The notes under the pieces: generated by a model
Seen by the model: only the letters and a program-made list of their open reading frames with translations
Database searches by the model: none
Told to the model about the DNA's origin: nothing
Made by a program: the position numbers and the translations under genes
Shown: in pieces, positions 1 through 64,000 of the stretch
Position numbering within the stretch: position 1 is the first letter of the stretch
Layout: every line of letters begins with the position of its first letter
DNA from: Paenibacillus rhizovicinus
GTDB lineage: Bacteria > Bacillota > Bacilli > Paenibacillales > Paenibacillaceae
Assembly (NCBI RefSeq): GCF_010365285.1
Contig: NZ_CP048286.1
Location: forward strand, 3,731,501 to 3,795,500
Direction: 5' to 3'
DNA length: 64,000 bases

Positions 1-281
1 CGCGCGGTCGTAAATTCTACGATCCGGTGTTCATGGATAATATGATGGGTCCTACTGCCGAGGAGACGGCATTCGCCGAGCTGACGCCCAAGGAGCTGGA
101 AGTGTTCATTTCGCTCGGTAAAGGGCGTTCCAACAAAGAAATCGCCAGCGAGCTGTATATTACCGAATTCACGGTGAAGAAACATGTCAGCCAGATCTTG
201 TCCAAGCTGAATCTGAGCGATCGTACGCAAGCCGCTTTATACGCATTGTCCAAGGGGCTCGTGCAATTCGAGCTGGTCTAG
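1..281 (+). CDS. LuxR/NarL-type response regulator, C-terminal end only
   Basis: Only the last ~93 codons are in the window; the frame is open to base 3, so the gene starts outside. The visible part is a LuxR/GerE DNA-binding domain: LTPKELEVF, then GRSNKEIASEL and the recognition-helix region TEFTVKKHVSQILSKL, followed by DRTQAALYAL. This is typical of NarL/FixJ response regulators, which end with this domain and carry a receiver domain upstream. It probably binds DNA as a phosphorylated dimer, but its sensor kinase is not visible. A hairpin terminator follows 22 bases after the stop. It converges with the signal peptidase operon, so no shared regulation can be read from the layout. Confidence 0.9.
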   Translation, partial: RGRKFYDPVFMDNMMGPTAEETAFAELTPKELEVFISLGKGRSNKEIASELYITEFTVKKHVSQILSKLNLSDRTQAALYALSKGLVQFELV

Positions 282-303
282 CCATATCCAATCTATTTTA
301 AAT

Positions 304-345
304 AAGGCAATTCACCGGCGCTTCTCGCCAGGCGAATTGCCTTTT
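304..345. terminator. Terminator between convergent genes
   Basis: The arms AAGGCAATTC and GAATTGCCTT enclose a GC-rich loop and are followed by TTTT on the plus strand. It lies between the stop of the LuxR regulator and the stop of the minus-strand signal peptidase, so it could serve both. Confidence 0.8.
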
Positions 346-346
346 C

Positions 347-922
347 TTATAGTTTCAAAGGCTTTGCGATGCCGTGCATCGGCCACAAGGAGCAGGCTAC
401 GAAACCTTTGATCTCGGATTGATCGACCTGTCCGAGCTTAGGATCCCTGCTGTCGAGGCTTTCGCCGAGGTCGCGATTGTCCCCGGCAACGAACACATGG
501 CCAGGTTCGACCAGGATTTCGGCCATATCCTCGGACTTCCCGTACGTATAAAGCTCCGTTAGCGGTTCGCCGTTGACGTAAATGGTACCATCGTTGATAG
601 CGATCCGGTCTCCGCCGACGGCGATAACCCGTTTGACGATGTTATAGCCCAGAGCCGTGGAGTCGATAACGACAACGTCCCCGTATTTCGGCGACTCGAA
701 CAACATAGCTAGCTTATTAATGAACAATACATTGCCGTTGGCTAGCGTAGGATTCATGGAATTGCCGGATACGCGATCTAAGCCGAATAAGTTATGGATG
801 ACAAGGAATATGACGCCCAGGACGATGACCAGGCGGAGCCAGCTCCAAAATGTCTTCAAGGGCGAGATGGCTTTGGGCGTATTGTCTGGCGGTTCGGATA
901 TAGGCTGCTGCAGTTCCTGCAT
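347..922 (-). CDS. lepB: Signal peptidase I
   Basis: Type I signal peptidase, which cuts signal peptides from exported preproteins at the outer face of the membrane. The 191 residues are normal for a Gram-positive enzyme: a short cytoplasmic tail, one membrane segment (about 30-48), then the catalytic domain. The nucleophile Ser55 lies in SGNSMNPTL, the general base Lys97 in VKRVIAVGGD, and the conserved GDNRDLGESLDSR box is present. The ATG at 922 has a GGTGG site about 9 bases upstream. It is last in a minus-strand set behind three secreted coiled-coil proteins, which suggests it may be dedicated to them; that is inference, as these genomes usually carry several signal peptidases. It is not a SipW (ER-type) enzyme, because it uses the Ser/Lys dyad. 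Confidence 0.93.
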   Translation of the reverse strand: MQELQQPISEPPDNTPKAISPLKTFWSWLRLVIVLGVIFLVIHNLFGLDRVSGNSMNPTLANGNVLFINKLAMLFESPKYGDVVVIDSTALGYNIVKRVIAVGGDRIAINDGTIYVNGEPLTELYTYGKSEDMAEILVEPGHVFVAGDNRDLGESLDSRDPKLGQVDQSEIKGFVACSLWPMHGIAKPLKL

Positions 923-960
923 GGACGATCAGTCACCACCTTGTTGTTGTTGGGCGCTAG

Positions 961-992
961 CACGAACCACGCCTGTTACGGCGTGGTTCGTG
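961..992. repeat. Perfect 13-bp inverted repeat without a T-tract
   Basis: CACGAACCACGCC and GGCGTGGTTCGTG face each other across six bases, in the gap between the secreted protein (stop at 1021) and the signal peptidase start at 922. Neither strand carries a T-run after the stem, so it is a poor intrinsic terminator. It could be an mRNA stability or processing element that sets the ratio of substrate to peptidase, or an operator. Confidence 0.6.
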
Positions 993-1020
993 ACATGCTT
1001 GGTACTATGGGGCCAAGAGG

Positions 1021-1707
1021 TTACTGCGCTGCATCTTCGGCCGGCTGCGGGGTCTCTTGAGGCTGCTGCGCTGCGCCATCGGCAGGCTGTTGAGTCTCTT
1101 GAGGCTGCTGCGCTGCATCTTTGGCAGGCTGTTGAGTCTCTTGAGGCTGCTGTGCTGCATCTTCGGCAGGCTGTTGAGTCTCTTGAGGCTGCTGCGCCGT
1201 GTCTTCGGCCGGCTGCGTCGATTCAACGACCGGCGGCGTGTAAACCACGGCAGGCGGGGTGTAGCTGCCGGATAGCGTATCCATTGCTTGCATGGCGCTG
1301 TCCGTTATCGTTTGAAGCTTGGCTTGAATTTGCTGGCGATCCTGATCATTGTTAATGTTCATCGATGCGATCAATTCAGCGGCGTGCTTCTGGATGGCTG
1401 CGATATATTTCGTTCGCTGCTCTTCCGTAAACGTATCGATCTCCTGTGCGGATGCTTCGAGTCGTAGCTGCAATTCTTTTTTCAACTGGGCCTTCTGCGT
1501 GTCCGTTTCGCTTTGGATGGACTGCGTCAAACTCGTGACTGCAAGATCCGTCTTCTTGTTGAACCAGGACTGCAGCGTGCCGGCAATATCGACGTCCGCA
1601 TAAGCAATACCCATTGTCCCCGTGAAGGTGACCATTAAAAAAACAATACCAGCTGCGACTTTCTTGTTGATCCGTTTATTTCCAAGCTTCCGATTTCCGA
1701 TCTTCAT
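1021..1707 (-). CDS. Secreted protein with coiled-coil body and Pro/Gln/Glu repeat tail
   Basis: No family recognised. The 228 residues start with a signal peptide (basic N-terminus, hydrophobic stretch, likely cut after AYA). A short motif DIAGTLQSWF matches the N-termini of the next two genes. A charged, Gln/Ala-rich helical region follows (about 50-150), then TPPAVVYTPP, and four and a half copies of a 14-residue repeat of the type PAEDAAQQPQETQQ to the C-terminus. The tail has alternating Pro and acidic residues and no LPXTG or SLH anchor; such tails usually span or contact the cell wall. A GGAAGGAG site precedes the ATG. It lies downstream of a terminator that follows its paralogue and upstream of the signal peptidase gene. 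Confidence 0.75.
   Translation of the reverse strand: MKIGNRKLGNKRINKKVAAGIVFLMVTFTGTMGIAYADVDIAGTLQSWFNKKTDLAVTSLTQSIQSETDTQKAQLKKELQLRLEASAQEIDTFTEEQRTKYIAAIQKHAAELIASMNINNDQDRQQIQAKLQTITDSAMQAMDTLSGSYTPPAVVYTPPVVESTQPAEDTAQQPQETQQPAEDAAQQPQETQQPAKDAAQQPQETQQPADGAAQQPQETPQPAEDAAQ
1024..1216. repeat. 42-bp tandem repeat inside a coding region
   Basis: Four full units (from 1024, 1066, 1108 and 1150) and a partial fifth from 1192 encode the 14-residue Pro/Gln/Glu repeats of the secreted protein. The units differ at only a few bases, so the array is likely to change copy number by slippage or recombination. Confidence 0.9.
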
Positions 1708-1735
1708 CTGGATCGCTCCTTCCTGTCATGTTTGA

Positions 1736-1772
1736 TAAAAAATAACGGGGAAGCCCTGTCAGCAGGGCTTCC
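1736..1772 (-). terminator. Intrinsic terminator after the 1800-2591 gene
   Basis: GGAAGCCCTG and CAGGGCTTCC form a perfect 10-bp stem with a four-base loop; on the minus strand it runs into CCGTTATTTTTT. It separates the first two secreted-protein genes from the third and the peptidase. Confidence 0.85.
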
Positions 1773-1799
1773 TTCCGTAGGTTTGCAAGTGAAGCGGTA

Positions 1800-2591
1800 T
1801 TAGTTGTCGATTCCGTCAACGATAGCGTCCAGCTCGCCAAGAGCGTTATTCAACACTGTTGTGGCTTTAGCATCGAGCTTGTTTTTAGCATCAGCAACGC
1901 CTGTATCTGCCAGAGCTTGCAGCTGCGCTTCAAGGTCTGTGAGTTGGGCATTCAAGTAGTTTTGGATCTCTGTCGTTGCAGTCGATTTTTCACTATTCAA
2001 AGCTGTTTGTAAAGCAGTTTTGACATCGTTGATTTTATCAGTTAATTCTTTTTTCTTATTTGTAAGCGTAGCTGCTGTTCTTGAATCTGGATTATTCAAG
2101 TCGAGACGTCCTGTGTACACGCCTAAATGGTTTTTAATCGCGTTATTGATATCTGTACGGTTTTGGGTAGCAATTGGTGTAAGCTGAGTATCCGTTGCCG
2201 TATTTGTAGTCGATACGAAAGCGTCGAATTGAGCTGGCATGCTGGCAAGAATCTCGCCTTTGGCTCCGTCGAGCTGGTTTCCGTATTGGGTTGTTTGGCT
2301 AGTAACGGCTGCATTCACTTCACCGATTTTCTTGTTACCTTCGTCGCGGATGTCGTTCTGTGCTTTTGAAATGATTCCGTCAACGGCCGTTTTATGCGCA
2401 GCCAATTTAGTCGTTTTGTAAGTGGCGAAATCGCCGTTGATGGCAGTTTTTACTGTGCCAAGAGCAGCGTCGTACCAGTTGTGAAGTTGTCCGCCTGCAT
2501 CCGTTGCTGCGAATACTGTACCCATCGATGCGAGCATACCTACTGCGACTACGCCTGCTGCTACTTTAGTTTTGATAAATTTCATTTTCAT
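1800..2591 (-). CDS. Secreted coiled-coil protein (paralogue 2)
   Basis: No family recognised. About 263 residues with a clear signal peptide ending AATVFAA-like (cut near VFA-ATD), the motif GGQLHNWYD just after it, and then an almost entirely helical, Ala/Thr/Lys/Asp-rich body with no cysteine, fitting an extended coiled coil. The motif is shared with the neighbours (GGALLHNWYE and AGTLQSWF). A TTG three bases further upstream is unlikely; ATG at 2591 or 2585 fits the AAAGGAG site. It is followed by a strong terminator and preceded by paralogue 3 after only about 39 bases, so these two are probably co-transcribed. A surface fibre or matrix component is plausible but unproven. Confidence 0.75.
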   Translation of the reverse strand: MKMKFIKTKVAAGVVAVGMLASMGTVFAATDAGGQLHNWYDAALGTVKTAINGDFATYKTTKLAAHKTAVDGIISKAQNDIRDEGNKKIGEVNAAVTSQTTQYGNQLDGAKGEILASMPAQFDAFVSTTNTATDTQLTPIATQNRTDINNAIKNHLGVYTGRLDLNNPDSRTAATLTNKKKELTDKINDVKTALQTALNSEKSTATTEIQNYLNAQLTDLEAQLQALADTGVADAKNKLDAKATTVLNNALGELDAIVDGIDN

Positions 2592-2630
2592 CAATCTCCT
2601 TTGGTTTGGTTTAATGGTTGGTTTCGGAAG

Positions 2631-3095
2631 CTAATTGCCTAATTGCTGCGTTAACTCGTCGATCGTGTCCACAGCAAGTTGATCAAGCTCTTCGGTACTC
2701 GTGCGGTTAACCTCGTCCACGTAGTTGTCGAAAACCTGTTGGAAGCCGGGGTCAGCGGTTAATCCGTCCTTCGCATCATCGATCTGGCCGATGTAGGAAC
2801 GTCCGGCAGCTTGAAGCTGCTTGGTTACTTCATCGATCCGGGCTCTTGCCGTCGTCGAAATTTCTTTGCGGGCATCGTTCGCCAGTTCCTCCGACCGCTC
2901 GTCCAGCTTCGCGGAAGCTTGTACGCGTTTCGCGGCGGCTGAAGTCTTGATCTGATCGGTAACTTGCTGCGAGCGGTTCTCGTACCAGTTGTGCAGAAGT
3001 GCGCCACCGTCGGATTTCGCATATACGCAGCCTGTTGCCAGGATGGCCGTGATAGCCGCCGCGGCGGTTATCAGCAGGCAGGTTTTACGTCTCAA
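2631..3095 (-). CDS. Small secreted or lipid-anchored coiled-coil protein (paralogue 3)
   Basis: 154 residues and the first gene of the minus-strand set. The TTG start has AAGGAGG seven bases upstream. The N-terminus is a signal sequence containing LATGCVYA: this can be read as a weak lipobox (Cys at 23) or as a signal peptidase I site after VYA. The motif GGALLHNWYENR follows, then a charged helical domain (Asp/Glu/Arg/Gln rich) ending in DELTQQLGN. It is the shortest member of the trio. Function unknown; conservation of the Leu-x-x-Trp-(Tyr/Phe) motif suggests a shared docking or assembly surface. Confidence 0.72.
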   Translation of the reverse strand: MRRKTCLLITAAAAITAILATGCVYAKSDGGALLHNWYENRSQQVTDQIKTSAAAKRVQASAKLDERSEELANDARKEISTTARARIDEVTKQLQAAGRSYIGQIDDAKDGLTADPGFQQVFDNYVDEVNRTSTEELDQLAVDTIDELTQQLGN

Positions 3096-3276
3096 AACGG
3101 CGCCTCCTTGTCGGTGTTCTTGTTTGTTAAGTTAACTATAGTGGATGCGACGATCTGTCACATCGGTCAACGGAGTAATCTTATAGGTGGCCGATCGTGT
3201 AAGCGGATGGTAGACTTTGGTACCAGGCGCCAGCATTTTCAACGGTCGCAGCTGCCTGGGATGACGCACCGCATAT

Positions 3277-3317
3277 AAAAGAGCAAAAGGCATCCCCACC
3301 GGGTGCCTTTTGCTCTT
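3277..3317. terminator. Bidirectional-looking terminator
   Basis: AAAAGAGCAAAAGGCA pairs with TGCCTTTTGCTCTT. The stem is flanked by A-runs and T-runs, and follows the stop of the minus-strand AraC-type regulator. Confidence 0.8.
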
Positions 3318-3374
3318 ATCTGCTACTTATCCGCTACGTATCCGTTCCTATATCCGCTCCTATAGAAGAAGCGT

Positions 3375-4553
3375 TTATTTGAGGAGCCGCATATTCTTCC
3401 TGTACTGGCCCGGCCTGATGCCGGTGCCGCGCATGAAGGCCACGCTCATATATTCGGTATGCTTGAACCCGGCGCGTTCGGCTATGGCGGCCAGGCTCAG
3501 CTTCGTTTCTTCTAAGAGGCGTTTGACCAGTTTGATTTTGACGGCCAGAATTTCATCGTGCGGGGTGCGGCCGAGCTCCTTCTGAAACCGGCTTTCCAGC
3601 TTGCGGCGCGAAACGGAGCAATGGTCGAGAATATCCTGCACCTGAATGTCTTCATGCGCATGGTTGCGAATAAACCGGATAGCGTCGGAGACGATCTTAT
3701 CCTCTACGGCCAGTACATCCGATGATAATCGGACTTGAATGCTGATCGGCTCGATCAGCTCGATTTGGTTGTCCAACGACTCGCCCGCCATCATGCGGTC
3801 AAGCAGCTCGGCCGCGCGATAACCGGTCCTCAGCGCGTTTGTCTGGATGCTGGATAAGGGCGGATTGGACAATTCGCACAAGAGCGCATCGTTATCCACG
3901 CCGATGACGGCCACCTCGTCGGGAACCGAGACCCCGGCGAGCCGGCAAGCTTCGAGCAGCTGTTGGCCGCGAATGTCGTAGCAAGCCATAATGCCGATCG
4001 GCTTGGGCAGCTCCTTCAGCCATTGGAACAGCTCCTCTTTGTTCGAATGCCAAGACTGCTCATGCAAGGCATCCGCCGGAGTAATGAAGCTTTGGCAGGA
4101 ATAGCCCTTCGACACCAGATAGTCCTCGTAATACGTCCCCCGCAGCGTAGACCACTGAAAATGCGAATCCCCGTAGAAGCCAAAGTGCTCGAAGCCCCGT
4201 TCCATAAAATGATCGGCCGCCATGATCGCAATGGATTGGTCGTTGGTTTCCACGCAGGGCAGCGAGGGAATCCGCCTTGAGGCGCTGAGATCGATAGCCG
4301 GGAGCCCGGAGTCCCGAATGAACCGCGCCGTCTGGTCATTCTCGATGCGCGCGATAATGCCGTCGCCATGCCAATGGCGCAGCCAGGTCAAGTCAATATG
4401 GTTCCGACTGTATTCGCCCAGCGACACGGACCAGGACGAATGCTCGCGAAGATAGGCATTGACGCCGCTCAACAGTCCGCGGGCGTATTCGTTCGACGTT
4501 TCAATCAATAAGGCGACCTGCTTGCGTTTCGGCAGCATGAATGCGCTCATCAT
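3375..4553 (-). CDS. XylR-type transcriptional regulator (LacI-like sensor + AraC HTH)
   Basis: 392 residues. The N-terminal ~280 residues form a LacI-type periplasmic-binding-like sugar sensor (start QVALLIETSNEYARG; later EVAVIGVDNDALLCE and SSIQTN). The C-terminal ~100 residues are two AraC helix-turn-helices (VQDILDHCSVSRRKLESRF and LSLAAIAERAGFKHTEYMS, ending RGTGIRPGQYRK). This order is that of XylR-type regulators, which bind DNA with the AraC part and a sugar or sugar acid with the sensor. AGAGGGG lies about seven bases before the ATG. It is divergent from the oxidoreductase operon starting at 4722 with a 168-base gap, so it most likely controls that operon, with the inducer probably its substrate. 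Confidence 0.9.
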   Translation of the reverse strand: MMSAFMLPKRKQVALLIETSNEYARGLLSGVNAYLREHSSWSVSLGEYSRNHIDLTWLRHWHGDGIIARIENDQTARFIRDSGLPAIDLSASRRIPSLPCVETNDQSIAIMAADHFMERGFEHFGFYGDSHFQWSTLRGTYYEDYLVSKGYSCQSFITPADALHEQSWHSNKEELFQWLKELPKPIGIMACYDIRGQQLLEACRLAGVSVPDEVAVIGVDNDALLCELSNPPLSSIQTNALRTGYRAAELLDRMMAGESLDNQIELIEPISIQVRLSSDVLAVEDKIVSDAIRFIRNHAHEDIQVQDILDHCSVSRRKLESRFQKELGRTPHDEILAVKIKLVKRLLEETKLSLAAIAERAGFKHTEYMSVAFMRGTGIRPGQYRKNMRLLK

Positions 4554-4692
4554 CCCGACCCCTCTTCCTAATATATCCTACTATACAGGGTCCGAAAGCT
4601 TATTTACAGCATCCGATAGATGTAAAAAATCTCATTTTCCAAACAAATAATCGCATCGACTTCTTGGACGCCAACGCATACAGTTAAAGTAT

Positions 4693-4706
4693 TAAGAGCG
4701 CTTACA
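4693..4706 (-). promoter_or_regulatory. Putative cre (CcpA) site
   Basis: Read on the minus strand this is TGTAAGCGCTCTTA, one mismatch from the degenerate cre consensus TGWAANCGNTNWCA. It ends one base before the GGGAGG ribosome site of the oxidoreductase, a position fitting a roadblock or a downstream repressor site. Nearly the same 14-mer occurs at 47964. Confidence 0.5.
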
Positions 4707-4721
4707 GGGAGGATGACCCGA

Positions 4722-5831
4722 ATGAGTCAACGACTACGCGTAGCCATTGTCGGGCTGGGCTTCGGCTCGGAGTTTATTCCGATTTATCAGAACCATCCGC
4801 ACGCCGAGATGTATGCGATCTGTCAGCGTACGACGGAGAAGCTGAATCAAATCGGCGACCACTTCGGCATTGCCGTCCGCTATTCCGACTTCGACGAGAT
4901 GCTGAAAGACGAGAACATCGACGCCGTTCATATTAATTCCCCGATTCCGAACCATGCGGAACAGAGCATCAAAGCGCTTCTGGCAGGCAAGCATGTCGCT
5001 TGTACCGTGCCGATGGCGACGACCGTGGAAGAATGCCGGCGGATCGTGGAGGCGCAGCAGCAGTCAGGGAAGAACTACATGATGATGGAAACCTGCGTCT
5101 ATACGCGCGAGTTTCTCTACGTCAAAGGCCTGCGCGACGCCGGCAAACTGGGGCGCATTCAGTTTCTGCGCGGGGCGCATCAGCAAGAGATGGCCGGCTG
5201 GCCGGGATACTGGGAAGGACTCCCGCCGATGCACTATGCGACGCATGCGGTCAGTCCGCTTCTGGCGCTGGCGGATCAAGAAGCCGACTTCGTATCCTGC
5301 CTCGGTTCGGGCCAAATCGCGGAAAACCTGACGGAGAAATACGGATCGCCCTTCGCCGTAGAGTCGGCCTTATTCCGTTTGCGCGATTCCAATCTGGCGA
5401 TGGAAGTAACGCGTTCCTTATTCGAAACGTCGCGCGAATACGTGGAGAGCTTCGACGTATATGCCGATCGAATGAGCTTCGAATGGCAGCAGCTGGAGGG
5501 CGAGTCCCCCGTTATCTTCACCGGAGAGCAGGCCGAGCGGGTTGAAATCCCCGATTATGCGCATCTGCTCCCCGAAGGAATCCGTAAGTACACGACTGAA
5601 GGCGTCTACGATGCTGCCGAAAATGTCCACTTATCCTTCACGCAAGGCAGCGGCCACGGGGGATCGCATCCGCACTTGGCGCATGAGTTTATTATGAGCA
5701 TCGTCGAGGAACGCGCCGCCTTCCCGGATGTCTATACGTCGGCGAATTGGACCTGTGCCGGCATTTGCGCCCACGAATCGGCAATGCGCAATGGCGAGCA
5801 GGTCAAGCTTCCGGTATTTCCAAGAAGATAA
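4722..5831 (+). CDS. Gfo/Idh/MocA family oxidoreductase
   Basis: NAD(P)-dependent sugar or cyclitol dehydrogenase family. The N-terminal Rossmann fold opens with RVAIVGLGFGSEF; the signature stretch EHV-like HVACTVPMATTVEE (about 85-100) is a divergent form of the usual EKP motif, with Thr-Val-Pro in place of Glu-Lys-Pro, so the catalytic lysine seems to be missing. The C-terminal alpha/beta domain is normal in length (about 369 residues in total). An earlier ATG at 4713 is directly against the GGGAGG site; the ATG at 4722, nine bases away, is the better start. First gene of a three-gene operon with a DUF6807 protein and a 2-hydroxyacid dehydrogenase-like protein. Substrate unknown. Confidence 0.9.
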   Translation: MSQRLRVAIVGLGFGSEFIPIYQNHPHAEMYAICQRTTEKLNQIGDHFGIAVRYSDFDEMLKDENIDAVHINSPIPNHAEQSIKALLAGKHVACTVPMATTVEECRRIVEAQQQSGKNYMMMETCVYTREFLYVKGLRDAGKLGRIQFLRGAHQQEMAGWPGYWEGLPPMHYATHAVSPLLALADQEADFVSCLGSGQIAENLTEKYGSPFAVESALFRLRDSNLAMEVTRSLFETSREYVESFDVYADRMSFEWQQLEGESPVIFTGEQAERVEIPDYAHLLPEGIRKYTTEGVYDAAENVHLSFTQGSGHGGSHPHLAHEFIMSIVEERAAFPDVYTSANWTCAGICAHESAMRNGEQVKLPVFPRR

Positions 5832-5845
5832 GGGAGGGCAGCGCG

Positions 5846-6688
5846 ATGCAAACGTCCCAATTAAGAGCGGAAAGCACGGAAACGTGCATCCGGATTTACC
5901 GCGGCAATGAAGCCGTGCCGATTCTCGAACAGCATGCCCAGTCGGACAAGCGTCCGTATATCCATCCGATACTTGCTCCGGACGGCAACGGAATTCTAAC
6001 CGAGGACGTGCCTTCGCACCATCCTTGGCAGCATGGGCTCTATATCGGATTGAACGATGTGAACGGCGTCGGATTTTGGACGGAAGGGCTGTTGAACGAT
6101 CCTAATGACGGGAGCTTCCGGCCTCTGCCGCTGCAACCAGCCGTCGTTGACGGATGCCGCGTTTCTTGGGAAGTGGAGACGCTCTACCTGGATCCGGCAG
6201 GCAAGCCGCTGCTGATGGAATTACAGCAGTGGCGGCTGGAAGATCAAGGCGGCCGCTACAGCATTGATTTCGACTGGTCCTTGAAGGCGGCCGTCGATCT
6301 GACGTTCGGGCAATACGCGTACGGCGGGCTTTTCCTGCGCATGCCTTATCGGCGTGAACTTGGCGGTCAAGTGCTGAATAGCGAAGGTCAAATCAATGAA
6401 GAAGGCGAAGGACAGCGCGCGCGCTGGTCGGCTTGCTGCATGCCGATCGAAGGCCGTGCCGATCAGGCGGGTTTCGCGTTCATGGATCATCCGGGCAACG
6501 CCGAGCATCCCGTGCCATGGCGCGTGGATTACGAATTGGGCATCTCGCCGAGCAGATGCATCACGGGACCGTGGCAGCTGGCCAAAGATGAAGTGGAAAC
6601 CTCTCGCTATCGGATTATCGTCTTCTGCGGCAGTACCGATCCGGACGAACTGAATGCAGGCTGGCAAGCATTCGCCGCCGCCAATTGA
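5846..6688 (+). CDS. DUF6807 / PmoA-like protein
   Basis: 280 residues. Matches the family annotated as PmoA-like or DUF6807 by the pattern RPYIHPILAPDGNGILTED followed by HHPWQHGLYIGLNDVNG, and by the later FAFMDHPGN stretch. The family is beta-rich and usually sits beside Gfo/Idh/MocA dehydrogenases in carbohydrate clusters, as here; despite the name it is not a proven methane oxygenase part, and its reaction is unknown. The frame is open upstream, but the ATG at 5846 with AGGGAGG about nine bases before it, 14 bases after the previous stop, is the clear start. No signal peptide, so it is cytoplasmic. Confidence 0.85.
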   Translation: MQTSQLRAESTETCIRIYRGNEAVPILEQHAQSDKRPYIHPILAPDGNGILTEDVPSHHPWQHGLYIGLNDVNGVGFWTEGLLNDPNDGSFRPLPLQPAVVDGCRVSWEVETLYLDPAGKPLLMELQQWRLEDQGGRYSIDFDWSLKAAVDLTFGQYAYGGLFLRMPYRRELGGQVLNSEGQINEEGEGQRARWSACCMPIEGRADQAGFAFMDHPGNAEHPVPWRVDYELGISPSRCITGPWQLAKDEVETSRYRIIVFCGSTDPDELNAGWQAFAAAN

Positions 6689-6710
6689 ATCTAAAGGAGA
6701 AGGATATCCT

Positions 6711-7733
6711 ATGAGAACCGTCATTATCGTTCATCCCCGTTTCGAAGTCGTATGGCCGTGGACAGTCGATCATTTCCACAAGCTGTTTGCCGCGCAGGGT
6801 CCCGCCGAACTCATTCGTCTGCAGGCCGACGAGTCAGGCAAGCTGGGTCAGCTCGTTCCGGACCCGGGCAGCGTAACGCGATTGGTCTCGCTGACCGTCG
6901 ACGTGACGACCGATTGCCTGCGCGCCTTCGGCAGCTTGAGAGAAGCGGCAATCCTGACAGACGCCTATGGCGGCTCGCTGTCCGACGAGCAGAAGCAGCT
7001 GTTAGCCGACGCCGAAGTCCGTTTATACCGTCAACCGAGCGAAGGCTATTGGGGCCAATCGGTATCCGAGTTCGGCTTGGCGTTAACGTTGTGCGGGCTG
7101 CGGAGAATTCCGCAGACCCATCATGAAATTCTGACGAGCTTGCAGCCTTGGGACTACGAGCCGATCACCGGCGTGAGCAATCCGCCAGTAAGAGGGCATC
7201 AGTTCGGCGATGATCCGAACTTCACGAACGGCACGATTGAAGGCAAGCGCATCCGTATCGTCGGCGCAGGGAACATTGCTTCCCGCTATGCCAGCTTCGT
7301 TCATATGCTGGGAGCCGATGTCGCGGCATGGGATCCGTTCGCGCCGGAGCCTTCCTTCCACCGGGCGGGCGCCCGGAAAGAATGGCATCTCGAGCGGCTC
7401 GTCCAGGATGCCGAGATTTTCGTGCCGATGGTGCCGTTAACGCCTCAAACGAGGGGACTGGTGACCGCGGAAATGATTCACGCCCTGCCAAAAGGCTGCT
7501 TGGTCGTATTGGCGACGCGTGCCGACATTTGCGACATGAAGGCGATTCGCGAGCGCGTGGTGAACGATGAAATCAGCCTTGCCGCCGACGTGTTCGATAT
7601 CGAGCCGCTGCCGCTGGATGACGAACTGCTGGGCAGGCATAATGTCGTGCACACGCCGCATAACGCAGGCCGCACGGTGCAAGCGAACCAGCGCTGGGCG
7701 GAGAAACTGTTCGAACAATTTCTTCCCCAATAA
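6711..7733 (+). CDS. D-isomer-specific 2-hydroxyacid dehydrogenase-like protein
   Basis: 340 residues, normal for the family. The NAD-binding domain carries RIVGAGNIASRYASF with an acidic residue after the second strand (AAWDPF), so NAD is expected. The catalytic Arg lies in LATRAD, Glu in DVFDIEPLP and His in HTPHNAG, so the Arg/Glu/His set is present, although the usual N-x-x-R-G is changed to A-T-R-A-D. AAGGAG lies nine bases before the ATG. Third gene of the operon; it probably oxidises or reduces an acid intermediate from the upstream enzymes. A terminator follows. Confidence 0.88.
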   Translation: MRTVIIVHPRFEVVWPWTVDHFHKLFAAQGPAELIRLQADESGKLGQLVPDPGSVTRLVSLTVDVTTDCLRAFGSLREAAILTDAYGGSLSDEQKQLLADAEVRLYRQPSEGYWGQSVSEFGLALTLCGLRRIPQTHHEILTSLQPWDYEPITGVSNPPVRGHQFGDDPNFTNGTIEGKRIRIVGAGNIASRYASFVHMLGADVAAWDPFAPEPSFHRAGARKEWHLERLVQDAEIFVPMVPLTPQTRGLVTAEMIHALPKGCLVVLATRADICDMKAIRERVVNDEISLAADVFDIEPLPLDDELLGRHNVVHTPHNAGRTVQANQRWAEKLFEQFLPQ

Positions 7734-7758
7734 GCATGGCGGATGCAAGCATACAAGG

Positions 7759-7792
7759 AAGAACCCGGCAGGCGCTGCCGGGTTCTTCTTCG
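7759..7792 (+). terminator. Terminator of the oxidoreductase operon
   Basis: AAGAACCCGGCAG pairs with CTGCCGGGTTCTT around a three-base loop, followed by a T-rich run. Confidence 0.9.
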
Positions 7793-8132
7793 TGTCGCGC
7801 ACCGCTCAGGGAGGCGGGCGCTGGATCCGGCTTATATTTACGGCCGTTCCGTGCCGCCTTCCGCTGTTCCGCCTTCCCGTTCTGACGTTCCGTCCGGCCG
7901 TGCCGCCGTTTCACCATCCCGCCTTCCGCCCAGCCGTCCCGCCTTCCGCCGTTCCGCGTTCCACCATGCCCGTTCCGCCCGGCCGTTCCGCCGTTTCGCG
8001 CCAGCCTGTTCGAAGCCGCCCGTTCCGCATTCCATTAACGCATTAATGTGTCAAACCGGGAATTGTGGTAAGTTAGTAAAAGCGAGTTTTGAATACGGGT
8101 TTCGTGCCTTACGGAAAGGATGTATTTTCAGC
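7793..8132. other. Gene-free gap with low-complexity GTTCCGCC-type repeats
   Basis: Between the terminator and the MFS gene there is no supported gene. From about 7845 to 8030 the plus strand is a degenerate array of short words such as GTTCCGCC, CCTTCCGCC and GCCGTTCCGCC, pyrimidine- and GC-rich and without a fixed period. The last ~90 bases before 8133 return to normal composition and should hold the promoter of the MFS gene. Although the frame is open through the array, the amino-acid content (Pro/Ser/Arg) and lack of a ribosome site argue against coding. Confidence 0.6.
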
Positions 8133-9347
8133 ATGCTTGAGCCCAATGCTTCTGTTATTAAACAGCCCTATTACATGAATTACTGGTTGTCGCGCGTCAT
8201 ATCCTCGACTTCCTTCCAGATGCTCTCCGTGGCGATCGGCTGGCAAATGTACGTGCTGACCAAGGACGCCTTCAGTCTCGGTCTGGTTGGCCTTGCCCAG
8301 TTTCTTCCCATGGTACTGCTTACCTTCGTCGTCGGCCATGTCGCGGACCGCTTCGACCGCAGGCTGATCGTCGCCTGTTGTCTGTTCGTTGAAAGCGGAA
8401 TTGCCGCCTTGCTGCTGTTCGGCAGCATCGAAGGGTGGCTGGGCCGGGAGCAAATACTGGTCGCGGCCGCGCTGCTCGGCGCCTGCCGCTCGTTCGAAGG
8501 GCCGGCCTCCTCGGCGCTGCTGCCCCAGCTGATACCGAAGGAATTGCTGCAGCAAGCCATTTCGTGGAGCACCTCGGCCGGGCAGACGGCGCAGATTATC
8601 GGACCGGCGCTGGGCGGATTGCTGATTTCGGCCGGAGCGAATTACGTGTATGCGACGTCTGCCATCGTGCTGCTTGCCGCGGGGATTCTCGCGTTCGTCA
8701 TTCGCGTCGAGCATGGCAGGCAGCAAGTGGCGCGCCCCACGCTGCGCTCCATGTTCTCGGGCCTAGGGTTCGTCTATCGCCATCCGGTCATTCTCGGAAC
8801 GATCTCGCTCGATCTGTTCGCCGTTCTGCTCGGCGGGGCGACGGCGCTGCTGCCGATATTCGCGCAGGATATTTTGCATACGGGACCTTGGGGTCTCGGG
8901 CTGATGCGGACGGCGCCGGCGGTCGGCGCGCTGCTCATGTCGCTCGTCATCGGATACTTCCCGCTTAAGAAAGCGGTGGGGCCGCTGTTGTTCGGTGCGC
9001 TTGGCATCTTCGGCTTATCGACCATGCTCTTCGCCGTATCGAAGAATCTGACCCTGTCGATCATCGCGCTGCTGCTCATTGGCGCTTCGGACGTGGTCAG
9101 CGTCGTCATTCGGTCGTCGCTCGTGCAATTGCAAACGCCGGACGAGATGCGCGGAAGGGTGAATGCGGTCAACTCGCTGTTCATCGGGACCTCGAATCAG
9201 CTTGGCGAATTCGAATCGGGCACCTTGGCCGGGCTTGTCGGGACGGTACCGGCCGCCTTCATCGGCGGCGTCGGCACGCTTGTCGTCGCGGGGCTGTGGA
9301 TGGTGCTGTTCCCGTCGCTGAGGCGGATCCGGTCGCTGTCCGGTTGA
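8133..9347 (+). CDS. MFS transporter (EntS/MFS_3-like exporter)
   Basis: 404 residues with about 12 membrane segments. The N-terminus (NYWLSRVISSTSFQML) and the loop GHVADRFDRRLIV after the second or third helix fit the MFS_3 group, whose known members export siderophores or drugs (EntS type). A second conserved loop near residue 330 (QTPDEMRGRVNAVNSLFIG) also matches. The frame is open for ~390 bases upstream, but that part is a low-complexity array; the ATG at 8133 with AAAGGA 12 bases before is the best start. It stands alone between two terminator-like hairpins. Substrate cannot be read. Confidence 0.85.
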   Translation: MLEPNASVIKQPYYMNYWLSRVISSTSFQMLSVAIGWQMYVLTKDAFSLGLVGLAQFLPMVLLTFVVGHVADRFDRRLIVACCLFVESGIAALLLFGSIEGWLGREQILVAAALLGACRSFEGPASSALLPQLIPKELLQQAISWSTSAGQTAQIIGPALGGLLISAGANYVYATSAIVLLAAGILAFVIRVEHGRQQVARPTLRSMFSGLGFVYRHPVILGTISLDLFAVLLGGATALLPIFAQDILHTGPWGLGLMRTAPAVGALLMSLVIGYFPLKKAVGPLLFGALGIFGLSTMLFAVSKNLTLSIIALLLIGASDVVSVVIRSSLVQLQTPDEMRGRVNAVNSLFIGTSNQLGEFESGTLAGLVGTVPAAFIGGVGTLVVAGLWMVLFPSLRRIRSLSG

Positions 9348-9366
9348 TCGTTGCTCGCTTTGTCCG

Positions 9367-9392
9367 GGGCTGGCGTATTCGTCCAGCCTCTA
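9367..9392. terminator. Weak terminator between convergent genes
   Basis: GGCTGG and CCAGCC around a nine-base loop, followed by TCTATTCTATT on the plus strand. Lies between the stops of the MFS and the YetF-type genes. Confidence 0.45.
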
Positions 9393-9400
9393 TTCTATTG

Positions 9401-10108
9401 CTATTCCTTATCGACCGGCTGCCGAATCCGGTCCTCGTAATAATCGAAAAACAACTGCTTATGCGTGCCCCTGACCGCATAGAATACATCCTCGATCCGT
9501 TTCCCTCTGCGGCGAAGCTCGTTTTCGAGCCACTCGCGGGTCAATCCGTTCATCGTTAAGTTTTGCTCCATCAAAGCGCCGTCCATGATCAGTTCAATGG
9601 GGAACGACAAGCTGCCTCCGCCGAGCTTCAAGTCTCGCTTGGTAACGAACTGGTAATCGTCTTTCTTCAAGATCGACAGCACCCCGTTATCTTCCAGTAC
9701 GGCGTACTCCACTTCGCCCATATTGAAGATGCCTTTTTCCCGCAGCGCTTGATCCAAGGAATCCAGCGTGTAACGGACCTTCTTCATGTTGCCCTCCAGA
9801 ATTTTACCTCCTTCTATTAAGACGGTTGGAGAACCGGAAATCCAATTGCGCCATTTCCTGCTCTTCAGTGCGATTACGGATAGCAGAACAGACGTGATGC
9901 CCATGACAATAAGCGCCAGTACCATGTGCGTCGACTTGAGCTTGGTATTGAACGCCAGGTTGGCTGCAATGGCGCCGATGGTAATGCTGGTCACGAAATC
10001 CAGGAACGTCATATTGGAAATCGTCTGTTTGCCGAGAATATTAGCCATGATCAAGAGCAATAGGATAGCGATAATAGCTCTAATCAAGATATCCCAATAG
10101 GTATGCAA
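9401..10108 (-). CDS. DUF421 / YetF-type membrane protein
   Basis: 235 residues. Three membrane segments at the N-terminus (from YWDILIRAIIAILLLL onward, with FVTSITIGAIAANLAF), then a cytoplasmic C-terminal domain with SGSPTVLIEGGKILEGNMKK and LREKGIFNMGEVEYAVLEDNG. This is the YetF/YcaP/DUF421 layout known from Bacillus sporulation membranes; function unsettled. The TTG at 10108 with AAGGAGG eight bases upstream is chosen over an in-frame ATG 123 bases further out that has no ribosome site. Stands alone, divergent from the HSP90-like gene. Confidence 0.88.
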   Translation of the reverse strand: MHTYWDILIRAIIAILLLLIMANILGKQTISNMTFLDFVTSITIGAIAANLAFNTKLKSTHMVLALIVMGITSVLLSVIALKSRKWRNWISGSPTVLIEGGKILEGNMKKVRYTLDSLDQALREKGIFNMGEVEYAVLEDNGVLSILKKDDYQFVTKRDLKLGGGSLSFPIELIMDGALMEQNLTMNGLTREWLENELRRRGKRIEDVFYAVRGTHKQLFFDYYEDRIRQPVDKE

Positions 10109-10275
10109 GCGCAGAACCTCCTTTTTACCACTATCTCCAATCGGCAGCCAAAACAACCGGGCGCAGACCTTCCCCGTTAGATCATATCCGAATGGAAACA
10201 ACGTCAATGCAGCCCTATTGCAGCGTATCATTTAAAACTGCATGCTCAGGGATATACCATTAGTTTACAAACGTT

Positions 10276-10284
10276 TGCTACAAT
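10276..10284 (+). promoter_or_regulatory. Possible extended -10 promoter
   Basis: TGCTACAAT fits an extended -10 (TGnTAnAAT), 43 bases before the HSP90-like ATG. It overlaps a small palindrome CAAACGTTTG (10268-10277), which could be an operator. No good -35 at the right distance. Confidence 0.4.
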
Positions 10285-10326
10285 AGAACTAATAAGCATG
10301 CATTATTCCGAATAGAGGTCATACTC

Positions 10327-10989
10327 ATGAAAAATATGAACTTCCAAGTGAATTTACAAGGCGTCATCGATTTATTATCCAACCACTTATACTCCGATCC
10401 CGGCGTCTTCGTACGGGAATTGCTGCAGAACGGCGTCGATGCGATCACGGCGAGGAAGAAACTCGGGGAACCGTTCGACGAATCGGTGAAAGTCGAAGTA
10501 TTCTCCTCGTACACCATCTCCTTCACCGACAGCGGCAGCGGCTTGACGGAAGAGGACATCGAACAATTCCTTGCGCGAATCGGAAGCTCCGCGAAGCGGG
10601 ACAACCTAGATGCGGCGGATGATTATATCGGCCAGTTCGGCGTCGGTCTGCTGGCCTGCTTCGTCGTCAGCGATGAAATCGTGCTGATTACCCGTTCCGC
10701 GCTCGGAGGCGATGCGCTGGAATGGCGGGGCCGGCCGGATGGCACGTACGTCATCAAGAAAGTAAAGCGGCAGGTGCCGATCGGAACGACCGTGTATCTG
10801 AAAGCGAAAGCGAACTACGAGGAATATTTCGAGTACTACCGCATCCGCGGCTTGTTGAACAAATACGGGAAGTACCTCAAGACGCCGATTACGCTCACGG
10901 AGGACAAATACGAGCAGACCGTGAACGTGCCGCAGCCTCCCTGGGAGATGGAGAAGCAGGAAGCGATGGCGGCTTACGGCGGCTCTTGA
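10327..10989 (+). CDS. HSP90-type ATPase, N-terminal part only
   Basis: 220 residues matching the GHKL ATP-binding domain of HSP90 proteins: FVRELLQNGVDAI (N-box with the Mg-binding Asn), FTDSGSGLTEEDI (DxGxG motif), ARIGSSAK and YIGQFGVGLLACFVV (G-rich lid). The sequence enters the middle domain (TVYLKAKANYEEYFEYY, then PPWEMEKQEA) and stops. Family members are usually about 600 residues, so the rest of the middle domain and the dimerisation domain are absent. Only 80 bases separate its stop from the next gene, too few to hold the rest as a frameshift. It may be a deletion remnant or a stand-alone ATPase domain. The reading frame is undamaged. Confidence 0.85.
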   Translation: MKNMNFQVNLQGVIDLLSNHLYSDPGVFVRELLQNGVDAITARKKLGEPFDESVKVEVFSSYTISFTDSGSGLTEEDIEQFLARIGSSAKRDNLDAADDYIGQFGVGLLACFVVSDEIVLITRSALGGDALEWRGRPDGTYVIKKVKRQVPIGTTVYLKAKANYEEYFEYYRIRGLLNKYGKYLKTPITLTEDKYEQTVNVPQPPWEMEKQEAMAAYGGS

Positions 10990-11069
10990 AGCCTGGGCAG
11001 CCAAGCGGTGCCTTAGGGGACTAGTTCGTATACGGGTAAAAATAAGATCGAGATCAGGCTGGTGCTGAG

Positions 11070-14000
11070 TTGAAAACAAGAATGCAAGGGGCGGAAATAA
11101 CGAAGTACGCCGGCGGAGAACCGGCACAAGCGGGGCACCGCACGGCGCCGGACGGTTTGAGCGGCGGATTGTATGGACGGGACCGCGAGGTGGCGCGGAT
11201 TCGGGAAGCGTTTCATTGGACGACGCTGGGCTCGACGCAGCTGATCAGCGTGTCGGGGCCGTCGGGGATCGGGAAGACCGCGGTCATCCAGGAGGCGCTT
11301 CATAAGATCTCGCTGGAGGAAGCGTATCTGATAGCCGGCAAATTCGAATCCCTGCAGCAGGATACGCCGATGTCTCCGCTCATCGGGGCATTCCGGGAAC
11401 TGACGGAACAGTTGTTGAACGAGGACAAGCGGAGCTTGGAGCAATGGCGGGAAGCGATTCTTCAGGCGCTCGGCGTCAATGCCGCCGTCATCACGGACGT
11501 CATACCGGAGATGGAACGGATTATTGGCCGTCAAGCGTCCGTGGAGCAGCTGCCGCTGGAAGAGGCGATGGAGCGGTTTCAATTCGTCTTTCGCCGGTTC
11601 ATCCAGGTGTTCTGCCATCAGAAGCATCCGCTCGTGCTGGTCATGGACGATTTGCAATGGGCGGACGAGGCTTCGTGGCGGATGATTCGCTCCTTCATGT
11701 CGGACCCGCAAAGTCAGAGCTTGCTGCTGATCGGGGCATTCCGGGACACCGGCGAGATCGGCCGGATCGAGGAGGAGCTGGGGGCGATCGCCTCGTCCGG
11801 GGTGACGGTGCAGTCCTTGCCGCTCGGGCCGCTCGGCCCTGTCGAATTGACCCGGATCGTAGGCGACACGCTGGGCGTGAGCGACGGCATAGCCGATGAT
11901 ATCGCGCATACGCTGCTGCTGAGATCGGATGGTAACCCGTTCCTGTTCCGGCGGCTGCTGCAGCGGAGCATGGAGGAAGAAGTGCTTCGTTACGACGAGC
12001 CGGGCGGCGGCTGGGTCTGGAACTGGAAGGAACCCGATCCGGCGGCTGGTTCGGCGCATGCCGACCTGCTGTTGAATTATATGACCGACAGCATCAACCG
12101 TCTTCCGGCGGATACGCGCCAAGCGCTGCTGGAGGCCTCCTGTCTGGGGGGCGAAAGCCCGCTGGCGCTGCTCGCTTCCTGGCGCGGGGAAACGCCGGAA
12201 CGCACGCTGGACGTGCTTCGGCCGGCCATGGAGCGGCAGCTTATCATGTACGCGGGTTCCGGAACGCCGGAAACGGCGGGCGGCGGCCGCACTAGCGATC
12301 CCGGCGCCGAGCGGATGGAGGAAGGCCGAATCCGCTTCGTTCACGACCGTCTGCAGGAAGCGGCGAACGCGCTGTTCGATACGCCGCGGAGCGAAGAGGT
12401 GCATTGGCATGCGGGCCGGTATTGGCTGCGCCATTCCGATCCGGCTCTGCGCGAGCGGCATGTATTCGATGCGGCGGGCCATCTGAATAAAGGCAGCAGG
12501 CTCGCCCGATTGCCGGAGGATCGGAACAATCTCATCCGGGCCAACGCCGGCGCGGGCGGCAAGGCCAAGTCCGCAACGGCCTACGAAGCAGCGGCCGCAT
12601 ATTTCGGCGCGGCGGCCGCCTTCATCACCGAGGAGCATTGGGAGCGGGATTTCGACTTCTGCTTCGATCTGTTCGTCGATCTGCTCGAATGCGAGTACAT
12701 GAACGGCTGGCAGCCGTCGACCTACGATACGTTCCATGCCCTGCTGGGAAGGGCCCGCACGGCCTACGAGCGCATGCGCGTGCAGCATATTGAAATCAAC
12801 CGGCTGCTGCATACGGAGCGAATGGCCGACGGCATCGAGCTCGGCATCGCGTGTCTGCGGGATCTGGGCATTCATGTCTCCGTCAATACGGGGAAAACCA
12901 AGCTGTTCGCGGAGCTGCTTGTGACGAAGGAGCATCTGCGCCGCAAGATCGGCCGGCTGAGGGCCAAATCGTCGGTGTCCGATCCCGTCATTACCGTCGC
13001 CTTGCAGGTTCTGACGCAGCTGTCGGGCGCGGCATTCATCTGCGACCGGCCGCTATTCCGCGCGCTGACGTTCAAATGCGTGAGGCTTTCGCTCAAGTAT
13101 GGGAATTTCCCGCATGCGGCGGCGGTATTCGGCAGCTTGGGAGGCATTCTCAACCAGGCGCTCGGCGACCTCGAGCTGGCCCGGGCTTCGCTCAAGGAGG
13201 GCATGAGAATCGCCGTCACGTACAAGCAGCCTTCGATTCTGTGCAGGGCGCATCTGACGATGGGCGTGATGTTCTTCATTATGGAGGACGAAGACAAGGA
13301 TCTGCACGCGCATTTCCGAAAATCGATCGATTACGGACTGGAAGCCGGCGATCTGTTTTTTACCGGTCATTCGGTCGTCATGCTGCTCGTCAATCTGCAT
13401 ATGGTCGGCAAGCTGGACCGGTTAGAGGCGGTCGTCCCGGAGTACAAGAAGATGCTGGCCGACACGCAAAATCATTACCTGCTTCCCTATATCACGATCA
13501 TAGAACGATGGCTGCATGCGTTGAAGGGTACGGGCGCCGAACCGGGTGCCAACCAGGACGACCAGGAGCTGCTGCTGCGGATAGGCCGCTCGGGCATGGA
13601 ATCGAATCTTCTCTATCAGTACGGATTATCCCTGCTTCAGGAAGGATATACGCTGGGCGACCGCGACCTGGCAATCCGCGGCGCGGATATGGCGCGGAAG
13701 CATGAGCAGGATGCCACGCATTACCTGCACCGGTCCGAATACGAGCTGTATTACGGGCTGACGCTGCTGAACCAAGGCCCGGGATTAAGCGCGGCCGATA
13801 CTAGAGCGTTGGCGGCTTGCCGGAGAAGCCTGCGCCGGTCCGCGGCCAAGTGTCCCGAACACATCCGGCACAAGTCGCTGCTGCTGGAATCGAGCTATGC
13901 CGAGGCGCGGGGGAAGCTGGATGCCGCGGGACGCCTGTACGACGATGCCATCCGGGAAGCGCGGCGCAGCGGGTATGAGCATCATGCCGCGCTCGCATGC

Positions 14001-15032
14001 GAATGCGCGGGGCGGATGTACGTGGCGCAGTCGCGGGAAACGACAGCGAAGGGGTATCTGATCGAGGCGCATGCGCTCTACAGGCAGTGGGGGGCAGCGC
14101 GCAAAGCCGATCAAATCCGGGAGCAATACGCCGCGTACTGCAAGGAACTGGCTTGGGAAGAGGTTGCCGCCGCCGCTGTCAGCGCGCCGACCGCCGCGAT
14201 GTCGGTGCAAGAGAGCGGCGCCGTCGCGGCAGGGCCGGATCTGTCCGTCGTGCAGCAGGCATTCCAATCGATGGCCGCCGAGTCCGACCAGCGCGCGCTG
14301 ATCGAGAATTCGATTCGGACGGTGATGGAGTTCGCGGGGGCGCAGCGCGGCTGCATCGTCATGGAGCATGCCAAGCGGCTGACGGTCGAACTGGCGGCCG
14401 ATCAAGAAGGCGGGATACTTCGGCAGCCGGTTCCCGTGGAACGGTTCGATGAGGTTTGCCTGCCGGCCGTTCGCTATACGGCGAATACGGGCGAGATCTT
14501 GCTGATCGAGCATGCGGCTGCGGGAGGACGCCTGGCGCGCGATCCCTATGTGATGAGCTGTCAGATCCAGTCGATGCTCTGCCTGCCGCTGCATTTCCAG
14601 AACCGGCTGACGGCGGTGCTGTATTTGGAAAACAACCGCCGGCAGGGCGCGTTTCGGGCCGAGCAGCTCGATATGCTGCGCATGCTGGCGACGCAGACGG
14701 TGTTCCTGCTGAAGCTGTTTCCGTATGATGACGGGCAGGCAGCGCCGGTCAACGATACTGGGGCCGATACGAAGACTGCATCGGGCCAGGCCGACGCGGA
14801 ATCGGCGGGGCTCATGGATCCGTTAACGAAGCGGGAGCTCGAGGTGCTGCAGTTCATGTCGCTGGGGATGACGAACCAAGAGATTGCCCAGCAGCTGCAT
14901 ATCGCAGTGGGAACCGTTAAGTTGCATACGAACCGGATTTTCAGCAAAATGAACGTCAACCGCCGAGCCAAAGCCGTGCTCGAAGCCAAACGAATGAAGC
15001 TGCTGAACGATAACGACGCGGGAAGCGAGTAA
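11070..15032 (+). CDS. Giant AAA-TPR-GAF-LuxR transcriptional regulator
   Basis: 1320 residues. An AAA_16-type ATPase domain starts at GLYGRDREVARI; Walker A GPSGIGKT is at 63-70 and Walker B LVLVMDDLQWAD near 188-199. A long helical TPR-like middle (about 430-1050) follows, then a GAF-like domain (about 1085-1240, with AQRGCIVME and MLCLPLHFQNRLTAVLYLENN) and a C-terminal LuxR HTH (DPLTKRELEVLQFM, MTNQEIAQQL, VGTVKLHTNRIF). The middle resembles the AAA/TPR part of fungal and bacterial PknB-AAA sensors, but no kinase is present. The start is uncertain (TTG 11070 or ATG 11082; weak ribosome sites). A terminator closes the gene. Its place just before the NHLP locus makes it a candidate regulator of it; that is inference. 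Confidence 0.88.
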   Translation: MKTRMQGAEITKYAGGEPAQAGHRTAPDGLSGGLYGRDREVARIREAFHWTTLGSTQLISVSGPSGIGKTAVIQEALHKISLEEAYLIAGKFESLQQDTPMSPLIGAFRELTEQLLNEDKRSLEQWREAILQALGVNAAVITDVIPEMERIIGRQASVEQLPLEEAMERFQFVFRRFIQVFCHQKHPLVLVMDDLQWADEASWRMIRSFMSDPQSQSLLLIGAFRDTGEIGRIEEELGAIASSGVTVQSLPLGPLGPVELTRIVGDTLGVSDGIADDIAHTLLLRSDGNPFLFRRLLQRSMEEEVLRYDEPGGGWVWNWKEPDPAAGSAHADLLLNYMTDSINRLPADTRQALLEASCLGGESPLALLASWRGETPERTLDVLRPAMERQLIMYAGSGTPETAGGGRTSDPGAERMEEGRIRFVHDRLQEAANALFDTPRSEEVHWHAGRYWLRHSDPALRERHVFDAAGHLNKGSRLARLPEDRNNLIRANAGAGGKAKSATAYEAAAAYFGAAAAFITEEHWERDFDFCFDLFVDLLECEYMNGWQPSTYDTFHALLGRARTAYERMRVQHIEINRLLHTERMADGIELGIACLRDLGIHVSVNTGKTKLFAELLVTKEHLRRKIGRLRAKSSVSDPVITVALQVLTQLSGAAFICDRPLFRALTFKCVRLSLKYGNFPHAAAVFGSLGGILNQALGDLELARASLKEGMRIAVTYKQPSILCRAHLTMGVMFFIMEDEDKDLHAHFRKSIDYGLEAGDLFFTGHSVVMLLVNLHMVGKLDRLEAVVPEYKKMLADTQNHYLLPYITIIERWLHALKGTGAEPGANQDDQELLLRIGRSGMESNLLYQYGLSLLQEGYTLGDRDLAIRGADMARKHEQDATHYLHRSEYELYYGLTLLNQGPGLSAADTRALAACRRSLRRSAAKCPEHIRHKSLLLESSYAEARGKLDAAGRLYDDAIREARRSGYEHHAALACECAGRMYVAQSRETTAKGYLIEAHALYRQWGAARKADQIREQYAAYCKELAWEEVAAAAVSAPTAAMSVQESGAVAAGPDLSVVQQAFQSMAAESDQRALIENSIRTVMEFAGAQRGCIVMEHAKRLTVELAADQEGGILRQPVPVERFDEVCLPAVRYTANTGEILLIEHAAAGGRLARDPYVMSCQIQSMLCLPLHFQNRLTAVLYLENNRRQGAFRAEQLDMLRMLATQTVFLLKLFPYDDGQAAPVNDTGADTKTASGQADAESAGLMDPLTKRELEVLQFMSLGMTNQEIAQQLHIAVGTVKLHTNRIFSKMNVNRRAKAVLEAKRMKLLNDNDAGSE

Positions 15033-15060
15033 GCGCTAGTTTATTGGCCAATACGGTACG

Positions 15061-15106
15061 AAGCCGTGAATAACTCCTAATAAGGAGGATATTCACGGCT
15101 TTTTTC
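15061..15106 (+). terminator. Terminator after the giant LuxR gene
   Basis: AGCCGTGAATA pairs with TATTCACGGCT, with an inner CTCCT/AGGAG stem, followed by TTTTTT. Confidence 0.92.
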
Positions 15107-15114
15107 GCGGTTTT

Positions 15115-15157
15115 TTTGTCGAATTTTGCAAAGATATACCTTTAGTTATACGACAAA
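15115..15157. promoter_or_regulatory. Promoter region of the NHLP locus with inverted arms
   Basis: TTTGTCG (15115-15121) and CGACAAA (15151-15157) flank an AT-rich core that contains TATACC and TTATACG, possible -10 elements. This is the only gap of any size before the first gene of the locus. The arms could be an operator for the neighbouring LuxR protein; evidence is only positional. Confidence 0.35.
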
Positions 15158-15226
15158 CGACGCAGCCGCATCGTAGATTAAGACTTGAATCAAGACTCGA
15201 AACGCGCCAAAAGGAGACACCGACTG

Positions 15227-16366
15227 ATGAGAATACAAGCGATTCTGATCGTTTCCATCTTACTCGTATTCCTGACCTCCTGCTCGAATGCAACCGACAT
15301 GCGCGAGGAGCGGGAGAGCACGCTAAGCAAGCAGAAGGGCGATATCCTCGTGGGCGTGGCCTGGCCGTTCGCGGATCGCAACGAAGGGTTTCGCGAGGGG
15401 CTTGAGCTGGCCCTGGGCGAGATTAACAAGAAGGGCGTGCTGGGCAGCAAGATCCGGCTGGTGGAGAAGGACGACAAGTCTTCCGTTACGGACGGCCTGA
15501 CGATCGCCCAGTCGTTCGCGAACGATCCGGAGCTGACGGCCGTCATCGGCCACCGCAGCTCGGTCGTCACCGTGCCCGCAGCCAAAGTATACGATCATGC
15601 GGGGCTGCCGCTGATCGCGCCGTCTTCCACGGCTCCCGGGCTGACGGCAGCCGGGCTCGACCGCGTGTTCCGCACGATTCCCGACGATACGCGGCTCGGC
15701 AAGACCATGGCCGATTACGCCAATGCCAAGCATTATAAGCGCGTGGCGATTTTCTACACGAACGACGAGTATGGCCGCGGTTTGGCGAATGCCTTCGAGG
15801 ACGGAGCCAAGGCGGCGGGGATGCAGACGATCGACCGGCTGTCCGACTATAAAGACTTGAACGACCTGCGCCGCATCGCGGACAAATGGAAGCTGCTCGG
15901 CTGCGACGCGGTCTTCTTGGCCGAAGTGATGCCGGATGGGGCGGCGTTCGTCGCAGACCTGCGGAAGGCGGGGCTGGAAGTGCCCGTCATCGGCGGCGAC
16001 GGCCTGGATTCCGCCGCGCTGCCCGCTGCGGCGGGCGGAGCCGCCGAAGGAATGGTCGTCGCCTCGATCTTCAATCCGTTCGCGGCCGACGACACGGCGC
16101 AAGCGTTCGTGAAACAGTATGAAAGCACCTATAACGCGGAACCGGGCAAACTGGCGGCGCAGGGCTATGACGCCTTGAAATTGCTGGCGTATGCGCTGGA
16201 CAAGGCAGGCACGCGCGAGCCGTCGAAGCTGGCCAAGACGCTGAAGGAGACGAAAGGCTGGCAGGGCGCGTCCGGTCTCCATACCTTCGACGACAACGGC
16301 GACGTCAGCGACATGCCGATTGTATTGAAGCAGGTCGAAGGCGGCACGTTCCACTATCTCAATTAA
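15227..16366 (+). CDS. Branched-chain amino-acid-type solute-binding lipoprotein
   Basis: 379 residues, Peripla_BP_6 (LivJ/LivK-like) fold. A signal peptide ends in the lipobox LTSC (Cys about 19). The mature protein opens ILVGVAWPFADRNEGFREGLELALGEIN, with the family's VIGHRSSVVTVPAAKVYDHAGLPLIAPSS-like region split over two strands, and YGRGLANAFEDGAK. AAAGGAG lies nine bases before the ATG at 15227. No permease or ATPase of a Liv system is nearby, so it is an orphan receptor. Its stop is 14 bases before the HlyD-type gene, so it is the first gene of the NHLP export operon. It may sense or capture an amino acid, or act in immunity; neither can be shown. Confidence 0.87.
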   Translation: MRIQAILIVSILLVFLTSCSNATDMREERESTLSKQKGDILVGVAWPFADRNEGFREGLELALGEINKKGVLGSKIRLVEKDDKSSVTDGLTIAQSFANDPELTAVIGHRSSVVTVPAAKVYDHAGLPLIAPSSTAPGLTAAGLDRVFRTIPDDTRLGKTMADYANAKHYKRVAIFYTNDEYGRGLANAFEDGAKAAGMQTIDRLSDYKDLNDLRRIADKWKLLGCDAVFLAEVMPDGAAFVADLRKAGLEVPVIGGDGLDSAALPAAAGGAAEGMVVASIFNPFAADDTAQAFVKQYESTYNAEPGKLAAQGYDALKLLAYALDKAGTREPSKLAKTLKETKGWQGASGLHTFDDNGDVSDMPIVLKQVEGGTFHYLN

Positions 16367-16380
16367 AGGAGCACAAGCGG

Positions 16381-17346
16381 ATGAAAACCGACGTTTTTCG
16401 CAAGGTGTCCGTCGAACGGCTGTCTTCGCCGGAACAGCTGGACACGTTGATGAAGGTGACTTCCCCGAGAGGCTGGCTTGCGCTGGCCGCGCTCGGCGTG
16501 CTGCTCGCTGCCGCAATCGTCTGGGGTTTTGCAGGTACGATGAGTACGAAGATCACGTCGCAGGGCGTCTTGATACGACCGGGCGGCTTGCAAACGATCT
16601 TCGTCGACTCGGGCGGGACGCTCACCGATATCCGGGTGGTCGAGAACGATTACGTGCATAAAGGGGACGTGGTGGCCCGGGTCGAGCAGCCGGCGCTGCT
16701 CGCGAAGCTGGGACAGCTGAACCAATCGCTGCAGCTCGCGGAAGCCGGCTACCGGCAGAAGGCGTCTGCAGCCCTGGCCGCGCAGATCGAAGAACTGCGG
16801 GCGGCTATCGCCGCGGCGCAATTGGATTACGCCAACGCGTCCCGAATCGTCAGTCCATTGACCGGCCGCGTGCTGGAGGTGCGATCCAAAACGGGTTCAT
16901 CCATCGGCGCCGGCATGCCGCTGCTGACGGTCGAATCGGGCGACAAGCAGGTGAAAGCATTGCAGGCGGTCCTGTATCTGCCGCTGCAGCAAGGGAAGAC
17001 GATTCTTCCGGGCATGCTGGCGGAAATTTCGCCGAGCTCCGTCAACCGGGAAGAGTTCGGCTTCATCCGGGGCCGGGTGACGTCCGTCTCGGAGTTTCCG
17101 GTGACGGCGCAGTCGATGCTGCTCACGCTCGGCAACGAGGCGCTCGTGCAGGAGCTCGCCGGACGGGGGGCGGCATTGCTGGAAGTCCGCATCGAACCGA
17201 TTCCGGATCCGCGGACGGTCAGCGGCTTTAATTGGTCTACCGGAGAAGGGCCGCCGGTCGAAGTCGACAGCGGCACCCTGATGAACGCTTCGATTATCGT
17301 GAAGCAGCAGAAGCCGATCACGTCCGTTATTCCGCAGATCAAGTGA
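16381..17346 (+). CDS. NHLP-system secretion protein (HlyD-like adaptor)
   Basis: 321 residues. A short N-terminal cytoplasmic region ([21 protein letters not shown]), one membrane helix (about 32-50), then a biotinyl-lipoyl-like half ([25 protein letters not shown]), a shortened coiled hairpin and the second lipoyl half ([21 protein letters not shown]). This is the layout of the adaptor protein of NHLP bacteriocin export systems, shorter than classical HlyD. It links the export ABC proteins across the envelope; in a Gram-positive it would reach the wall side. AAAGGAG before the ATG, 14 bases after the solute-binding protein and 19 before the peptidase-ABC gene. Confidence 0.92.
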
Positions 17347-17365
17347 AAATGGAGCTGACAATCCG

Positions 17366-19615
17366 ATGGAAACGAAGGGGAGCAGAGAGAATAAGCCCGC
17401 CGCGCCAAAGCGGGTCAAGACGCCGACCGTTCTCCAGATGGAGGCCGTGGAGTGCGGCGCCGCCGCGCTGGCCATCGTGCTGGGCTACTTCGGGAGCCAT
17501 CTTCCGCTGGAAGAGCTGCGCGTAGAGTGCGGCGTCTCCAGGGACGGGAGCAAGGCGAACAACATTCTGAAGGCGGCGCGCAAATTCGGGTTGACCGCCA
17601 AGGGCTATAAGAAGAATCCGGAAGACCTTCGGAACATGACGTTTCCGTTGATCATTCATTGGAACTTCAACCATTTCCTCGTGCTGGAAGGCTTCAAGGG
17701 CGACCGCGTGTACTTGAACGATCCGGCCGCCGGGCCACGAATCGTATCCGCGGAGGAGTTCGATATGTCGTTCACGGGGGTGGTGCTGACCTTCGCGCCT
17801 TCGGAACAATACGTGCGTACAGGCGCGCAGACCGGGATGCTGAAGGCGCTCGGCAGCCGGCTGAAGGGCTCCGAGTCCGCGCTGGCCTACGTGGTGCTGG
17901 CGGGATTGTTCCTGGTCGTTCCGGGGCTGGTCGTACCGGTATTCACGAAAGTGCTGATCGACAATATATTGCTTGGCGGCCTGCATAATTGGCTCGTGCC
18001 GCTGCTGATCGGCATGGGGGCGACGGCGCTGATGCGCGCCGCGCTCACCTGGCTGCAGCGCTACTATTTGCTCCGGCTGGAAATGAAGTTCTCGCTGAGC
18101 ACGTCCGGACGTTTCTTCTGGCATGTGCTGCGGCTGCCGATCGAATTCTTCTCCCAGCGATACAGCGGGGAGATCGGTTCGAGGGTGATGATCAACGACC
18201 GCGTGGCCCAGCTGTTGTCGGGCGACCTGGCCGTAGCGATGCTGAACGCCGTCATGATCGCGTTCTATCTGCTGCTCATGCTGCAGTACAGCCTGCTGCT
18301 GACGGGCATCGCCTTGGCGGTGGCCCTGGCGAACGTGCTCTTCCTGCGCTTCGTATCCAAGCAGCGGGTAGACCAGAACATGCGGCTGCTGCAGGAATCG
18401 GGCAAAATGCAGGGCGTGTCCATGGGCGGCTTGCAGCTTATCGAAACGTTGAAATCAAGCGGGTCGGAGTCCGACTTCTTCTCGAAATGGTCGGGGTATC
18501 AGAGCAAACTGCTGCAGTCGCAGCAGCAGCTCGGCGCTTCGTCCGGCTTGCTGTCGGCCGTGCCCGGCCTGCTGTCGGGCATCAGCACGGCGGTCATTCT
18601 GTCCGTCGGCGGGCTGCAAGTCATGAACGGCGCCTTGACGGTCGGGATGCTCGTCGCCTTCCAAAGCTTGATGGCGAGCTTCATTGATCCGGTCAATCAG
18701 TTGGTGCAGCTGGGCAGTTCCTTGCAGGAAGCGCAGGGCGGCTTGAAACGGCTCGACGATGTACTGAACTATCGAATCGATGCCCAGCTTGCGGCGGCGC
18801 CCGGAGAATCATCGCGGGAATCAAGCCCAGGCGGGATGGAAACAGCGGCCGCGAAGGACGGGGCCGGACCGGTTGACGAGGCGCCGAACGCGAAGCTCGC
18901 GGGGTTCGTGGAGCTCCGGCAAGTGACGTTCGGTTATAACCGGCTGGAAGGCCCGCTGATCGAGAATTTCAGCCTGAAGCTGAAGCCGGGCACGCGCGTT
19001 GCGCTCGTGGGCGGCTCGGGCAGCGGGAAGTCGACGGTGGCGAAGCTGGTCGCCGGCATTTATGAGCCCTGGTCGGGGGAGATCGCATTCGACGGCGCAA
19101 CGCGCAGACAGCTTCCGCGGGAGCTCGTCGGCAACTCCGTAGCGGTCGTGGACCAGGAAATCCACCTCTTCGAAGGCACGATCAAAGACAATCTGTCCTT
19201 GTGGGATGCGACCATACCGGAGACGGAAATCGTGCGAGCGGCCAAGGATGCCCGCATCCACGACGATATCAGCTCCCGCAGCGGCGGCTACGATCATCCC
19301 ATCGAGGAGGGCGGCGGCAACTTCAGCGGCGGGCAGCGGCAGCGGCTGGAAATCGCCAGAGCGCTGGCCGGCAATCCGTCCGTGCTGATCCTCGACGAAG
19401 CGACGAGCGCGCTGGATCCGAAGACGGAACAGCTCGTGGACGCCAGCATCCGGAGGCGGGGCTGCACCTGCCTGATCGTCGCGCACCGGCTGAGCACCAT
19501 TCGCGATGCGGACGAGATCATCGTCATGCACCGGGGCAAAGTCACGGAACGGGGCAGTCACCAGGAATTGCTTGCGAAGAACGGTGCTTACGCCAGGCTG
19601 ATCCAGGAGCATTGA
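17366..19615 (+). CDS. NHLP-type peptidase-containing ABC exporter (C39 + permease + ATPase)
   Basis: 749 residues in three parts. The N-terminal C39 peptidase cuts leaders after Gly-Gly: Gln24 and Cys30 in [15 protein letters not shown], His103 in FNHFLVLEG, Asp119 in YLNDPAAG, so the set is complete. Six membrane helices follow (about 160-450). The ATPase carries Walker [10 protein letters not shown], signature FSGGQRQR, Walker [13 protein letters not shown] and the switch histidine in VAHRLSTI. It should both remove the leaders of the three precursors and export the cores. An acidic linker (about 480-520) separates permease and ATPase. TGGAG before the ATG. Confidence 0.95.
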
Positions 19616-19654
19616 CCTTACATCCTTATATCGGAACGGAAGGAGCGGAAGACC

Positions 19655-22579
19655 GTGAAACTGACGGAGGAACAACCCGAACTGCAGCGGCTGTTTGCGG
19701 CGCAGGGCGCCGAAATGGAGGCCGAGGGCAACCGGCCCTTGATCGTCCGCGACGAGGCCTATGTCTGGCTGGTGCAAACCGGCCATGCGGATGCGTTTGC
19801 CGTATCGCTGCACGAGGAGGAAGTGGTTCGTCAGCGGCGCTTCTTGTTCGGCGTCGAGCCGGGCCAGCTGCTATTCGGCTATTGCGGCGAGGATGACGGC
19901 CGGAACAGCTCGGCGGGCATCCTGATCGCCGGGTTGACAGGGACGCGGCTGCTTCGGATGGACAAGGCCGCTTTCGACCGCGCCTTGTCCGAATCGCCGC
20001 GCTTGCGCGAAGAAGCCGCCGTGCGGATCGATGCCTGGGTCCGCAATTGGTCCGTTGCTTTGGCGAAATCGGCACCGGCAGAGCAGGCGATTGAACTTGC
20101 GCCCGGCATGACGGCCGAGGCCGGGGAGCATGCGGTGCTGCGCACGGCCGCCTTAGTATGGGTTCGCTTGCAGGCTGGCAGGCTGCATTGGATGGGCAGC
20201 GGCGATCTTGCGGTCGACCGGCCGGGCCAGCTGTTCCCGCTGGCGGCAGCAAGCTGGCTGGTGGCGGAAGAACCGTCCAGCTTATCCGCCTGCGGCACGC
20301 TGGAGTGGCTGGGTCAAGACCCGGCGCTCGAAGGGTTGTCCGGCTATCACCGCTGCATTGCGGCCTGCTTGCGTCAGATGTACGTCTTCGAAGAGCGGTT
20401 CGAGCGGGAGCGGCTCAAACGCAAGACGGAACAAGACGAAGCCGTGATGGAGCGGGCGATTCGGCGACTAGCTTCCGTTACCGGGAGCGCGGACGGCGCG
20501 CAGGCGGCCGATCAGCGGACGGGCGACAGCCTGTATGCGGCTGCCCGGCTTGTGGGAGAAGCAGCCGGCGCCGACGTTAAACCGGCCAGTGCCGAGCGGA
20601 TGCGGAAGGCGCGCGATCCCGTCAGCGAAATCGCCAAAGCATCCGGTTTCCGCTCGCGTCAGGTCATGCTGAAGGACGACTGGTGGCGGACGGATAACGG
20701 ACCGCTGCTGTCTTTCATGGAAGAGGGCGGCCGCCCGGTCGCCCTGCTGCCGAACGGGGCGGCCGGTTACCGGCTGATCGACCCCGAGAACGGCACGGAA
20801 ACGATCGTGACGGAGGAGCTGGCGGGGAGGCTCGAGACCGCGGCGCATATGTTCTATCGGCCGTTCCCGACGCATCCGCTGTCGGTCTGGGACATTCTCA
20901 AATTCGGCTCCCACCGGACGATCCGGAAGGATTTCGCCAGGGTGCTCCTGCTCGGCATCGCAAGCGGACTGCTCGGGATGTTCGTTCCGATCGCGAACGG
21001 CATCTTGTTCGATACCGTCATTCCGGCAGCCGATCAAGGGCCGCTGCTGCAGATCGGCCTCATTCTGCTCTCCATGACGGCGGCTACGGCCTTGTTCGAA
21101 ATTACGCGCTCGATGGCGATTCTGCGCATCGAAGGGAAGATGGACGGCTCCATCCAGGCGGCGGTTTGGGATCGGCTGCTGAATATGCCGGCGTCGTTCT
21201 TCCGTCAGTTTACGGCAGGCGACTTGTCGAGCAGGGCCAACAGCATCGGCACCATTCGGAAACTGCTGTCCGGCGTGGCGGTAACGGCGATCTTCTCGGG
21301 CCTGTTCTCCAGCTTCAACTTCTTCCTGCTGTTTCATTACGACGTGAAGCTGGCGATTACGGCCGCGTTTCTCGTGCTCGTTCCGATGCTGGTCACCGTT
21401 GGCGTCGGCATCCTGCAGGTTCGCAAGCAGCGCGTGCTTCTTCGCGTGCAGGGCAGGCTCGCGGGAACCGTCCTGCAGATCATCGACGGCATCTCGAAGT
21501 TCCGGATGGCGGGCGCGGAGAAGCGGGCCTTCTTCTTATGGGCCAAGCTGTTCGGCGAGATGAAACAAACCTCGTTCCAAGCGAGGACAATCAGCAATAT
21601 CCATGCCGTATTCAATGCATTCTTCCCTATTATTACCTCGGTCGTCCTGTTTTATTTGGTCGGGACGAACGCGCAGAGCTTAAGCGCGGGGCAGTTTATC
21701 GCGTTCTTCTCGGCCTTCTCTTCCTTCCTGGGGGCAATGCTCGCCATGTCGACCGCCATCGTATCCATGATCAACATCGTGCCGCTGTTCGAGCGCACGA
21801 AGCCGATTCTGCATACGGTGCCCGAAGTGAACGAGGCGATGGACGATCCGGGCGAGCTCTCGGGCGGCATTGAAGTCCGGCACGTTAACTTCCGTTACGC
21901 CGCGGAGCAGCCGTTCGTGCTGAACGATCTGTCGTTGACCATCCGTCCGGGCGAATTCGTCGCGCTGGTCGGCGCATCGGGATGCGGCAAGTCCTCCTTG
22001 CTGCGGCTGCTGCTCGGATTCGAGAAAGCGGAGGCAGGCTCGATCTTCTATGACGGGCAGGACGTGAAGTCGCTCGATATCCGCAACGTCCGCAATCAGC
22101 TCGGCGTGGTGCTGCAGCACGGCAAGGTCATGGCAGGCGATATTTACGCCAACATTGTCGGTTCGTCTAACCTCACGCATGAGGATGCTTGGGAAGCCGC
22201 TCGCATGGCGGGGCTCGACCAGGACATCCAGCAGATGCCGATGGGCATGCACACCGTCATCTCCGAAGGCGGCGGCACGTTGTCGGGCGGCCAGCGGCAG
22301 CGCCTGCTTATTGCGCGGGCACTCGCCAGAAGGCCGAAGATTCTCTTCTTCGACGAGGCGACGAGCGCGCTGGACAATCGTACGCAGGCCGTCGTCAGCG
22401 AAAGCCTCGAGAAGCTGCGCGCGACGCGCGTCGTGATCGCCCACCGCCTGAGCACGATCATGAACGCGGACCGGATCTTCGTCCTGGACAAAGGCCGGCT
22501 GGTTCAAGCGGGAACCTACGCGGATTTGATGGAGCAGGAAGGTTTGTTCGCGGAGCTCGCCAAGCGGCAGCTGGCTTAA
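19655..22579 (+). CDS. NHLP-type ABC exporter, second permease/ATPase
   Basis: 974 residues, the usual partner of the C39 exporter in NHLP loci. It has a long N-terminal region without peptidase (about 1-400, several Ala/Arg/Glu-rich stretches, with a cyclic-nucleotide-like fold plausible), then six membrane helices (about 430-720), and an ATPase with [43 protein letters not shown] and IAHRLSTI. GTG start with AAGGAG nine bases before it. With the peptidase-ABC protein it probably forms a heteromeric exporter; what the N-terminal region binds is not known. Confidence 0.92.
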   Translation: MKLTEEQPELQRLFAAQGAEMEAEGNRPLIVRDEAYVWLVQTGHADAFAVSLHEEEVVRQRRFLFGVEPGQLLFGYCGEDDGRNSSAGILIAGLTGTRLLRMDKAAFDRALSESPRLREEAAVRIDAWVRNWSVALAKSAPAEQAIELAPGMTAEAGEHAVLRTAALVWVRLQAGRLHWMGSGDLAVDRPGQLFPLAAASWLVAEEPSSLSACGTLEWLGQDPALEGLSGYHRCIAACLRQMYVFEERFERERLKRKTEQDEAVMERAIRRLASVTGSADGAQAADQRTGDSLYAAARLVGEAAGADVKPASAERMRKARDPVSEIAKASGFRSRQVMLKDDWWRTDNGPLLSFMEEGGRPVALLPNGAAGYRLIDPENGTETIVTEELAGRLETAAHMFYRPFPTHPLSVWDILKFGSHRTIRKDFARVLLLGIASGLLGMFVPIANGILFDTVIPAADQGPLLQIGLILLSMTAATALFEITRSMAILRIEGKMDGSIQAAVWDRLLNMPASFFRQFTAGDLSSRANSIGTIRKLLSGVAVTAIFSGLFSSFNFFLLFHYDVKLAITAAFLVLVPMLVTVGVGILQVRKQRVLLRVQGRLAGTVLQIIDGISKFRMAGAEKRAFFLWAKLFGEMKQTSFQARTISNIHAVFNAFFPIITSVVLFYLVGTNAQSLSAGQFIAFFSAFSSFLGAMLAMSTAIVSMINIVPLFERTKPILHTVPEVNEAMDDPGELSGGIEVRHVNFRYAAEQPFVLNDLSLTIRPGEFVALVGASGCGKSSLLRLLLGFEKAEAGSIFYDGQDVKSLDIRNVRNQLGVVLQHGKVMAGDIYANIVGSSNLTHEDAWEAARMAGLDQDIQQMPMGMHTVISEGGGTLSGGQRQRLLIARALARRPKILFFDEATSALDNRTQAVVSESLEKLRATRVVIAHRLSTIMNADRIFVLDKGRLVQAGTYADLMEQEGLFAELAKRQLA

Positions 22580-22664
22580 GAACCGAAGGCGGTATCGGGC
22601 CGCTGCCTGGCGATCCATCGTGTTTGCCAGGCGGATGATCAATCCATTTTAGGAGGAATTATCG

Positions 22665-23036
22665 ATGAGTTGGACCCAGGAAACGTTCCAGGAAGCAGTA
22701 AGGAAAGTAAGTGAACGGGCGGCGGTCGACGCGGCCTTCAGAAGCCTGTGCGTCAGCGACATCCATGCGGCGATTCAACAGGAGAGCGGCATCGAAGTGC
22801 CGTCAAGCTTCAAGATCGGCGTGCTCGATCCTTCGGCGAATCAGCTCAATATCGTCATCCCTCCGGTCGCGCTGGAAGAAGGCGAGCTGCAAGAAGACGA
22901 GCTGGAGAGCGTAGCGGGCGGAGTCAAAGGAACGCTGGCCGACGGCTCCGGTGAAATCCCGAGAGACAGCGTGGGGATCATTCCCGAGCTGCCCGGTTCG
23001 GGCGGCATGATTTTTTTCGGCAGCTTTCCCAAGTAA
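22665..23036 (+). CDS. NHLP-leader RiPP precursor 1
   Basis: 123 residues. The leader (1-86) is of the nitrile-hydratase-like type (NHLP): MSWTQETFQEAVRKV, RSLCVSDIHAAIQQ, PSSFKIGVLD, ending ELESVAGG. Cleavage after Gly86 frees a 37-residue core starting VKGTLADGSG and ending FFGSFPK, rich in Gly and Pro, without Cys. Lysines are at 88 and at the C-terminus. AGGAGG lies nine bases before the ATG. It is the least similar of the three precursors in the core. There is no lanthipeptide, YcaO, radical-SAM or epimerase gene nearby, so the cores should not be thioether or azole peptides. See the GNAT and ketosynthase entries for the proposed modification. Confidence 0.92.
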   Translation: MSWTQETFQEAVRKVSERAAVDAAFRSLCVSDIHAAIQQESGIEVPSSFKIGVLDPSANQLNIVIPPVALEEGELQEDELESVAGGVKGTLADGSGEIPRDSVGIIPELPGSGGMIFFGSFPK

Positions 23037-23238
23037 ACCGTGAATCATCGCGGCATTTCGGAGTTGACCTGAATGAGGTGCAATGGGCTTGCGGGCGAGT
23101 CGGAGATGATCGGATTCGCCCCGCAATGCGGGCTGCCGCGGAGGATTCCTATTCATTGGCGGCAGCCATAACGAGCGTTCATGCTCCCGGCCACTCGCCG
23201 GGTTTATGATAAATATGATTTATTAGGAGGCGTCTTTG

Positions 23239-23649
23239 ATGAGTTGGTCAAAAGAAGCGGTCGAAGAAGCAATAAGCAAAGTCGGAGCAAGAGCGAAGAC
23301 GGATTTGGAATTCAGAAGCCTGTGCGTGAGCAACATTCATGCGGCCATTCAGCAAGAAACCGGTCTTGAAGTGCCGGCTAGCTTCAAAATCGGCGTGCTG
23401 GATCAATCGGCGAACCAACTGAACATTATTTTGCCTCCGATCGCCAAGGAAGAAGACGAGTTACTGGAAAGCGAACTGGAAAGCGTGGCGGGCGGCAGCA
23501 AATCCGGTGCGACCGATTTCTTCGAAGGCATCGCGGTCGGGATCGTTTCCGTTGCGGTCGGCGAGCAGGTCGATAGCAATTCTTCCGAAGGAACGGCGGG
23601 CAATATTATCGGTCAAGTTATCGGTTCGCCGATTCGTATCATTTCCTAA
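23239..23649 (+). CDS. NHLP-leader RiPP precursor 2
   Basis: 136 residues: an 86-residue NHLP leader ending ELESVAGG and a 50-residue core starting SKSGATDFFEG and ending SPIRIIS. The core is hydrophobic and Gly/Val/Ile-rich with an NSSEGTAG patch shared with precursor 3 (NSSEATAG); it has no Cys and one lysine, Lys88. The ATG at 23239, not the TTG three bases earlier, has the right distance to AGGAGG. It follows precursor 1 after ~200 bases and precedes precursor 3 by 27 bases. The leader is nearly identical to that of precursor 3, pointing to recent duplication. Confidence 0.92.
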   Translation: MSWSKEAVEEAISKVGARAKTDLEFRSLCVSNIHAAIQQETGLEVPASFKIGVLDQSANQLNIILPPIAKEEDELLESELESVAGGSKSGATDFFEGIAVGIVSVAVGEQVDSNSSEGTAGNIIGQVIGSPIRIIS

Positions 23650-23676
23650 TCCATTATTACAAAGCGGAGGTAGCTT

Positions 23677-24090
23677 ATGAGCTGGACGAAAGAAGCAGTC
23701 GAGGAAGCGGTAAGAAAAGTTGGCGCAAGAGCGGCAACGGATTTGGAATTCAGAAGCCTGTGCGTTAGCAATATCCATGCGGCGATTCAGCAAGAAAGCG
23801 GCATCGAGGTGCCGGCCAGCTTCACGATCGGCGTGCTGGATCAATCGGCGAACCAGCTGAACATTATTCTGCCTCCTGTCGCAAGGGAAGCGGACGAGCT
23901 GCTCGAGAGCGAACTGGAAAGCGTGGCGGGCGGCAGCAAAGCCGGCGCGAACGACTTCTTCAGCGGCGTAGGATCGGGTGCGCTGGCGATGTTCGGCGAA
24001 GACACCGGCTTCCGCGGCAACAGCTCCGAAGCGACTGCCGGCGCTGCAATCGGCGCCATTCTGATGTTGCCTGCTGCACTGGCTCAATAA
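23677..24090 (+). CDS. NHLP-leader RiPP precursor 3
   Basis: 137 residues: leader 1-86 with the same ELESVAGG end, and a 51-residue core starting SKAGANDFFSG, with the shared NSSEATAG patch, and ending in a hydrophobic AAIGAILMLPAALAQ. One core lysine (88), no Cys. GCGGAGG lies before the ATG. The core's pattern of polar start, Gly-rich middle and hydrophobic end suggests a membrane-active peptide. Tandem hairpins follow before the next gene. Confidence 0.92.
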   Translation: MSWTKEAVEEAVRKVGARAATDLEFRSLCVSNIHAAIQQESGIEVPASFTIGVLDQSANQLNIILPPVAREADELLESELESVAGGSKAGANDFFSGVGSGALAMFGEDTGFRGNSSEATAGAAIGAILMLPAALAQ

Positions 24091-24150
24091 TCCGTTGACG
24101 TCCGTGCCGGCGAATTTGCCATTGTTTTGACAATATGGCCTGGCTGCGGA

Positions 24151-24206
24151 GAATCCCGAGAGATCGGGGTTCTTCCCGCAAGCGGCGTATGCGCCGCTGC
24201 CGGGAA
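24151..24206 (+). promoter_or_regulatory. Two consecutive hairpins after the precursor genes
   Basis: First stem GAATCCCGA/TCGGGGTTC (24151-24172, one G-U pair). The second is TTCCCG...CGGGAA (24173-24206) with inner AGCGGCG/CGCCGCT. Neither has a T-run, so read-through is expected. Such structures after precursor genes often reduce, but do not stop, transcription into downstream enzymes, or protect the 3' end of the abundant precursor mRNA. Confidence 0.6.
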
Positions 24207-24318
24207 AGATTGAACCGCTCCATTAACTCGGACCATAATTGGCGATTCGGTGCGCTTGAGCGTGCGTGAACGTTCTTCCACATATATGCATTTACTCGGA
24301 CGGCAGGAGGCTGAAGTC

Positions 24319-25641
24319 GTGATCCGGAAACGCATTTCCTTCTCTCTTCACTGGCTGCGGTCGATATGGGCCATTATCGCGGCCATCGGCGCCGGTGTCA
24401 TGGCAGGCTTGTATCAGCCTCGTTTTGCCGGGGAGCTGATTCCTTACGGGAACTTATATTTATCCTTTCTGAAAATGTGCGTCATCCCGATCATGGTCAC
24501 CGCCATCGTATCCAGCGTCGGGCGGCTGTTCATGTCGAAGGGGACGGGCAAGGTGCTGCGGCGGATGATCCTCGTCTTTCTGGCCGGACTGCTCTTGGCC
24601 GGCATTCTTGGACTAGGAGCGGGCCTGCTTGGCAAGCCCGGCGAAGGCTTCTCTTCGAATCAGCGTACGGTGCTGGGGCAGGAGGTCTTGGACAGGGAGC
24701 CGGCTGCCGAATCGGCGGATGCCGCAGCATCGGGGAACGGACTGCTCCAATTCGTGTTCGACCTCATTCCGTCCAACATCTTCATTGCGCTCGGACAGGG
24801 CAACAGCCTGCAAATCCTCTTCTTCTCCGTTGTGGTCGGCATTGCCGTCGGGCTGCTCTCGGTTCACTCGGGCGATCAATTCCTCTTCATGACGGATCTG
24901 CTGTTCAAAGCCTTTCAACGCATTATCTCATGGGCGATGTACGTGCTGCCGTTCGGGATGTTCTGCATGATGGCCGGCCAGATCGCCGGCGCGGGGGCAG
25001 ACCTGCTGCTGGCCATGGTCAAATACATCGCCTGCATCTATGGCGCCTGCCTGGTGCTGCTGCTGGCCGGCATCTGGATCGTGTCGGCTGCGTTAAGGAG
25101 GCCGCTTCTATCCGTCGTACGCGGCTTGAAGGAACCGCTCTGGATCGCATTCGGCACGCAGAACAGCATCGCCACGATGCCGTACGTGCTGGAAACGCTG
25201 AAGAGCCGATTCAGGCTGAATGCGAATACGGTCAATCTGGTCGTGCCGCTCGGCATCGTGCTATGCCGGTACAGCATGGTGCTGACGTATACGACGGGCA
25301 TCGTGTTCATTGCGCAATTATACGGCGTATCGTTAGGGCCGCAAGGGCTGCTGGTCGCGTTGTTCGGTTCGATTCTGACGGCTGTCGCCGGTGCGGGGTC
25401 TCCGGGCATCGTGTCCATCGCCATGATCTCGCTGATCGCGAATCCGCTGCATCTTCCGTACGCCACGGGGGTCATTCTGTTGATGGCCGTGAATCCCATT
25501 ATCGACCCCGGCGTGACGACGGCGAGCGTCATGATGAACTGCGTCTCGACCGTCATGATTGCCGGAGCGGAGGAAGATGCGGAAGGAACTCGATTCGACG
25601 AGTCGGCTAAGGAGCGCGGCAGTGCTTTGCAAACGGAATAA
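24319..25641 (+). CDS. Dicarboxylate/amino-acid:cation symporter
   Basis: 440 residues, DAACS (GltP/DctA) family. It has eight or so membrane segments, the LKMCVIPIMVTAIVSSVGRL signature of helix 3, the motif FGTQNSIATMPYVLETLKS (corresponding to the family's re-entrant loop with serines), and VNPIIDPGVTT near the end. The usual NMDGT motif reads VVPLGIVLCRYSM here, so sodium and substrate binding may differ from standard glutamate or dicarboxylate carriers. GTG start with AGGAGG eight bases upstream. It sits between the precursors and the acyl genes, so it may supply an amino acid or acid or serve export or immunity. Confidence 0.87.
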   Translation: MIRKRISFSLHWLRSIWAIIAAIGAGVMAGLYQPRFAGELIPYGNLYLSFLKMCVIPIMVTAIVSSVGRLFMSKGTGKVLRRMILVFLAGLLLAGILGLGAGLLGKPGEGFSSNQRTVLGQEVLDREPAAESADAAASGNGLLQFVFDLIPSNIFIALGQGNSLQILFFSVVVGIAVGLLSVHSGDQFLFMTDLLFKAFQRIISWAMYVLPFGMFCMMAGQIAGAGADLLLAMVKYIACIYGACLVLLLAGIWIVSAALRRPLLSVVRGLKEPLWIAFGTQNSIATMPYVLETLKSRFRLNANTVNLVVPLGIVLCRYSMVLTYTTGIVFIAQLYGVSLGPQGLLVALFGSILTAVAGAGSPGIVSIAMISLIANPLHLPYATGVILLMAVNPIIDPGVTTASVMMNCVSTVMIAGAEEDAEGTRFDESAKERGSALQTE

Positions 25642-25656
25642 GCGAGGGGGATGTTC

Positions 25657-26589
25657 ATGTTAATCGTCAAGCGGTTGGACCCAGCGGCGTGCATGCCCTA
25701 TGAGACGCTGACTTATCATTACGCGCGTTCGCTGCTGTACCGGGAGGATGGAGGCCGGACGAGCTTCGCCGTCGGGGCGGAATGGACGGAATGGTCGGAA
25801 GGGACAAGCAAAGCGAAGGCGGTCGGCCTGGTCGTCATTCATTTCCGGGAGGACGGCGGGAACGCGGAGGTCGTCTCGGTCTTCGTCAAAGCGGCCTATC
25901 GCCGGCAAGGCATCGGGACGGCGCTGCTTCGCGAAGCGGAACGGATTCTCCGGGACATGCCATGCGAGCGGCTGTCGTTTACGTATTATTCGGGCAAGGC
26001 CATTACGCCTGCCGTGGAAGCTTTTCTGCATCGCGAAGGCTGGTCTGAACCCGTTTCGGAGGGAAAAGTGTACCAGACCGACAAACGCATCGCGGATGCG
26101 GCTTGGATTCGGAAGACCGCCATGCCGAAGGGCATGCGTTCCTTCTATTGGCACGAGATCGGCCCGGAGGAGAAGGCGCGCCTGCTGGAAGCGGAGGGCA
26201 GCCTGTACCCGGCTTTTCTCTCGCCGTTCAAATCCAAGCTGCCGGCGGAGGAGAGCAACAGCCTCGGCCTGCGGCTTCACGGGGAAACGGTGGGCTGGTG
26301 CATGACCTATCGCATCGCCGACGATACCGTGCTCTACGACAGCGTTTATGTAACGCCGGAGCTGCGCTTGTCCGGCTGTGCATTCATGCTGATCGCGCAA
26401 TCGATCTCCATCCAGCTGGAACGCGGCATCCCCAAAGCGATCTTCGCCGTGAATAACGAAGCGCCGTTCATGCGCAAAATGCTGGATCGCTGGCTTATGC
26501 CTTATGCGACGGGCGTTTCGGAGCGACGGGCGGCGTATAAAACAATCATGACGACAAGGGGGCAGGCGCATGGCGGCAGCATTGGATAG
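25657..26589 (+). CDS. Tandem-GNAT acyltransferase, candidate peptide N-acyltransferase
   Basis: About 310 residues with two GNAT folds. Domain 1 has the acyl-donor-binding motif A (EVVSVFVKAAYRRQGIGTALL, with Arg-Arg-Gln-Gly-Ile-Gly near 82-87). Domain 2 (about 150-300) keeps the strand pattern DSVYVTPELRLSGCAFMLIA but not the pyrophosphate loop. GNATs transfer acyl groups from CoA or ACP to amines; ribosomal lipopeptides of the selidamide and goadvionin types use GNAT enzymes to acylate the peptide. Here it lies between NHLP precursors and an ACP/ketosynthase set and overlaps the ketosynthase by 20 bases. I infer transfer of an ACP-bound acyl chain to core Lys88. ATG 25651 also possible; 25657 fits GAGGGGG better. 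Confidence 0.82.
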   Translation: MLIVKRLDPAACMPYETLTYHYARSLLYREDGGRTSFAVGAEWTEWSEGTSKAKAVGLVVIHFREDGGNAEVVSVFVKAAYRRQGIGTALLREAERILRDMPCERLSFTYYSGKAITPAVEAFLHREGWSEPVSEGKVYQTDKRIADAAWIRKTAMPKGMRSFYWHEIGPEEKARLLEAEGSLYPAFLSPFKSKLPAEESNSLGLRLHGETVGWCMTYRIADDTVLYDSVYVTPELRLSGCAFMLIAQSISIQLERGIPKAIFAVNNEAPFMRKMLDRWLMPYATGVSERRAAYKTIMTTRGQAHGGSIG

Positions 26590-28897
26590 ACGGCGCGTCG
26601 CGATTACCGGCATGGGCATTCTCGGCGCCCTCGGCGATACCTTCGAAGACGTGCTATCCCGCATGCGGGAAGGCGAGACGGGCATCGGACCGATCGGGCG
26701 GTTTCCGACGGCCCGGCTGCACAGCGGGATCGGCGCCGAGCTGAGAACGGACAAGGCGGCGACGTTCTTCACGGAGGCGCAGCGGCAGAAGTACGATCTC
26801 TGCGCGCAGTACGCGATCATGGCCGCGGATCAAGCGCTTCGGGACAGCGGGCTGCCTCGGGGGCCGGCGAAAGGAACGCGGATGGGCGCCGCGCTCGGCA
26901 CGTGCAACGGCGGCATATTATCGCTGGAAGCGCAATGGACGGTAACGGAGCTGGATGACGAGCGGACGGGGCGCTATCCGTTCTACCAGCAGGGGGACGA
27001 CGTTGCGGATTATTTCCGGCTGAACGGACCCGTAACGACCATCCATACGGCTTGCGCGGCGAGCGGCAATGCCATCGGCTACGCGTACGACATGATTCGC
27101 TGGGGCTATGCGGATACCATGCTGGCCGGCGGTTCCGATCCTTTATCGCACGCGGTGTATGCCGGCTTCAACGTGCTGCGGGCATTAAATCCCGCGCCGG
27201 CTTCCCCGTTCGCCAGCCATTTCGGACTGAGCTTGGGCGAAGGAGCGGCGTTCGTCGTGCTGGAGCCGCTGGAGCGCGCGCTGGAACGGGGGGCGACGAT
27301 CTATGCGGAGCTGTGCGGCTACGGGCTGAGCAACGATGCCTACCATGAGACGGCGCCCGACCCGGAAGGCCGGGGAATCGGGACGGCTGCCGCGATGGCT
27401 TTGCGCCATTCGGGTGTATCCCCATCGCAAATCGAATACATCAATGCGCACGGAACGGGTACGCAGGCTAACGATCAAGCGGAGATCAAAGGGCTGCGCA
27501 GCGTATTCGGGGAACGTTTGGACGGCATTCCGCTCAGCTCGAGCAAAGCGTATTTCGGCCATGCGCTCGGGGCTGCGGCCGTCATTGAATTGACCACCTC
27601 GCTGTATGCGATCCGACATGGCCTGCTGCCGGCGACGCTGCATTACGACGAGCCGAGGGCAGGCTGCGAAGGGCTGAACATCATCGCCAACGATATGGCC
27701 GAGGGCAAGCCGCGCTTCATCATGAACAACAATTCGGCATTCGGCGGCCATAATTCGTCCATCGTGGCCAAGACAAGCTTGGCTGACGATGAAGCGGCGG
27801 TCGTGTCTGCGTATAACCCGAAACGAAGGATCGGCATCGTCGGCATCGGTGCCGTTATCGGCAGCAGCGTGCGGCAAGGGAGCGTCTCCGACCCAATTCG
27901 CCGCGCCGACCAAGACGCGGCAGAGCTGCCGAAGGCGGGGGCATGCACGTTCTCGTTGAAGGCGTTCGATCCAAGCCGGTACGAACGGCGGATGAACCGG
28001 TTGTGCCAATTCAGCATCGGCGCGGTACGGACGGCGATCGCGGATGCGGGCTGGGCTGACGGCGGGCAGGCGCTCGACGGCCCGCCCGAGCGGGCGATCG
28101 GCTTTATCTGCGGCACCTCGCGGGGAAGCACCGATAGTATCGGCAAGTTTCTGAACAGCGTGTTCATGAACGGGCCGGAATTCGCGAGCAGCATTTATTT
28201 TCCGTATACGGTCATCAACTCGATCGCCGGCAAAACGGCGGAGAAGCTGGCGCTCGGCGGCTTCAGCAGCTCGCTCAGCAGCGGCGGGGCAGAAGGCATC
28301 ATGGCCGCGGCTTATGCCTGCGGCAGCATTCGCAGCGGCGTGCACGACCGGTTCCTTATCGCCGCCGGCGAGGAACGGTCGGGCCTCTCGGAGCAGATCG
28401 ACCGGGCCAAAGGCTTGACGGAGAGCCGCTTCCGCCCGCTCGAGGGCAGCGTTTGCCTGGCTTTGACGGATTTGGATGTCGCCTTGCAGGGCGGGCAGCC
28501 GGTCATGGCGGAACTGCAAGGCTTCGGCATGGCTTATGGAGAAGGTGCGCTGGCAGCCGCCATCGATGGCGCGCTGACGGAAGCGGGATTGCTGCCGGAG
28601 CAGGTCGAAGGCGTGCTGCTCGACGGTGCGGGCCGTCCGGGCGAGTGGGAAGCTCAGCTGCAGATCGTGCGCGCGCGGCTTGCGGGACCGGACATCCTGA
28701 TCGAAAGCGTGAACGAGCGATACGGGTACGGCGAATCGGTCGGTTCCATGCTGGCGCTCGAAGCTGCCGCCGAATGGGTGAAACCCGGCGCGATGCGGCA
28801 TGTGCTGGCCATAGGCATATCGGTGAACGGCAATGCGGCTGCCGCCGTAATCGGGGCGGTCGACAAACAATCAGATGAAGCGGAGGAGATCGCATGA
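26570..28897 (+). CDS. Ketosynthase fused to a dead ketosynthase (chain-length-factor-like)
   Basis: 775 residues. The first half (1-410) is a FabF-type beta-ketoacyl-ACP synthase with the full triad: Cys162 in TIHTACAASG, His294 in NAHGTGTQAND, Lys326 and His331 in SSSKAYFGHALG. The second half (about 418-765) starts again with RRIGIVGIGAVIG but has Ser568 at the Cys position (SSSLSSGGAEG), DGAGRPG in place of the first His motif and GYGESVGS in place of the second, so it cannot condense. In type II PKS systems a separate dead KS acts as chain-length factor; here both are one chain. There is no acyltransferase domain. Overlaps the GNAT gene by 20 bases and the ACP gene by ATGA, so translation is coupled. 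Confidence 0.9.
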   Translation: MAAALDRRRVAITGMGILGALGDTFEDVLSRMREGETGIGPIGRFPTARLHSGIGAELRTDKAATFFTEAQRQKYDLCAQYAIMAADQALRDSGLPRGPAKGTRMGAALGTCNGGILSLEAQWTVTELDDERTGRYPFYQQGDDVADYFRLNGPVTTIHTACAASGNAIGYAYDMIRWGYADTMLAGGSDPLSHAVYAGFNVLRALNPAPASPFASHFGLSLGEGAAFVVLEPLERALERGATIYAELCGYGLSNDAYHETAPDPEGRGIGTAAAMALRHSGVSPSQIEYINAHGTGTQANDQAEIKGLRSVFGERLDGIPLSSSKAYFGHALGAAAVIELTTSLYAIRHGLLPATLHYDEPRAGCEGLNIIANDMAEGKPRFIMNNNSAFGGHNSSIVAKTSLADDEAAVVSAYNPKRRIGIVGIGAVIGSSVRQGSVSDPIRRADQDAAELPKAGACTFSLKAFDPSRYERRMNRLCQFSIGAVRTAIADAGWADGGQALDGPPERAIGFICGTSRGSTDSIGKFLNSVFMNGPEFASSIYFPYTVINSIAGKTAEKLALGGFSSSLSSGGAEGIMAAAYACGSIRSGVHDRFLIAAGEERSGLSEQIDRAKGLTESRFRPLEGSVCLALTDLDVALQGGQPVMAELQGFGMAYGEGALAAAIDGALTEAGLLPEQVEGVLLDGAGRPGEWEAQLQIVRARLAGPDILIESVNERYGYGESVGSMLALEAAAEWVKPGAMRHVLAIGISVNGNAAAAVIGAVDKQSDEAEEIA

Positions 28898-29217
28898 AGA
28901 ACTGGAGCACGATTTCATTGGAGGAGATCAAGGAGACGGTGAAGCAGAAGCTGCTGATCGAGCGGCTGGAGCTGGAAGACGTGACGGCGGCGGACATCGA
29001 TGACGACATGCCTTTGTTCGGAGAAGGCCTCGGGCTCGATTCGGTCGAAGCGTTCGAGATCATGGTGGGGCTGGAGGTCGTGTTCGGCGTCATGGTCGAG
29101 GGCATTGCCGCGGATCAATTGAAGGAGCATTTGTACAATGCGTCTTCCATCGCCAAGTTCATCGAAGCCAGCGTCCGGGAGCAGGCCGAGCTTCGGCCGG
29201 CGGCCGGAAGCCTATGA
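28894..29217 (+). CDS. Acyl carrier protein
   Basis: 107 residues. The phosphopantetheine site is Ser50 in EGLGLDSVEAFEIM, preceded by DIDDDMPLF and followed by helix III, as in ACPs of FAS and type II PKS. It is longer than FabC-type AcpP (about 77) by N- and C-terminal extensions. The start overlaps the ketosynthase stop (ATGA), and its stop overlaps the reductase start. It should be charged by the AcpS encoded four genes on and hold the growing chain for the ketosynthase, reductase and GNAT. Confidence 0.93.
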   Translation: MKNWSTISLEEIKETVKQKLLIERLELEDVTAADIDDDMPLFGEGLGLDSVEAFEIMVGLEVVFGVMVEGIAADQLKEHLYNASSIAKFIEASVREQAELRPAAGSL

Positions 29218-29978
29218 ACAATGAAGACGGCGCGCTGACGCTTCAGAATCGGGTTGCCGTCATAACGGGGGCTACGCGGGGCATCGGAAGAGCGGTGTGG
29301 GAACGGTTCGCGGAAGCGGGAGCGACCGTTATCGGCGTCTATGCCAGGAGCGGGGAGATTGCGGCGAAGCTGGAGGCGGAGATGGCGTCGAGGTCGATTG
29401 CCGGCCGCTTCTATCGGGGCTCGGTGGATGACCCGGTCTTCGTAAGAACGCTAATGCGGCAGGTGAAGGCGCAGTTCGGGCGCATCGATATCCTGGTGAA
29501 CAATGCCGGCATCACGCGGGATAATTTGGCCATGCGGATGACCGTCGAAGAATGGGATGCCGTGCTGCATACGAATTTGCAGGGCACCTTGCTGTGCGCC
29601 GCGGAAGCAATCCCGTACATGCGGCAGCAGGGCGGCGGCGCTGTCATTAATGTCGTTTCCGTCTCCGGCCTCCATGGCAGGGAAGCGCAGGTAAACTACA
29701 GCACGGCCAAAGGTGCCGTGGTCGGCCTGACGAAGCTGCTGGCCCGGCGTCATGCGCGGGAAGGCATCCGCGTCAACGCGGTAGCGCCCGGCATGATCGC
29801 CACCGAGATGACGGAGCAGATCCCTCCTGCCAAGCTGGATAATTTCCTCCATCACACGAATCTGGGACGCCAAGGCACGGCCGACGAGATCGCGGCCGCG
29901 ATCCTTCCGCTAGCCAGCGGTGCATCGGGTTATCTGTCCGGGCAGGTATTGCGAGTGGACGGAGGTTTTCTGCGATGA
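29214..29978 (+). CDS. 3-oxoacyl-ACP reductase (FabG-type SDR)
   Basis: 254 residues. The NADPH-binding loop ITGATRGIGRA is at 18-27, NNAG at 96-99, and the catalytic Ser149, Tyr162 and Lys166 lie in VSVSG and NYSTAK. It ends LRVDGGF like FabG. It would reduce the beta-keto group made by the upstream ketosynthase. Starts inside the ACP stop (ATGA) and overlaps the next SDR in the same way. No dehydratase or enoyl reductase is in the locus, so either the chain stays beta-hydroxy or housekeeping FabZ/FabI act in trans. Confidence 0.93.
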   Translation: MNNEDGALTLQNRVAVITGATRGIGRAVWERFAEAGATVIGVYARSGEIAAKLEAEMASRSIAGRFYRGSVDDPVFVRTLMRQVKAQFGRIDILVNNAGITRDNLAMRMTVEEWDAVLHTNLQGTLLCAAEAIPYMRQQGGGAVINVVSVSGLHGREAQVNYSTAKGAVVGLTKLLARRHAREGIRVNAVAPGMIATEMTEQIPPAKLDNFLHHTNLGRQGTADEIAAAILPLASGASGYLSGQVLRVDGGFLR

Positions 29979-30727
29979 ATGCTGCGATGAATAAGGCGGT
30001 CTTGATTACGCCATCCGGCAAGCCGTTCGAGCGGGAAGTGCTGAACGGTCTGCTGGAGCGGGGCTGTTCGGTTGCTTTGCCGGTCGCGGATGCCGAAGAG
30101 GCGAATGGGTATATGGAAGGATTGAGCGAATCGAACCGCTCGCGGTTCATTCCGTTGATCGGCGCCTCGGACGACGAGGCGGGAATCGTGGAAACGGTCG
30201 GCCGGGCCATTCGTCATATGGGCGGACTGGATATGCTGATCCACGGCGCGGCGATCGTAGACGAAGACGCTTGTTACGACGCCGATCCCGCAGCCTTCGG
30301 CCGGCAGACGTCGGCCGCGCTTCGCTCCCGCATGCTCTACAGCCGTGCGGCTGCCGCGCATATGGCTAGGGATAAGAAGGGGCATATCGCCTTCCTCCTG
30401 CTCGCGGACAGTCTGTATTACGCGGACTATCCGTCTTCGCCGGTCTTGAACCATGGCACGATCGCCATGATGAAGACGCTGGCGAAGGAGCTGTCGCCGT
30501 TCCGAATCGCGGTCAATGCCGTTACGTGCGGCTGTTATGCGGATCCGGAGGAGCGGACGGATCGGAAAGCGCTGAAGCAGAAGCTGGAAATCCATGCGCT
30601 GAAGCCGTACTTGCCGCAGCCGCAGGAGCTGGTTGCCGCTTCGCTCGACTGGCTGCTCCATGTACCCGAGCGTCTCGTAAGCGGGCAGAACATGCATATC
30701 GGGGCGGGGATGGATACCTTTATTTAA
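29975..30727 (+). CDS. Catalytically degenerate SDR (ketoreductase-like partner)
   Basis: 250 residues that align with the FabG-type neighbour over the whole length (LIHGAAIV for NNAG, RIAVNAVTCG for RVNAVAPG, SGQNMHIGAGMD for SGQVLRVDGG). The glycine-rich loop is lost (LITPSGKPFEREV), and at the Tyr and Lys positions of YxxxK my alignment puts Ser and Asn (YPSSPVLNHGTIAM). It should not bind NADPH normally or reduce a ketone. It overlaps the active reductase gene by ATGA, so a structural partner in a mixed tetramer is the simplest idea. A changed activity cannot be excluded. Confidence 0.8.
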   Translation: MNAAMNKAVLITPSGKPFEREVLNGLLERGCSVALPVADAEEANGYMEGLSESNRSRFIPLIGASDDEAGIVETVGRAIRHMGGLDMLIHGAAIVDEDACYDADPAAFGRQTSAALRSRMLYSRAAAAHMARDKKGHIAFLLLADSLYYADYPSSPVLNHGTIAMMKTLAKELSPFRIAVNAVTCGCYADPEERTDRKALKQKLEIHALKPYLPQPQELVAASLDWLLHVPERLVSGQNMHIGAGMDTFI

Positions 30728-30753
30728 CAGGTGCGGAAAGGGAGGCGTGACAG

Positions 30754-31143
30754 GTGATTCTAGGTGTCGGCATGGATCTCGTGGACATCGACCGGTTCCA
30801 TAAGATGGCGAACGAGAATGAGTGGCTGTCGGAGCGCTTGTTGACGGACAACGAAAATATGGCTTTTATGGCGCTGACCCATCCGCATCGCCGCGCGGAA
30901 TGGCTCGCCGGCCGTTTTGCGGCTAAGGAAGCGCTCATGAAGGCGCTCGGCTTGGCGCTGCCGAAGGGGATCGGCATGCGGGATATCGAGGTGCTGCCCG
31001 ATCACTGGGGCAAACCGGTGATCGTGCTGTCTCAGGCCGTCCACAGGCAAATGAACGTCCCGTACGTCTGCCATCTTAGCATTACTCATACGGCAACGAC
31101 TGCTGGGGCGGTCGTCGTCGTCGAGCAGAGGATGGACGTATGA
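30754..31143 (+). CDS. acpS: Holo-ACP synthase (4'-phosphopantetheinyl transferase)
   Basis: 129 residues, normal for AcpS. The metal-binding Asp lies in GVGMDLVDIDRF, Glu in AGRFAAKEALMKAL, and HLSITHTATTAGAVVVV closes the fold. It transfers phosphopantetheine from CoA to the ACP serine. GTG start with AAGGGAGG eight bases before it. A dedicated copy inside the operon argues that the local ACP is the intended partner and that the operon forms a self-sufficient acyl-building unit. Its stop overlaps the next start by ATGA. Confidence 0.93.
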   Translation: MILGVGMDLVDIDRFHKMANENEWLSERLLTDNENMAFMALTHPHRRAEWLAGRFAAKEALMKALGLALPKGIGMRDIEVLPDHWGKPVIVLSQAVHRQMNVPYVCHLSITHTATTAGAVVVVEQRMDV

Positions 31144-32081
31144 TCGCAGGGAGAGGGGGGCAGCCGGAGCTTGTTGCGGGTAAGATGCGCTATCCGTTGG
31201 CGTGCCTGCTGCTGTGCGGACTGATGATCCTGACGGCCTGCAGCCCAAGCAGCGCTTCGAACAGTCTCTCCGCTGCGAAGGAAGAGACGAATCCGTTCGT
31301 CGTGACGACGGCGAAGCGATCGGTTACGGATGCGGAACTGGCGGCCTTGCCTCCGGGGATGAGAGCCATTCATGAGCGGGGGAAGCTGCGGGTCGCCATG
31401 CCTTCAGCCGACCGCAAGCCGTTCTTTTACCGCGATGACGGCGGTCGTCTCGCGGGAAGCGACGTGGAGCTGGCGGCGGATGTCGCGGCCCAAATGGGAG
31501 TGGATGTCGAATACGTGCGCACGGCATCTTCCTTCGATGAAGTCGTGAACCAAGTGGCTTCCGGGCAGGCGGACATCGCCTTGTCGAAGCTCAGCGCAAC
31601 GCTGCCCAGGGCGCAGAAGGTGATGTTCTCGAATCCGTACCTGACGCTGCATCAGGGCCTCCTGCTGAACCGGCTTGCCCTGGCCCGGCTAGGCTCCGCG
31701 AGCGCGGACCCGATGGAGCATCTCCGTCAAACGGATATTCGAATCGGCGTCATCGCCGGCACATCGTATGTCAGCTATGCGGGCCTGTTGTTTCCGAAAG
31801 CCCGGATCGTCCAGTTTCCGACTCCCCAGGAAGCGATGAATGCAGTGCTCCGGGGAGAGGTTGCGGCGATCTATTACGACGAGCTGCAATTGAAGCAGCT
31901 GATTACGGACAATCCGGGCGACTCCATCGACCTGCAGCTGCACATCATGCAGGATCAGGTCGATCTGATCGCGGTGGCCGTGCCGCCGGACGATGCGCAG
32001 CTATTGGCGTGGATGAACTTGTATTTGCAAACCAATCAGGCGCGCATCGACAGCCTGTTGAAGTATTACGCAGTGAAATGA
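31140..32081 (+). CDS. Polar amino-acid-type solute-binding lipoprotein (orphan)
   Basis: 313 residues. A lipobox LTAC lies about 20 residues after the internal Met at 31185, so either ATG 31140 (overlaps acpS) or 31185 may be used. The mature part is SBP_bac_3: GKLRVAMPSADRKPFFYRDDGG, GSDVELAADVAAQMGVDVEYV, QADIALSKLSATLPRAQKV, GVIAGTSY. No amino-acid permease or ATPase follows; the operon ends here. A second orphan binding protein at the far end of the NHLP locus from the one at 15227. A role in sensing, immunity or amino-acid capture is possible. Confidence 0.85.
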   Translation: MIAGRGGQPELVAGKMRYPLACLLLCGLMILTACSPSSASNSLSAAKEETNPFVVTTAKRSVTDAELAALPPGMRAIHERGKLRVAMPSADRKPFFYRDDGGRLAGSDVELAADVAAQMGVDVEYVRTASSFDEVVNQVASGQADIALSKLSATLPRAQKVMFSNPYLTLHQGLLLNRLALARLGSASADPMEHLRQTDIRIGVIAGTSYVSYAGLLFPKARIVQFPTPQEAMNAVLRGEVAAIYYDELQLKQLITDNPGDSIDLQLHIMQDQVDLIAVAVPPDDAQLLAWMNLYLQTNQARIDSLLKYYAVK

Positions 32082-32319
32082 GCATACGCCGTATGGAGAG
32101 GGCATCCCGGTTTTACCTATCCGAGAACAACGTTTGGTTGTGCGAGTGCGTACCGTGGTCTTATATATCCGTCGAGGAAGGCACCTAGCGTCGAGGTATC
32201 TTTCTTTCTGTCCGTTTACCACGCATTCGTTTAGCCCAAGCAGCCCAAGCAAAACGCGCGCCGTTTGAATTTGCTACCATTACGGAACTAGGTGAAGTGA
32301 CCGATCGGAGGGGGATCTC

Positions 32320-33021
32320 TTGTCCAAACCAGGCGTTTCCATTATTACGTGCACGAATCACCCCGACTTCTTGATGAACATCCTGAACAACTACCGCAAC
32401 CAGCGTTACGCGCGCAAAGAATTGATCATCATTATTAATAAAGACAGCATTAACGCAAAGGAATGGCGGCGCAAGGCCGCCGGTTATCCTCATGTAACCA
32501 TCTACCAAGTACCGGAGCGAATCTCGCTCGGCCAATGCTTGAACTGCGGCATCTGCAGAGCCAAATATCCGCTCATTACGAAATTCGACCACGACGATTT
32601 CTATTCGCCGTACTATTTAAGGGAGCAGGTCAATGCGCTCCGGCGCACGCGAAGTCCGGTTGCCGGCAAGCACGCATGCCTGGTCTATCTGGCTGCCAGC
32701 AAGAAACTGATCATTCGATCACCCAGGGAAAGAAACCGGTTCGTTGGCTTCATTCAAGGCGGGACGCTCTTGTTCCGCAAGCGTGTCACCCGGAACGTAC
32801 GCTTCTCGGATATCTCTCTTGGCGAAGACGTTAAATTTCTGCGCGATTGTACGCGTAAAGGCTATTCCATCTACGCCACTTCTCCCTACAACTACGTCTA
32901 TGTCCGCAGAAAAGATAAACGCACCCATACATGGCGAGTGCCCGACCGCCGCTTCTTGGCCGGCAGCCGGCCCGTCGCCGTGACCGAGCATTTCCGCCGC
33001 CTCGCCGTGCGTAAATATTGA
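32320..33021 (+). CDS. Glycosyltransferase family 2-like protein
   Basis: 233 residues. A GT-A fold start (GVSIITCTNHPDFLMNILNNY, then KELIIIINKD) and an acidic metal-binding motif KFDHDDFYSPYY fit family 2 glycosyltransferases. LLFRKRVTRNVRF and LGEDVKFLRDC follow, as in enzymes that choose acceptor positions. No membrane segment; cytoplasmic. TTG start with GGAGGGGG upstream. It stands alone, tail to tail with the PHP gene 13 bases away and without a clear terminator. Similar small GT2 proteins are common near spore-coat genes in Bacillota, but the target here is unknown. Confidence 0.8.
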   Translation: MSKPGVSIITCTNHPDFLMNILNNYRNQRYARKELIIIINKDSINAKEWRRKAAGYPHVTIYQVPERISLGQCLNCGICRAKYPLITKFDHDDFYSPYYLREQVNALRRTRSPVAGKHACLVYLAASKKLIIRSPRERNRFVGFIQGGTLLFRKRVTRNVRFSDISLGEDVKFLRDCTRKGYSIYATSPYNYVYVRRKDKRTHTWRVPDRRFLAGSRPVAVTEHFRRLAVRKY

Positions 33022-33034
33022 ATCGGCCGGATGC

Positions 33035-33838
33035 TTAGATGAGCACTAGCTGCGGAACACGATTCCGAAATTGCACGACTTCATGAATGCCGTACGATTT
33101 CAGCAAGTCGAGCGCCTGGCCGAATCCCTGTTCGATGCTGCCGACCCGATGCGCATCCGAGCCCAGCGAGAACCGTTTCCCTCCCAAATCCAAGTACATC
33201 TCGATCAAATAGGCGTGCGGATGGATCCACCCTTGCCGAAACAGTCCGGTCGTATTCAGCTCCAGCACTTTCTCCTTGCGTATGATCGTTTTGAACAAGT
33301 CGTAGAGAATCGAGCGGCAGCGCTCGTAATCCGGGACGCCGACCATCGTCTTCGTATAACGGGCGACGTAATCGAGATGGGCAACCACATCGTAATTATC
33401 CATCCGTTCGACGGCTTCGCAGACATGTGAGAAGTACTCTGTCAGAATGCGATCCATCGGTTGGTTGACAAAGGCTTCCTCCGAATAATCGACCACGCCG
33501 TTATTATGAGCGGAGAGAAGAACAAGATCGAAGGAATAGCGCTCCAGATAATGATTGATGGCTTCGTGATAGTCCTGCCGGTATCCGACCTCGATGCCTT
33601 TCCGAATTTCGATATCATGCGTTTGACGCAATTCGGCTACCTCGCGTTCATAGCTGTCCATATCGATCAGGATGTCTTTCTTGAAAAACTTGCAGTCATA
33701 ATCGAAATGATCCGTCGTCACGACAGCTGGCTTGCCAAGCTTTACGGCATGGGCAACGATATTTCGCAAGGGTTCTTCCGAGTCAGGCGAGTAGCCGGAA
33801 TGTACGTGCTGATCCACAATCGTTTTGGGTACTTGCAT
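33035..33838 (-). CDS. PHP-domain phosphoesterase (histidinol-phosphatase type)
   Basis: 267 residues. Metal-binding motifs of the PHP family: DQHVHSGYSP at the start, VTTDHFD, the glutamate of RKGIEVGY, LLSAHNNG, VVAHLDYVARY and the final FSLGSDAHRVGS. This is the HisK-type class, which hydrolyses phosphomonoesters. Last gene of the minus-strand transport operon, 30 bases after the DeoR-type gene. Because of that context it more likely acts on the imported compound than on histidinol phosphate. Confidence 0.88.
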   Translation of the reverse strand: MQVPKTIVDQHVHSGYSPDSEEPLRNIVAHAVKLGKPAVVTTDHFDYDCKFFKKDILIDMDSYEREVAELRQTHDIEIRKGIEVGYRQDYHEAINHYLERYSFDLVLLSAHNNGVVDYSEEAFVNQPMDRILTEYFSHVCEAVERMDNYDVVAHLDYVARYTKTMVGVPDYERCRSILYDLFKTIIRKEKVLELNTTGLFRQGWIHPHAYLIEMYLDLGGKRFSLGSDAHRVGSIEQGFGQALDLLKSYGIHEVVQFRNRVPQLVLI

Positions 33839-33868
33839 GAACGTAAACCTTCCTTCGCGATGATTCCC

Positions 33869-34648
33869 TCAATCAGCCACTACCCAATCAATGCCGGAAG
33901 AGGTGAGTTTTTCTTTCCACTCAATCGGGGGATCTATATTGCAAATGACGCAATCGATATCATTATACTCCGCATACGTGTACATGGATTTGACGTCGAT
34001 CTTCGAATGATCGATCACGACATGCACTTTATTCGAACGCTGGACCATCTTTTTCAGAAAATTGCCCTCATCGATGTCATAGGTGGTAATGCCGTCGGCG
34101 ATCGAATAACCGTTCGCGCCGATGAAAGCCTTATCGATATGGAATTTCTCCAGCAATTCGATCGTCATCGAGCCCGATGCAAACATTTGATCCGTGTCGA
34201 TCTCACCTCCGAGAAAAATAAGCTTTCCCGTGAAATACCCGGACTTCTTCCGCTCGATGAGACTATTCAATACCTGGATGCATCCGGTGATGATCGTCAG
34301 GTTCTTCTTGTTGAATAAATGGTTGGCGATTTGAATCGTCGTCGTACCTACGCCGAGCGCGATCACATCGTAATCGTTGATCAGTTCAACCGCCTTCATG
34401 CCAACGCGCTGCTTCTCCTCGATAAAGACGGAGTTGCGATCGCTATACGGCGCTTCGTAAAGGGTGAAGTTCGGCTTGATTCCGCCCCCGTGCACGATAA
34501 TCAGCTTATTCTCCCGGCTTAATACGTCGAGATCCCGGCGGATCGTCACTTTGGAAACATTCAATTGTTCGGCGAGTTCGTTGACCGTTACTCTGCCCTT
34601 GGCATTCAATTCCGCCAAAATCATGCTCATTCGTTCAACCTGCAGCAC
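33869..34648 (-). CDS. DeoR/GlpR-family transcriptional regulator
   Basis: 259 residues. The N-terminal DeoR HTH (VERMSMILAELNAKGRVTVNELAEQLNVSKVTIRRDL) is followed by the DeoR sensor domain with GVGTTTIQIANHL, FLGGEIDTDQMFASG and DKAFIGANGYSIADGITT. Members usually respond to phosphorylated sugars such as glycerol 3-phosphate and repress uptake and catabolic genes. GTG start. It lies in the Ugp-like operon between two PHP phosphoesterases, so autoregulation of that operon is likely. Confidence 0.92.
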   Translation of the reverse strand: MLQVERMSMILAELNAKGRVTVNELAEQLNVSKVTIRRDLDVLSRENKLIIVHGGGIKPNFTLYEAPYSDRNSVFIEEKQRVGMKAVELINDYDVIALGVGTTTIQIANHLFNKKNLTIITGCIQVLNSLIERKKSGYFTGKLIFLGGEIDTDQMFASGSMTIELLEKFHIDKAFIGANGYSIADGITTYDIDEGNFLKKMVQRSNKVHVVIDHSKIDVKSMYTYAEYNDIDCVICNIDPPIEWKEKLTSSGIDWVVAD

Positions 34649-34677
34649 AATGCTTCACCTACTCCAATAATGTAATC

Positions 34678-34710
34678 AACCCGAAATACAGCCGATCTGC
34701 ATTTCGGGTT
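34678..34710 (-). terminator. Hairpin between the PHP and DeoR genes
   Basis: AACCCGAAAT pairs with ATTTCGGGTT, with inner CA/TG pairs. There is no clear T-run on the minus strand (GATTACATT), so it is probably a partial terminator that lowers expression of the regulator and the second PHP gene. Confidence 0.5.
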
Positions 34711-34728
34711 GATCTACAGATCGAACGA

Positions 34729-35679
34729 TTAATCCAAATAAATGGGATTGGTAAACGCGAATTTACCAAACTTATCATAACATTCGATTCGGACGAATTT
34801 CTCGTCTCCGCGTAATTTTTTGCGAAGCGACGTGATATTCTCGCCCAACTCGATTTGATACTGGCGAAGATCGCCGTTCATGTAGATGCGCTCCACCGGC
34901 GAACATTCGAAGATGACTTCGTCATTCTCGATGCGGAAATCGTAAATTTCCGGACCTGTCGAGGAGTAGAAGCTGCCTTCGAGCAATGCGCTGATCACGG
35001 CGTTCCGCGTCAGCTCGGGAGCTTTGACAACGACCCAGCCGCCGAAGGAGTCGCAGTAGATGGAGTCAAGCGGATAATTGTTGTGATTATCGTCCGTCGC
35101 CGTGCCCCACAGCTTCTTGCCTTTGCGCAGCAGCGTCTCCCACATCACGCGGGAATTGCCCATGTTCTCCATCCATTCCGAGCAATGATTGTAAACTTCC
35201 AGCGCGAACAGATTCTCGAGCGCATAGACGTCCTCCCATTCTACCGTGGACCAGTGCGGATGGTTAAACATCACGATATTGCCTCGTGCCACCATGTCGT
35301 CGATGAATGCCTGCGCCGTCTCAAAGCCTACGAAATCCGGCCAAACGATGGGCTCCATATGCTTGAGCGGCTCTTTCGTCGCCGCTGCCAGGTGCTCGTC
35401 CGTCCCCATAATGACATGGAGATGGAAGATTCGGACATCGTCTTTCGGCATGCGAATGCCCACTTCGCTGGCGGGCAGCAGGATGAAATTCGGTTCGTTC
35501 TCCTGCTCGAAGTTGGAGAAGAAGTCATGCTCGGAGTGCGCAATGAAATGATACCCTTTTTGCTTATAAGCCTCGCGGAACTGTTCCGGCGTCAGCTTGC
35601 CGTCGGATAAGGTGGTATGTCCGTGCAAATTGCCTTTATACCAGCTGCCGCCGTCCATAAATCCGTTTCTTGTCGCCAT
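34729..35679 (-). CDS. PHP-domain metal-dependent phosphoesterase
   Basis: 316 residues from the ATG at 35679 (GGGAGAGA upstream); the frame is open further, but that part overlaps the solute-binding gene. PHP motifs: WYKGNLHGHTTLSDG, FIAHSEHDFF, the acidic PASEVGIRM and IVMFNHPHWS. The C-terminal ~90 residues are a beta domain (EIYDFRIENDEVIFECSPVERIY). This form of PHP protein is often next to sugar ABC transporters in Paenibacillus-type genomes. It likely hydrolyses a phosphoester or diester brought in by the ABC system; 26 bases separate it from the binding protein. Confidence 0.88.
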   Translation of the reverse strand: MATRNGFMDGGSWYKGNLHGHTTLSDGKLTPEQFREAYKQKGYHFIAHSEHDFFSNFEQENEPNFILLPASEVGIRMPKDDVRIFHLHVIMGTDEHLAAATKEPLKHMEPIVWPDFVGFETAQAFIDDMVARGNIVMFNHPHWSTVEWEDVYALENLFALEVYNHCSEWMENMGNSRVMWETLLRKGKKLWGTATDDNHNNYPLDSIYCDSFGGWVVVKAPELTRNAVISALLEGSFYSSTGPEIYDFRIENDEVIFECSPVERIYMNGDLRQYQIELGENITSLRKKLRGDEKFVRIECYDKFGKFAFTNPIYLD

Positions 35680-35705
35680 GTTGATGCTTCTCTCCCTTAC
35701 TCCGT

Positions 35706-37049
35706 TTATTTGTTTTCGTCGATGATTTGCTGCGCTGCTGCCGCGGCATGATGGATAACTTCCTTCGGATCCTTCGAGGTGTCGATCATCGCGCCTTTCA
35801 GATCGTCTAGAATAACCGTGTACATGGCCTTCCAGTTTTTCTGCCAAGGGCGGCTGTGCGCGAACTGCAGCTGGTCGATCGCCACTTGATATTGCGGTTT
35901 TTCTTGCAGCCATTGCTTCATTTCCGGCGTTTCCAGCGAAGACTTGGTCGTCGGCAAGTAGCCCGACGTCTTGAACAAGCTCGTCACGTTCTCGTCGTTC
36001 GCCAAGAAGTCAAGGAATTTACCCGCCGCCTTCTTCTGCTCTTCCGTCGCTTTGTCGAGGACGATCATGTTCGCGCCGCCGGTTACGACCACGTTCTTGC
36101 CGCCTTCTTGCGGCTGGAAGGCCACCGCGACGTTGAACTTGGCATTCGTGGTCAGATCGCCCATCGCGCCGACCGAATCCAAATCCATGGCCACCTTGCC
36201 GTCAAAGAAGTTTTGTTTAATGAGATCGGATTGATTGTCTTGCGCACTGTAGGCGTTAAGCATCGATTTATCGTTAACCATGTCTTGGAATAACTTAATG
36301 ATGCCGGTTCCCTTGTCGTTATCGAACACGACCTGCGTGCCGTCCTTGTTGACCATCTCGCCGCCATAGGAGTACACGGCAGACTCCCAGTACCAAGCAT
36401 CGGAATCCCAGTATCCCGAGAATCCATAGATTCCTTTCGCGGGGTTGCTCAGCTTTTTGGCGTATTCATGAAGTTCCGTCCATGTCTTGGGCCCTTTCGG
36501 ATCCAATCCGGCTGCCTTCAGCATATCGGCATTCATGTACAGAATAGGCGTGCTGCGGTTCATCGGCGCCGCTTTGAACGCGCCGTCTACATAGCTGGAT
36601 CGAGTCAAGCCTTCGTTATAGTTGGCGATGGTAGCTGGCGACATATATTTGCCTAAATCCGCCGCGATCGGATTATAGCGGGCCAGGAAGGATTCTTCGA
36701 TTTGGACGATAACGGGCGTGTTCTTCGCAACGAGCGCGGCCTCTAACTTCTCCGCTACGCCGTCATAGCCGCCTTGACCCGACATGACGATTTCAATATC
36801 CGGGTTTTGTTCGTTGAATTTTACGATTTCGTCCGCGATCAGCTTGCCGTTGCCGTTGGTCGGATCCCAGATCGACCAGAAATCGACTTTCACTTTCTCT
36901 TTGCCTGCTTCAGGAGTAGCTGCATTCGCATTTGCATTCGAACCGGCTTGCGCATTGTCTGATTTGTTCGACGTGCTGGAACAGCCGGTTACGGCGATTG
37001 CCGACGCCAAGATACCCATCATTGCTGCGTGCTTCGCATTCCATTTCAT
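35706..37049 (-). CDS. Ugp-type solute-binding lipoprotein
   Basis: 447 residues. A signal peptide with lipobox VTGCSS, a low-complexity Asn/Ala linker, then an SBP_bac_1 fold starting VKVDFWSIWDPTNGNGKLI, with VMSGQGGYDGVAEKLEAALVAKN and GFSGYWDSDAWYW. It resembles the glycerol-3-phosphate-binding UgpB group and other oligosaccharide-binding proteins of this size. It is followed by two permeases and an ATPase upstream in the operon. With a DeoR/GlpR regulator and two phosphoesterases at hand, a phosphorylated glycerol derivative is a reasonable guess. Confidence 0.9.
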   Translation of the reverse strand: MKWNAKHAAMMGILASAIAVTGCSSTSNKSDNAQAGSNANANAATPEAGKEKVKVDFWSIWDPTNGNGKLIADEIVKFNEQNPDIEIVMSGQGGYDGVAEKLEAALVAKNTPVIVQIEESFLARYNPIAADLGKYMSPATIANYNEGLTRSSYVDGAFKAAPMNRSTPILYMNADMLKAAGLDPKGPKTWTELHEYAKKLSNPAKGIYGFSGYWDSDAWYWESAVYSYGGEMVNKDGTQVVFDNDKGTGIIKLFQDMVNDKSMLNAYSAQDNQSDLIKQNFFDGKVAMDLDSVGAMGDLTTNAKFNVAVAFQPQEGGKNVVVTGGANMIVLDKATEEQKKAAGKFLDFLANDENVTSLFKTSGYLPTTKSSLETPEMKQWLQEKPQYQVAIDQLQFAHSRPWQKNWKAMYTVILDDLKGAMIDTSKDPKEVIHHAAAAAQQIIDENK

Positions 37050-37085
37050 TTGTCGCTAGCCTCCACTTGATTTTTATATTAAGGG

Positions 37086-37904
37086 TTACTTAATACCGTA
37101 GACAAAAGCACTCTTAATGAAGCGGTTCGCCGTCAGATAGAGAACGAGCACCGGGATGATCAACATCATGTTGCCTGCCATGACTTCATTCCAATGGGTG
37201 ACGCCGCGGGTATCGGCAACCAAGCTTTTAACCGTCATCGGCAAGGTTCGTACGGCTTCCGAATTGGTTAGGACGAGCGGCCAGAAGTAGTCGTTCCACT
37301 TGCCGATGCAGGTGAACAAGAGGGTGGTCAATAGGAAGGGCTTCGAGATCGGCACCATGAGCCGGGTAATGATCTGCAGCTCGGAGGCTTGGTCGAGCTT
37401 GGCGGCATCCAGCAATTCTTCGGGAATTTGCCGGAATGCCTGCGTCAGGAAGAAGATCGTAAAGGACGAGAACACAAATGGGACGATCAGGCCCCAGTAG
37501 GTGTCGAGCCAGTGCAAGTCGCTGACCAGCACGTACATGGGGACGAAGCTCACTTGGGTGGGCAGCACCAAGTCGACCAGGACCAGCGCGAAGAGAATAC
37601 CGGAGAACCTGAACTTCTTCTTGGCAAAGGCATAGGCAGCCGGTATACAAACGAGCAGCTGTCCGAATGCAACGGAGAGCGTGATGATCACGGAGTTCGT
37701 CGCGTAATGGAAGAAATGAATATGAATCCATGCCGTCTTGTAGTTGACGAGCTGCGGGACGTGCGGAATCAAGTCCGGCGGGAATTGGATGGATTCCACG
37801 TACGTTTTCAGGGAGGTACTCACTACCCAGGCGAACGGGAACGCGAACGTGAGGACTAACGCAAGGAGCATGAGGACGCGCATGGCTTTGACCGTATATC
37901 TCAT
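37086..37904 (-). CDS. Carbohydrate ABC transporter permease (UgpE/MalG type)
   Basis: 272 residues with six membrane segments. The EAA loop reads EELLDAAKLDQASELQIITRLMVPISKP, the contact site for the ATPase. It starts MRYTVKAMRVLMLLALV and ends FIKSAFVYGIK, as is usual for MalG/UgpE proteins. 17 bases from the upstream permease and 36 from the binding protein. Confidence 0.92.
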   Translation of the reverse strand: MRYTVKAMRVLMLLALVLTFAFPFAWVVSTSLKTYVESIQFPPDLIPHVPQLVNYKTAWIHIHFFHYATNSVIITLSVAFGQLLVCIPAAYAFAKKKFRFSGILFALVLVDLVLPTQVSFVPMYVLVSDLHWLDTYWGLIVPFVFSSFTIFFLTQAFRQIPEELLDAAKLDQASELQIITRLMVPISKPFLLTTLLFTCIGKWNDYFWPLVLTNSEAVRTLPMTVKSLVADTRGVTHWNEVMAGNMMLIIPVLVLYLTANRFIKSAFVYGIK

Positions 37905-37921
37905 CGTTACTTCATCCTCTT

Positions 37922-38800
37922 CTATTGATAGTGGACTTTCTTGGCGAAGAAGTAATAATTCGCGATGGCGACGATGCTCACGAACAGCATGAACAGGACC
38001 GAGCCCGCGCTTGCTTTACCGATATTGAACTGTAAGAATCCGATCTGATAGATCCAGTACACGACCAAATTCGTCGAATTCTCCGGTCCGCCCTTGGTCA
38101 TCAAGCTCACGATATCGAATGAACTGAAGGAAGCGATGGTCGCCGTAATGAACATGAAGAACAGCGTCGGCGACAGCAGCGGCAGCGTAATGCGGAACAG
38201 TCTTGTAAATCTCCCGGCATTGTCGAGCTTGGCGGCTTCATAAATGTAGCTGGGGATGGACTGCAGTCCTGCGATCACGATCATTACGCTGTAGCCAAGC
38301 CCTTTCCAAATGGTGACGATGATGATGGACATTAGCGACGTATCGGGACTCATCATCCATTTGAGCGTCGGCAGTCCAACCTGATGCAGCACGTAGTTGA
38401 GAATGCCCCTGCCCGGATCCATCAGCCACATCCACATCACGGTGATGGAGACGCTGGACAGAATGTGCGGCGTGAAGATAATGCTCTGCACGAGATTGTC
38501 CACCCATTTGTTCTCCTGAAAGAAGATTCCTAGCAGAAAGGCGAGTACCATCCCGATCACGACGGTAAAGAGGCTGTAATAGAGCGTGTTTCTCATGACC
38601 TTCCAGAACACGGGATCATGAAAAATGTTGATGTAGTTTTTCAATCCGACAAAGTGCTTCGTACCTAGCACGGTATCCCAGTTGAGGAAGCTGACCTGCA
38701 CCGCGAAGATGGCCGGATATAAGGAAAATACGCATACGAGAATGACGGCCGGCGCAATAAGCACATACGGGTTGCGAAGGATTTTATTAACCATACACAT
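37922..38800 (-). CDS. Carbohydrate ABC transporter permease (UgpA/MalF type)
   Basis: 292 residues, six membrane segments, EAA loop YIYEAAKLDNAGRFTRLFRITLPLLSP. The start region overlaps the stop of the ATPase gene (ATG 38800 or 38794) with no strong ribosome site, so translational coupling is expected. It pairs with the permease at 37086-37904. Confidence 0.92.
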   Translation of the reverse strand: MCMVNKILRNPYVLIAPAVILVCVFSLYPAIFAVQVSFLNWDTVLGTKHFVGLKNYINIFHDPVFWKVMRNTLYYSLFTVVIGMVLAFLLGIFFQENKWVDNLVQSIIFTPHILSSVSITVMWMWLMDPGRGILNYVLHQVGLPTLKWMMSPDTSLMSIIIVTIWKGLGYSVMIVIAGLQSIPSYIYEAAKLDNAGRFTRLFRITLPLLSPTLFFMFITATIASFSSFDIVSLMTKGGPENSTNLVVYWIYQIGFLQFNIGKASAGSVLFMLFVSIVAIANYYFFAKKVHYQ

Positions 38801-39872
38801 GGCTGGCCATTGGATTGCGAGTCACAGTGACACCCTCCATCGATGAGACCTTGTTCAACGCGGATTCGATCAGCTTCGCATCTCTCGTTCGCTGTTCATT
38901 GGTATCGAAGTAGTACAGATCATGCTCGGATATGTAGAGTTCGACCCGTTCTCCCGAATCGAAGTCGATTTCGGTCTTCATGATGATCGTGCCGAGGCCG
39001 GTCGCAACGTGGTATAAGTGATCCATTCCCAGCATTTCCTTGGTCATGATGATCCCGGAGGCTTGTACGCCTTGAAAATCCGCCTGCATCGTCTGCTTCA
39101 CTTTCTGGGGGCGAAAGCCGATCGTGCCGATGGCCGGCAGAAGGACCGTGTTCATGCCCGGATCGCCGATAAAGGTCGCCACGAACAGGTTGGACGGATT
39201 TACATACACTTCTTTCGGCGTACCTTGCTGCATGATAATCCCATGATTGAAGATCACGATATCCGTAGCCATCGTCATCGCCTCGATTTGATCGTGCGTG
39301 ACGAAGATGAACGTGGATTGCAAATTACGGTGCAGCTCAATGAGCTCGCTTCGCATTTGGTTGCGTAACTTGGCGTCCAAATTGGATAACGGTTCATCCA
39401 TTAGGAACACTTCGGGCTGTTTCGATATCGCTCTGGCCAGCGCAATCCGCTGACGTTGTCCGCCCGATAATGTGGAGGGCTTGGCGTTCACGTAATCCTG
39501 CAGACCGACCATGTTCACCACTTGCTCGACTCGTTTCCCGATCTCATCCTTGGGAAGCCTTATATTTTTCAAACCGAACTCGATATTCTTGCGCACTGTC
39601 ATATGAGGATAGATCGCATAGTTTTGGAATACCATGGCGATGCCTCGTTCGCCCGGTTCCGCCTTCGTGACGTCCTTGTCGCCAATGTACATCTGCCCGG
39701 CACTTACCTCCTCGAGTCCCGCGATCATGCGTAGAGCCGTCGTTTTGCCGCAGCCGGATGGGCCGAGAAGCACCGTGAAAGAACGATCTTTAATTTCAAG
39801 CTCCAAATTTTCGATGACGGTTTTTCCATTCGAGTACGTCTTCGTAATTTCTTTCATGTGAATGGCAGCCAA
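38787..39872 (-). CDS. Sugar ABC transporter ATPase (UgpC/MsmK type)
   Basis: 361 residues from a TTG with AAGGAG about nine bases upstream. Walker A LLGPSGCGKTTALRM, signature STLSGGQRQRIALARA, Walker B VFLMDEPLSNLD and the switch FVTHDQIEAMTMA are intact; a C-terminal OB-like (TOBE) domain follows (about 240-350). UgpC/MsmK/MalK-type ATPases energise sugar and glycerol-phosphate importers and sometimes serve several. First gene of the operon; the AT-rich 290-base gap upstream should hold the promoter. Confidence 0.93.
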   Translation of the reverse strand: MAAIHMKEITKTYSNGKTVIENLELEIKDRSFTVLLGPSGCGKTTALRMIAGLEEVSAGQMYIGDKDVTKAEPGERGIAMVFQNYAIYPHMTVRKNIEFGLKNIRLPKDEIGKRVEQVVNMVGLQDYVNAKPSTLSGGQRQRIALARAISKQPEVFLMDEPLSNLDAKLRNQMRSELIELHRNLQSTFIFVTHDQIEAMTMATDIVIFNHGIIMQQGTPKEVYVNPSNLFVATFIGDPGMNTVLLPAIGTIGFRPQKVKQTMQADFQGVQASGIIMTKEMLGMDHLYHVATGLGTIIMKTEIDFDSGERVELYISEHDLYYFDTNEQRTRDAKLIESALNKVSSMEGVTVTRNPMASHVYG

Positions 39873-40080
39873 CCTTCTCACTCCTTCCTGATCCAAACCC
39901 TATCTGTGGACGTGTTCTACTATTCGAATGATAAAGTTGCAGTGTAAAATCCAAATCAACTCCGAATTAATATCTTGTTAATTTTACTTTGTTTAATCTT
40001 TTTGTTCTTTTATGATTCTTTTTACCTATCATCTAAGGAATATCCAACCCGTTTGATCGGAGAGGTATACGTGAAAACGC

Positions 40081-40104
40081 AAAAAAGGCACCTGATTAGG
40101 TGCC
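40081..40104 (-). terminator. Terminator of the SLH gene
   Basis: GGCACCT/AGGTGCC with a four-base loop, followed on the minus strand by TTTTTTGCG. Confidence 0.88.
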
Positions 40105-40165
40105 GTCCGCAAGCTTTATTTTCGATTGCCGTATCGACCGTCGGCCGTCTTAATCAGCCGCCATT

Positions 40166-40795
40166 TCAATTCCCGGCCATGCCCGTCTCCCAAGCGGCAT
40201 AGATCATGGCGACGGCGCCAGCCCGCGTGAGCGGCTCGGCCGGCTTGAAGCCGTCTTCCGGGAACGCGTTCAGGACCCCGATCTTGAACAGCGCGGCTAC
40301 CGCCCCGCGGTTGGCAGCGGCAATATCAGCGCCGTCCTTGAAGGCGGATACGTCTTCGTCCGCGAGGTCGAGATGGAGCAGCGAGGCGAGCATGGACGCG
40401 CCTTCCTCGCGGGTGACGGCCTGGGCGGGCCGCATCAGGCCGCCGATGCTGTCGACGTATCCCGCCCGGAGAGCAATGGCGAAATCGCCGTCGTACCAGG
40501 CATCCCGGCGAAGGTCGGGATAATCCGCAGGGCCTGCATTCGTTAAGGCAAACGCGCGGTTGACGAAGGCGAGGAACTCGGCACGCGAGACGCTCTTGCC
40601 CAGCCGGACGGTCCCGTCGGCGTAGCCGTGCAGCCATCCTTTGGCCAGCCAATCATCCGATGTCGACGATGCCCAGAAACGGCTGGATTCCTGGGATGCC
40701 GCGCTTGGGGCGGCATAGCCCACAGCAGCGGCACCGGTCACTAAACTGAAGACAATCAGGAAGGAGAAGCTCATTCGTAATCGGCTCATTCGCAT
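40166..40795 (-). CDS. Secreted S-layer-homology (SLH) domain protein
   Basis: 209 residues from the ATG at 40795 (AAGGGAG upstream). A signal peptide ends near GYAAPSA. The rest is made of three SLH-like repeats: WLHGYADGTVRLGKSVSRAEFLAFVNRAF, then YPDLRRDAWYDGDFAIALRAGYVDSIGG with TREEGASMLASLL, and FKIGVLNAFPEDGFKPAEPLTRAGAVAMIYA. SLH domains bind pyruvylated wall polymers. No other domain is present, so it may act as a small wall-bound protein or an adaptor. It stands alone with its own terminator. Confidence 0.87.
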   Translation of the reverse strand: MRMSRLRMSFSFLIVFSLVTGAAAVGYAAPSAASQESSRFWASSTSDDWLAKGWLHGYADGTVRLGKSVSRAEFLAFVNRAFALTNAGPADYPDLRRDAWYDGDFAIALRAGYVDSIGGLMRPAQAVTREEGASMLASLLHLDLADEDVSAFKDGADIAAANRGAVAALFKIGVLNAFPEDGFKPAEPLTRAGAVAMIYAAWETGMAGN

Positions 40796-41005
40796 CAACG
40801 CTCCCTTGTATATAGTTGAATGGAGGGTCATAAAAACGCGGCGAGTGCCGCCAACGGCCAACGGCCGGCGGCCGGCTCACCTTGTGAGTTTCATTGTACG
40901 AAATTTATGGTGCGATAGCTGTCGAATGAAAGCGTATACGAAGGATTCCCCGAGCAAGAAGCGAATAGATACAAAGACGGTATCAATTCTTTGCGGAGGT
41001 GGCAT

Positions 41006-42040
41006 ATGAAAGCGCTGTTTATCGGGGGAACGGGAATTATCAGTTCCGCGATCACGAAACAATTATCGGAGACCGGGTGCGAGCTGTATCTGCTGAACCG
41101 GGGCAATCGCAGCGGCAGTCTGCCGAAGAACGTGCACGTTCTTCAAGCGGACATCAACGACGAGGCGCATGTCGCGCAATTGATCGCGGATTTGAATTTC
41201 GACGTCGTGGCGGACTTTATCGCCTTCCGCCCTGCGCAGCTGGAGCGGGACTTCCGGCTGTTTAGCGGGAAAACGAAGCAGTTTATCTTCATCAGCTCGG
41301 CGTCGGCTTACCAGAAACCGCTGTCCGATTATCGGGTGTCCGAGAGCACGCCGCTCGCGAATCCCTACTGGGAATACTCCAGGAACAAGATTGCCTGCGA
41401 AGAATATCTGATGAAGCAGTACCGCGAGAACGGGTTTCCGATTACGATCGTCCGGCCGAGCCATACGTACGACGAGCGCTCCATTCCGCTTGGCGTGCAT
41501 GGCAGCAAGGGCTCTTGGCAGGTCGCGAAGCGCATGCTCGAGAACAAGCCTGTCATTATACACGGCGATGGCACGTCCTTGTGGACGATGACGCACAACG
41601 GCGATTTTGCTCAAGGCTTCATCGGTCTCATGGGCAACCTGCATGCCATCGGAGAGTCGGTGCAAATTACGTCGGATGAAACGGTGACCTGGAACCAGAT
41701 CTATGCAGCCATTGCCGACGCGCTCGGCGTGAAGCTCCAGGCAGTCCATGTATCGTCGTCGTTCTTGGCGGCTTGCAGCCAAGAGGACTACACGGGCGGC
41801 TTGATCGGAGATAAAGCGAACTCCGTCGTATTCGACAATACGAAGCTGAAGCGGCTCGTTCCGGGATTCGCGGCGACCACGCGCTTCGATCAAGGAATCA
41901 AAGCGACGGTGAACCATATACTGGCCCATCCTGAACTGCAAACCGAAGACCCGGCCTTCGACGCATGGTGCGATAAAGTGATCGATGCGCTGCACGGGGC
42001 GGCCGAGGCGGTCAAGGAATCGCTCGCGATGAAGGAATAA
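41006..42040 (+). CDS. NAD-dependent epimerase/dehydratase (extended SDR)
   Basis: 344 residues. Rossmann start KALFIGGTGIISSAI, catalytic Tyr/Lys in YWEYSRNKIACEEYL, and a substrate region with RPSHTYDERSIPLG. It resembles NAD-dependent epimerase/isoflavone-reductase-like proteins found in sugar clusters. The ATG at 41006 with GCGGAGG is preferred over an upstream in-frame Met. 140 bases separate it from the FAD oxidoreductase in the same direction, so they may be co-transcribed. A weak cre-like sequence (two mismatches) lies near 40926. Confidence 0.85.
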   Translation: MKALFIGGTGIISSAITKQLSETGCELYLLNRGNRSGSLPKNVHVLQADINDEAHVAQLIADLNFDVVADFIAFRPAQLERDFRLFSGKTKQFIFISSASAYQKPLSDYRVSESTPLANPYWEYSRNKIACEEYLMKQYRENGFPITIVRPSHTYDERSIPLGVHGSKGSWQVAKRMLENKPVIIHGDGTSLWTMTHNGDFAQGFIGLMGNLHAIGESVQITSDETVTWNQIYAAIADALGVKLQAVHVSSSFLAACSQEDYTGGLIGDKANSVVFDNTKLKRLVPGFAATTRFDQGIKATVNHILAHPELQTEDPAFDAWCDKVIDALHGAAEAVKESLAMKE

Positions 42041-42180
42041 GGACAGCAAGTTATATCTGCCGGCGCAGAGGGTAGCGCGGAGATCAGACAACGACTGGCA
42101 GCAGGTCATCATTCATAGTATATGGCGGCGGCCCTGCGTATGCGGGTCTGCCGCTTCCTTAAGGGAGAGGAGCTATTGAA

Positions 42181-43467
42181 ATGCCAAGCCAAAGCCAATC
42201 TTATTCATTCCAGCGTCAGATCGAAACTTATTTGCATGCGGACATTATCGTTATCGGAGGGGGCCCTGCGGGCACGGCTGCCGCGATCGGCGCGGCAAGA
42301 AGCGGGAAGAAGGTAGCCCTGCTGGAGAAATCGGCGCAATTGGGCGGTATGGGGACGCTCGCTAACGTAAGCATTTTCATGCCTGTCGGCAATGTGACCG
42401 GCATCTACCGGGAGATCATCTCCGAGGTGCTGGCGGAATACTTGCCGGCGGATCACGATCAGTCCATCGCGCCGCAATATTCGCCGTTCCTGCTGCGGCA
42501 ATATTTTAACGAGAAGATGAAGAAAGAGAACGTGCAGGTCTTCTACCATTGCGAATTTATCGGCACGGTTCATGAGGATGGCCGGATCAATGCGGTTATC
42601 GTCTCGACGCGCGAAGGGCTGCGGGCTTTCGAAGCCGAGCAGTTCATCGATTGCACGGGCGATGCGCGGGTGGCGATCGACGCGGGCGTCCCTCATCGCA
42701 CGGGCAGGGAAGAGGATGGCCTCACGCAGCCGATGACGTTAATGTTCATGATGCAGAATACCGGCAAGCCGGTGACGCCCATACTGCCGGAAGGCTGCTA
42801 CCTCTATAACGAAGTGTCCGATCTGCCGCAAGGACGGAGACTCTATTGGGAGCAAAACAACGACGGTTCGCTGCTCGTCAACATGTCGCGGGTCAAGGCG
42901 AACGGCGCGAAGATCGAAGAGATCAACTACGCGGAAGTGGAAGCGCTGCGGCAAGTTTACTCCATCGCGCATTACTTGCAGCGGACGGGGTTCGAGACGT
43001 ACGCGCTGACGCATATCGCGCCGCAAACGGGCGTCAGGGAGACGAACCAAATCGAGGGGCTCTATACGTTGACCGAGCAGGACGTGGTGAGCGGCACGCG
43101 GTTCGCGGACGTGGTCGCGCAGACGAACTATGAAATCGACATCCACAGTCCCGATGCGAAGAAAACGACGGACGAGCGCCATGTCGACGGGTACGACATT
43201 CCGTATCGCTGCATGGTGCCCGAGGCGTTCGACAACCTGCTCGTCGCGGGCCGGGCGATCTCCGCGACGCATGTCGCGATGTCGTCCATGCGCGTGCAGG
43301 CGACATGTTATGCGCTTGGCCAGGCAGCGGGCGCGGCTGCGGCCATCTCGCTCGATACCGGTTGTTCGATGCGGGACGTTTCCATGCATCAGCTGCACGG
43401 CGAGCTGGAACGGCAGGGCGTCCGGTTTCTGGGACAGCGGGCCGGAAGCGTGCAGGCGGCAGATTAA
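42181..43467 (+). CDS. FAD-dependent oxidoreductase (FAD_oxidored family)
   Basis: 428 residues. The dinucleotide-binding motif ADIIVIGGGPAGTAAAIGAARSGKK-like starts near residue 20, followed by LLEKSAQLGGMGT, then FIDCTGDARVAIDAGV and, near the C-terminus, NLLVAGRAISATHVAMSS. This is the family with one FAD site and a GGxG-type start, often found with sugar-degrading genes. It probably oxidises a small substrate; which one is unknown. AGAGGAG lies eight bases before the ATG. Confidence 0.87.
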   Translation: MPSQSQSYSFQRQIETYLHADIIVIGGGPAGTAAAIGAARSGKKVALLEKSAQLGGMGTLANVSIFMPVGNVTGIYREIISEVLAEYLPADHDQSIAPQYSPFLLRQYFNEKMKKENVQVFYHCEFIGTVHEDGRINAVIVSTREGLRAFEAEQFIDCTGDARVAIDAGVPHRTGREEDGLTQPMTLMFMMQNTGKPVTPILPEGCYLYNEVSDLPQGRRLYWEQNNDGSLLVNMSRVKANGAKIEEINYAEVEALRQVYSIAHYLQRTGFETYALTHIAPQTGVRETNQIEGLYTLTEQDVVSGTRFADVVAQTNYEIDIHSPDAKKTTDERHVDGYDIPYRCMVPEAFDNLLVAGRAISATHVAMSSMRVQATCYALGQAAGAAAAISLDTGCSMRDVSMHQLHGELERQGVRFLGQRAGSVQAAD

Positions 43468-43543
43468 CGACAGCTAATAGTAGGATGCCGAGCTGATGCC
43501 GCATCCATGCAGCGGGATTCAACCGCATAAGACAAAGCCGCAC

Positions 43544-43579
43544 AAAGCCGCTCCAAGACCTTGGGGCGGCTTTCTTTTT
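43544..43579 (+). terminator. Terminator after the FAD oxidoreductase
   Basis: AAAGCCGC pairs with GCGGCTTT, with an inner CCAAG/CTTGG, followed by CTTTTTG. Confidence 0.8.
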
Positions 43580-43673
43580 GCTTTTGCGCATGCTTCGCCC
43601 TGTTCTGCACGGCAAAAATACCCGTATGGCGACGTGTTGCTTTTTAGGAACAGGCATGTTAAATTAACTTATG

Positions 43674-43704
43674 TAAAATTAAATTGTGTACAATTGAATT
43701 ATAA
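43674..43704. promoter_or_regulatory. OhrR-type operator upstream of ohr
   Basis: An AT-rich interrupted palindrome centred on AATTGTGTACAATT with flanking AAATTAA and GAATTATAA. It closely resembles the known B. subtilis ohrA operator for the peroxide-sensing MarR-family repressor OhrR. It lies 24 bases before the ATG, over the expected promoter. No ohrR gene is next to it. Confidence 0.75.
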
Positions 43705-43727
43705 TAAATCAAAAGGAGAGAGGCACA

Positions 43728-44153
43728 ATGGAGACACTATATACCGCAATCGCAACAGCAGAAGGTGGAAGAAACGGCAGGGTGGCCTCGTCCGACGGCG
43801 TCTTGGACGTCAATGTGCGGATGCCGAAAGCATTGGGCGGAAACGGCGAGGAAGGCACGAATCCGGAGCAATTGTTCGCCGCAGGCTATGCGGCCTGCTT
43901 CGACAGCGCGCTGAATTTGGTGGCTCGCATGCGGAAAGTGCAGCATACGGGAACGGACGTTACGGCGCATGTCAGCATTGGCAAAGCGGCGGACGGCGGA
44001 TTCGAGCTGGCGGCGCAGCTGCATGTGAACGTGGACGGCGTCGATCAGCAGACCGCCGAGGAGCTTGTTCAGGCGGCGCACGGCGTGTGCCCGTATTCCA
44101 GGGCGACCCGCGGCAACATTGACGTGAAGCTGGTCGTGAACGGACAGCATTAA
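43728..44153 (+). CDS. ohr: Organic hydroperoxide resistance protein (Ohr/OsmC)
   Basis: 141 residues, normal for Ohr. The peroxidatic and resolving cysteines lie in LFAAGYAACFDSALN and GVCPYSRATRGN, and the catalytic Arg region GGRNGRVAS is near the start. It is a thiol peroxidase that reduces organic and fatty-acid hydroperoxides with lipoyl electron donors. AAAGGAGAG upstream. Monocistronic between terminators, with an OhrR-like operator at its promoter. Confidence 0.95.
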   Translation: METLYTAIATAEGGRNGRVASSDGVLDVNVRMPKALGGNGEEGTNPEQLFAAGYAACFDSALNLVARMRKVQHTGTDVTAHVSIGKAADGGFELAAQLHVNVDGVDQQTAEELVQAAHGVCPYSRATRGNIDVKLVVNGQH

Positions 44154-44198
44154 GCGCTCGCTGTTTGTCATCATGGACATAATAGAGCATGGCCGAAT

Positions 44199-44243
44199 AG
44201 CGTCCTTAACTGCGTGTCTCGCGCAGCGAGGGACGCTTTTTGT
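44199..44243 (+). terminator. Terminator after ohr
   Basis: AGCGTCC pairs with GGACGCT around a partly paired loop, followed by TTTTTG. It is also close to the stop of the minus-strand LysR gene. Confidence 0.8.
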
Positions 44244-44302
44244 TGTGGGCGGGCAGCCGATTCAGCCGATTCATGAACGCGGATGACGGGACGCAGGCAT
44301 GG

Positions 44303-45178
44303 TTATTGAAAGTAGCTCTGTATGAAGGTGCGCAGCAGATCGGCCGAGGGCGACAGCGTGCGGCCCTTCAGCCATGCAAGGCCAATCTCGCGGCGGCAGA
44401 GCGGCTCCGTTACCCGGAGCTTCTTGATTTTATTGGACGTGATGCCCGTGAACGAGGGAATGAGCGTCACTCCGATACCGGAGGAGACGAGAACCGATAC
44501 GGTGGCCACGTCCTCGCCTTCGAAGACAATATGCGGCGTGAAGCCGGCTTGCTGACAGAACTGATCCGTCAGCGCGCGCATGCTGTAGCCTTTCTTGAAG
44601 CTGATGAACGGATCTTGCGACAGCTCCTCCAAACGGATGGCGTCCCGGTCCGCAAGCCGATGCTTCGCGGGCACGTACACGTACAGCTCCTCGTCGAGCA
44701 GCTTTTGCCATTCCAATTGGTTTCGATGGTCGATCGCTCCCAATATGCTGAGATCCGCTTCGCTGTCTAACAGCTGCCGTATGATCCCGGCGGTCGTGTT
44801 CTGGAAGAGCTGCAATTTGACTTGCGGATAGAGCTGGTTGAACTTGCCGATGAAGTCCGGCAGCAGACTCAGTCCGAAGGTCATGACGAATGCGAGCGAT
44901 ACTGTGCCGGTGTACGGATCCTTCAACTGCTGGAGCTCGTGGATGCCGTCTTGGATCTCCTGCAGCCCCTTCTCGACCCGGGTCAAGAACAGCCGGCCGT
45001 AAGCGTTCAGCTTCACGGAGCGTCCGACGCGGTCGAACAACGAAACGCCGAGCGTCTCCTCCAAGTGGGTGATCGACCGGCTCAGCGCGGGCTGCGATAT
45101 CGCGAGCCGTTCAGCCGCCCGCGTGAAATGCTCGGTCCGGGCGACCACGCGAAAATATTCAAGCTGCTGCCATTCCAC
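44303..45178 (-). CDS. LysR-family transcriptional regulator
   Basis: 291 residues. N-terminal winged HTH (EWQQLEYFRVVARTEHFTRAAERLAISQPALSRSI) and a periplasmic-binding-like effector domain (YTGTVSLAFVMTFGLSLLPDF, later ISSGIGVTLIPSF-like VSSGIGVTLIPSF). GTG start with AAAGGAGG. It is divergent from the MFS gene with ~136 bases between the starts, the standard arrangement in which LysR controls the neighbour. Effector unknown. Confidence 0.93.
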   Translation of the reverse strand: MEWQQLEYFRVVARTEHFTRAAERLAISQPALSRSITHLEETLGVSLFDRVGRSVKLNAYGRLFLTRVEKGLQEIQDGIHELQQLKDPYTGTVSLAFVMTFGLSLLPDFIGKFNQLYPQVKLQLFQNTTAGIIRQLLDSEADLSILGAIDHRNQLEWQKLLDEELYVYVPAKHRLADRDAIRLEELSQDPFISFKKGYSMRALTDQFCQQAGFTPHIVFEGEDVATVSVLVSSGIGVTLIPSFTGITSNKIKKLRVTEPLCRREIGLAWLKGRTLSPSADLLRTFIQSYFQ

Positions 45179-45314
45179 CTTATTCGCGGCCTCCTTTCGT
45201 CATACCAGTAACTAAAATGCATCATTTGTATATCAATAATAAATTGGACGTTATGAATTGTCGAGGCGTAAACTAGGTACCAGCCAGAAACAAGAGTTGG
45301 GGGTCGGCATTCAT

Positions 45315-46523
45315 ATGGCATTCATTGACAAAGGGAGTTCGGCTTACCAGCGCGCGCTGTTCAGCATGCTGCTCGGCAGCATCGTGACATTCGCCGTTCT
45401 ATATAGTCCGCAAACCTTGCTTGGGGAATTCTCCGAACAATTCCAGGTGTCGCCGTCATCGGCCAGCATGGTGATTTCATTCTCGACCATTTCGCTGGCG
45501 TTCTGCATGATGTTCGTCTCGGCCTTCTCGAACGCTTGGGGGAGGAAGAGCATCATGGTCGTCTCGCTGTTCGCGACGTCCGTGCTCGCCATTCTCTCTT
45601 CGTTCAGCCATAGCTTTCATCTGCTCCTCGTCCTGCGGCTGCTGCTCGGGATTAGCCTATCGGGGTTCCCGGCGATTGCCATGACTTACTTAAACGAAGA
45701 AATCGCGCCGGCCAGCATCGGCAAAGTAATGGGCGTCTACGTGGGCGGAACGGCGATCGGCGGCTTCGTCGGCCGCGTGATCGTCAGCCTGCTGACGGAT
45801 CTATTCGATTGGCATATCGGGCTGTTGATACTCGGCCTATTCAGCTTCGTCTGCAGCATGCTGTTCTGGCTGTACCTGCCGCGGTCGCGCAACTTCAAGC
45901 CGGCGGGCATCTCCTTGCGCATCTGGCTGGACGGGCTGAAGGGCGGTCTATCCAACAAAAAGCTGCTGCCGCTCTATGCGGCCGGCTTCCTGCTGCTCGG
46001 CGGCTACGTAACCTTGTTCAACTATATCGGCTACTTGCTCGCCAAGCCTCCGTACGGCTTGAGCCAGACGGTCATCGGCATGCTGTTCGTCTTCCAGTTG
46101 GTCGGCTCCTGGAGTTCGTTCCTGTTCGGGAAGCTCGCCGACCGGCACTCGCGCGCGGGGCTGATTGCCCTTGGCGTCATCCTGTCGTTGCTCGGCGCCG
46201 CGTTCACGCTCGCCGGCAGTCTCGTCTGGACGATCATCGGCATCGTTCTGTTCGCCTGCGGCTTCTTCGCGGGCCATACGGTCGCAAGCGGCTGGGTGGG
46301 CAAGATGGCGCCGCAGCCGTTCAAGGCCTACGCCTCATCGCTTTATCTGCTGTTCTATTATCTGGGTTCCAGCCTGCTCGGCACGACGGGCGGCGCGTTC
46401 CTGTCGGCTTACGATTGGCCCGGCGTGATCGGCTTGATCTGCGGCCTGCTCGTCATGGTCATGATTCTAGCGGCCACGCTGGCCGGACGTCTGGGGCTTC
46501 GCAGGGTTAGGGAGCAACATTAA
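45315..46523 (+). CDS. MFS transporter (YnfM-like)
   Basis: 402 residues, twelve membrane segments. The conserved loop after helix 2 reads FVSAFSNAWGRKSIMVVSL, and the proton-linked exporter pattern LLGISLSGFPAIAMTYLNEE follows, as in YnfM-type transporters. The start ATG at 45315 lies after GTTGGGGGT; an upstream in-frame Met is less likely. Divergent from, and probably controlled by, the LysR regulator. Substrate unknown. Confidence 0.88.
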   Translation: MAFIDKGSSAYQRALFSMLLGSIVTFAVLYSPQTLLGEFSEQFQVSPSSASMVISFSTISLAFCMMFVSAFSNAWGRKSIMVVSLFATSVLAILSSFSHSFHLLLVLRLLLGISLSGFPAIAMTYLNEEIAPASIGKVMGVYVGGTAIGGFVGRVIVSLLTDLFDWHIGLLILGLFSFVCSMLFWLYLPRSRNFKPAGISLRIWLDGLKGGLSNKKLLPLYAAGFLLLGGYVTLFNYIGYLLAKPPYGLSQTVIGMLFVFQLVGSWSSFLFGKLADRHSRAGLIALGVILSLLGAAFTLAGSLVWTIIGIVLFACGFFAGHTVASGWVGKMAPQPFKAYASSLYLLFYYLGSSLLGTTGGAFLSAYDWPGVIGLICGLLVMVMILAATLAGRLGLRRVREQH

Positions 46524-46635
46524 AGCAAAGCATGCGTATAGCGCATCATCAAAAAGAAATAAGGATGACATTGCCAGCGCGACGCAGAACGGGATACAAT
46601 AAAGTGATTGAATCGAACCAAAGGGGGCGGGGGAT

Positions 46636-46749
46636 ATGAAGAAGCGACGCATTCGCTGCGAGCGGACGGCTGTTCGTCATTCCTATTCACGTTCTTTCAA
46701 ACACCGAAGCGCATCGTGCTTTGGTGTTTTTTTATTCTTGCGGAGGTGA
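46636..46749 (+). CDS. Possible 37-residue leader peptide
   Basis: A short frame with an ATG after AAGGGGGCGGGGG. It encodes a basic peptide starting MKKRRIRCERTAVRH and ending in a hydrophobic, basic tail GVFLFLRR. It spans the hairpin at 46699-46735 and stops four bases before the UMP kinase ATG. It may be a regulatory leader whose translation melts the terminator; if not, the frame is an accident. No homologue recognised. Confidence 0.4.
   Translation: MKKRRIRCERTAVRHSYSRSFKHRSASCFGVFLFLRR
46699..46737 (+). terminator. Terminator/attenuator just before the UMP kinase gene
   Basis: AACACC and GGTGTT with inner GAAGC/GCTTT pairs, then TTTTTTTATT. The U-run ends about 20 bases before the kinase ATG, so it either ends upstream transcripts or works as an attenuator in the leader. 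Confidence 0.7.
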
Positions 46750-46753
46750 GCGG

Positions 46754-47491
46754 ATGGCCAGGTATCGGAGAGTGCTGATCAAGCTTAGCGGCGGGGCGGT
46801 TGCGGGAGGTTCGGAATTCGGGTTTGCATCCGAAAGGCTGGAGCATATCGCCAGCGAGATTATGTCGGTGCTCGATCTTGGAGTCGAGGTGGCGATCGTC
46901 ATCGGCGGCGGTAATATCTTTCGCGGCAATATGGCCGAGACATGGGGCATCGAGCGGGCGGAGGCCGACAACATCGGGACGCTGGCGACGGTCATCAACA
47001 GCCTGATGCTTCGCGGCGTATTGAAAGCGAGAACCGGCAAGGAAATTCGCGTCATGACGTCCATACCGGCGACATCGGTAGCGGAGCCTTATATCCGGCT
47101 GCGGGCCATGCACCATCTGGAGAAAGGTTATATCGTCATCTTCGCGGGCGGCAACGGGCAGCCGTTCGTGACGACCGATTACCCTTCGGTTCAACGGGCC
47201 ATCGAAGTGAACTGCGAGGCGCTGTTGGTCGCGAAACAAGGCGTCGACGGCGTGTTTGATGCCGACCCGAAGCGCGACAGCCAAGCGAGGAAGTTCAAAT
47301 CGCTCCACTACGACGATGTACTGCAGCGGAATTTGACGGTCATGGATCAATCGGCGTTCATTCTGGCGAGAGATTACAAGCTTCCGATGCATGTATTCAA
47401 TTTCGATCGGCCCGGATCGATGAGGGCGATCTGCGAAGGGGGCGATATCGGAACCGTCATCAGCGGCGATGCAGGACTCGAGTTGGAGTAA
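46754..47491 (+). CDS. pyrH: UMP kinase, stand-alone copy
   Basis: 245 residues, amino-acid-kinase fold. Matches PyrH throughout: RVLIKLSGGAVAGG (usually LSGEAL), VIGGGNIFRGNMA, EADNIGTLATVINSLML, AGGNGQPFVTTDYPSVQRA, GVDGVFDADPKRD and VMDQSAFILARDYKLP. It makes UDP from UMP. The usual pyrH sits between tsf and frr; none of those genes is here, so this is likely a second, diverged copy. CGGAGG lies nine bases before the ATG. A hairpin with a U-run lies just upstream and another terminator follows. Confidence 0.88.
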   Translation: MARYRRVLIKLSGGAVAGGSEFGFASERLEHIASEIMSVLDLGVEVAIVIGGGNIFRGNMAETWGIERAEADNIGTLATVINSLMLRGVLKARTGKEIRVMTSIPATSVAEPYIRLRAMHHLEKGYIVIFAGGNGQPFVTTDYPSVQRAIEVNCEALLVAKQGVDGVFDADPKRDSQARKFKSLHYDDVLQRNLTVMDQSAFILARDYKLPMHVFNFDRPGSMRAICEGGDIGTVISGDAGLELE

Positions 47492-47529
47492 ACGGCGGAA
47501 CTTCGATCCTAAGTCCTACGCGGCAGCAG

Positions 47530-47557
47530 CCGGTCTCGCGGAGAGACCGGTTCTTTT
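47530..47557 (+). terminator. Terminator after the UMP kinase gene
   Basis: CCGGTCTC/GAGACCGG with a five-base loop, followed by TTCTTTTG. Confidence 0.85.
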
Positions 47558-47922
47558 GTCATACCCGCTGAAAGGCGTTCGGGGAAGACGGCCAGCCGCC
47601 GTCGGAAGAGACATTTATCGACAAAAAAACGGAAATCGACTACAATACTAGTAAAATCACTCTCTTTTTATCCTTAAAGAATGTTTAAATTTCGTACTTG
47701 ATGACAGACTTTCCTTCGTTCCGTATGTTATGTTAATGAACGTTTTCGTGCCAACGAACCAATCGGAGCTTCCCGCATGGCTTTCCTTACTCGATCATTC
47801 CTCCTATTTGTGTGCCGGCAGAATATCCTCATCCTTCTCAACTCTGTGTTTTTCAGATGATTTGCCTATTATTCTATTGTCCGACTAAATTGAAACCGCT
47901 ACAGTAATAGAATAAGAACATA

Positions 47923-47949
47923 ATTAAATGTAAAACTTTTACATTTAAT
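47923..47949. promoter_or_regulatory. 27-bp perfect palindrome, likely operator
   Basis: ATTAAATGTAAAA and TTTTACATTTAAT meet around one central C. The odd length with a single centre base is more like a protein-binding operator than an RNA hairpin. It lies 57 bases before the GGDEF-EAL start. Confidence 0.65.
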
Positions 47950-47963
47950 ACTTTAGAAAAGCG

Positions 47964-47977
47964 TTAGAGCGCTTTCA
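47964..47977 (-). promoter_or_regulatory. Putative cre (CcpA) site
   Basis: On the minus strand TGAAAGCGCTCTAA, one mismatch from TGWAANCGNTNWCA and 12 of 14 bases the same as the site at 4693. It lies 29 bases before the start codon. Confidence 0.5.
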
Positions 47978-48005
47978 AAGCGGCTAGTAGAGGGGGCCCG
48001 AAATA

Positions 48006-50261
48006 GTGATAAGGACGGAGAAGCCTGAATTTATTATGCAATCGAATCGATTTTGTGAGCAAATTGGCATGGATCCGAGGAAGATTCCCTTTCCTCAGAA
48101 GATTTTGACACCTGCGGAACTCGGGACTTTAAGAGAAGAGTACGAAGAAATTTTATCGGTGGTCAGTTTCTTCGGCGATAAAGTCTTGCAGCTTCTGCAA
48201 GGGACGCCGCTGCTGTTGTCGGTTTGCGACGATCGGGGCTTCGTGCTGCATATGATGGGCGACGAGACGATCAAGAAGACCATTTACGACCTTGGCATCA
48301 GCCCGGGCGTCCAATTCACGGAAGCGAGCATGGGAACCAATGTGGTGAACATGTCGCTGAAGTATAATCAGTCGCCCATCGAACTGATCGGCGATGACCA
48401 TTACCATGAATATCTGCACGGCAGTGCCTGCTATGCGGTCGCATTCCACTATACGGACGTCAATGACCTGCTGGGCACCTTGACGATCATGACCGCCAAG
48501 GAATTCCAGAATCCGATGATGATCACGATGCTGGCGACGACGGTCGATTCCATCGAGCGGGAGCTGCTCCTGCGCAAACAGAATCAGAAACTCAATATTT
48601 TAAACCAAATCATTATGGATAACACCCGCAACGGCATCGTTCTGACGAGCCGGGAGGGCGAGATCATTACGTTCAACCAATACGCGGAGCTGTTCACCGG
48701 CAGAACCAAGGAAGAGATGCTGGGCACGGAGGTCCGCTTCCTCCCGAGCATGGGCGAATATATTTACGAGGTCATCCAGAACGGAACAACCTTCGAAGAT
48801 ATTCAGATGAGCTTCGAGCACAACGAGACCGAAGACCGGCTGGTCTGCTTGTTCGACGCCTTCCCCCTCTATGACGAGAAGAAGAAGCTGCTGGGGGCCT
48901 TCGGCCAATTCCGAAGTATCACCGACCGCGTCAAGGCGGAGGAAAGGTACAACTATCTAGCCAATCACGACGACTTAACGAAGCTGCCTAACCGCCGATT
49001 CTTTAAGGAGAAGGTGACCTCGCTCATCCACCAGATGCAGGAATGCAACAGGCAGGTCGCCGTCGTATGCCTGGACCTGGACCGGTTCAAAATCATCAAC
49101 GATACGCTTGGTCACTCCAGCGGCGACACGCTGCTCGTGATGGTTGCCTCGCGGCTGCAAGAAATTCTGGCGCCGGACGAATTGATCGCAAGGATGGGCG
49201 GGGATGAATTCATGTTCGCCTTCTCCCAAGCCAATTGCGAGGAAGCAGCCGTGAAGCGGGTCAAGGATATTCTCAACGTGTTCAGCGAGCCGCTTAACCT
49301 GAACGGCTATGACTTCCATCTGACGGCAAGCGCGGGCATCTCCATCTACCCGAAGGACGGCCATAATTTGGAAGAGCTGATGATTACGGCGGACACGGCA
49401 ATGTACAGCGCGAAGAGCCGCGGCTTGAACACCTATGCGTTATATTCGCCCGACATGAACATTACGACCCGCGAGCGGATCGTACTCGAGAGCTCGCTCC
49501 GGAAGGCCATCGAGAACAATGAATTCCGGCTGCACTATCAGCCCCAGGTCGACATCAGCACCGGGGAGCTGAAAGGCGTAGAGGCGCTCGTCCGCTGGAT
49601 GCATCCCATCAAAGGCTTAATACCGCCGAACGATTTTATTCCGATCGCCGAAGAGACGGGGCTCATTCATCAGATCGACACCTGGGTGCTTCGCACCGCC
49701 TGCCGGCAGAACAAGCAATGGCAGGATGAGGGGCTGCCTCCGTTTCGCGTTTCCGTCAATCTGTCCTCCATGGAATTTCTGGACGAAGGACTCGTCGACG
49801 TAGTCAAGTCCGCGCTGGACGAATCCGGCCTGGACCCGAAGTATTTGGACCTCGAGATTACCGAGACGATGACGATGAACGTCGAGCATGCCATTCCGAT
49901 GCTGCGCAATCTGCACTCCTTGGGCATTCAAATCAGTATCGACGATTTCGGAACCGGCTACAGCTCCTTGAGCTACCTGAAGAATTTCTCCATTAACCGG
50001 TTGAAGATCGACCAGAGCTTCGTGAGAGACATCAGCAAAGAAGAGAATGGGACGAGCATCGTCAGCGTTATTATCGCAATGGCCCATAGCATGAATTTGG
50101 AAGTCGTCGCGGAAGGCGTGGAGGAGAAAGAACAGCTGCGCTTCTTGCAGGTACAGAAATGCGATGAAGTGCAGGGTTATTACTTCAGCCGGCCTATTCC
50201 CGCGGAGGAATTCGGGCAGTCCTTTCCAGAGCTGGTAGTCAAAATGAAAAAGCTGTACTGA
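48006..50261 (+). CDS. GAF-PAS-GGDEF-EAL cyclic-di-GMP protein
   Basis: 751 residues. The N-terminal sensor (about 60-190; FTEASMGTNVVNMSL and GDDHYHEYLHGSACYAVAF) is like the GAF domain of AcoR/DhaR-type sigma-54 activators. A PAS domain follows (about 205-315, NGIVLTSREGEIITFNQYAELFTG). The GGDEF domain (about 325-485) has an intact RMGGDEF site, with no obvious inhibitory RxxD. The EAL domain (about 500-745) has EALVRW, DLEITETM, DDFGTGYSSL and KIDQSFV. Both synthesis and breakdown of c-di-GMP are possible. GTG start with GAGGGGG nine bases upstream. No membrane segment. Confidence 0.93.
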   Translation: MIRTEKPEFIMQSNRFCEQIGMDPRKIPFPQKILTPAELGTLREEYEEILSVVSFFGDKVLQLLQGTPLLLSVCDDRGFVLHMMGDETIKKTIYDLGISPGVQFTEASMGTNVVNMSLKYNQSPIELIGDDHYHEYLHGSACYAVAFHYTDVNDLLGTLTIMTAKEFQNPMMITMLATTVDSIERELLLRKQNQKLNILNQIIMDNTRNGIVLTSREGEIITFNQYAELFTGRTKEEMLGTEVRFLPSMGEYIYEVIQNGTTFEDIQMSFEHNETEDRLVCLFDAFPLYDEKKKLLGAFGQFRSITDRVKAEERYNYLANHDDLTKLPNRRFFKEKVTSLIHQMQECNRQVAVVCLDLDRFKIINDTLGHSSGDTLLVMVASRLQEILAPDELIARMGGDEFMFAFSQANCEEAAVKRVKDILNVFSEPLNLNGYDFHLTASAGISIYPKDGHNLEELMITADTAMYSAKSRGLNTYALYSPDMNITTRERIVLESSLRKAIENNEFRLHYQPQVDISTGELKGVEALVRWMHPIKGLIPPNDFIPIAEETGLIHQIDTWVLRTACRQNKQWQDEGLPPFRVSVNLSSMEFLDEGLVDVVKSALDESGLDPKYLDLEITETMTMNVEHAIPMLRNLHSLGIQISIDDFGTGYSSLSYLKNFSINRLKIDQSFVRDISKEENGTSIVSVIIAMAHSMNLEVVAEGVEEKEQLRFLQVQKCDEVQGYYFSRPIPAEEFGQSFPELVVKMKKLY

Positions 50262-50285
50262 TATCGATTAGGGGGATTACGCGCA

Positions 50286-51908
50286 ATGCCGACAGTAAGC
50301 AATGTTCTTGTTAAGCATTTGTCCCAGTGGGGAGTAACCCACGCGTTCGGAATTCCAGGAAAGCCCATCACGCCTCTTATACTTGAAATGGATCATGCGG
50401 GGATTACTTTCGTGCTCAGCAAACACGAGGAAGGAGCCGGCCTGGAGGCAGCGGGCTATTCCCTTGTGCGGGAAGGCCTCGGCGTCGCCGTCGGCACGGC
50501 CGGTCCGGGCGGCATCAATATGCTGACCGCGGCAGGACAGGCGCTCTTCACGAATTTGCCCGTGTTATTCATTACCGGCTCCCCTCCGATCGGAGAAATC
50601 GGTAAAGTGCTTGGCCAGGACAGCACGATGTTCGGGACGGACCTTGTCAAAATGTTCGAGCCCGTGACGAAATTCAGCGCCCGCGTGGATCGCGGCGACC
50701 TGCTCAGAGTATACCTGGAGCATGCGATGGACCGCGCGTTTACCGGCGTCCGTGGGCCTGTCCATCTGTGCATACCTCATGATGTCCTGTCGGAACAAAT
50801 CGCGGATTTCGATCTGCCGCTTCCTGATGCCTATCCGTCGACCATCGCATCGAACCTGGATATGGCGGCATCGCTGCTCGCCGATGCGAAGCGCCCGCTG
50901 CTGTTTCTCGGAGGAGCGCTGCATGCGCAGCATGCCTACCGCGAAGTCGAGGCTTTCGCCAAGAAGTGGTCGCTGCCCGTGGCGACGACGCCTGGAGGCA
51001 AAGGGGTGTTCCGTACGGATCACCCGCTGCATCTCGGCCCGTATGGATTGGGCGGAAATGCCCGCACGGAGGCGTATCTGAACAAAGGCGTCGATCTGAT
51101 GATCGTCGTCGGGAGCCAGCTAAGCGACTTGGAGATTCCGGGGCTTTCCCCATCGATGTATCCGAAGCATGTCATCCACTTCGATCACGATTCGCGGTTT
51201 ATCGGACGGGCATTGCCCGTGCCGACGACGCCGGTGCTTGGGAACATTCGCGCGAATTTGCAGGCGATGCTGAAATTTGCCGACATTCACGTCCCGCCGC
51301 GGGAGCTGCCCGCAGCCGAAGAGGCGGATTATGAGCAAGAGCCCGGTCCTTATCTCCGCGGCAAGCAAGTGATGGAGGTGCTGCGCGAACAACTGCCTGC
51401 GGATACGCTCGTTTACGGCGACGCCGGCAGTCACTCGTTCTACGCGATCAAGCATTTCGATATCCAGGTGCCGGGTACGTTTTATTTCGAAGAAGTCTAC
51501 GCCACCATGGGAAGGGCGATCGGCTACGCGGTCGGCGCGAAGTTCGGAGCGCCCGAACGAACCGTTGCCTGTCTGACCGGCGACGGCTGCATGTTCATGA
51601 ACGGCACGGAAGTGTCGACGGCGGCGAATTACGATGCGCCCGTTCTCTTCCTGGTCGCGAACAACTCGAGCATCGATATGGTCGACAAAGGGATGGCGCG
51701 GCATTTGGGCAAAGCGGTCGGGACAACGTACAAGGTGCCGCTGGATGCGGCCAAGTTCGGGGAAGCGCTCGGCGCCAAGGGGTATCGCTGCGAGACGACG
51801 GATGAATTGCGGTCGGCGCTCGCGGACGCGCTGCAATCGAATCGAACCTGCGTCATCGATATCATCATGGATCCGCAAGAAATACCCCCGACCATGAAGC
51901 GGGGATAA
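50286..51908 (+). CDS. Thiamine-pyrophosphate enzyme (acetolactate-synthase-like)
   Basis: 540 residues in the three-domain order of ThDP enzymes. The N-terminal pyrimidine-binding domain has the activating Glu in LSKHEEGAGLEAAGY; the middle domain has LLFLGGALHAQHAYREVE; the C-terminal pyrophosphate-binding domain has the GDG-x-NN motif CLTGDGCMFMNGTEVSTAANYDA and VANNSS. It may be an acetolactate synthase, a decarboxylase or a sulfopyruvate-type enzyme; no small ilvN subunit or other pathway gene is near, so the substrate is open. 12 bases from the next gene. Confidence 0.88.
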   Translation: MPTVSNVLVKHLSQWGVTHAFGIPGKPITPLILEMDHAGITFVLSKHEEGAGLEAAGYSLVREGLGVAVGTAGPGGINMLTAAGQALFTNLPVLFITGSPPIGEIGKVLGQDSTMFGTDLVKMFEPVTKFSARVDRGDLLRVYLEHAMDRAFTGVRGPVHLCIPHDVLSEQIADFDLPLPDAYPSTIASNLDMAASLLADAKRPLLFLGGALHAQHAYREVEAFAKKWSLPVATTPGGKGVFRTDHPLHLGPYGLGGNARTEAYLNKGVDLMIVVGSQLSDLEIPGLSPSMYPKHVIHFDHDSRFIGRALPVPTTPVLGNIRANLQAMLKFADIHVPPRELPAAEEADYEQEPGPYLRGKQVMEVLREQLPADTLVYGDAGSHSFYAIKHFDIQVPGTFYFEEVYATMGRAIGYAVGAKFGAPERTVACLTGDGCMFMNGTEVSTAANYDAPVLFLVANNSSIDMVDKGMARHLGKAVGTTYKVPLDAAKFGEALGAKGYRCETTDELRSALADALQSNRTCVIDIIMDPQEIPPTMKRG

Positions 51909-51920
51909 GGAGGTAACGGC

Positions 51921-52322
51921 ATGGAACCGAATCAAACCAATCAAGAGCGTTATGAAGCAGGCATTAAGACGCTGCAGACCATGGTCGGCGATCATGGCGT
52001 GCAAATGATCCAGCAAATCGGCGAGTTTTTCCCCGATTTCGGGCACACGTTAATCTCCTTCGGCTTCGGCGATCTGTACTCGCGAGATACGCTCACCTTG
52101 AAGGAGCGCGAGATCATAACGATTACTTCGCTGATTACGCAAGGTGCGATGGAGCAGCTGCCGTTCCATGTCCATGCCGCGCTCAATGTCGGCATGCAAC
52201 CGCAGGAAGTGCTTGAGATCGTGCTGCACTGCGGCGGATATGCCGGATTTCCGAAGGCATGCGGCGCGTTGGACGTGGTACGGAAAGTGTTCCAGGAACG
52301 CGGTATTCTTCAGGCCGTCTAA
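51921..52322 (+). CDS. Carboxymuconolactone-decarboxylase (AhpD-like) family protein
   Basis: 133 residues. The family core is present: LKEREIITITSLITQGAMEQLPFHVHAALNVGM, then EVLEIVLHCGGYAGFPKACGA. The AhpD Cys-x-x-Cys pair is absent; a His in the usual position points to the decarboxylase-like rather than peroxidase branch. AAGGAGG lies before the ATG, and it is 12 bases after the ThDP enzyme, so both probably act on the same substrate. Confidence 0.9.
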   Translation: MEPNQTNQERYEAGIKTLQTMVGDHGVQMIQQIGEFFPDFGHTLISFGFGDLYSRDTLTLKEREIITITSLITQGAMEQLPFHVHAALNVGMQPQEVLEIVLHCGGYAGFPKACGALDVVRKVFQERGILQAV

Positions 52323-52458
52323 TGAACGGGGAAAACAACAAGCCTTGTTATGAGCCGCGTTGAACCGCCGCTTTGATTCAATTTGAGCGTTTCGGGCTGT
52401 TTGGCTGGCCTCATTCGTTGATCGTTAATATGCTCGGCCGTCTCTACCGGCGGCGTGG

Positions 52459-52496
52459 ATCCCCGTCTCTCCCTATGGAGAGGCGGGGATTATTTG
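52459..52496. terminator. Terminator between convergent genes
   Basis: ATCCCCGTCTCTCC pairs with GGAGAGGCGGGGAT, loop CTAT, then TATTTG on the plus strand. It touches the stop of the YheC/YheD-type gene at 52490. Confidence 0.85.
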
Positions 52497-53551
52497 TGCT
52501 GCGGAACGCCGTCCTCCAGGCTGGAGAGATAGGCGGCATACTCCATCGGCCGCCGATAGATGCGCTGCTCGAAAGCGATGCCCTTCAGATCGCTATAGAC
52601 GCTCTTATGGGGCTTGCCGTTCAGCTCGATGATCCAGAGCTTCTTGCGGGTATCGACAATGAAATCGACGCTGAGCTCGCCGAGCAGGCCCAGCTGCGTT
52701 TCGGCTGCCTGCGCGGCGCCGCGGCTTGCGGCTTCCAGTGTCCGCGCGCTCTCCCCGATCTCGCCCGGCTCGAAGATGACGGGCAGGATCTCGGCCGCAT
52801 CCGCAACGGCTTCGCAGACGGCGGTGTTGAAGAAGCGACGGTGCGCGAAACGGGTGACGATGTTGGTGATCGCCCATTCGCCCTTGCCGTTCTTCTGCAT
52901 GAGCACCCGGATGTCGAAATGCCGCTGGCTCAGCAGATGGCTGCGAATGCCTTGCTGGATCAGGAACCGCTGCTCGCCCAGATGCTTATCCAGCAGCGTT
53001 TGCAATTCCTCGGTGCCCGCGCAGATATAAGTCGCCGAAAGACTGTGCATCGCCACATGAATCTCGCCATTCTCCTTCCATTCGATGCGATAGACGAATT
53101 TGCCCATGGAGCCGTGCAGCGGCTTGATGAACATCAGGCGATACCGTTTCAGCAGCGCGGGCAGTGCCTCTCTGTTGTACAAGAAAGTATCCGGCACATA
53201 AGGGGCGACGACGGACGGCTTCAGGAAGTTGTACAGGTACCATTTATTGAAGAAATTGATGACATTGAAGCATTTATTCTTCCCGATGGCTTCCTCCAAG
53301 CGCTGGACGGTGGCCGTTTTCTTATTGAAGCAGCGATTGTAGACGACGCGCGGGAAAGGGAAGGCACGCTGCTTCCAGCCGTCTTTATAACGGCTTAATC
53401 CGATGATCCGCCGTTCGCTCCATATCATATCGTCCGGACAGAAGGCGTACAGCCGAATATTCGGAGCGCAGTAGCGTTGGTACAGGCGTAAAGTTCGTTC
53501 TCTGCTGCTTCTTGTCGAAACCATGATCGCAATTAGTGTGAGGTTCTCCAT
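52490..53551 (-). CDS. YheC/YheD-type spore-coat-associated ATP-grasp protein
   Basis: 353 residues from the ATG at 53551 (GGGAG eight bases upstream; the GTG nine bases earlier overlaps the ribosome site). The C-terminal two thirds are an ATP-grasp fold: RYRLMFIKPLHGSMGKFVYRIEWKENGE, LIQQGIRSH, FDIRVLMQKNGKGEW, GELSVDFIVDTRKKLWIIELNGKPHKSVYS. YheC/YheD proteins are linked to the endospore coat in Bacillus. It is divergent from the collagen-like exosporium gene, giving a small spore-surface pair. Confidence 0.9.
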   Translation of the reverse strand: MENLTLIAIMVSTRSSRERTLRLYQRYCAPNIRLYAFCPDDMIWSERRIIGLSRYKDGWKQRAFPFPRVVYNRCFNKKTATVQRLEEAIGKNKCFNVINFFNKWYLYNFLKPSVVAPYVPDTFLYNREALPALLKRYRLMFIKPLHGSMGKFVYRIEWKENGEIHVAMHSLSATYICAGTEELQTLLDKHLGEQRFLIQQGIRSHLLSQRHFDIRVLMQKNGKGEWAITNIVTRFAHRRFFNTAVCEAVADAAEILPVIFEPGEIGESARTLEAASRGAAQAAETQLGLLGELSVDFIVDTRKKLWIIELNGKPHKSVYSDLKGIAFEQRIYRRPMEYAAYLSSLEDGVPQHK

Positions 53552-53738
53552 TCGTGTCACTCCCTGGCAGACAATCCTCTACCATCTAATGCGATTGCTG
53601 CAAATCGGCATGGGACAACTGGCCTGCTAGGACACAAAATCAGCAGATGTTCCGGATGAGACGCCTATTTTTGACAGCGGACCGATAAGGTGTTCTGAGA
53701 TTATGGAAATGTTTGTATGCTAACATGAGGCTAAATGA

Positions 53739-54752
<1,014 letters not shown>

Positions 54753-54797
54753 TCGGCTACCCCGCTTGATCAACCGGTTTTCACAGTGAATCATTTA

Positions 54798-54838
54798 GAC
54801 TCGCAGAGGTGCAGCGATGCCCTTTGCGGGTCTTTTTG
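54798..54838 (+). terminator. Terminator after the collagen-like gene
   Basis: GACTCGCA pairs with TGCGGGTC (one T-G pair), with an inner AGGTGCA/TGCCCT, followed by TTTTTGG. Confidence 0.7.
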
Positions 54839-55097
54839 GCCTGCATGGAAGCGGCACGGCGTAACGGTCCCGGATAGGGGAGCCGACATCGGACAAGCCA
54901 AGCGCGACAAGGATTGTAACCCGCTTGGTCATTATTGATCTCATGGCTTAAATCGGCTGATTCCGGTCAAGAACGACACATTGTCCGCTTGTCAGGGCCG
55001 CTTGTCAATTGCTCGCCGGGCCTGTTGTTATGCGCTTTCAGGGCAAGCGCAAAACGACATATTTACGCAGCTTTAACACTTCCGCTATCGTAATGGA

Positions 55098-55111
55098 TGT
55101 AAGCGTTAGCA
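55098..55111 (+). promoter_or_regulatory. Putative cre (CcpA) site of the Lpl-type operon
   Basis: TGTAAGCGTTAGCA has one mismatch to TGWAANCGNTNWCA and differs by one base from the classical amyE operator TGTAAGCGTTAACA. It lies 75 bases before the permease ATG, which fits carbon catabolite control of a sugar importer. Confidence 0.68.
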
Positions 55112-55185
55112 CGGCCGGTGTATCGCAACGGCGGCGGCTGGTAAATGATAACCAAATCAGGAAGAGTTATGAAAGGAGAGATCCT

Positions 55186-56157
55186 ATGCAGGATACAAGA
55201 ACGGCGATTGCCGGCGGCTCGGCGTTGACAACGAAACGGACGTCGAAGCGTACGAGACGTACATGGAAAGGAATTATCCAGAACTGGGAGCTGTACCTTT
55301 TTATCGCTCCGGCGCTGATTTACTTCCTTGTCTTTTGTTACGGTCCGATGTACGGCATTCAAATCGCATTTAAAAACTTCATCCCGACGAAAGGGATTAC
55401 GGGAAGCCCGTGGGTAGGCTTTGACCACTTCGTGCGCTTCTTTCATTCCTATTACTTCTGGGACCTCTTATGGAACACGCTCAGCATTAGCTTATATTCC
55501 TTAGCTGTCGGTTTTCCGATCCCAATCATTCTGGCGCTCGCCTTCAATGAGGTTCGGAACGGCTTCTTCAAGAAAATGGCGCAAACGGTTACGTACGCGC
55601 CGCACTTCATCTCGATGGTCGTTATGGCGGGCATGATCATAACCTTCGTGTCCCCGTCGACCGGGATACTTACGCATATCATCGAAGGACTTGGCTTCCA
55701 ATCGCCCGATTTCCTTACCGATCCGCGCTGGTTTAAGACCATGTACGTATTCTCGGACGTGTGGCAGAGCGCCGGATGGGGCACGATTATCTATTTGGCG
55801 GCATTGTCGGCCGTAGATCCCGGGCTTCATGAAGCCGCTATTATCGACGGCGCTTCGAGGTTCCAGCGCGTCCGTCATATCAACATTCCGACGATTGTCC
55901 CTACAATGATGATCCTGCTCATCCTGAGCATCGGCAACCTGCTTGGCGTTGGCTTCGAGAAGATCCTGCTGCTTCAAAACCCGCTCAATATGACTTCCTC
56001 GGACGTCATCTCGACATTCGTTTACCGGTCGGGACTCGTGAGCGCCCAGTACAGTTTCTCGACGGCAATCGGTTTGTTCAACTCCGTGGTCAATGCGGTG
56101 CTGCTCATCGTCGTCAATCAGATCGTTCGCCGCGCGAGCGATAACAGTTTGTGGTAG
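55186..56157 (+). CDS. Sugar ABC transporter permease (LplB type)
   Basis: 323 residues. A basic N-terminal tail of about 35 residues, then six membrane segments starting NWELYLFIAPALIYFLVF. PMYGIQIAFKNF and the EAA loop GLHEAAIIDGASRFQRVRHINIPTI match LplB/YtcP-class permeases, which work with a binding protein and a shared ATPase encoded elsewhere. GAAAGGAG seven bases before the ATG. First gene of a three-gene importer operon. Confidence 0.92.
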   Translation: MQDTRTAIAGGSALTTKRTSKRTRRTWKGIIQNWELYLFIAPALIYFLVFCYGPMYGIQIAFKNFIPTKGITGSPWVGFDHFVRFFHSYYFWDLLWNTLSISLYSLAVGFPIPIILALAFNEVRNGFFKKMAQTVTYAPHFISMVVMAGMIITFVSPSTGILTHIIEGLGFQSPDFLTDPRWFKTMYVFSDVWQSAGWGTIIYLAALSAVDPGLHEAAIIDGASRFQRVRHINIPTIVPTMMILLILSIGNLLGVGFEKILLLQNPLNMTSSDVISTFVYRSGLVSAQYSFSTAIGLFNSVVNAVLLIVVNQIVRRASDNSLW

Positions 56158-56175
56158 TGAGGGGGAGGATTCTGC

Positions 56176-57084
56176 ATGCTAGCAGGCGTTAAAGAAAGCG
56201 GACGGGACAAAGTATTCTTGATTTGCAATTATATCTACGTATTTCTGGCGTTTATCGTCGTATTTTATCCGCTCGTCTATATGCTCAGCGCATCGATCAG
56301 CGATCCTAAGATGGTCGGGTCCGGCGAGATGTGGCTGTGGCCGAGGGGCATTACGTTCGACGGCTACAAAAGGGTCTTCGAGAATGCGAACATTTGGATC
56401 GGCTATAAGAACACGATTATCTACACCGTTCTCGGAACGGCGATTAACTTGGCGGTGACACTGCCCGCAGCCTATGCGCTGAGCCGCAAAGATTTCGTCG
56501 GCCGCAACCTCTTCATGGGGTTGTTCATGGTCACGATGTTCTTCGGCGGCGGACTTGTACCCACCTACCTGCTGGTGAAGAAGCTTCACCTGATCAACAC
56601 GATGTGGGCGATCTTCCTGCCGTCGGCGGCATCCATCTGGAACATTATCGTCGCCCGCACCTTCTTCCAGAGCACGCTTCCGAAGGAATTGCAGGAGGCC
56701 GCTCAGATCGACGGCTGCACGAACCTGCGGTTGTTCATGAAGATCATCCTGCCGCTGTCGATGCCGATTATCGCGGTCATGGCTTTGTTCTACGGGGTCG
56801 GCAACTGGAACAACTACTTCTCGGCGATGATTTATTTGAACGATGCGGCGAAATACCCGCTGCAGCTGGTACTGCGTCAAATTCTCGTGCTGCAGGATAT
56901 GGCCGCTCAGGGCGGCGGAGCGATCGATTCCTCCACGGCTTCCGCGATGAACAACAAGGCGGAAATCGCCGCGCTCGTCAAATATGCCGTTATCATCGTG
57001 GCGACGGTTCCCGTAATTGCGATTTATCCGTTCTTGCAGCGCTATTTCGTTCAGGGTGTTATGATCGGTTCAGTCAAAGGCTGA
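56176..57084 (+). CDS. Sugar ABC transporter permease (LplC/YtcP type)
   Basis: 302 residues, six membrane segments. It starts VFLICNYIYVFLAFIVVFYPLVYMLSASIS; the EAA loop is ELQEAAQIDGCTNLRLFMKIILPLS; the end is RYFVQGVMIGSVKG, typical of LplC. 18 bases after the first permease. No ATPase gene is in the operon, as is usual for this class. Confidence 0.93.
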   Translation: MLAGVKESGRDKVFLICNYIYVFLAFIVVFYPLVYMLSASISDPKMVGSGEMWLWPRGITFDGYKRVFENANIWIGYKNTIIYTVLGTAINLAVTLPAAYALSRKDFVGRNLFMGLFMVTMFFGGGLVPTYLLVKKLHLINTMWAIFLPSAASIWNIIVARTFFQSTLPKELQEAAQIDGCTNLRLFMKIILPLSMPIIAVMALFYGVGNWNNYFSAMIYLNDAAKYPLQLVLRQILVLQDMAAQGGGAIDSSTASAMNNKAEIAALVKYAVIIVATVPVIAIYPFLQRYFVQGVMIGSVKG

Positions 57085-57133
57085 TTCGTTCTTGCCATAA
57101 TCGTGCACCAAGTAAAAATAGGGAGTTGTTGTC

Positions 57134-58750
57134 ATGAAAAAGATTCGCAAGGCATCATTGATTCTCCTCAGTCTCACGGCATCCGCAGTGCTGCTTCAAG
57201 CCTGCGGTTCCAATGCGGAAGACGGTAGCAACGGCGCGGCAAACGCCGGCTCGAACGCGAATGCCAGCGATGGGGGCGTAAAGAAAGAAGGCTTCCCGAT
57301 CGTGGACAAGCCGCTGACGCTCAAGCTGATGTCGCAGGACGTCGGCGTTGCGGACTGGAGCAAGATGCCGGTCATGCAAGAGATGGAGAAATTGTCCGGC
57401 ATCCATATGGAATACCAGAATGCGCCGGTGGACAGCTTCGTGACGAAGAAGAACCTCGTGTTCGCGAGCGGCGATCTGCCGGATATCTTCTACGCGGCGG
57501 AACTGACGCCTGCCGAGCAAGTAACCTACGGAACGCAAGGCGTGCTCGTGCCGCTGGAGAAGTACATCGATGAGGGCTACGCGCCGAACATCAAGAAAAT
57601 CTTCGATGAGCATCCGGACATCCGCAAGTCGTTCACGACGCCGGACGGCCATATGTATGCCCTGCCGAACATCGATCTGTCCGCCGTATGGTACCGCGGT
57701 CCGATGTGGTACAACGGCAAATTCCTGAAGGCGCTGAACGCGACGGAGCCGAAGACGACCGATGAGCTGTACGCGTACCTGAAACGCGTCAAAACCGAAG
57801 ATCCGAACGGCAATGGCAAAGCAGACGAAATTCCGCTGACTTCCGTCAAGCTGGACGATCTGCGCATGTACTTCCTCGGCTTCTGGGGCATCTACAACGA
57901 GGTGTACTATGCCGACAAGGATGGCAAAGTTCACTACACGCCGCAAGAAGAGGGCTATAAAGGCTATCTGACGTTCTTGAACAAACTGTGGAAAGAGGAT
58001 CTGCTGGACCACGAGACGTTCTCGCAAACGGACGATCAGAAGACGGCCAAAGGCAAGAACAACCAAGTCGCATTGTTCAACAACTGGTTCCCGTACTTCA
58101 TGCTGGGCGGCGAGCCAAGCGGCGACAACCCGCTGATGACGCCGGTAAGCAGCGAAATTCCTGGCTCCCCGGTATACGGCAAGCATCCGGGTCTTTCCTC
58201 GAATGGCGCTTTCGCCATCTCCAGCTCGAATCCGAATCCGGAAGCGTCGATGCGCTGGATCGATTACCAATACGGCTACGAAGGCGCAACGCTGTTCTCG
58301 CAAGGTCCGGAGAACACGCTGTGGAAATACACGAATAAAGAAACGCATGAGAAAGAATGGCTGCCGGTTGAAGGCGACCGCGAAGAAGCACGCGGCAAGC
58401 TGACGCCGAACTATGGCATTCCGTCCCCGGGCATGGCTTCGGCCGAGCTGACCAAGGGCCTGAAGAGCGACTTCGACGCATGGCTGGACAAAGAAAACGC
58501 CGAGAAGCTCCTTCCGATCGCGAAAGCGCCGTTCCCGAATGTGTACCTGACGAACGACCAACAGACGGAAGCAACGACGCTGCTGTCCGACCTGAGCACG
58601 TACGTTACTCAGATGGAAGCCAAATTCGTAACGGGACAAGAGCCGCTTGCGAACTGGGATAAATACGTAGCGCAACTCAAAAAAATGGGCAGCGACAAAA
58701 TCGTCGAGCTTTACCAAAGCGCGTACGACACTTGGAACGCAAGCAAATAA
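57134..58750 (+). CDS. Sugar ABC transporter binding lipoprotein (LplA type)
   Basis: 538 residues, the usual long form of LplA-class proteins. A signal peptide with lipobox LLQAC, an Asn/Gly-rich linker, then the mature fold (LTLKLMSQDVGVADWSKMPVM, DLPDIFYAAELTPAEQV, TPDGHMYALPNIDL, GNGKADEIPLTSVK). The DxNxNGxxDEIP-like loop recalls a calcium site. It binds an oligosaccharide in the wall zone. A hairpin with a long stem ends the operon. Confidence 0.93.
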   Translation: MKKIRKASLILLSLTASAVLLQACGSNAEDGSNGAANAGSNANASDGGVKKEGFPIVDKPLTLKLMSQDVGVADWSKMPVMQEMEKLSGIHMEYQNAPVDSFVTKKNLVFASGDLPDIFYAAELTPAEQVTYGTQGVLVPLEKYIDEGYAPNIKKIFDEHPDIRKSFTTPDGHMYALPNIDLSAVWYRGPMWYNGKFLKALNATEPKTTDELYAYLKRVKTEDPNGNGKADEIPLTSVKLDDLRMYFLGFWGIYNEVYYADKDGKVHYTPQEEGYKGYLTFLNKLWKEDLLDHETFSQTDDQKTAKGKNNQVALFNNWFPYFMLGGEPSGDNPLMTPVSSEIPGSPVYGKHPGLSSNGAFAISSSNPNPEASMRWIDYQYGYEGATLFSQGPENTLWKYTNKETHEKEWLPVEGDREEARGKLTPNYGIPSPGMASAELTKGLKSDFDAWLDKENAEKLLPIAKAPFPNVYLTNDQQTEATTLLSDLSTYVTQMEAKFVTGQEPLANWDKYVAQLKKMGSDKIVELYQSAYDTWNASK

Positions 58751-58765
58751 TCCCATTACATGATG

Positions 58766-58823
58766 AAAAAGCAAATAGCCAACCGTTCCCGGCCGCTTGA
58801 CCGGGGGTTGGCTATTGCTCTAT
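58766..58823. terminator. Terminator between convergent genes
   Basis: GCAAATAGCCAACC pairs with GGTTGGCTATTGC around a GC-rich loop. It is flanked by AAAAA on the left and a T-rich run on the right, so it can serve both strands. Confidence 0.88.
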
Positions 58824-61123
58824 TCTTCCTCGATTTCGGACAATTGCCTTGCTTGTTCGTTCTCCGAGAATAGCTTGCGATACTGTCCCGGCGTATAGCC
58901 GGTTTCTTTTTTGAACTTGCGAGTGAAGTTAGGCGTATCTTGGTAGCCGACGCGAAGAATGATGTCCTTCAGCGGGTCGCTTGTCGTCCGCAGCTGCAGG
59001 ATGACCGTCTCGAGCCGCTTCTGCCAGATGTACTGAATGAAATTCTGTCCGATCTTCTCTTTGAAGGAACGGCTGACATGCGATGGCGAGACGCTGAATG
59101 CGAAGGCGACGGACTCGAGGCTCAGCGAGTGATCCGTGTACCGCTCGTCGATGTAGGCCGCGATGCGATCCATCAAGGACTGTTCTTCCTTCCGGTTGTT
59201 CTGCTCCACTTGATTGCAGATGCGGGAGGCCAGCGTCAGGAAGGTGCGTTCCAGCTCGTCCAGGGAATTCCCGTAGATCGCGGCGGGGGTTATATCCTGA
59301 ACGACGCTGTGGATGCCGAGCTCGGATGCGGTTTTCAGCATCGTATTCAATAGATCGAAGCAAATGCAGCGCGTGAGCAGCGCGGAAACGTGCGTCGCAT
59401 GCAGGTTCAGAAACGCCGAACTGATAATTTGAACGGCGATGTCGTAGTTGCCCTGCTTCAAGCTCTGGGAGAGCTTCATCAAGGTGTTGTTCGGAATCCA
59501 ATCCTCTTGATTCGGCGCATCGGAGAGCTTCTCGAAATAAGTGACGGCACCGGGTTCGGCCGATGAGCGGAGCTCGTAGGCCGAACAGGCCTCGATGAAG
59601 GACTGGTTCAGCTGGTCCGGGCTCTCGTAGCAAGTGCCGACGCCGATCATCGGGATATCGTCCATGACGTCCTGTAACCGGCTTCGAATGGCTTCGATGA
59701 TATCGTGGACGCGGTTGAACGTTTCTGCTTGGCCATCTTCCGGATTGAAGCTGACGATAAGTCCCAGCTGATCCAGCTGCGGAAGCTCGACGCCGTATCC
59801 GATCGCTTGCAGTTCAGGAAACTCGATCTGATTCAGCAGCTTGACCAAATCCCGCCACTCGTGCCCGTCGTTCGATGCACCGCTGCCGCTGCTCGATCCG
59901 ATGACAGCGACGAAATGGTTCGAACGGTCGAAGCGCAGATCGAACGCTTGCTGCAGCTCGGGCGGCAGGCTTTGGACATTGCCGTACTTCAGCAGCATCG
60001 ACAAGAAATGATTGCGGGCGAAGGGCTCCTGCAGATCGATGCGCGAGCTGTATTCTTGCAGCGCGGAACGTATCCGGTCAAGCTCGTTGCCGCGCCCCGC
60101 GGCCGCGTCCTGCAGGCGTTGCTCGCCCGACTTGGAAGCGGCGAAGTCCACCAGCATCGAGATAGGCTGGTACTGCATTCTGGCGAGCACGAGCGCGATG
60201 GCCGCTCCGACAAGAACGATGATGCTGAACAGCAGGATGATGAAGCTGCGCACATGCAGCACGCTGCTGAAGAATTGCGCGCTCGGCATCGCCGTCACGT
60301 ACGTCCAGCCGTTATTGTCCGATTTGACGGAGACGACGGAATGCGCCTTGCCGTTGATGGTCTGTTCGTGGATGCCGGGCTCAAGACGGATCAGCGATTT
60401 CGCCGCCGTGCTGGACATTGCTTCTCCATGGCGGTTATCGACAAGGACATGGCCTTCGTTATCGAGAATATAAGTAAGGCCTTGATAGTTTCCGAGTATG
60501 GAATCGATCAGGCTGGTAAGCTCGGCTTCCCGAATCAGATACATGACCGTGCCATGCGGCGTCGGATTGTTCGGCGTGATCGGAATCAGGTAGGCCAGCA
60601 TGCTCTCGGCGAAATTCGAAGATTTCGTCAACGTATCGGCAGGCCGCATCGTCGGAAATTTGACCGTATTCAGATCCTGGAACAGCTTGTCCGTCGGCCA
60701 GTTTCCGAAGTTGAATACATTGGCGAAGACGTCTAGATTGTAGAGGCCTTTACTGGAATAGATTTTCTCGTCCTTATGAAAATAGAGAAAAATCTCGCCG
60801 ATCATCGAACTGGTCGACTTGTACTGATCCAAGCCTTGAATCGCTTCGCCGCTGTAGATCGGATCATGAACGCGGTAAGGCGTAAGCCGGTTATCGTAGG
60901 AGATGCGGGACGCGATCTCGTTCAGTTCCTTGATCCGGCCGTCGACGATGACCTTGGCCTGCGTCAGCTGATTCAGCCGGGATTGCTCGATTTCGGACCG
61001 CAGGTTGCTGACGGCGTTGTTGTAGATGAAGATCGTCATCAGTATTAAGGGGATTAGCAAGATAAACATATAGGACCAGATGTATTTCAAGAATAGCTTT
61101 GATTTAAAGTAGTTCTTCGTCAA
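58820..61123 (-). CDS. Membrane-bound AraC-family sensor-regulator
   Basis: 767 residues. A membrane helix (about 14-32), an extracytoplasmic Cache-like sensor (about 40-280, with DNEGHVLVDNRHGE and NGWTYVTAMPSAQFF), a second helix (about 285-312), a cytoplasmic linker, and two C-terminal AraC helix-turn-helices (LSLESVAFAFSVSPSHVSRSFKEKIGQNFIQY, then LKDIILRVGYQDTPNFTRKFKKETGYTPGQYR). No histidine kinase or receiver domain, so it is a one-protein sensor that binds DNA from the membrane. It is convergent with the LplA-type operon and divergent from the CBM9 gene; it likely controls one or both. Confidence 0.92.
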   Translation of the reverse strand: MTKNYFKSKLFLKYIWSYMFILLIPLILMTIFIYNNAVSNLRSEIEQSRLNQLTQAKVIVDGRIKELNEIASRISYDNRLTPYRVHDPIYSGEAIQGLDQYKSTSSMIGEIFLYFHKDEKIYSSKGLYNLDVFANVFNFGNWPTDKLFQDLNTVKFPTMRPADTLTKSSNFAESMLAYLIPITPNNPTPHGTVMYLIREAELTSLIDSILGNYQGLTYILDNEGHVLVDNRHGEAMSSTAAKSLIRLEPGIHEQTINGKAHSVVSVKSDNNGWTYVTAMPSAQFFSSVLHVRSFIILLFSIIVLVGAAIALVLARMQYQPISMLVDFAASKSGEQRLQDAAAGRGNELDRIRSALQEYSSRIDLQEPFARNHFLSMLLKYGNVQSLPPELQQAFDLRFDRSNHFVAVIGSSSGSGASNDGHEWRDLVKLLNQIEFPELQAIGYGVELPQLDQLGLIVSFNPEDGQAETFNRVHDIIEAIRSRLQDVMDDIPMIGVGTCYESPDQLNQSFIEACSAYELRSSAEPGAVTYFEKLSDAPNQEDWIPNNTLMKLSQSLKQGNYDIAVQIISSAFLNLHATHVSALLTRCICFDLLNTMLKTASELGIHSVVQDITPAAIYGNSLDELERTFLTLASRICNQVEQNNRKEEQSLMDRIAAYIDERYTDHSLSLESVAFAFSVSPSHVSRSFKEKIGQNFIQYIWQKRLETVILQLRTTSDPLKDIILRVGYQDTPNFTRKFKKETGYTPGQYRKLFSENEQARQLSEIEEE

Positions 61124-61231
61124 TCATGCTGCCTCCTGTGCGTCCTGTCGTTGATAGTCTTACCAATCATATCAATATTTTATTTCTTTGCACATAGCGA
61201 AGGAAGGCAAACCGAAACGGAGGATAAGTAT

Positions 61232-62257
61232 ATGAACAGAGGCGGAGTGCCGGAACCAAACATCGTCTACGCGCCCGAACGCTATCTGTGCCAGCGCGCG
61301 CAGGGACCGCTCGTGCTGGACGGCCGTGTCGATAAGCCGTTCTGGGCGGCCGCGGAATGGACGGGGGAGTTCGTCGATATCGAGGGCGATCTTCGTCCGA
61401 AGCCGGCCAAGCAGACGCGGGTGAAAATGCTGTGGGACGACGAGTATTTCTATTTCGCGGCGGAGCTGATCGAGGATCAGATCTGGGCAACGTTGACGGA
61501 GCGCGATTCGGTCATCTTCTACGACAACGACTTCGAGATCTTCATCGATCCCGACGGCGATAGCCATAACTACTACGAGTTCGAGATCAACGCGCTGAAT
61601 ACGGTATGGGACCTGCTGCTGGTCAAGCCTTACCGGGACGGCGGACCGCCGGTGAACGGCTGGGATATCGCAGGCTTGAAGACCGCCGTGCATATCGACG
61701 GCGAGCTGAACAACCCTGCCGCGGCCAACCGCAAGTGGAGTCTCGAAGCGGCCATGCCGTGGGCGAGCTTGCGGGAATGCGCGGCGGAGGGACGGCCGCC
61801 GGCAGCAGGCGAGTTCTGGCGCGTCAATTTCTCGCGCGTCGAGTGGCAGGCCGAGGTGCACGAGGGACAGTACCGCAAAGTGATCAATCCGGAGACGGGC
61901 AAGCCGTTTCCCGAAGATAATTGGGTATGGTCGCCGATGGGCATCGTCAACATGCACTATCCGGAGCTGTGGGGTTATGTCGTATTCGCGGATGGGAGCG
62001 GGGCGCCGTCGGCGTTCGAGCTGCCGGCGGACGAGCGGATCAAATGGGACCTGCGCCGCCTCTATTACCGCGAACGCAATTATTTCGAAGCGCATGGCAA
62101 ATTCACGAACGACGCGAAGCTGCTGATGGGCGAGGATTCGTGGATCATCGAGCCCGTCATCGAGACGACCAGCGGCTTGTTTCAAATTAAAGCGCCGTCC
62201 GCGGATGGACAAGCAGTCATTTGCATCCGCGAAGACGGGAAGCTATGGAGGGAATAA
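61232..62257 (+). CDS. CBM9-like carbohydrate-binding protein
   Basis: 341 residues from the ATG at 61232 (CGGAGG eight bases upstream). The first ~210 residues are a family 9-type carbohydrate-binding fold: LDGRVDKPFWAAAEWTGEFVDIEG, KMLWDDEYFYFAAEL, FYDNDFEIFIDPDGDSHNYYEFEINAL and WRVNFSRVEW. No signal peptide and no catalytic domain, so it is a cytoplasmic sugar-binding or scaffolding protein. Such proteins are often next to sugar ABC genes in this group. Six bases from the following gene. Confidence 0.85.
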   Translation: MNRGGVPEPNIVYAPERYLCQRAQGPLVLDGRVDKPFWAAAEWTGEFVDIEGDLRPKPAKQTRVKMLWDDEYFYFAAELIEDQIWATLTERDSVIFYDNDFEIFIDPDGDSHNYYEFEINALNTVWDLLLVKPYRDGGPPVNGWDIAGLKTAVHIDGELNNPAAANRKWSLEAAMPWASLRECAAEGRPPAAGEFWRVNFSRVEWQAEVHEGQYRKVINPETGKPFPEDNWVWSPMGIVNMHYPELWGYVVFADGSGAPSAFELPADERIKWDLRRLYYRERNYFEAHGKFTNDAKLLMGEDSWIIEPVIETTSGLFQIKAPSADGQAVICIREDGKLWRE

Positions 62258-62262
62258 ACGGG

Positions 62263-64000
62263 ATGACACTGTCAACGTCGATCTTCTCGCTGGATCAAGA
62301 GACAATGGACCAAATCGAACGCAAATTCCGCGTGAAGCAGCAGCTTGCCGAGGCTAGGCAGCAGGAGCTGTTCGGCATTTTCCAAGAAGAGCTGACGGAT
62401 GAGGAAACGTGGGCGCTCAAGTACATGTTCGCGTTCATGCCGGTCAACGATATGGCGGATTACGACGGTTCCTTATTCTTAAATCATGTTCGCCAGTCAT
62501 TGGACATCCGCAGACAGGTGCCGTGGGGGTCGCGCGTGCCGGATCATCTTTTCCTGCATTATGTGCTGCCTTACCGGGTCAACACGGAGAATATCGAAGA
62601 TTCGCGCGGCATCCTATACCGTGAATTGGCGGAGCGGACGGCTTCCTTATCGATGGCGGAGGCCATCTTGGAGACGAACTACTGGTGTCAGGAGAAAGCG
62701 ACCTACATCGGCAGCGATCTGCGGACGCTGTCGCCGCTCTCCATGATTCGCAACGCGCGCGGACGCTGCGGCGAGGAGTCGACGCTGGCCGTGGCCGCGC
62801 TTCGCAGCATCGGCATTCCCGCCCGCCAGGTGTATACGCCGCGCTGGGCTCATTGCGATGACAACCATGCGTGGGTAGAAGCCTGGGCAGACGGACAATG
62901 GCATTACATCGGGGCCTGCGAGCCGGAAGCCCGGCTCGACCAGGGCTGGTTTACGCCGCCCGCCCGCCGGGCCATGCTCGTCAATACGCGGATTTTCGCG
63001 GATTATCCGGGGCCCGAGGACATTACGCTTGCCCACGAATGGTTCACGGAGATCAACCTGCTCGATAACTATGCGCCGACCCGCACGATTCAGGTGACGG
63101 TGAAGGACATGCAAGGCGCGCCTGCCGCGGGGGCGGAGGTCCGCTTCGAGCTGTACAACATGGCTGAGTTGTTCCCGATTGCCGCCGTGCTCGCGAACGA
63201 TGAAGGCCAGGCTGCTTTTAAGACCGGTCTTGGCGACCTGGTCATCCGCGCGGTGAAGGACGGCTATTGGGCGGAGGCGAAAATCTCGGTTCCGGATTGC
63301 GGCGCGGTAGAGCTCGTCCTGAATGCTTCGGAGCAGCCGGCAGGCAGCGTCGATTTCGATATGGTGCCGCCGCCGGAACGCGAGGGAGAACCGGTGGAAG
63401 CACTGCCGGAAGCGAAGATCCAGCGGCATAACGGCCGTCTGGAAGAAGGAACGAAGTGCCGCACCTCGTACGAGGAGAATTTCCTCGGGGAGGCGGACGC
63501 CAGAGCGCTTGCCGAAGAGGCAGGATTGCCTGCGGACCGGGTATGGAGCGTCATTCAGAAGGCGCGGGGCAACAGCCGGGAAATCGCGGCCTTCCTGCGG
63601 GAACAGTCGGGGGCGTTCGGCGAATGGCCCTTGCGCTTGCTCGAAACGCTGAACGACAAAGATCTGATCGACACGTTCCGCCCTGCGCTCGAGGATCATT
63701 TGACCGGGGCGCTTGCGAACCGCGGCACGCTGGACGAAGACGAATTTGTCCGCTATGTGCTCTGTCCGCGGGTGCTGAACGAAATGCTGGTTCCTTACCG
63801 GCAGCTGCTGCAGGGCGCGTTCACGGCAGAGGAGGTCGCCGCGTTCCGTGCCGATCCTTCGGCGCTGGTCCGCAGCCTGCAGCAGGGATTCGGCGTTTGG
63901 ACGGACCTGCCGAACCTGATGGGACGGGGAAATCCGGCCGGAACGTACAAGCTGAAGCTGGGAGATCCGCTGTCGCTCGATATTCTGTTCGTCGCCATCT
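62263..64000 (+). CDS. Transglutaminase-like protein, cut by the window end
   Basis: The frame is open from the ATG at 62263 to the last base (more than 575 residues). Residues about 140-225 are a transglutaminase-like cysteine-protease fold: Cys in NARGRCGEESTLAVAALRSIGIPARQVYTP (split over two helices), His in DDNHAWVEAW and an acidic residue in GACEPE in place of the usual Asp. A carboxypeptidase-regulatory-like beta domain follows (about 265-345, TVKDMQGAPAAGAEVRFELY), then a helical region. No signal peptide. GGAGGG lies ten bases before the ATG, and it is coupled to the CBM9-like gene. Probably a peptidase or amidase acting on a peptide or glycopeptide. Confidence 0.82.
   Translation, partial: MTLSTSIFSLDQETMDQIERKFRVKQQLAEARQQELFGIFQEELTDEETWALKYMFAFMPVNDMADYDGSLFLNHVRQSLDIRRQVPWGSRVPDHLFLHYVLPYRVNTENIEDSRGILYRELAERTASLSMAEAILETNYWCQEKATYIGSDLRTLSPLSMIRNARGRCGEESTLAVAALRSIGIPARQVYTPRWAHCDDNHAWVEAWADGQWHYIGACEPEARLDQGWFTPPARRAMLVNTRIFADYPGPEDITLAHEWFTEINLLDNYAPTRTIQVTVKDMQGAPAAGAEVRFELYNMAELFPIAAVLANDEGQAAFKTGLGDLVIRAVKDGYWAEAKISVPDCGAVELVLNASEQPAGSVDFDMVPPPEREGEPVEALPEAKIQRHNGRLEEGTKCRTSYEENFLGEADARALAEEAGLPADRVWSVIQKARGNSREIAAFLREQSGAFGEWPLRLLETLNDKDLIDTFRPALEDHLTGALANRGTLDEDEFVRYVLCPRVLNEMLVPYRQLLQGAFTAEEVAAFRADPSALVRSLQQGFGVWTDLPNLMGRGNPAGTYKLKLGDPLSLDILFVAI

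Follow-up and report, generated by a model that had tools for sequence, protein, structure and literature searches.

A candidate ribosomal lipopeptide pathway with its own acyl-building set in Paenibacillus rhizovicinus

Lipidation largely sets how lipopeptide antibiotics behave. To our knowledge, the known ribosomal lipopeptides either take a fatty acid borrowed from the cell or depend on large synthases. A locus of Paenibacillus rhizovicinus raises the question of whether a small dedicated gene set might build the chain that is placed on a gene-encoded peptide. It lies in a window of 64,000 nucleotides, the whole stretch of DNA analysed here, in which an initial annotation had recognised NHLP-leader precursors, export genes, a tandem GNAT and acyl-building genes. 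We scanned the sixteen proteins encoded between 15227 and 33018 with Pfam and NCBIfam models. Together with the coordinates, this recovered every gene that had been named, on one strand and in the order given, and added an SDF-family symporter that had been passed over between the precursors and the GNAT. The features are as follows.

11070-15032 (+): large protein with a C-terminal LuxR-type HTH (by inspection), the probable regulator, upstream of the operon
15227-16366 (+): SBP6, a Peripla_BP_6 substrate-binding protein (domain match; lipobox by inspection)
16381-17346 (+): NHLP HlyD-type adaptor (TIGR03794, 324.6 bits; cut-off 156.2)
17366-19615 (+): NHLP C39 peptidase-ABC exporter (TIGR03796, 1108.2 bits; cut-off 853.3; Peptidase_C39)
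19655-22579 (+): ABC2, second NHLP ABC subunit (TIGR03797, 961.5 bits; cut-off 709.4)
22665-23036 (+): precursor 1, 86-aa NHLP-type leader and 37-aa core VKGTLADG... (TIGR03793, 46.9 bits; Lys2 codon 22926-22928)
23239-23649 (+): precursor 2, 86-aa leader and 50-aa core SKSGATDFF... (TIGR03793, 49.7 bits; Lys2 codon 23500-23502)
23677-24090 (+): precursor 3, 86-aa leader and 51-aa core SKAGANDFF... (TIGR03793, 49.7 bits; Lys2 codon 23938-23940)
24250-25641 (+): SDF-family (dicarboxylate/glutamate-type) symporter (PF00375, 228 bits)
25651-26589 (+): tandem GNAT, proposed peptide lysine acyltransferase (domain match, predicted fold)
26570-28897 (+): ketosynthase (KS) fused to a dead, CLF-like KS half; active KS at about residues 1-405, Cys-His-His intact
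28894-29217 (+): dedicated acyl carrier protein, ACP (PF00550; GLGLDSVEA motif; 23 sequences aligned)
29214-29978 (+): FabG-type ketoreductase, KR (TGxxxGxG and Ser-Tyr-Lys intact)
29975-30727 (+): KRd, a dead paralogue of KR that lacks TGxxxGxG and SX12YxxxK and is conserved as its partner
30754-31143 (+): AcpS-type phosphopantetheinyl transferase (TIGR00516, 91.1 bits)
31140-32081 (+): SBP3, an SBP_bac_3 substrate-binding protein (PF00497; lipobox by inspection), which closes the conserved run

The operon, from the exporter set to AcpS, is bracketed by the two lipoprotein-like substrate-binding proteins. Its stops and starts mostly overlap, as had been claimed: by four bases at KS/ACP, ACP/KR, KR/KRd and AcpS/SBP3, and by 20 at GNAT/KS, with gaps of 9 bases between symporter and GNAT and of 26 between KRd and AcpS. 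No other tailoring or export gene was recognised in the run among the sixteen proteins scanned; none of them has a class III or other lanthionine synthetase domain, in agreement with the initial annotation. A homologue of the regulator also stands just upstream of SBP6 at two related loci (L035, L036). Across the window, neither Rfam (gathering threshold) nor a tRNA scan gave a match, the 5 promoter-like sites equal the chance expectation of 5.0, and the 19 terminator-like sites lie near theirs of 15.4.

The three exporter models score far above their cut-offs, whereas the precursors fall slightly short of the 50.9 bits set for TIGR03793. All three leaders terminate in AGG, and the core lengths are as first reported. 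A GG-ending leader, scoring just under the cut-off, and an NHLM-type C39 exporter are both features of proteusin/NHLP RiPPs. From its domains, the C39-ABC protein is expected to cut after GG and to export the product.

We think it probable that the operon is a RiPP pathway that makes a ribosomal lipopeptide and supplies the acyl builder itself; the putative product is linear and lanthionine-free and would work like the selidamides. AcpS would activate the dedicated ACP, on which the fused KS/dead-KS pair would lengthen an acyl starter with malonyl units, and the KR/KRd pair would reduce the beta-keto group. The tandem GNAT would then transfer the finished acyl group to the epsilon-amine of core Lys2 with the leader still attached. 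Finally, the C39-ABC/ABC2/HlyD exporter would cut the leader after GG and export linear, cysteine-free lipopeptides. If this is true, the KS pair, ACP, KR pair and GNAT would make up a small portable lipidation module that puts its own chain onto a gene-encoded peptide. Among the papers listed by searches of open-licence PMC literature, none has a title or abstract opening that describes NHLP precursors with a ketosynthase set.

What chain might such a set build? It has features of type II polyketide synthases, namely a KS, a CLF-like partner, an ACP and a KR, with the KS and its partner fused. In an alignment of 23 fusions, Cys-His-His is retained in the first half of all 23 and all three residues are missing from the second half of all 23; when the halves are aligned, the dead one has Gly at the position of the catalytic Cys. 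The predicted structure (pLDDT 72.1, pTM 0.83) has two KS-like halves, judged from secondary structure. The ketoreductases are paired in the same manner, with cofactor and catalytic motifs present in 23/23 KR and missing from 23/23 paired KRd. The set had been called complete and FAS-like, and here the initial annotation does not stand: dehydratase, enoyl reductase, malonyl transferase and KSIII are absent from the sixteen proteins scanned, and the chain is not predictable because of this. A role as the primary FAS was rejected, as two other FabF-like genes and the genome's sole FabZ and sole FabD matches lie elsewhere and most FAS functions are missing from the set. The operon AcpS is one of two AcpS matches in the genome, and AcpS was detected at just 7 of the 19 loci that carry the GNAT-KS cassette. 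It need not serve the dedicated ACP alone, because the cassette-free locus L191 retains it.

Since the set has no dehydratase, our simplest guess for the chain is 3-hydroxyacyl or polyhydroxylated, barring help from the housekeeping FabZ. Such help, along with a borrowed enoyl reductase, is what a variant of the lipopeptide pathway supposes, in which the chain is iterated (a polyene, or long and saturated) and not a short 3-hydroxyacyl. The pairing of a KS with a dead half is reminiscent of KS/CLF pairs, which belong to iterative type II systems; FabZ is present in the genome, and more distant fused KS lie in clusters with their own FabD-like and FabZ-like proteins (named by inspection). But at the 18 related loci the gaps that separate recognised genes, leaving aside the KS open frame, are at most 440 bases, too small to house a further dehydratase gene of ordinary length, L107 (436) perhaps excepted. 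We treat the iterated chain as a serious but minority possibility.

Is the company of peptide and acyl genes fortuitous? A genome search for the same gene order, proposed with the initial annotation, found it at 18 further loci (19 with the window), the named holders being Paenibacillaceae, and an order repeated so often is not due to chance. Among 394 genomes of the family, 24 have the NHLP exporter and 16 of these 24 the GNAT-KS cassette (Fisher test, 6e-23, overstated because related sequences were counted as independent). The GNAT is present at E <= 4.2e-56 in 16 of the 394, the identical 16 have a KS fusion of at least 723 bits, and no close GNAT occurs in the 370 exporter-free genomes. 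Over the 19 loci, the GNATs form one clade (100/97) and so do the KS (98/97). At the level of gene content, comparative genomics strongly supports tying NHLP peptides to a GNAT together with a dedicated set of acyl-building genes.

This link could still mean that the GNAT draws on primary metabolism for an ordinary acyl group and that the KS/ACP/KR set makes something else, for instance a separate small molecule. The acyl group of phaeornamide does come from primary metabolism, according to the excerpt of PMC9505594. In the same family, L050 and L053 combine NHLP genes with LanM and a GNAT but have no KS set, and related KS cassettes occur elsewhere without NHLP genes (L084, L085, L129, L130). 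Against this, the close GNAT and the KS of that clade are never found apart in the 394 genomes, their genes overlap, and no further tailoring or export genes were recognised in the run. We consider this reading unlikely.

The NHLP-free cassettes emerged from a partial run of the check suggested at the outset, acyl genes in genomes without NHLP precursors. Cassettes built like that of the window, with KS about 50% identical and neither NHLP exporter nor GNAT adjoining, were found in 2/394 family and 2/398 class genomes, and their KS form a separate group next to the NHLP-linked clade. They seem to sit in other polyketide clusters, which supports the set as an acyl builder and does not refute the NHLP link. 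Type II polyketide-like clusters of Bacilli share the fused KS/dead KS, the ACP and the KR with the window, and L084, L085, L129 and L130 also have KRd. Unlike the window, these clusters adjoin neither an NHLP exporter nor a tandem GNAT; they have CrtI-like oxidoreductases, and L084 and L085 also KSIII, a glycosyltransferase and sugar genes.

Where would the chain be attached? Lys occupies core position 2 in 28 of the 30 precursors at the 19 cassette loci (2/30 lack it), and in 15 of these 28 it is the sole Lys of the core; none of the 30 cores has a Cys. Among 16 GG-leader precursors from eight exporter loci without the cassette, chosen partly by eye, Lys2 occurs in none (Fisher test, 1.5e-10, again overstated by counting related sequences as independent). 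These controls come from L050 (3), L053 (3, with four further leader pieces lacking GG left out), L190 (2), L191 (3), L192 (2), L193 (1), L194 (1) and L196 (1); the ninth such locus, L195, stops at a contig edge and contributed none. Compared with those of the window, the L190 and L194 leaders look different. TIGR03793 matches, present in 209/245 family genomes, were rejected as a source of controls: of the 30 loci returned, those on the plus strand showed short proteins without a GG end. The conservation of core Lys2 at cassette loci and its absence at cassette-free exporter loci is newly seen here, and the conserved lysine fits acylation by the GNAT. The earlier proposal of a dedicated acyl set and GNAT transfer thus keeps its linkage, now from comparative genomics, and gains Lys2, but loses its "complete" set; acylation itself is predicted from sequence.

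The acyl group might alternatively sit on the alpha-amine of the core, as in lipolanthines. Microvionin, goadvionins and lipoavitides have an N-terminal lipid in the excerpt of PMC13060382, and core residue 1 is conserved too (Ser 28/30, Val 2/30). Against this stands Lys2, present in 28/30 cores and absent from 16/16 controls. Furthermore, the sixteen proteins include one recognised peptidase, the exporter's C39 domain, and no cytosolic leader peptidase, so that in the cytosol the GNAT would find the alpha-amine of the core still blocked, with the Lys side chain left. We find alpha-amine acylation improbable. Least credible is a GNAT acting as a self-protection acetyltransferase, with peptides otherwise unmodified or differently modified: among the PDB matches listed most tandem GNATs are titled acetyltransferases, but neither the KS/ACP/KR/AcpS genes in the same overlapping run nor a Lys2 occurring only alongside the cassette is explained by it.

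The GNAT itself also bears on the preferred reading, acylation of Lys2. It is encoded with a precursor at 19/19 loci, and the P-loop [RQ]xxGx[GA] is present in the C-terminal domain of 19/19 and the N-terminal domain of 15/19. Its AF2 model (pLDDT 82.9) aligns with PDB entry 2wpx over 274 residues (Z 19.9, rmsd 3.2). In a midpoint-rooted tree whose rows include no characterised selidamide GNAT, the cassette GNATs group with two NHLP-LanM and three cyanobacterial GNATs (91/91) against 12 other tandem GNATs. Two points count against the preferred reading. The best matches seen outside the cassette clade, in a comparison without any characterised peptide-acylating GNAT, are about 24-36% identical, and GNATs also occur where an exporter stands without the KS set: at L050 and L053, with LanM, and at L196, where the protein is divergent (24%). 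The related GNATs of Nostoc ATCC 53789 and a Gloeothece plasmid were set aside as not RiPP-like, being part of TIGR03032 proteins with adhesin-like neighbours.

How would such a product compare with known ones? In goadvionin a GNAT joins the chain to the peptide and the synthase is type I. Lipolanthines (microvionin, goadvionins, nocaviogua) share with our proposal a ribosomal peptide that bears a polyketide or fatty acid chain, attached in microvionin by a GNAT; unlike the window, which has no lanthionine features, they are class III lanthipeptides that contain avionin and carry their lipid at the N-terminus. Selidamides (phaeornamide, kamptornamide) and nostolysamides resemble the window in having an NHLP or Nif11 leader precursor and a GNAT, and carry the acyl group on the side chain of Lys or Orn. 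NpuN is predicted to be a tandem GNAT like the window enzyme and acylates Lys1 of a Nif11-leader peptide, the nostolysamide core (excerpt of PMC13060382). In phaeornamide a peptidase-bearing transporter is thought to cut at a Gly motif, and the acyl group comes from primary metabolism (excerpt of PMC9505594), whereas the window has a dedicated KS/ACP/KR set. As far as these excerpts go, the described members have a lanthionine synthetase, whereas the run has none and its cores no Cys. We lean towards regarding the 19 loci as a family whose RiPP lipopeptides are linear and free of lanthionine, type II polyketide-RiPP hybrids in which a dedicated synthase of two active/dead pairs would make the chain and a tandem GNAT would join it to Lys2; in Paenibacillaceae they would be the most frequent partner of the NHLP exporter. 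The loci suit testing, with a single conserved lysine, dead partners at known positions and natural cassette-free controls.

These controls also bear on the transport genes. We would assign the symporter and both binding proteins to the exporter, not to acylation. A Peripla_BP_6 protein is present at 19/19 cassette loci and, whole or in part, at 9/9 exporter loci without the cassette, and the symporter at 18/19 and 5/9; L035 is the one cassette locus without symporter and SBP3. A role in the acyl pathway, such as import of a dicarboxylate starter, is not our first choice, because symporter and SBP3 both persist at five of the nine cassette-free loci (L190-L193, L195); neither was found at L050, L053, L194 and L196. 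In L191, L192 and L193 the order of SBP6, HlyD, ABC1, ABC2, precursors, symporter and SBP3 is that of the window, while GNAT, KS, ACP, KR and KRd have no match and the cores, several of them lysine-rich, lack Lys2.

We found by Pfam and NCBIfam scans that the region 15227-32081 (+) is a single run of fifteen genes, with a large LuxR-like regulator upstream. The run begins with a Peripla_BP_6 protein (SBP6), three NHLP export proteins (HlyD, the C39 peptidase-ABC exporter and ABC2), three precursors and an SDF-family symporter. It continues with a tandem GNAT, a fused ketosynthase/dead ketosynthase (KS fusion), an ACP, a ketoreductase (KR), a dead ketoreductase (KRd), AcpS and an SBP_bac_3 protein (SBP3). 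Stops and starts overlap at the majority of junctions from the GNAT through the last gene. The exporter genes score far above the curated NHLP cut-offs; the precursor leaders, at 46.9-49.7 bits, fall slightly under the leader-model cut-off of 50.9, and their cores after the GG have 37, 50 and 51 residues. All genes listed in the initial annotation are present, but it omitted the symporter, which lies between the precursors and the GNAT. Together with two binding proteins, this symporter is retained with NHLP exporters of Paenibacillaceae, and the three may serve in immunity, sensing or uptake:

15227-16366 (+), Peripla_BP_6 binding protein, orphan
24250-25641 (+), SDF symporter
31140-32081 (+), SBP_bac_3 binding protein, orphan

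The acyl-building set had also been described as complete, which is overstated. None of the proteins scanned at the operon was identified as a dehydratase, enoyl reductase, malonyl transferase or KSIII, and the sole FabZ and FabD matches in the 7.5-Mb genome fall outside it. AcpS has one more match elsewhere in the genome.

The gene order is recurrent. Among 394 Paenibacillaceae genomes, the GNAT has matches in 33 at E <= 1e-15, of which 16, the window counted, are close (E <= 4.2e-56). The KS fusion has matches in 37 of the same genomes at E <= 1e-75, and those of at least 696 bits come from 18 genomes: the 16 with a close GNAT (at least 723 bits), G063 and G117. In all 15 other close-GNAT genomes, SBP6, HlyD, the C39 exporter, ABC2 and precursor follow the window's order, as do GNAT, KS fusion, ACP, KR and KRd (hereafter the cassette); at one of these loci (L035) neither the symporter nor SBP3 was found. 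A scan of genome contigs with the GNAT alignment gave 13 loci, all in Paenibacillaceae (eleven Paenibacillus or unclassified, two Cohnella); because it relies on just two peptide motifs, it could overlook holders at a greater distance. Ten were already among the family-search loci and three are new, with the full order: L107 (a Paenibacillus MAG), L108 (P. eucommiae) and L109 (P. oenotherae). AcpS is found at 7 of the 19 cassette loci.

The cassette goes with the exporter. Among the 394 genomes, 24 have the NHLP C39 exporter (TIGR03796, E <= 1e-250), with 25 copies in all, and in 16 of these 24 the cassette adjoins one copy; none of the other 370 genomes has a close GNAT. Nine copies lack the cassette, and five of these loci have the symporter and SBP3. 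Two (L050, L053) have a selidamide-like layout, with a LanM-type lanthionine synthetase (DUF4135 plus LANC_like) and a GNAT 26-27% identical to the window's; another (L196) has a GNAT 24% identical on the opposite strand. Three (L191, L192, L193) show the window's layout minus the cassette. At L191 (G020), an AcpS that shares 51% identity with that of the window lies between symporter and SBP3 (12920-13351) with no neighbouring ACP match; it looks either like a leftover from a cassette since lost or like an AcpS that serves another client.

Five leader queries recovered 30 precursors at the 19 cassette loci. Their cores are of two kinds, SK[SQDA]GA[NTSE]xFF... and Gly/Pro-rich (VKGT..., SKTGFPEG...); 28 begin with Ser and two with Val, and none contains Cys. 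Lysine stands at core position 2 (Lys2) in 28 of 30 and is the sole core lysine in 15 of those. The two exceptions (L036_8990, L040_7980) are additional precursors at loci that also hold Lys2 cores. By contrast, Lys2 is absent from all 16 GG-leader precursors at eight cassette-free exporter loci. By locus this makes 19/19 against 0/8 (Fisher value 1.5e-10, descriptive only because the rows are related). The cores at L191, L192 and L193 are lysine-rich and repeat-like (e.g. KKGANDAIDKG), whereas those beside the cassette are lysine-poor. The TIGR03793 leader model matches 209 of 245 family genomes, against 24 of 394 for the exporter; plus-strand examples of these widespread matches are short, lack a GG end and apparently represent a common relative, not precursors of the window's kind.

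The best reading is that an acyl-ACP would be made on the locus's dedicated ACP by its KS and KR pairs; the GNAT would then pass the acyl chain on to Lys2 while the precursor still carries its leader, before the C39 exporter cleaves the leader and exports the product. Acylation at Lys2 is favoured over the alpha-amine, because the exporter's peptidase is the only one recognised and the core alpha-amine would hence not be free in the cytosol. Acting without further enzymes, KS and KR would yield a 3-hydroxyacyl product; the selidamide phaeornamide carries 3-hydroxydecanoate (PMC9505594). Hidden dehydratases are unlikely at the 18 relatives, since recognised genes there, outside the KS frame, are nowhere more than 440 bases apart.

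Active-site alignments of 23 loci (the 19 NHLP-linked and four others) were uniform. The KS keeps Cys-His-His and its second half lacks all three catalytic residues; the KR keeps TGxxxGxG and SX12YxxxK, and KRd has neither yet is conserved. Two active/dead pairs are thus retained jointly, the second analogous to KS/CLF. The AF2 model of the GNAT (pLDDT 82.9) has its best solved matches among tandem GNATs; one of them is 2wpx, a protein of clavulanic acid biosynthesis, which aligns over 274 residues (Z 19.9, rmsd 3.2). The P-loop [RQ]xxGx[GA] is present in the C-terminal domain in 19/19 and in the N-terminal domain in 15/19, which suggests that the former binds the acyl donor. In NpuN it is reported to be clear in the N-terminal domain only (PMC13060382).

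KS fusion, ACP, KR and KRd also occur without NHLP, at L084 and L085 (2/394 family genomes) and at L129 and L130 (2/398 class genomes), with no NHLP exporter or GNAT match within ~20 kb. These Bacilli clusters are of a type II polyketide-like kind and have CrtI-like oxidoreductases beside the KS set; L084 and L085 add KSIII, a glycosyltransferase, sugar genes and, by inspection (Pfam gave none), an FkbH-like protein. Their presence in other clusters marks the set as a probable chain builder joinable to different partners. All 19 KS linked to NHLP fall in a single clade (98/97), which the four NHLP-free KS adjoin (88/77). More distant fused KS (33-45% identical) belong to further clusters in Bacilli, of which several contain FabD-like and FabZ-like proteins by inspection. 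One cluster (L086, G278; KS half 45% identical), with two ABC half-transporters and a 2195-aa protein as neighbours, differs from the window's and has no NHLP match.

Ribosomal peptides lipidated by a GNAT are already known, as are NHLP leaders with GNATs (PMC9505594, PMC13060382). The window's kind differs in its dedicated type II set, in which active enzymes are paired with dead partners, its lack of lanthionine machinery and core Cys, and its conserved Lys2. Among the open-licence PMC papers searched, we found none whose title or opening abstract lines describe NHLP precursors with a ketosynthase set.

The 19 cassette GNATs form one clade (100/97). With two LanM-linked and three cyanobacterial GNATs, they split from 12 other family tandem GNATs (91/91, midpoint root only). 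The closest plasmid GNAT found, 35.5% identical to the window's, is from Microcoleus vaginatus PCC 9802. On its plasmid, whose record (CP146623.1; L198, 4842-12843) carries no annotation, the tandem GNAT is split over two frames. By eye, the row holds an HlyD-like protein, a short GG precursor with Lys as its first core residue, a radical-SAM-like protein, the GNAT and a C39 exporter, which look like a peptide-export cluster. On the Nostoc ATCC 53789 and Gloeothece PCC 7822 plasmids (L197, L199), the tandem-GNAT part lies inside proteins annotated TIGR03032, which adjoin cadherin-like or Ig-like proteins.
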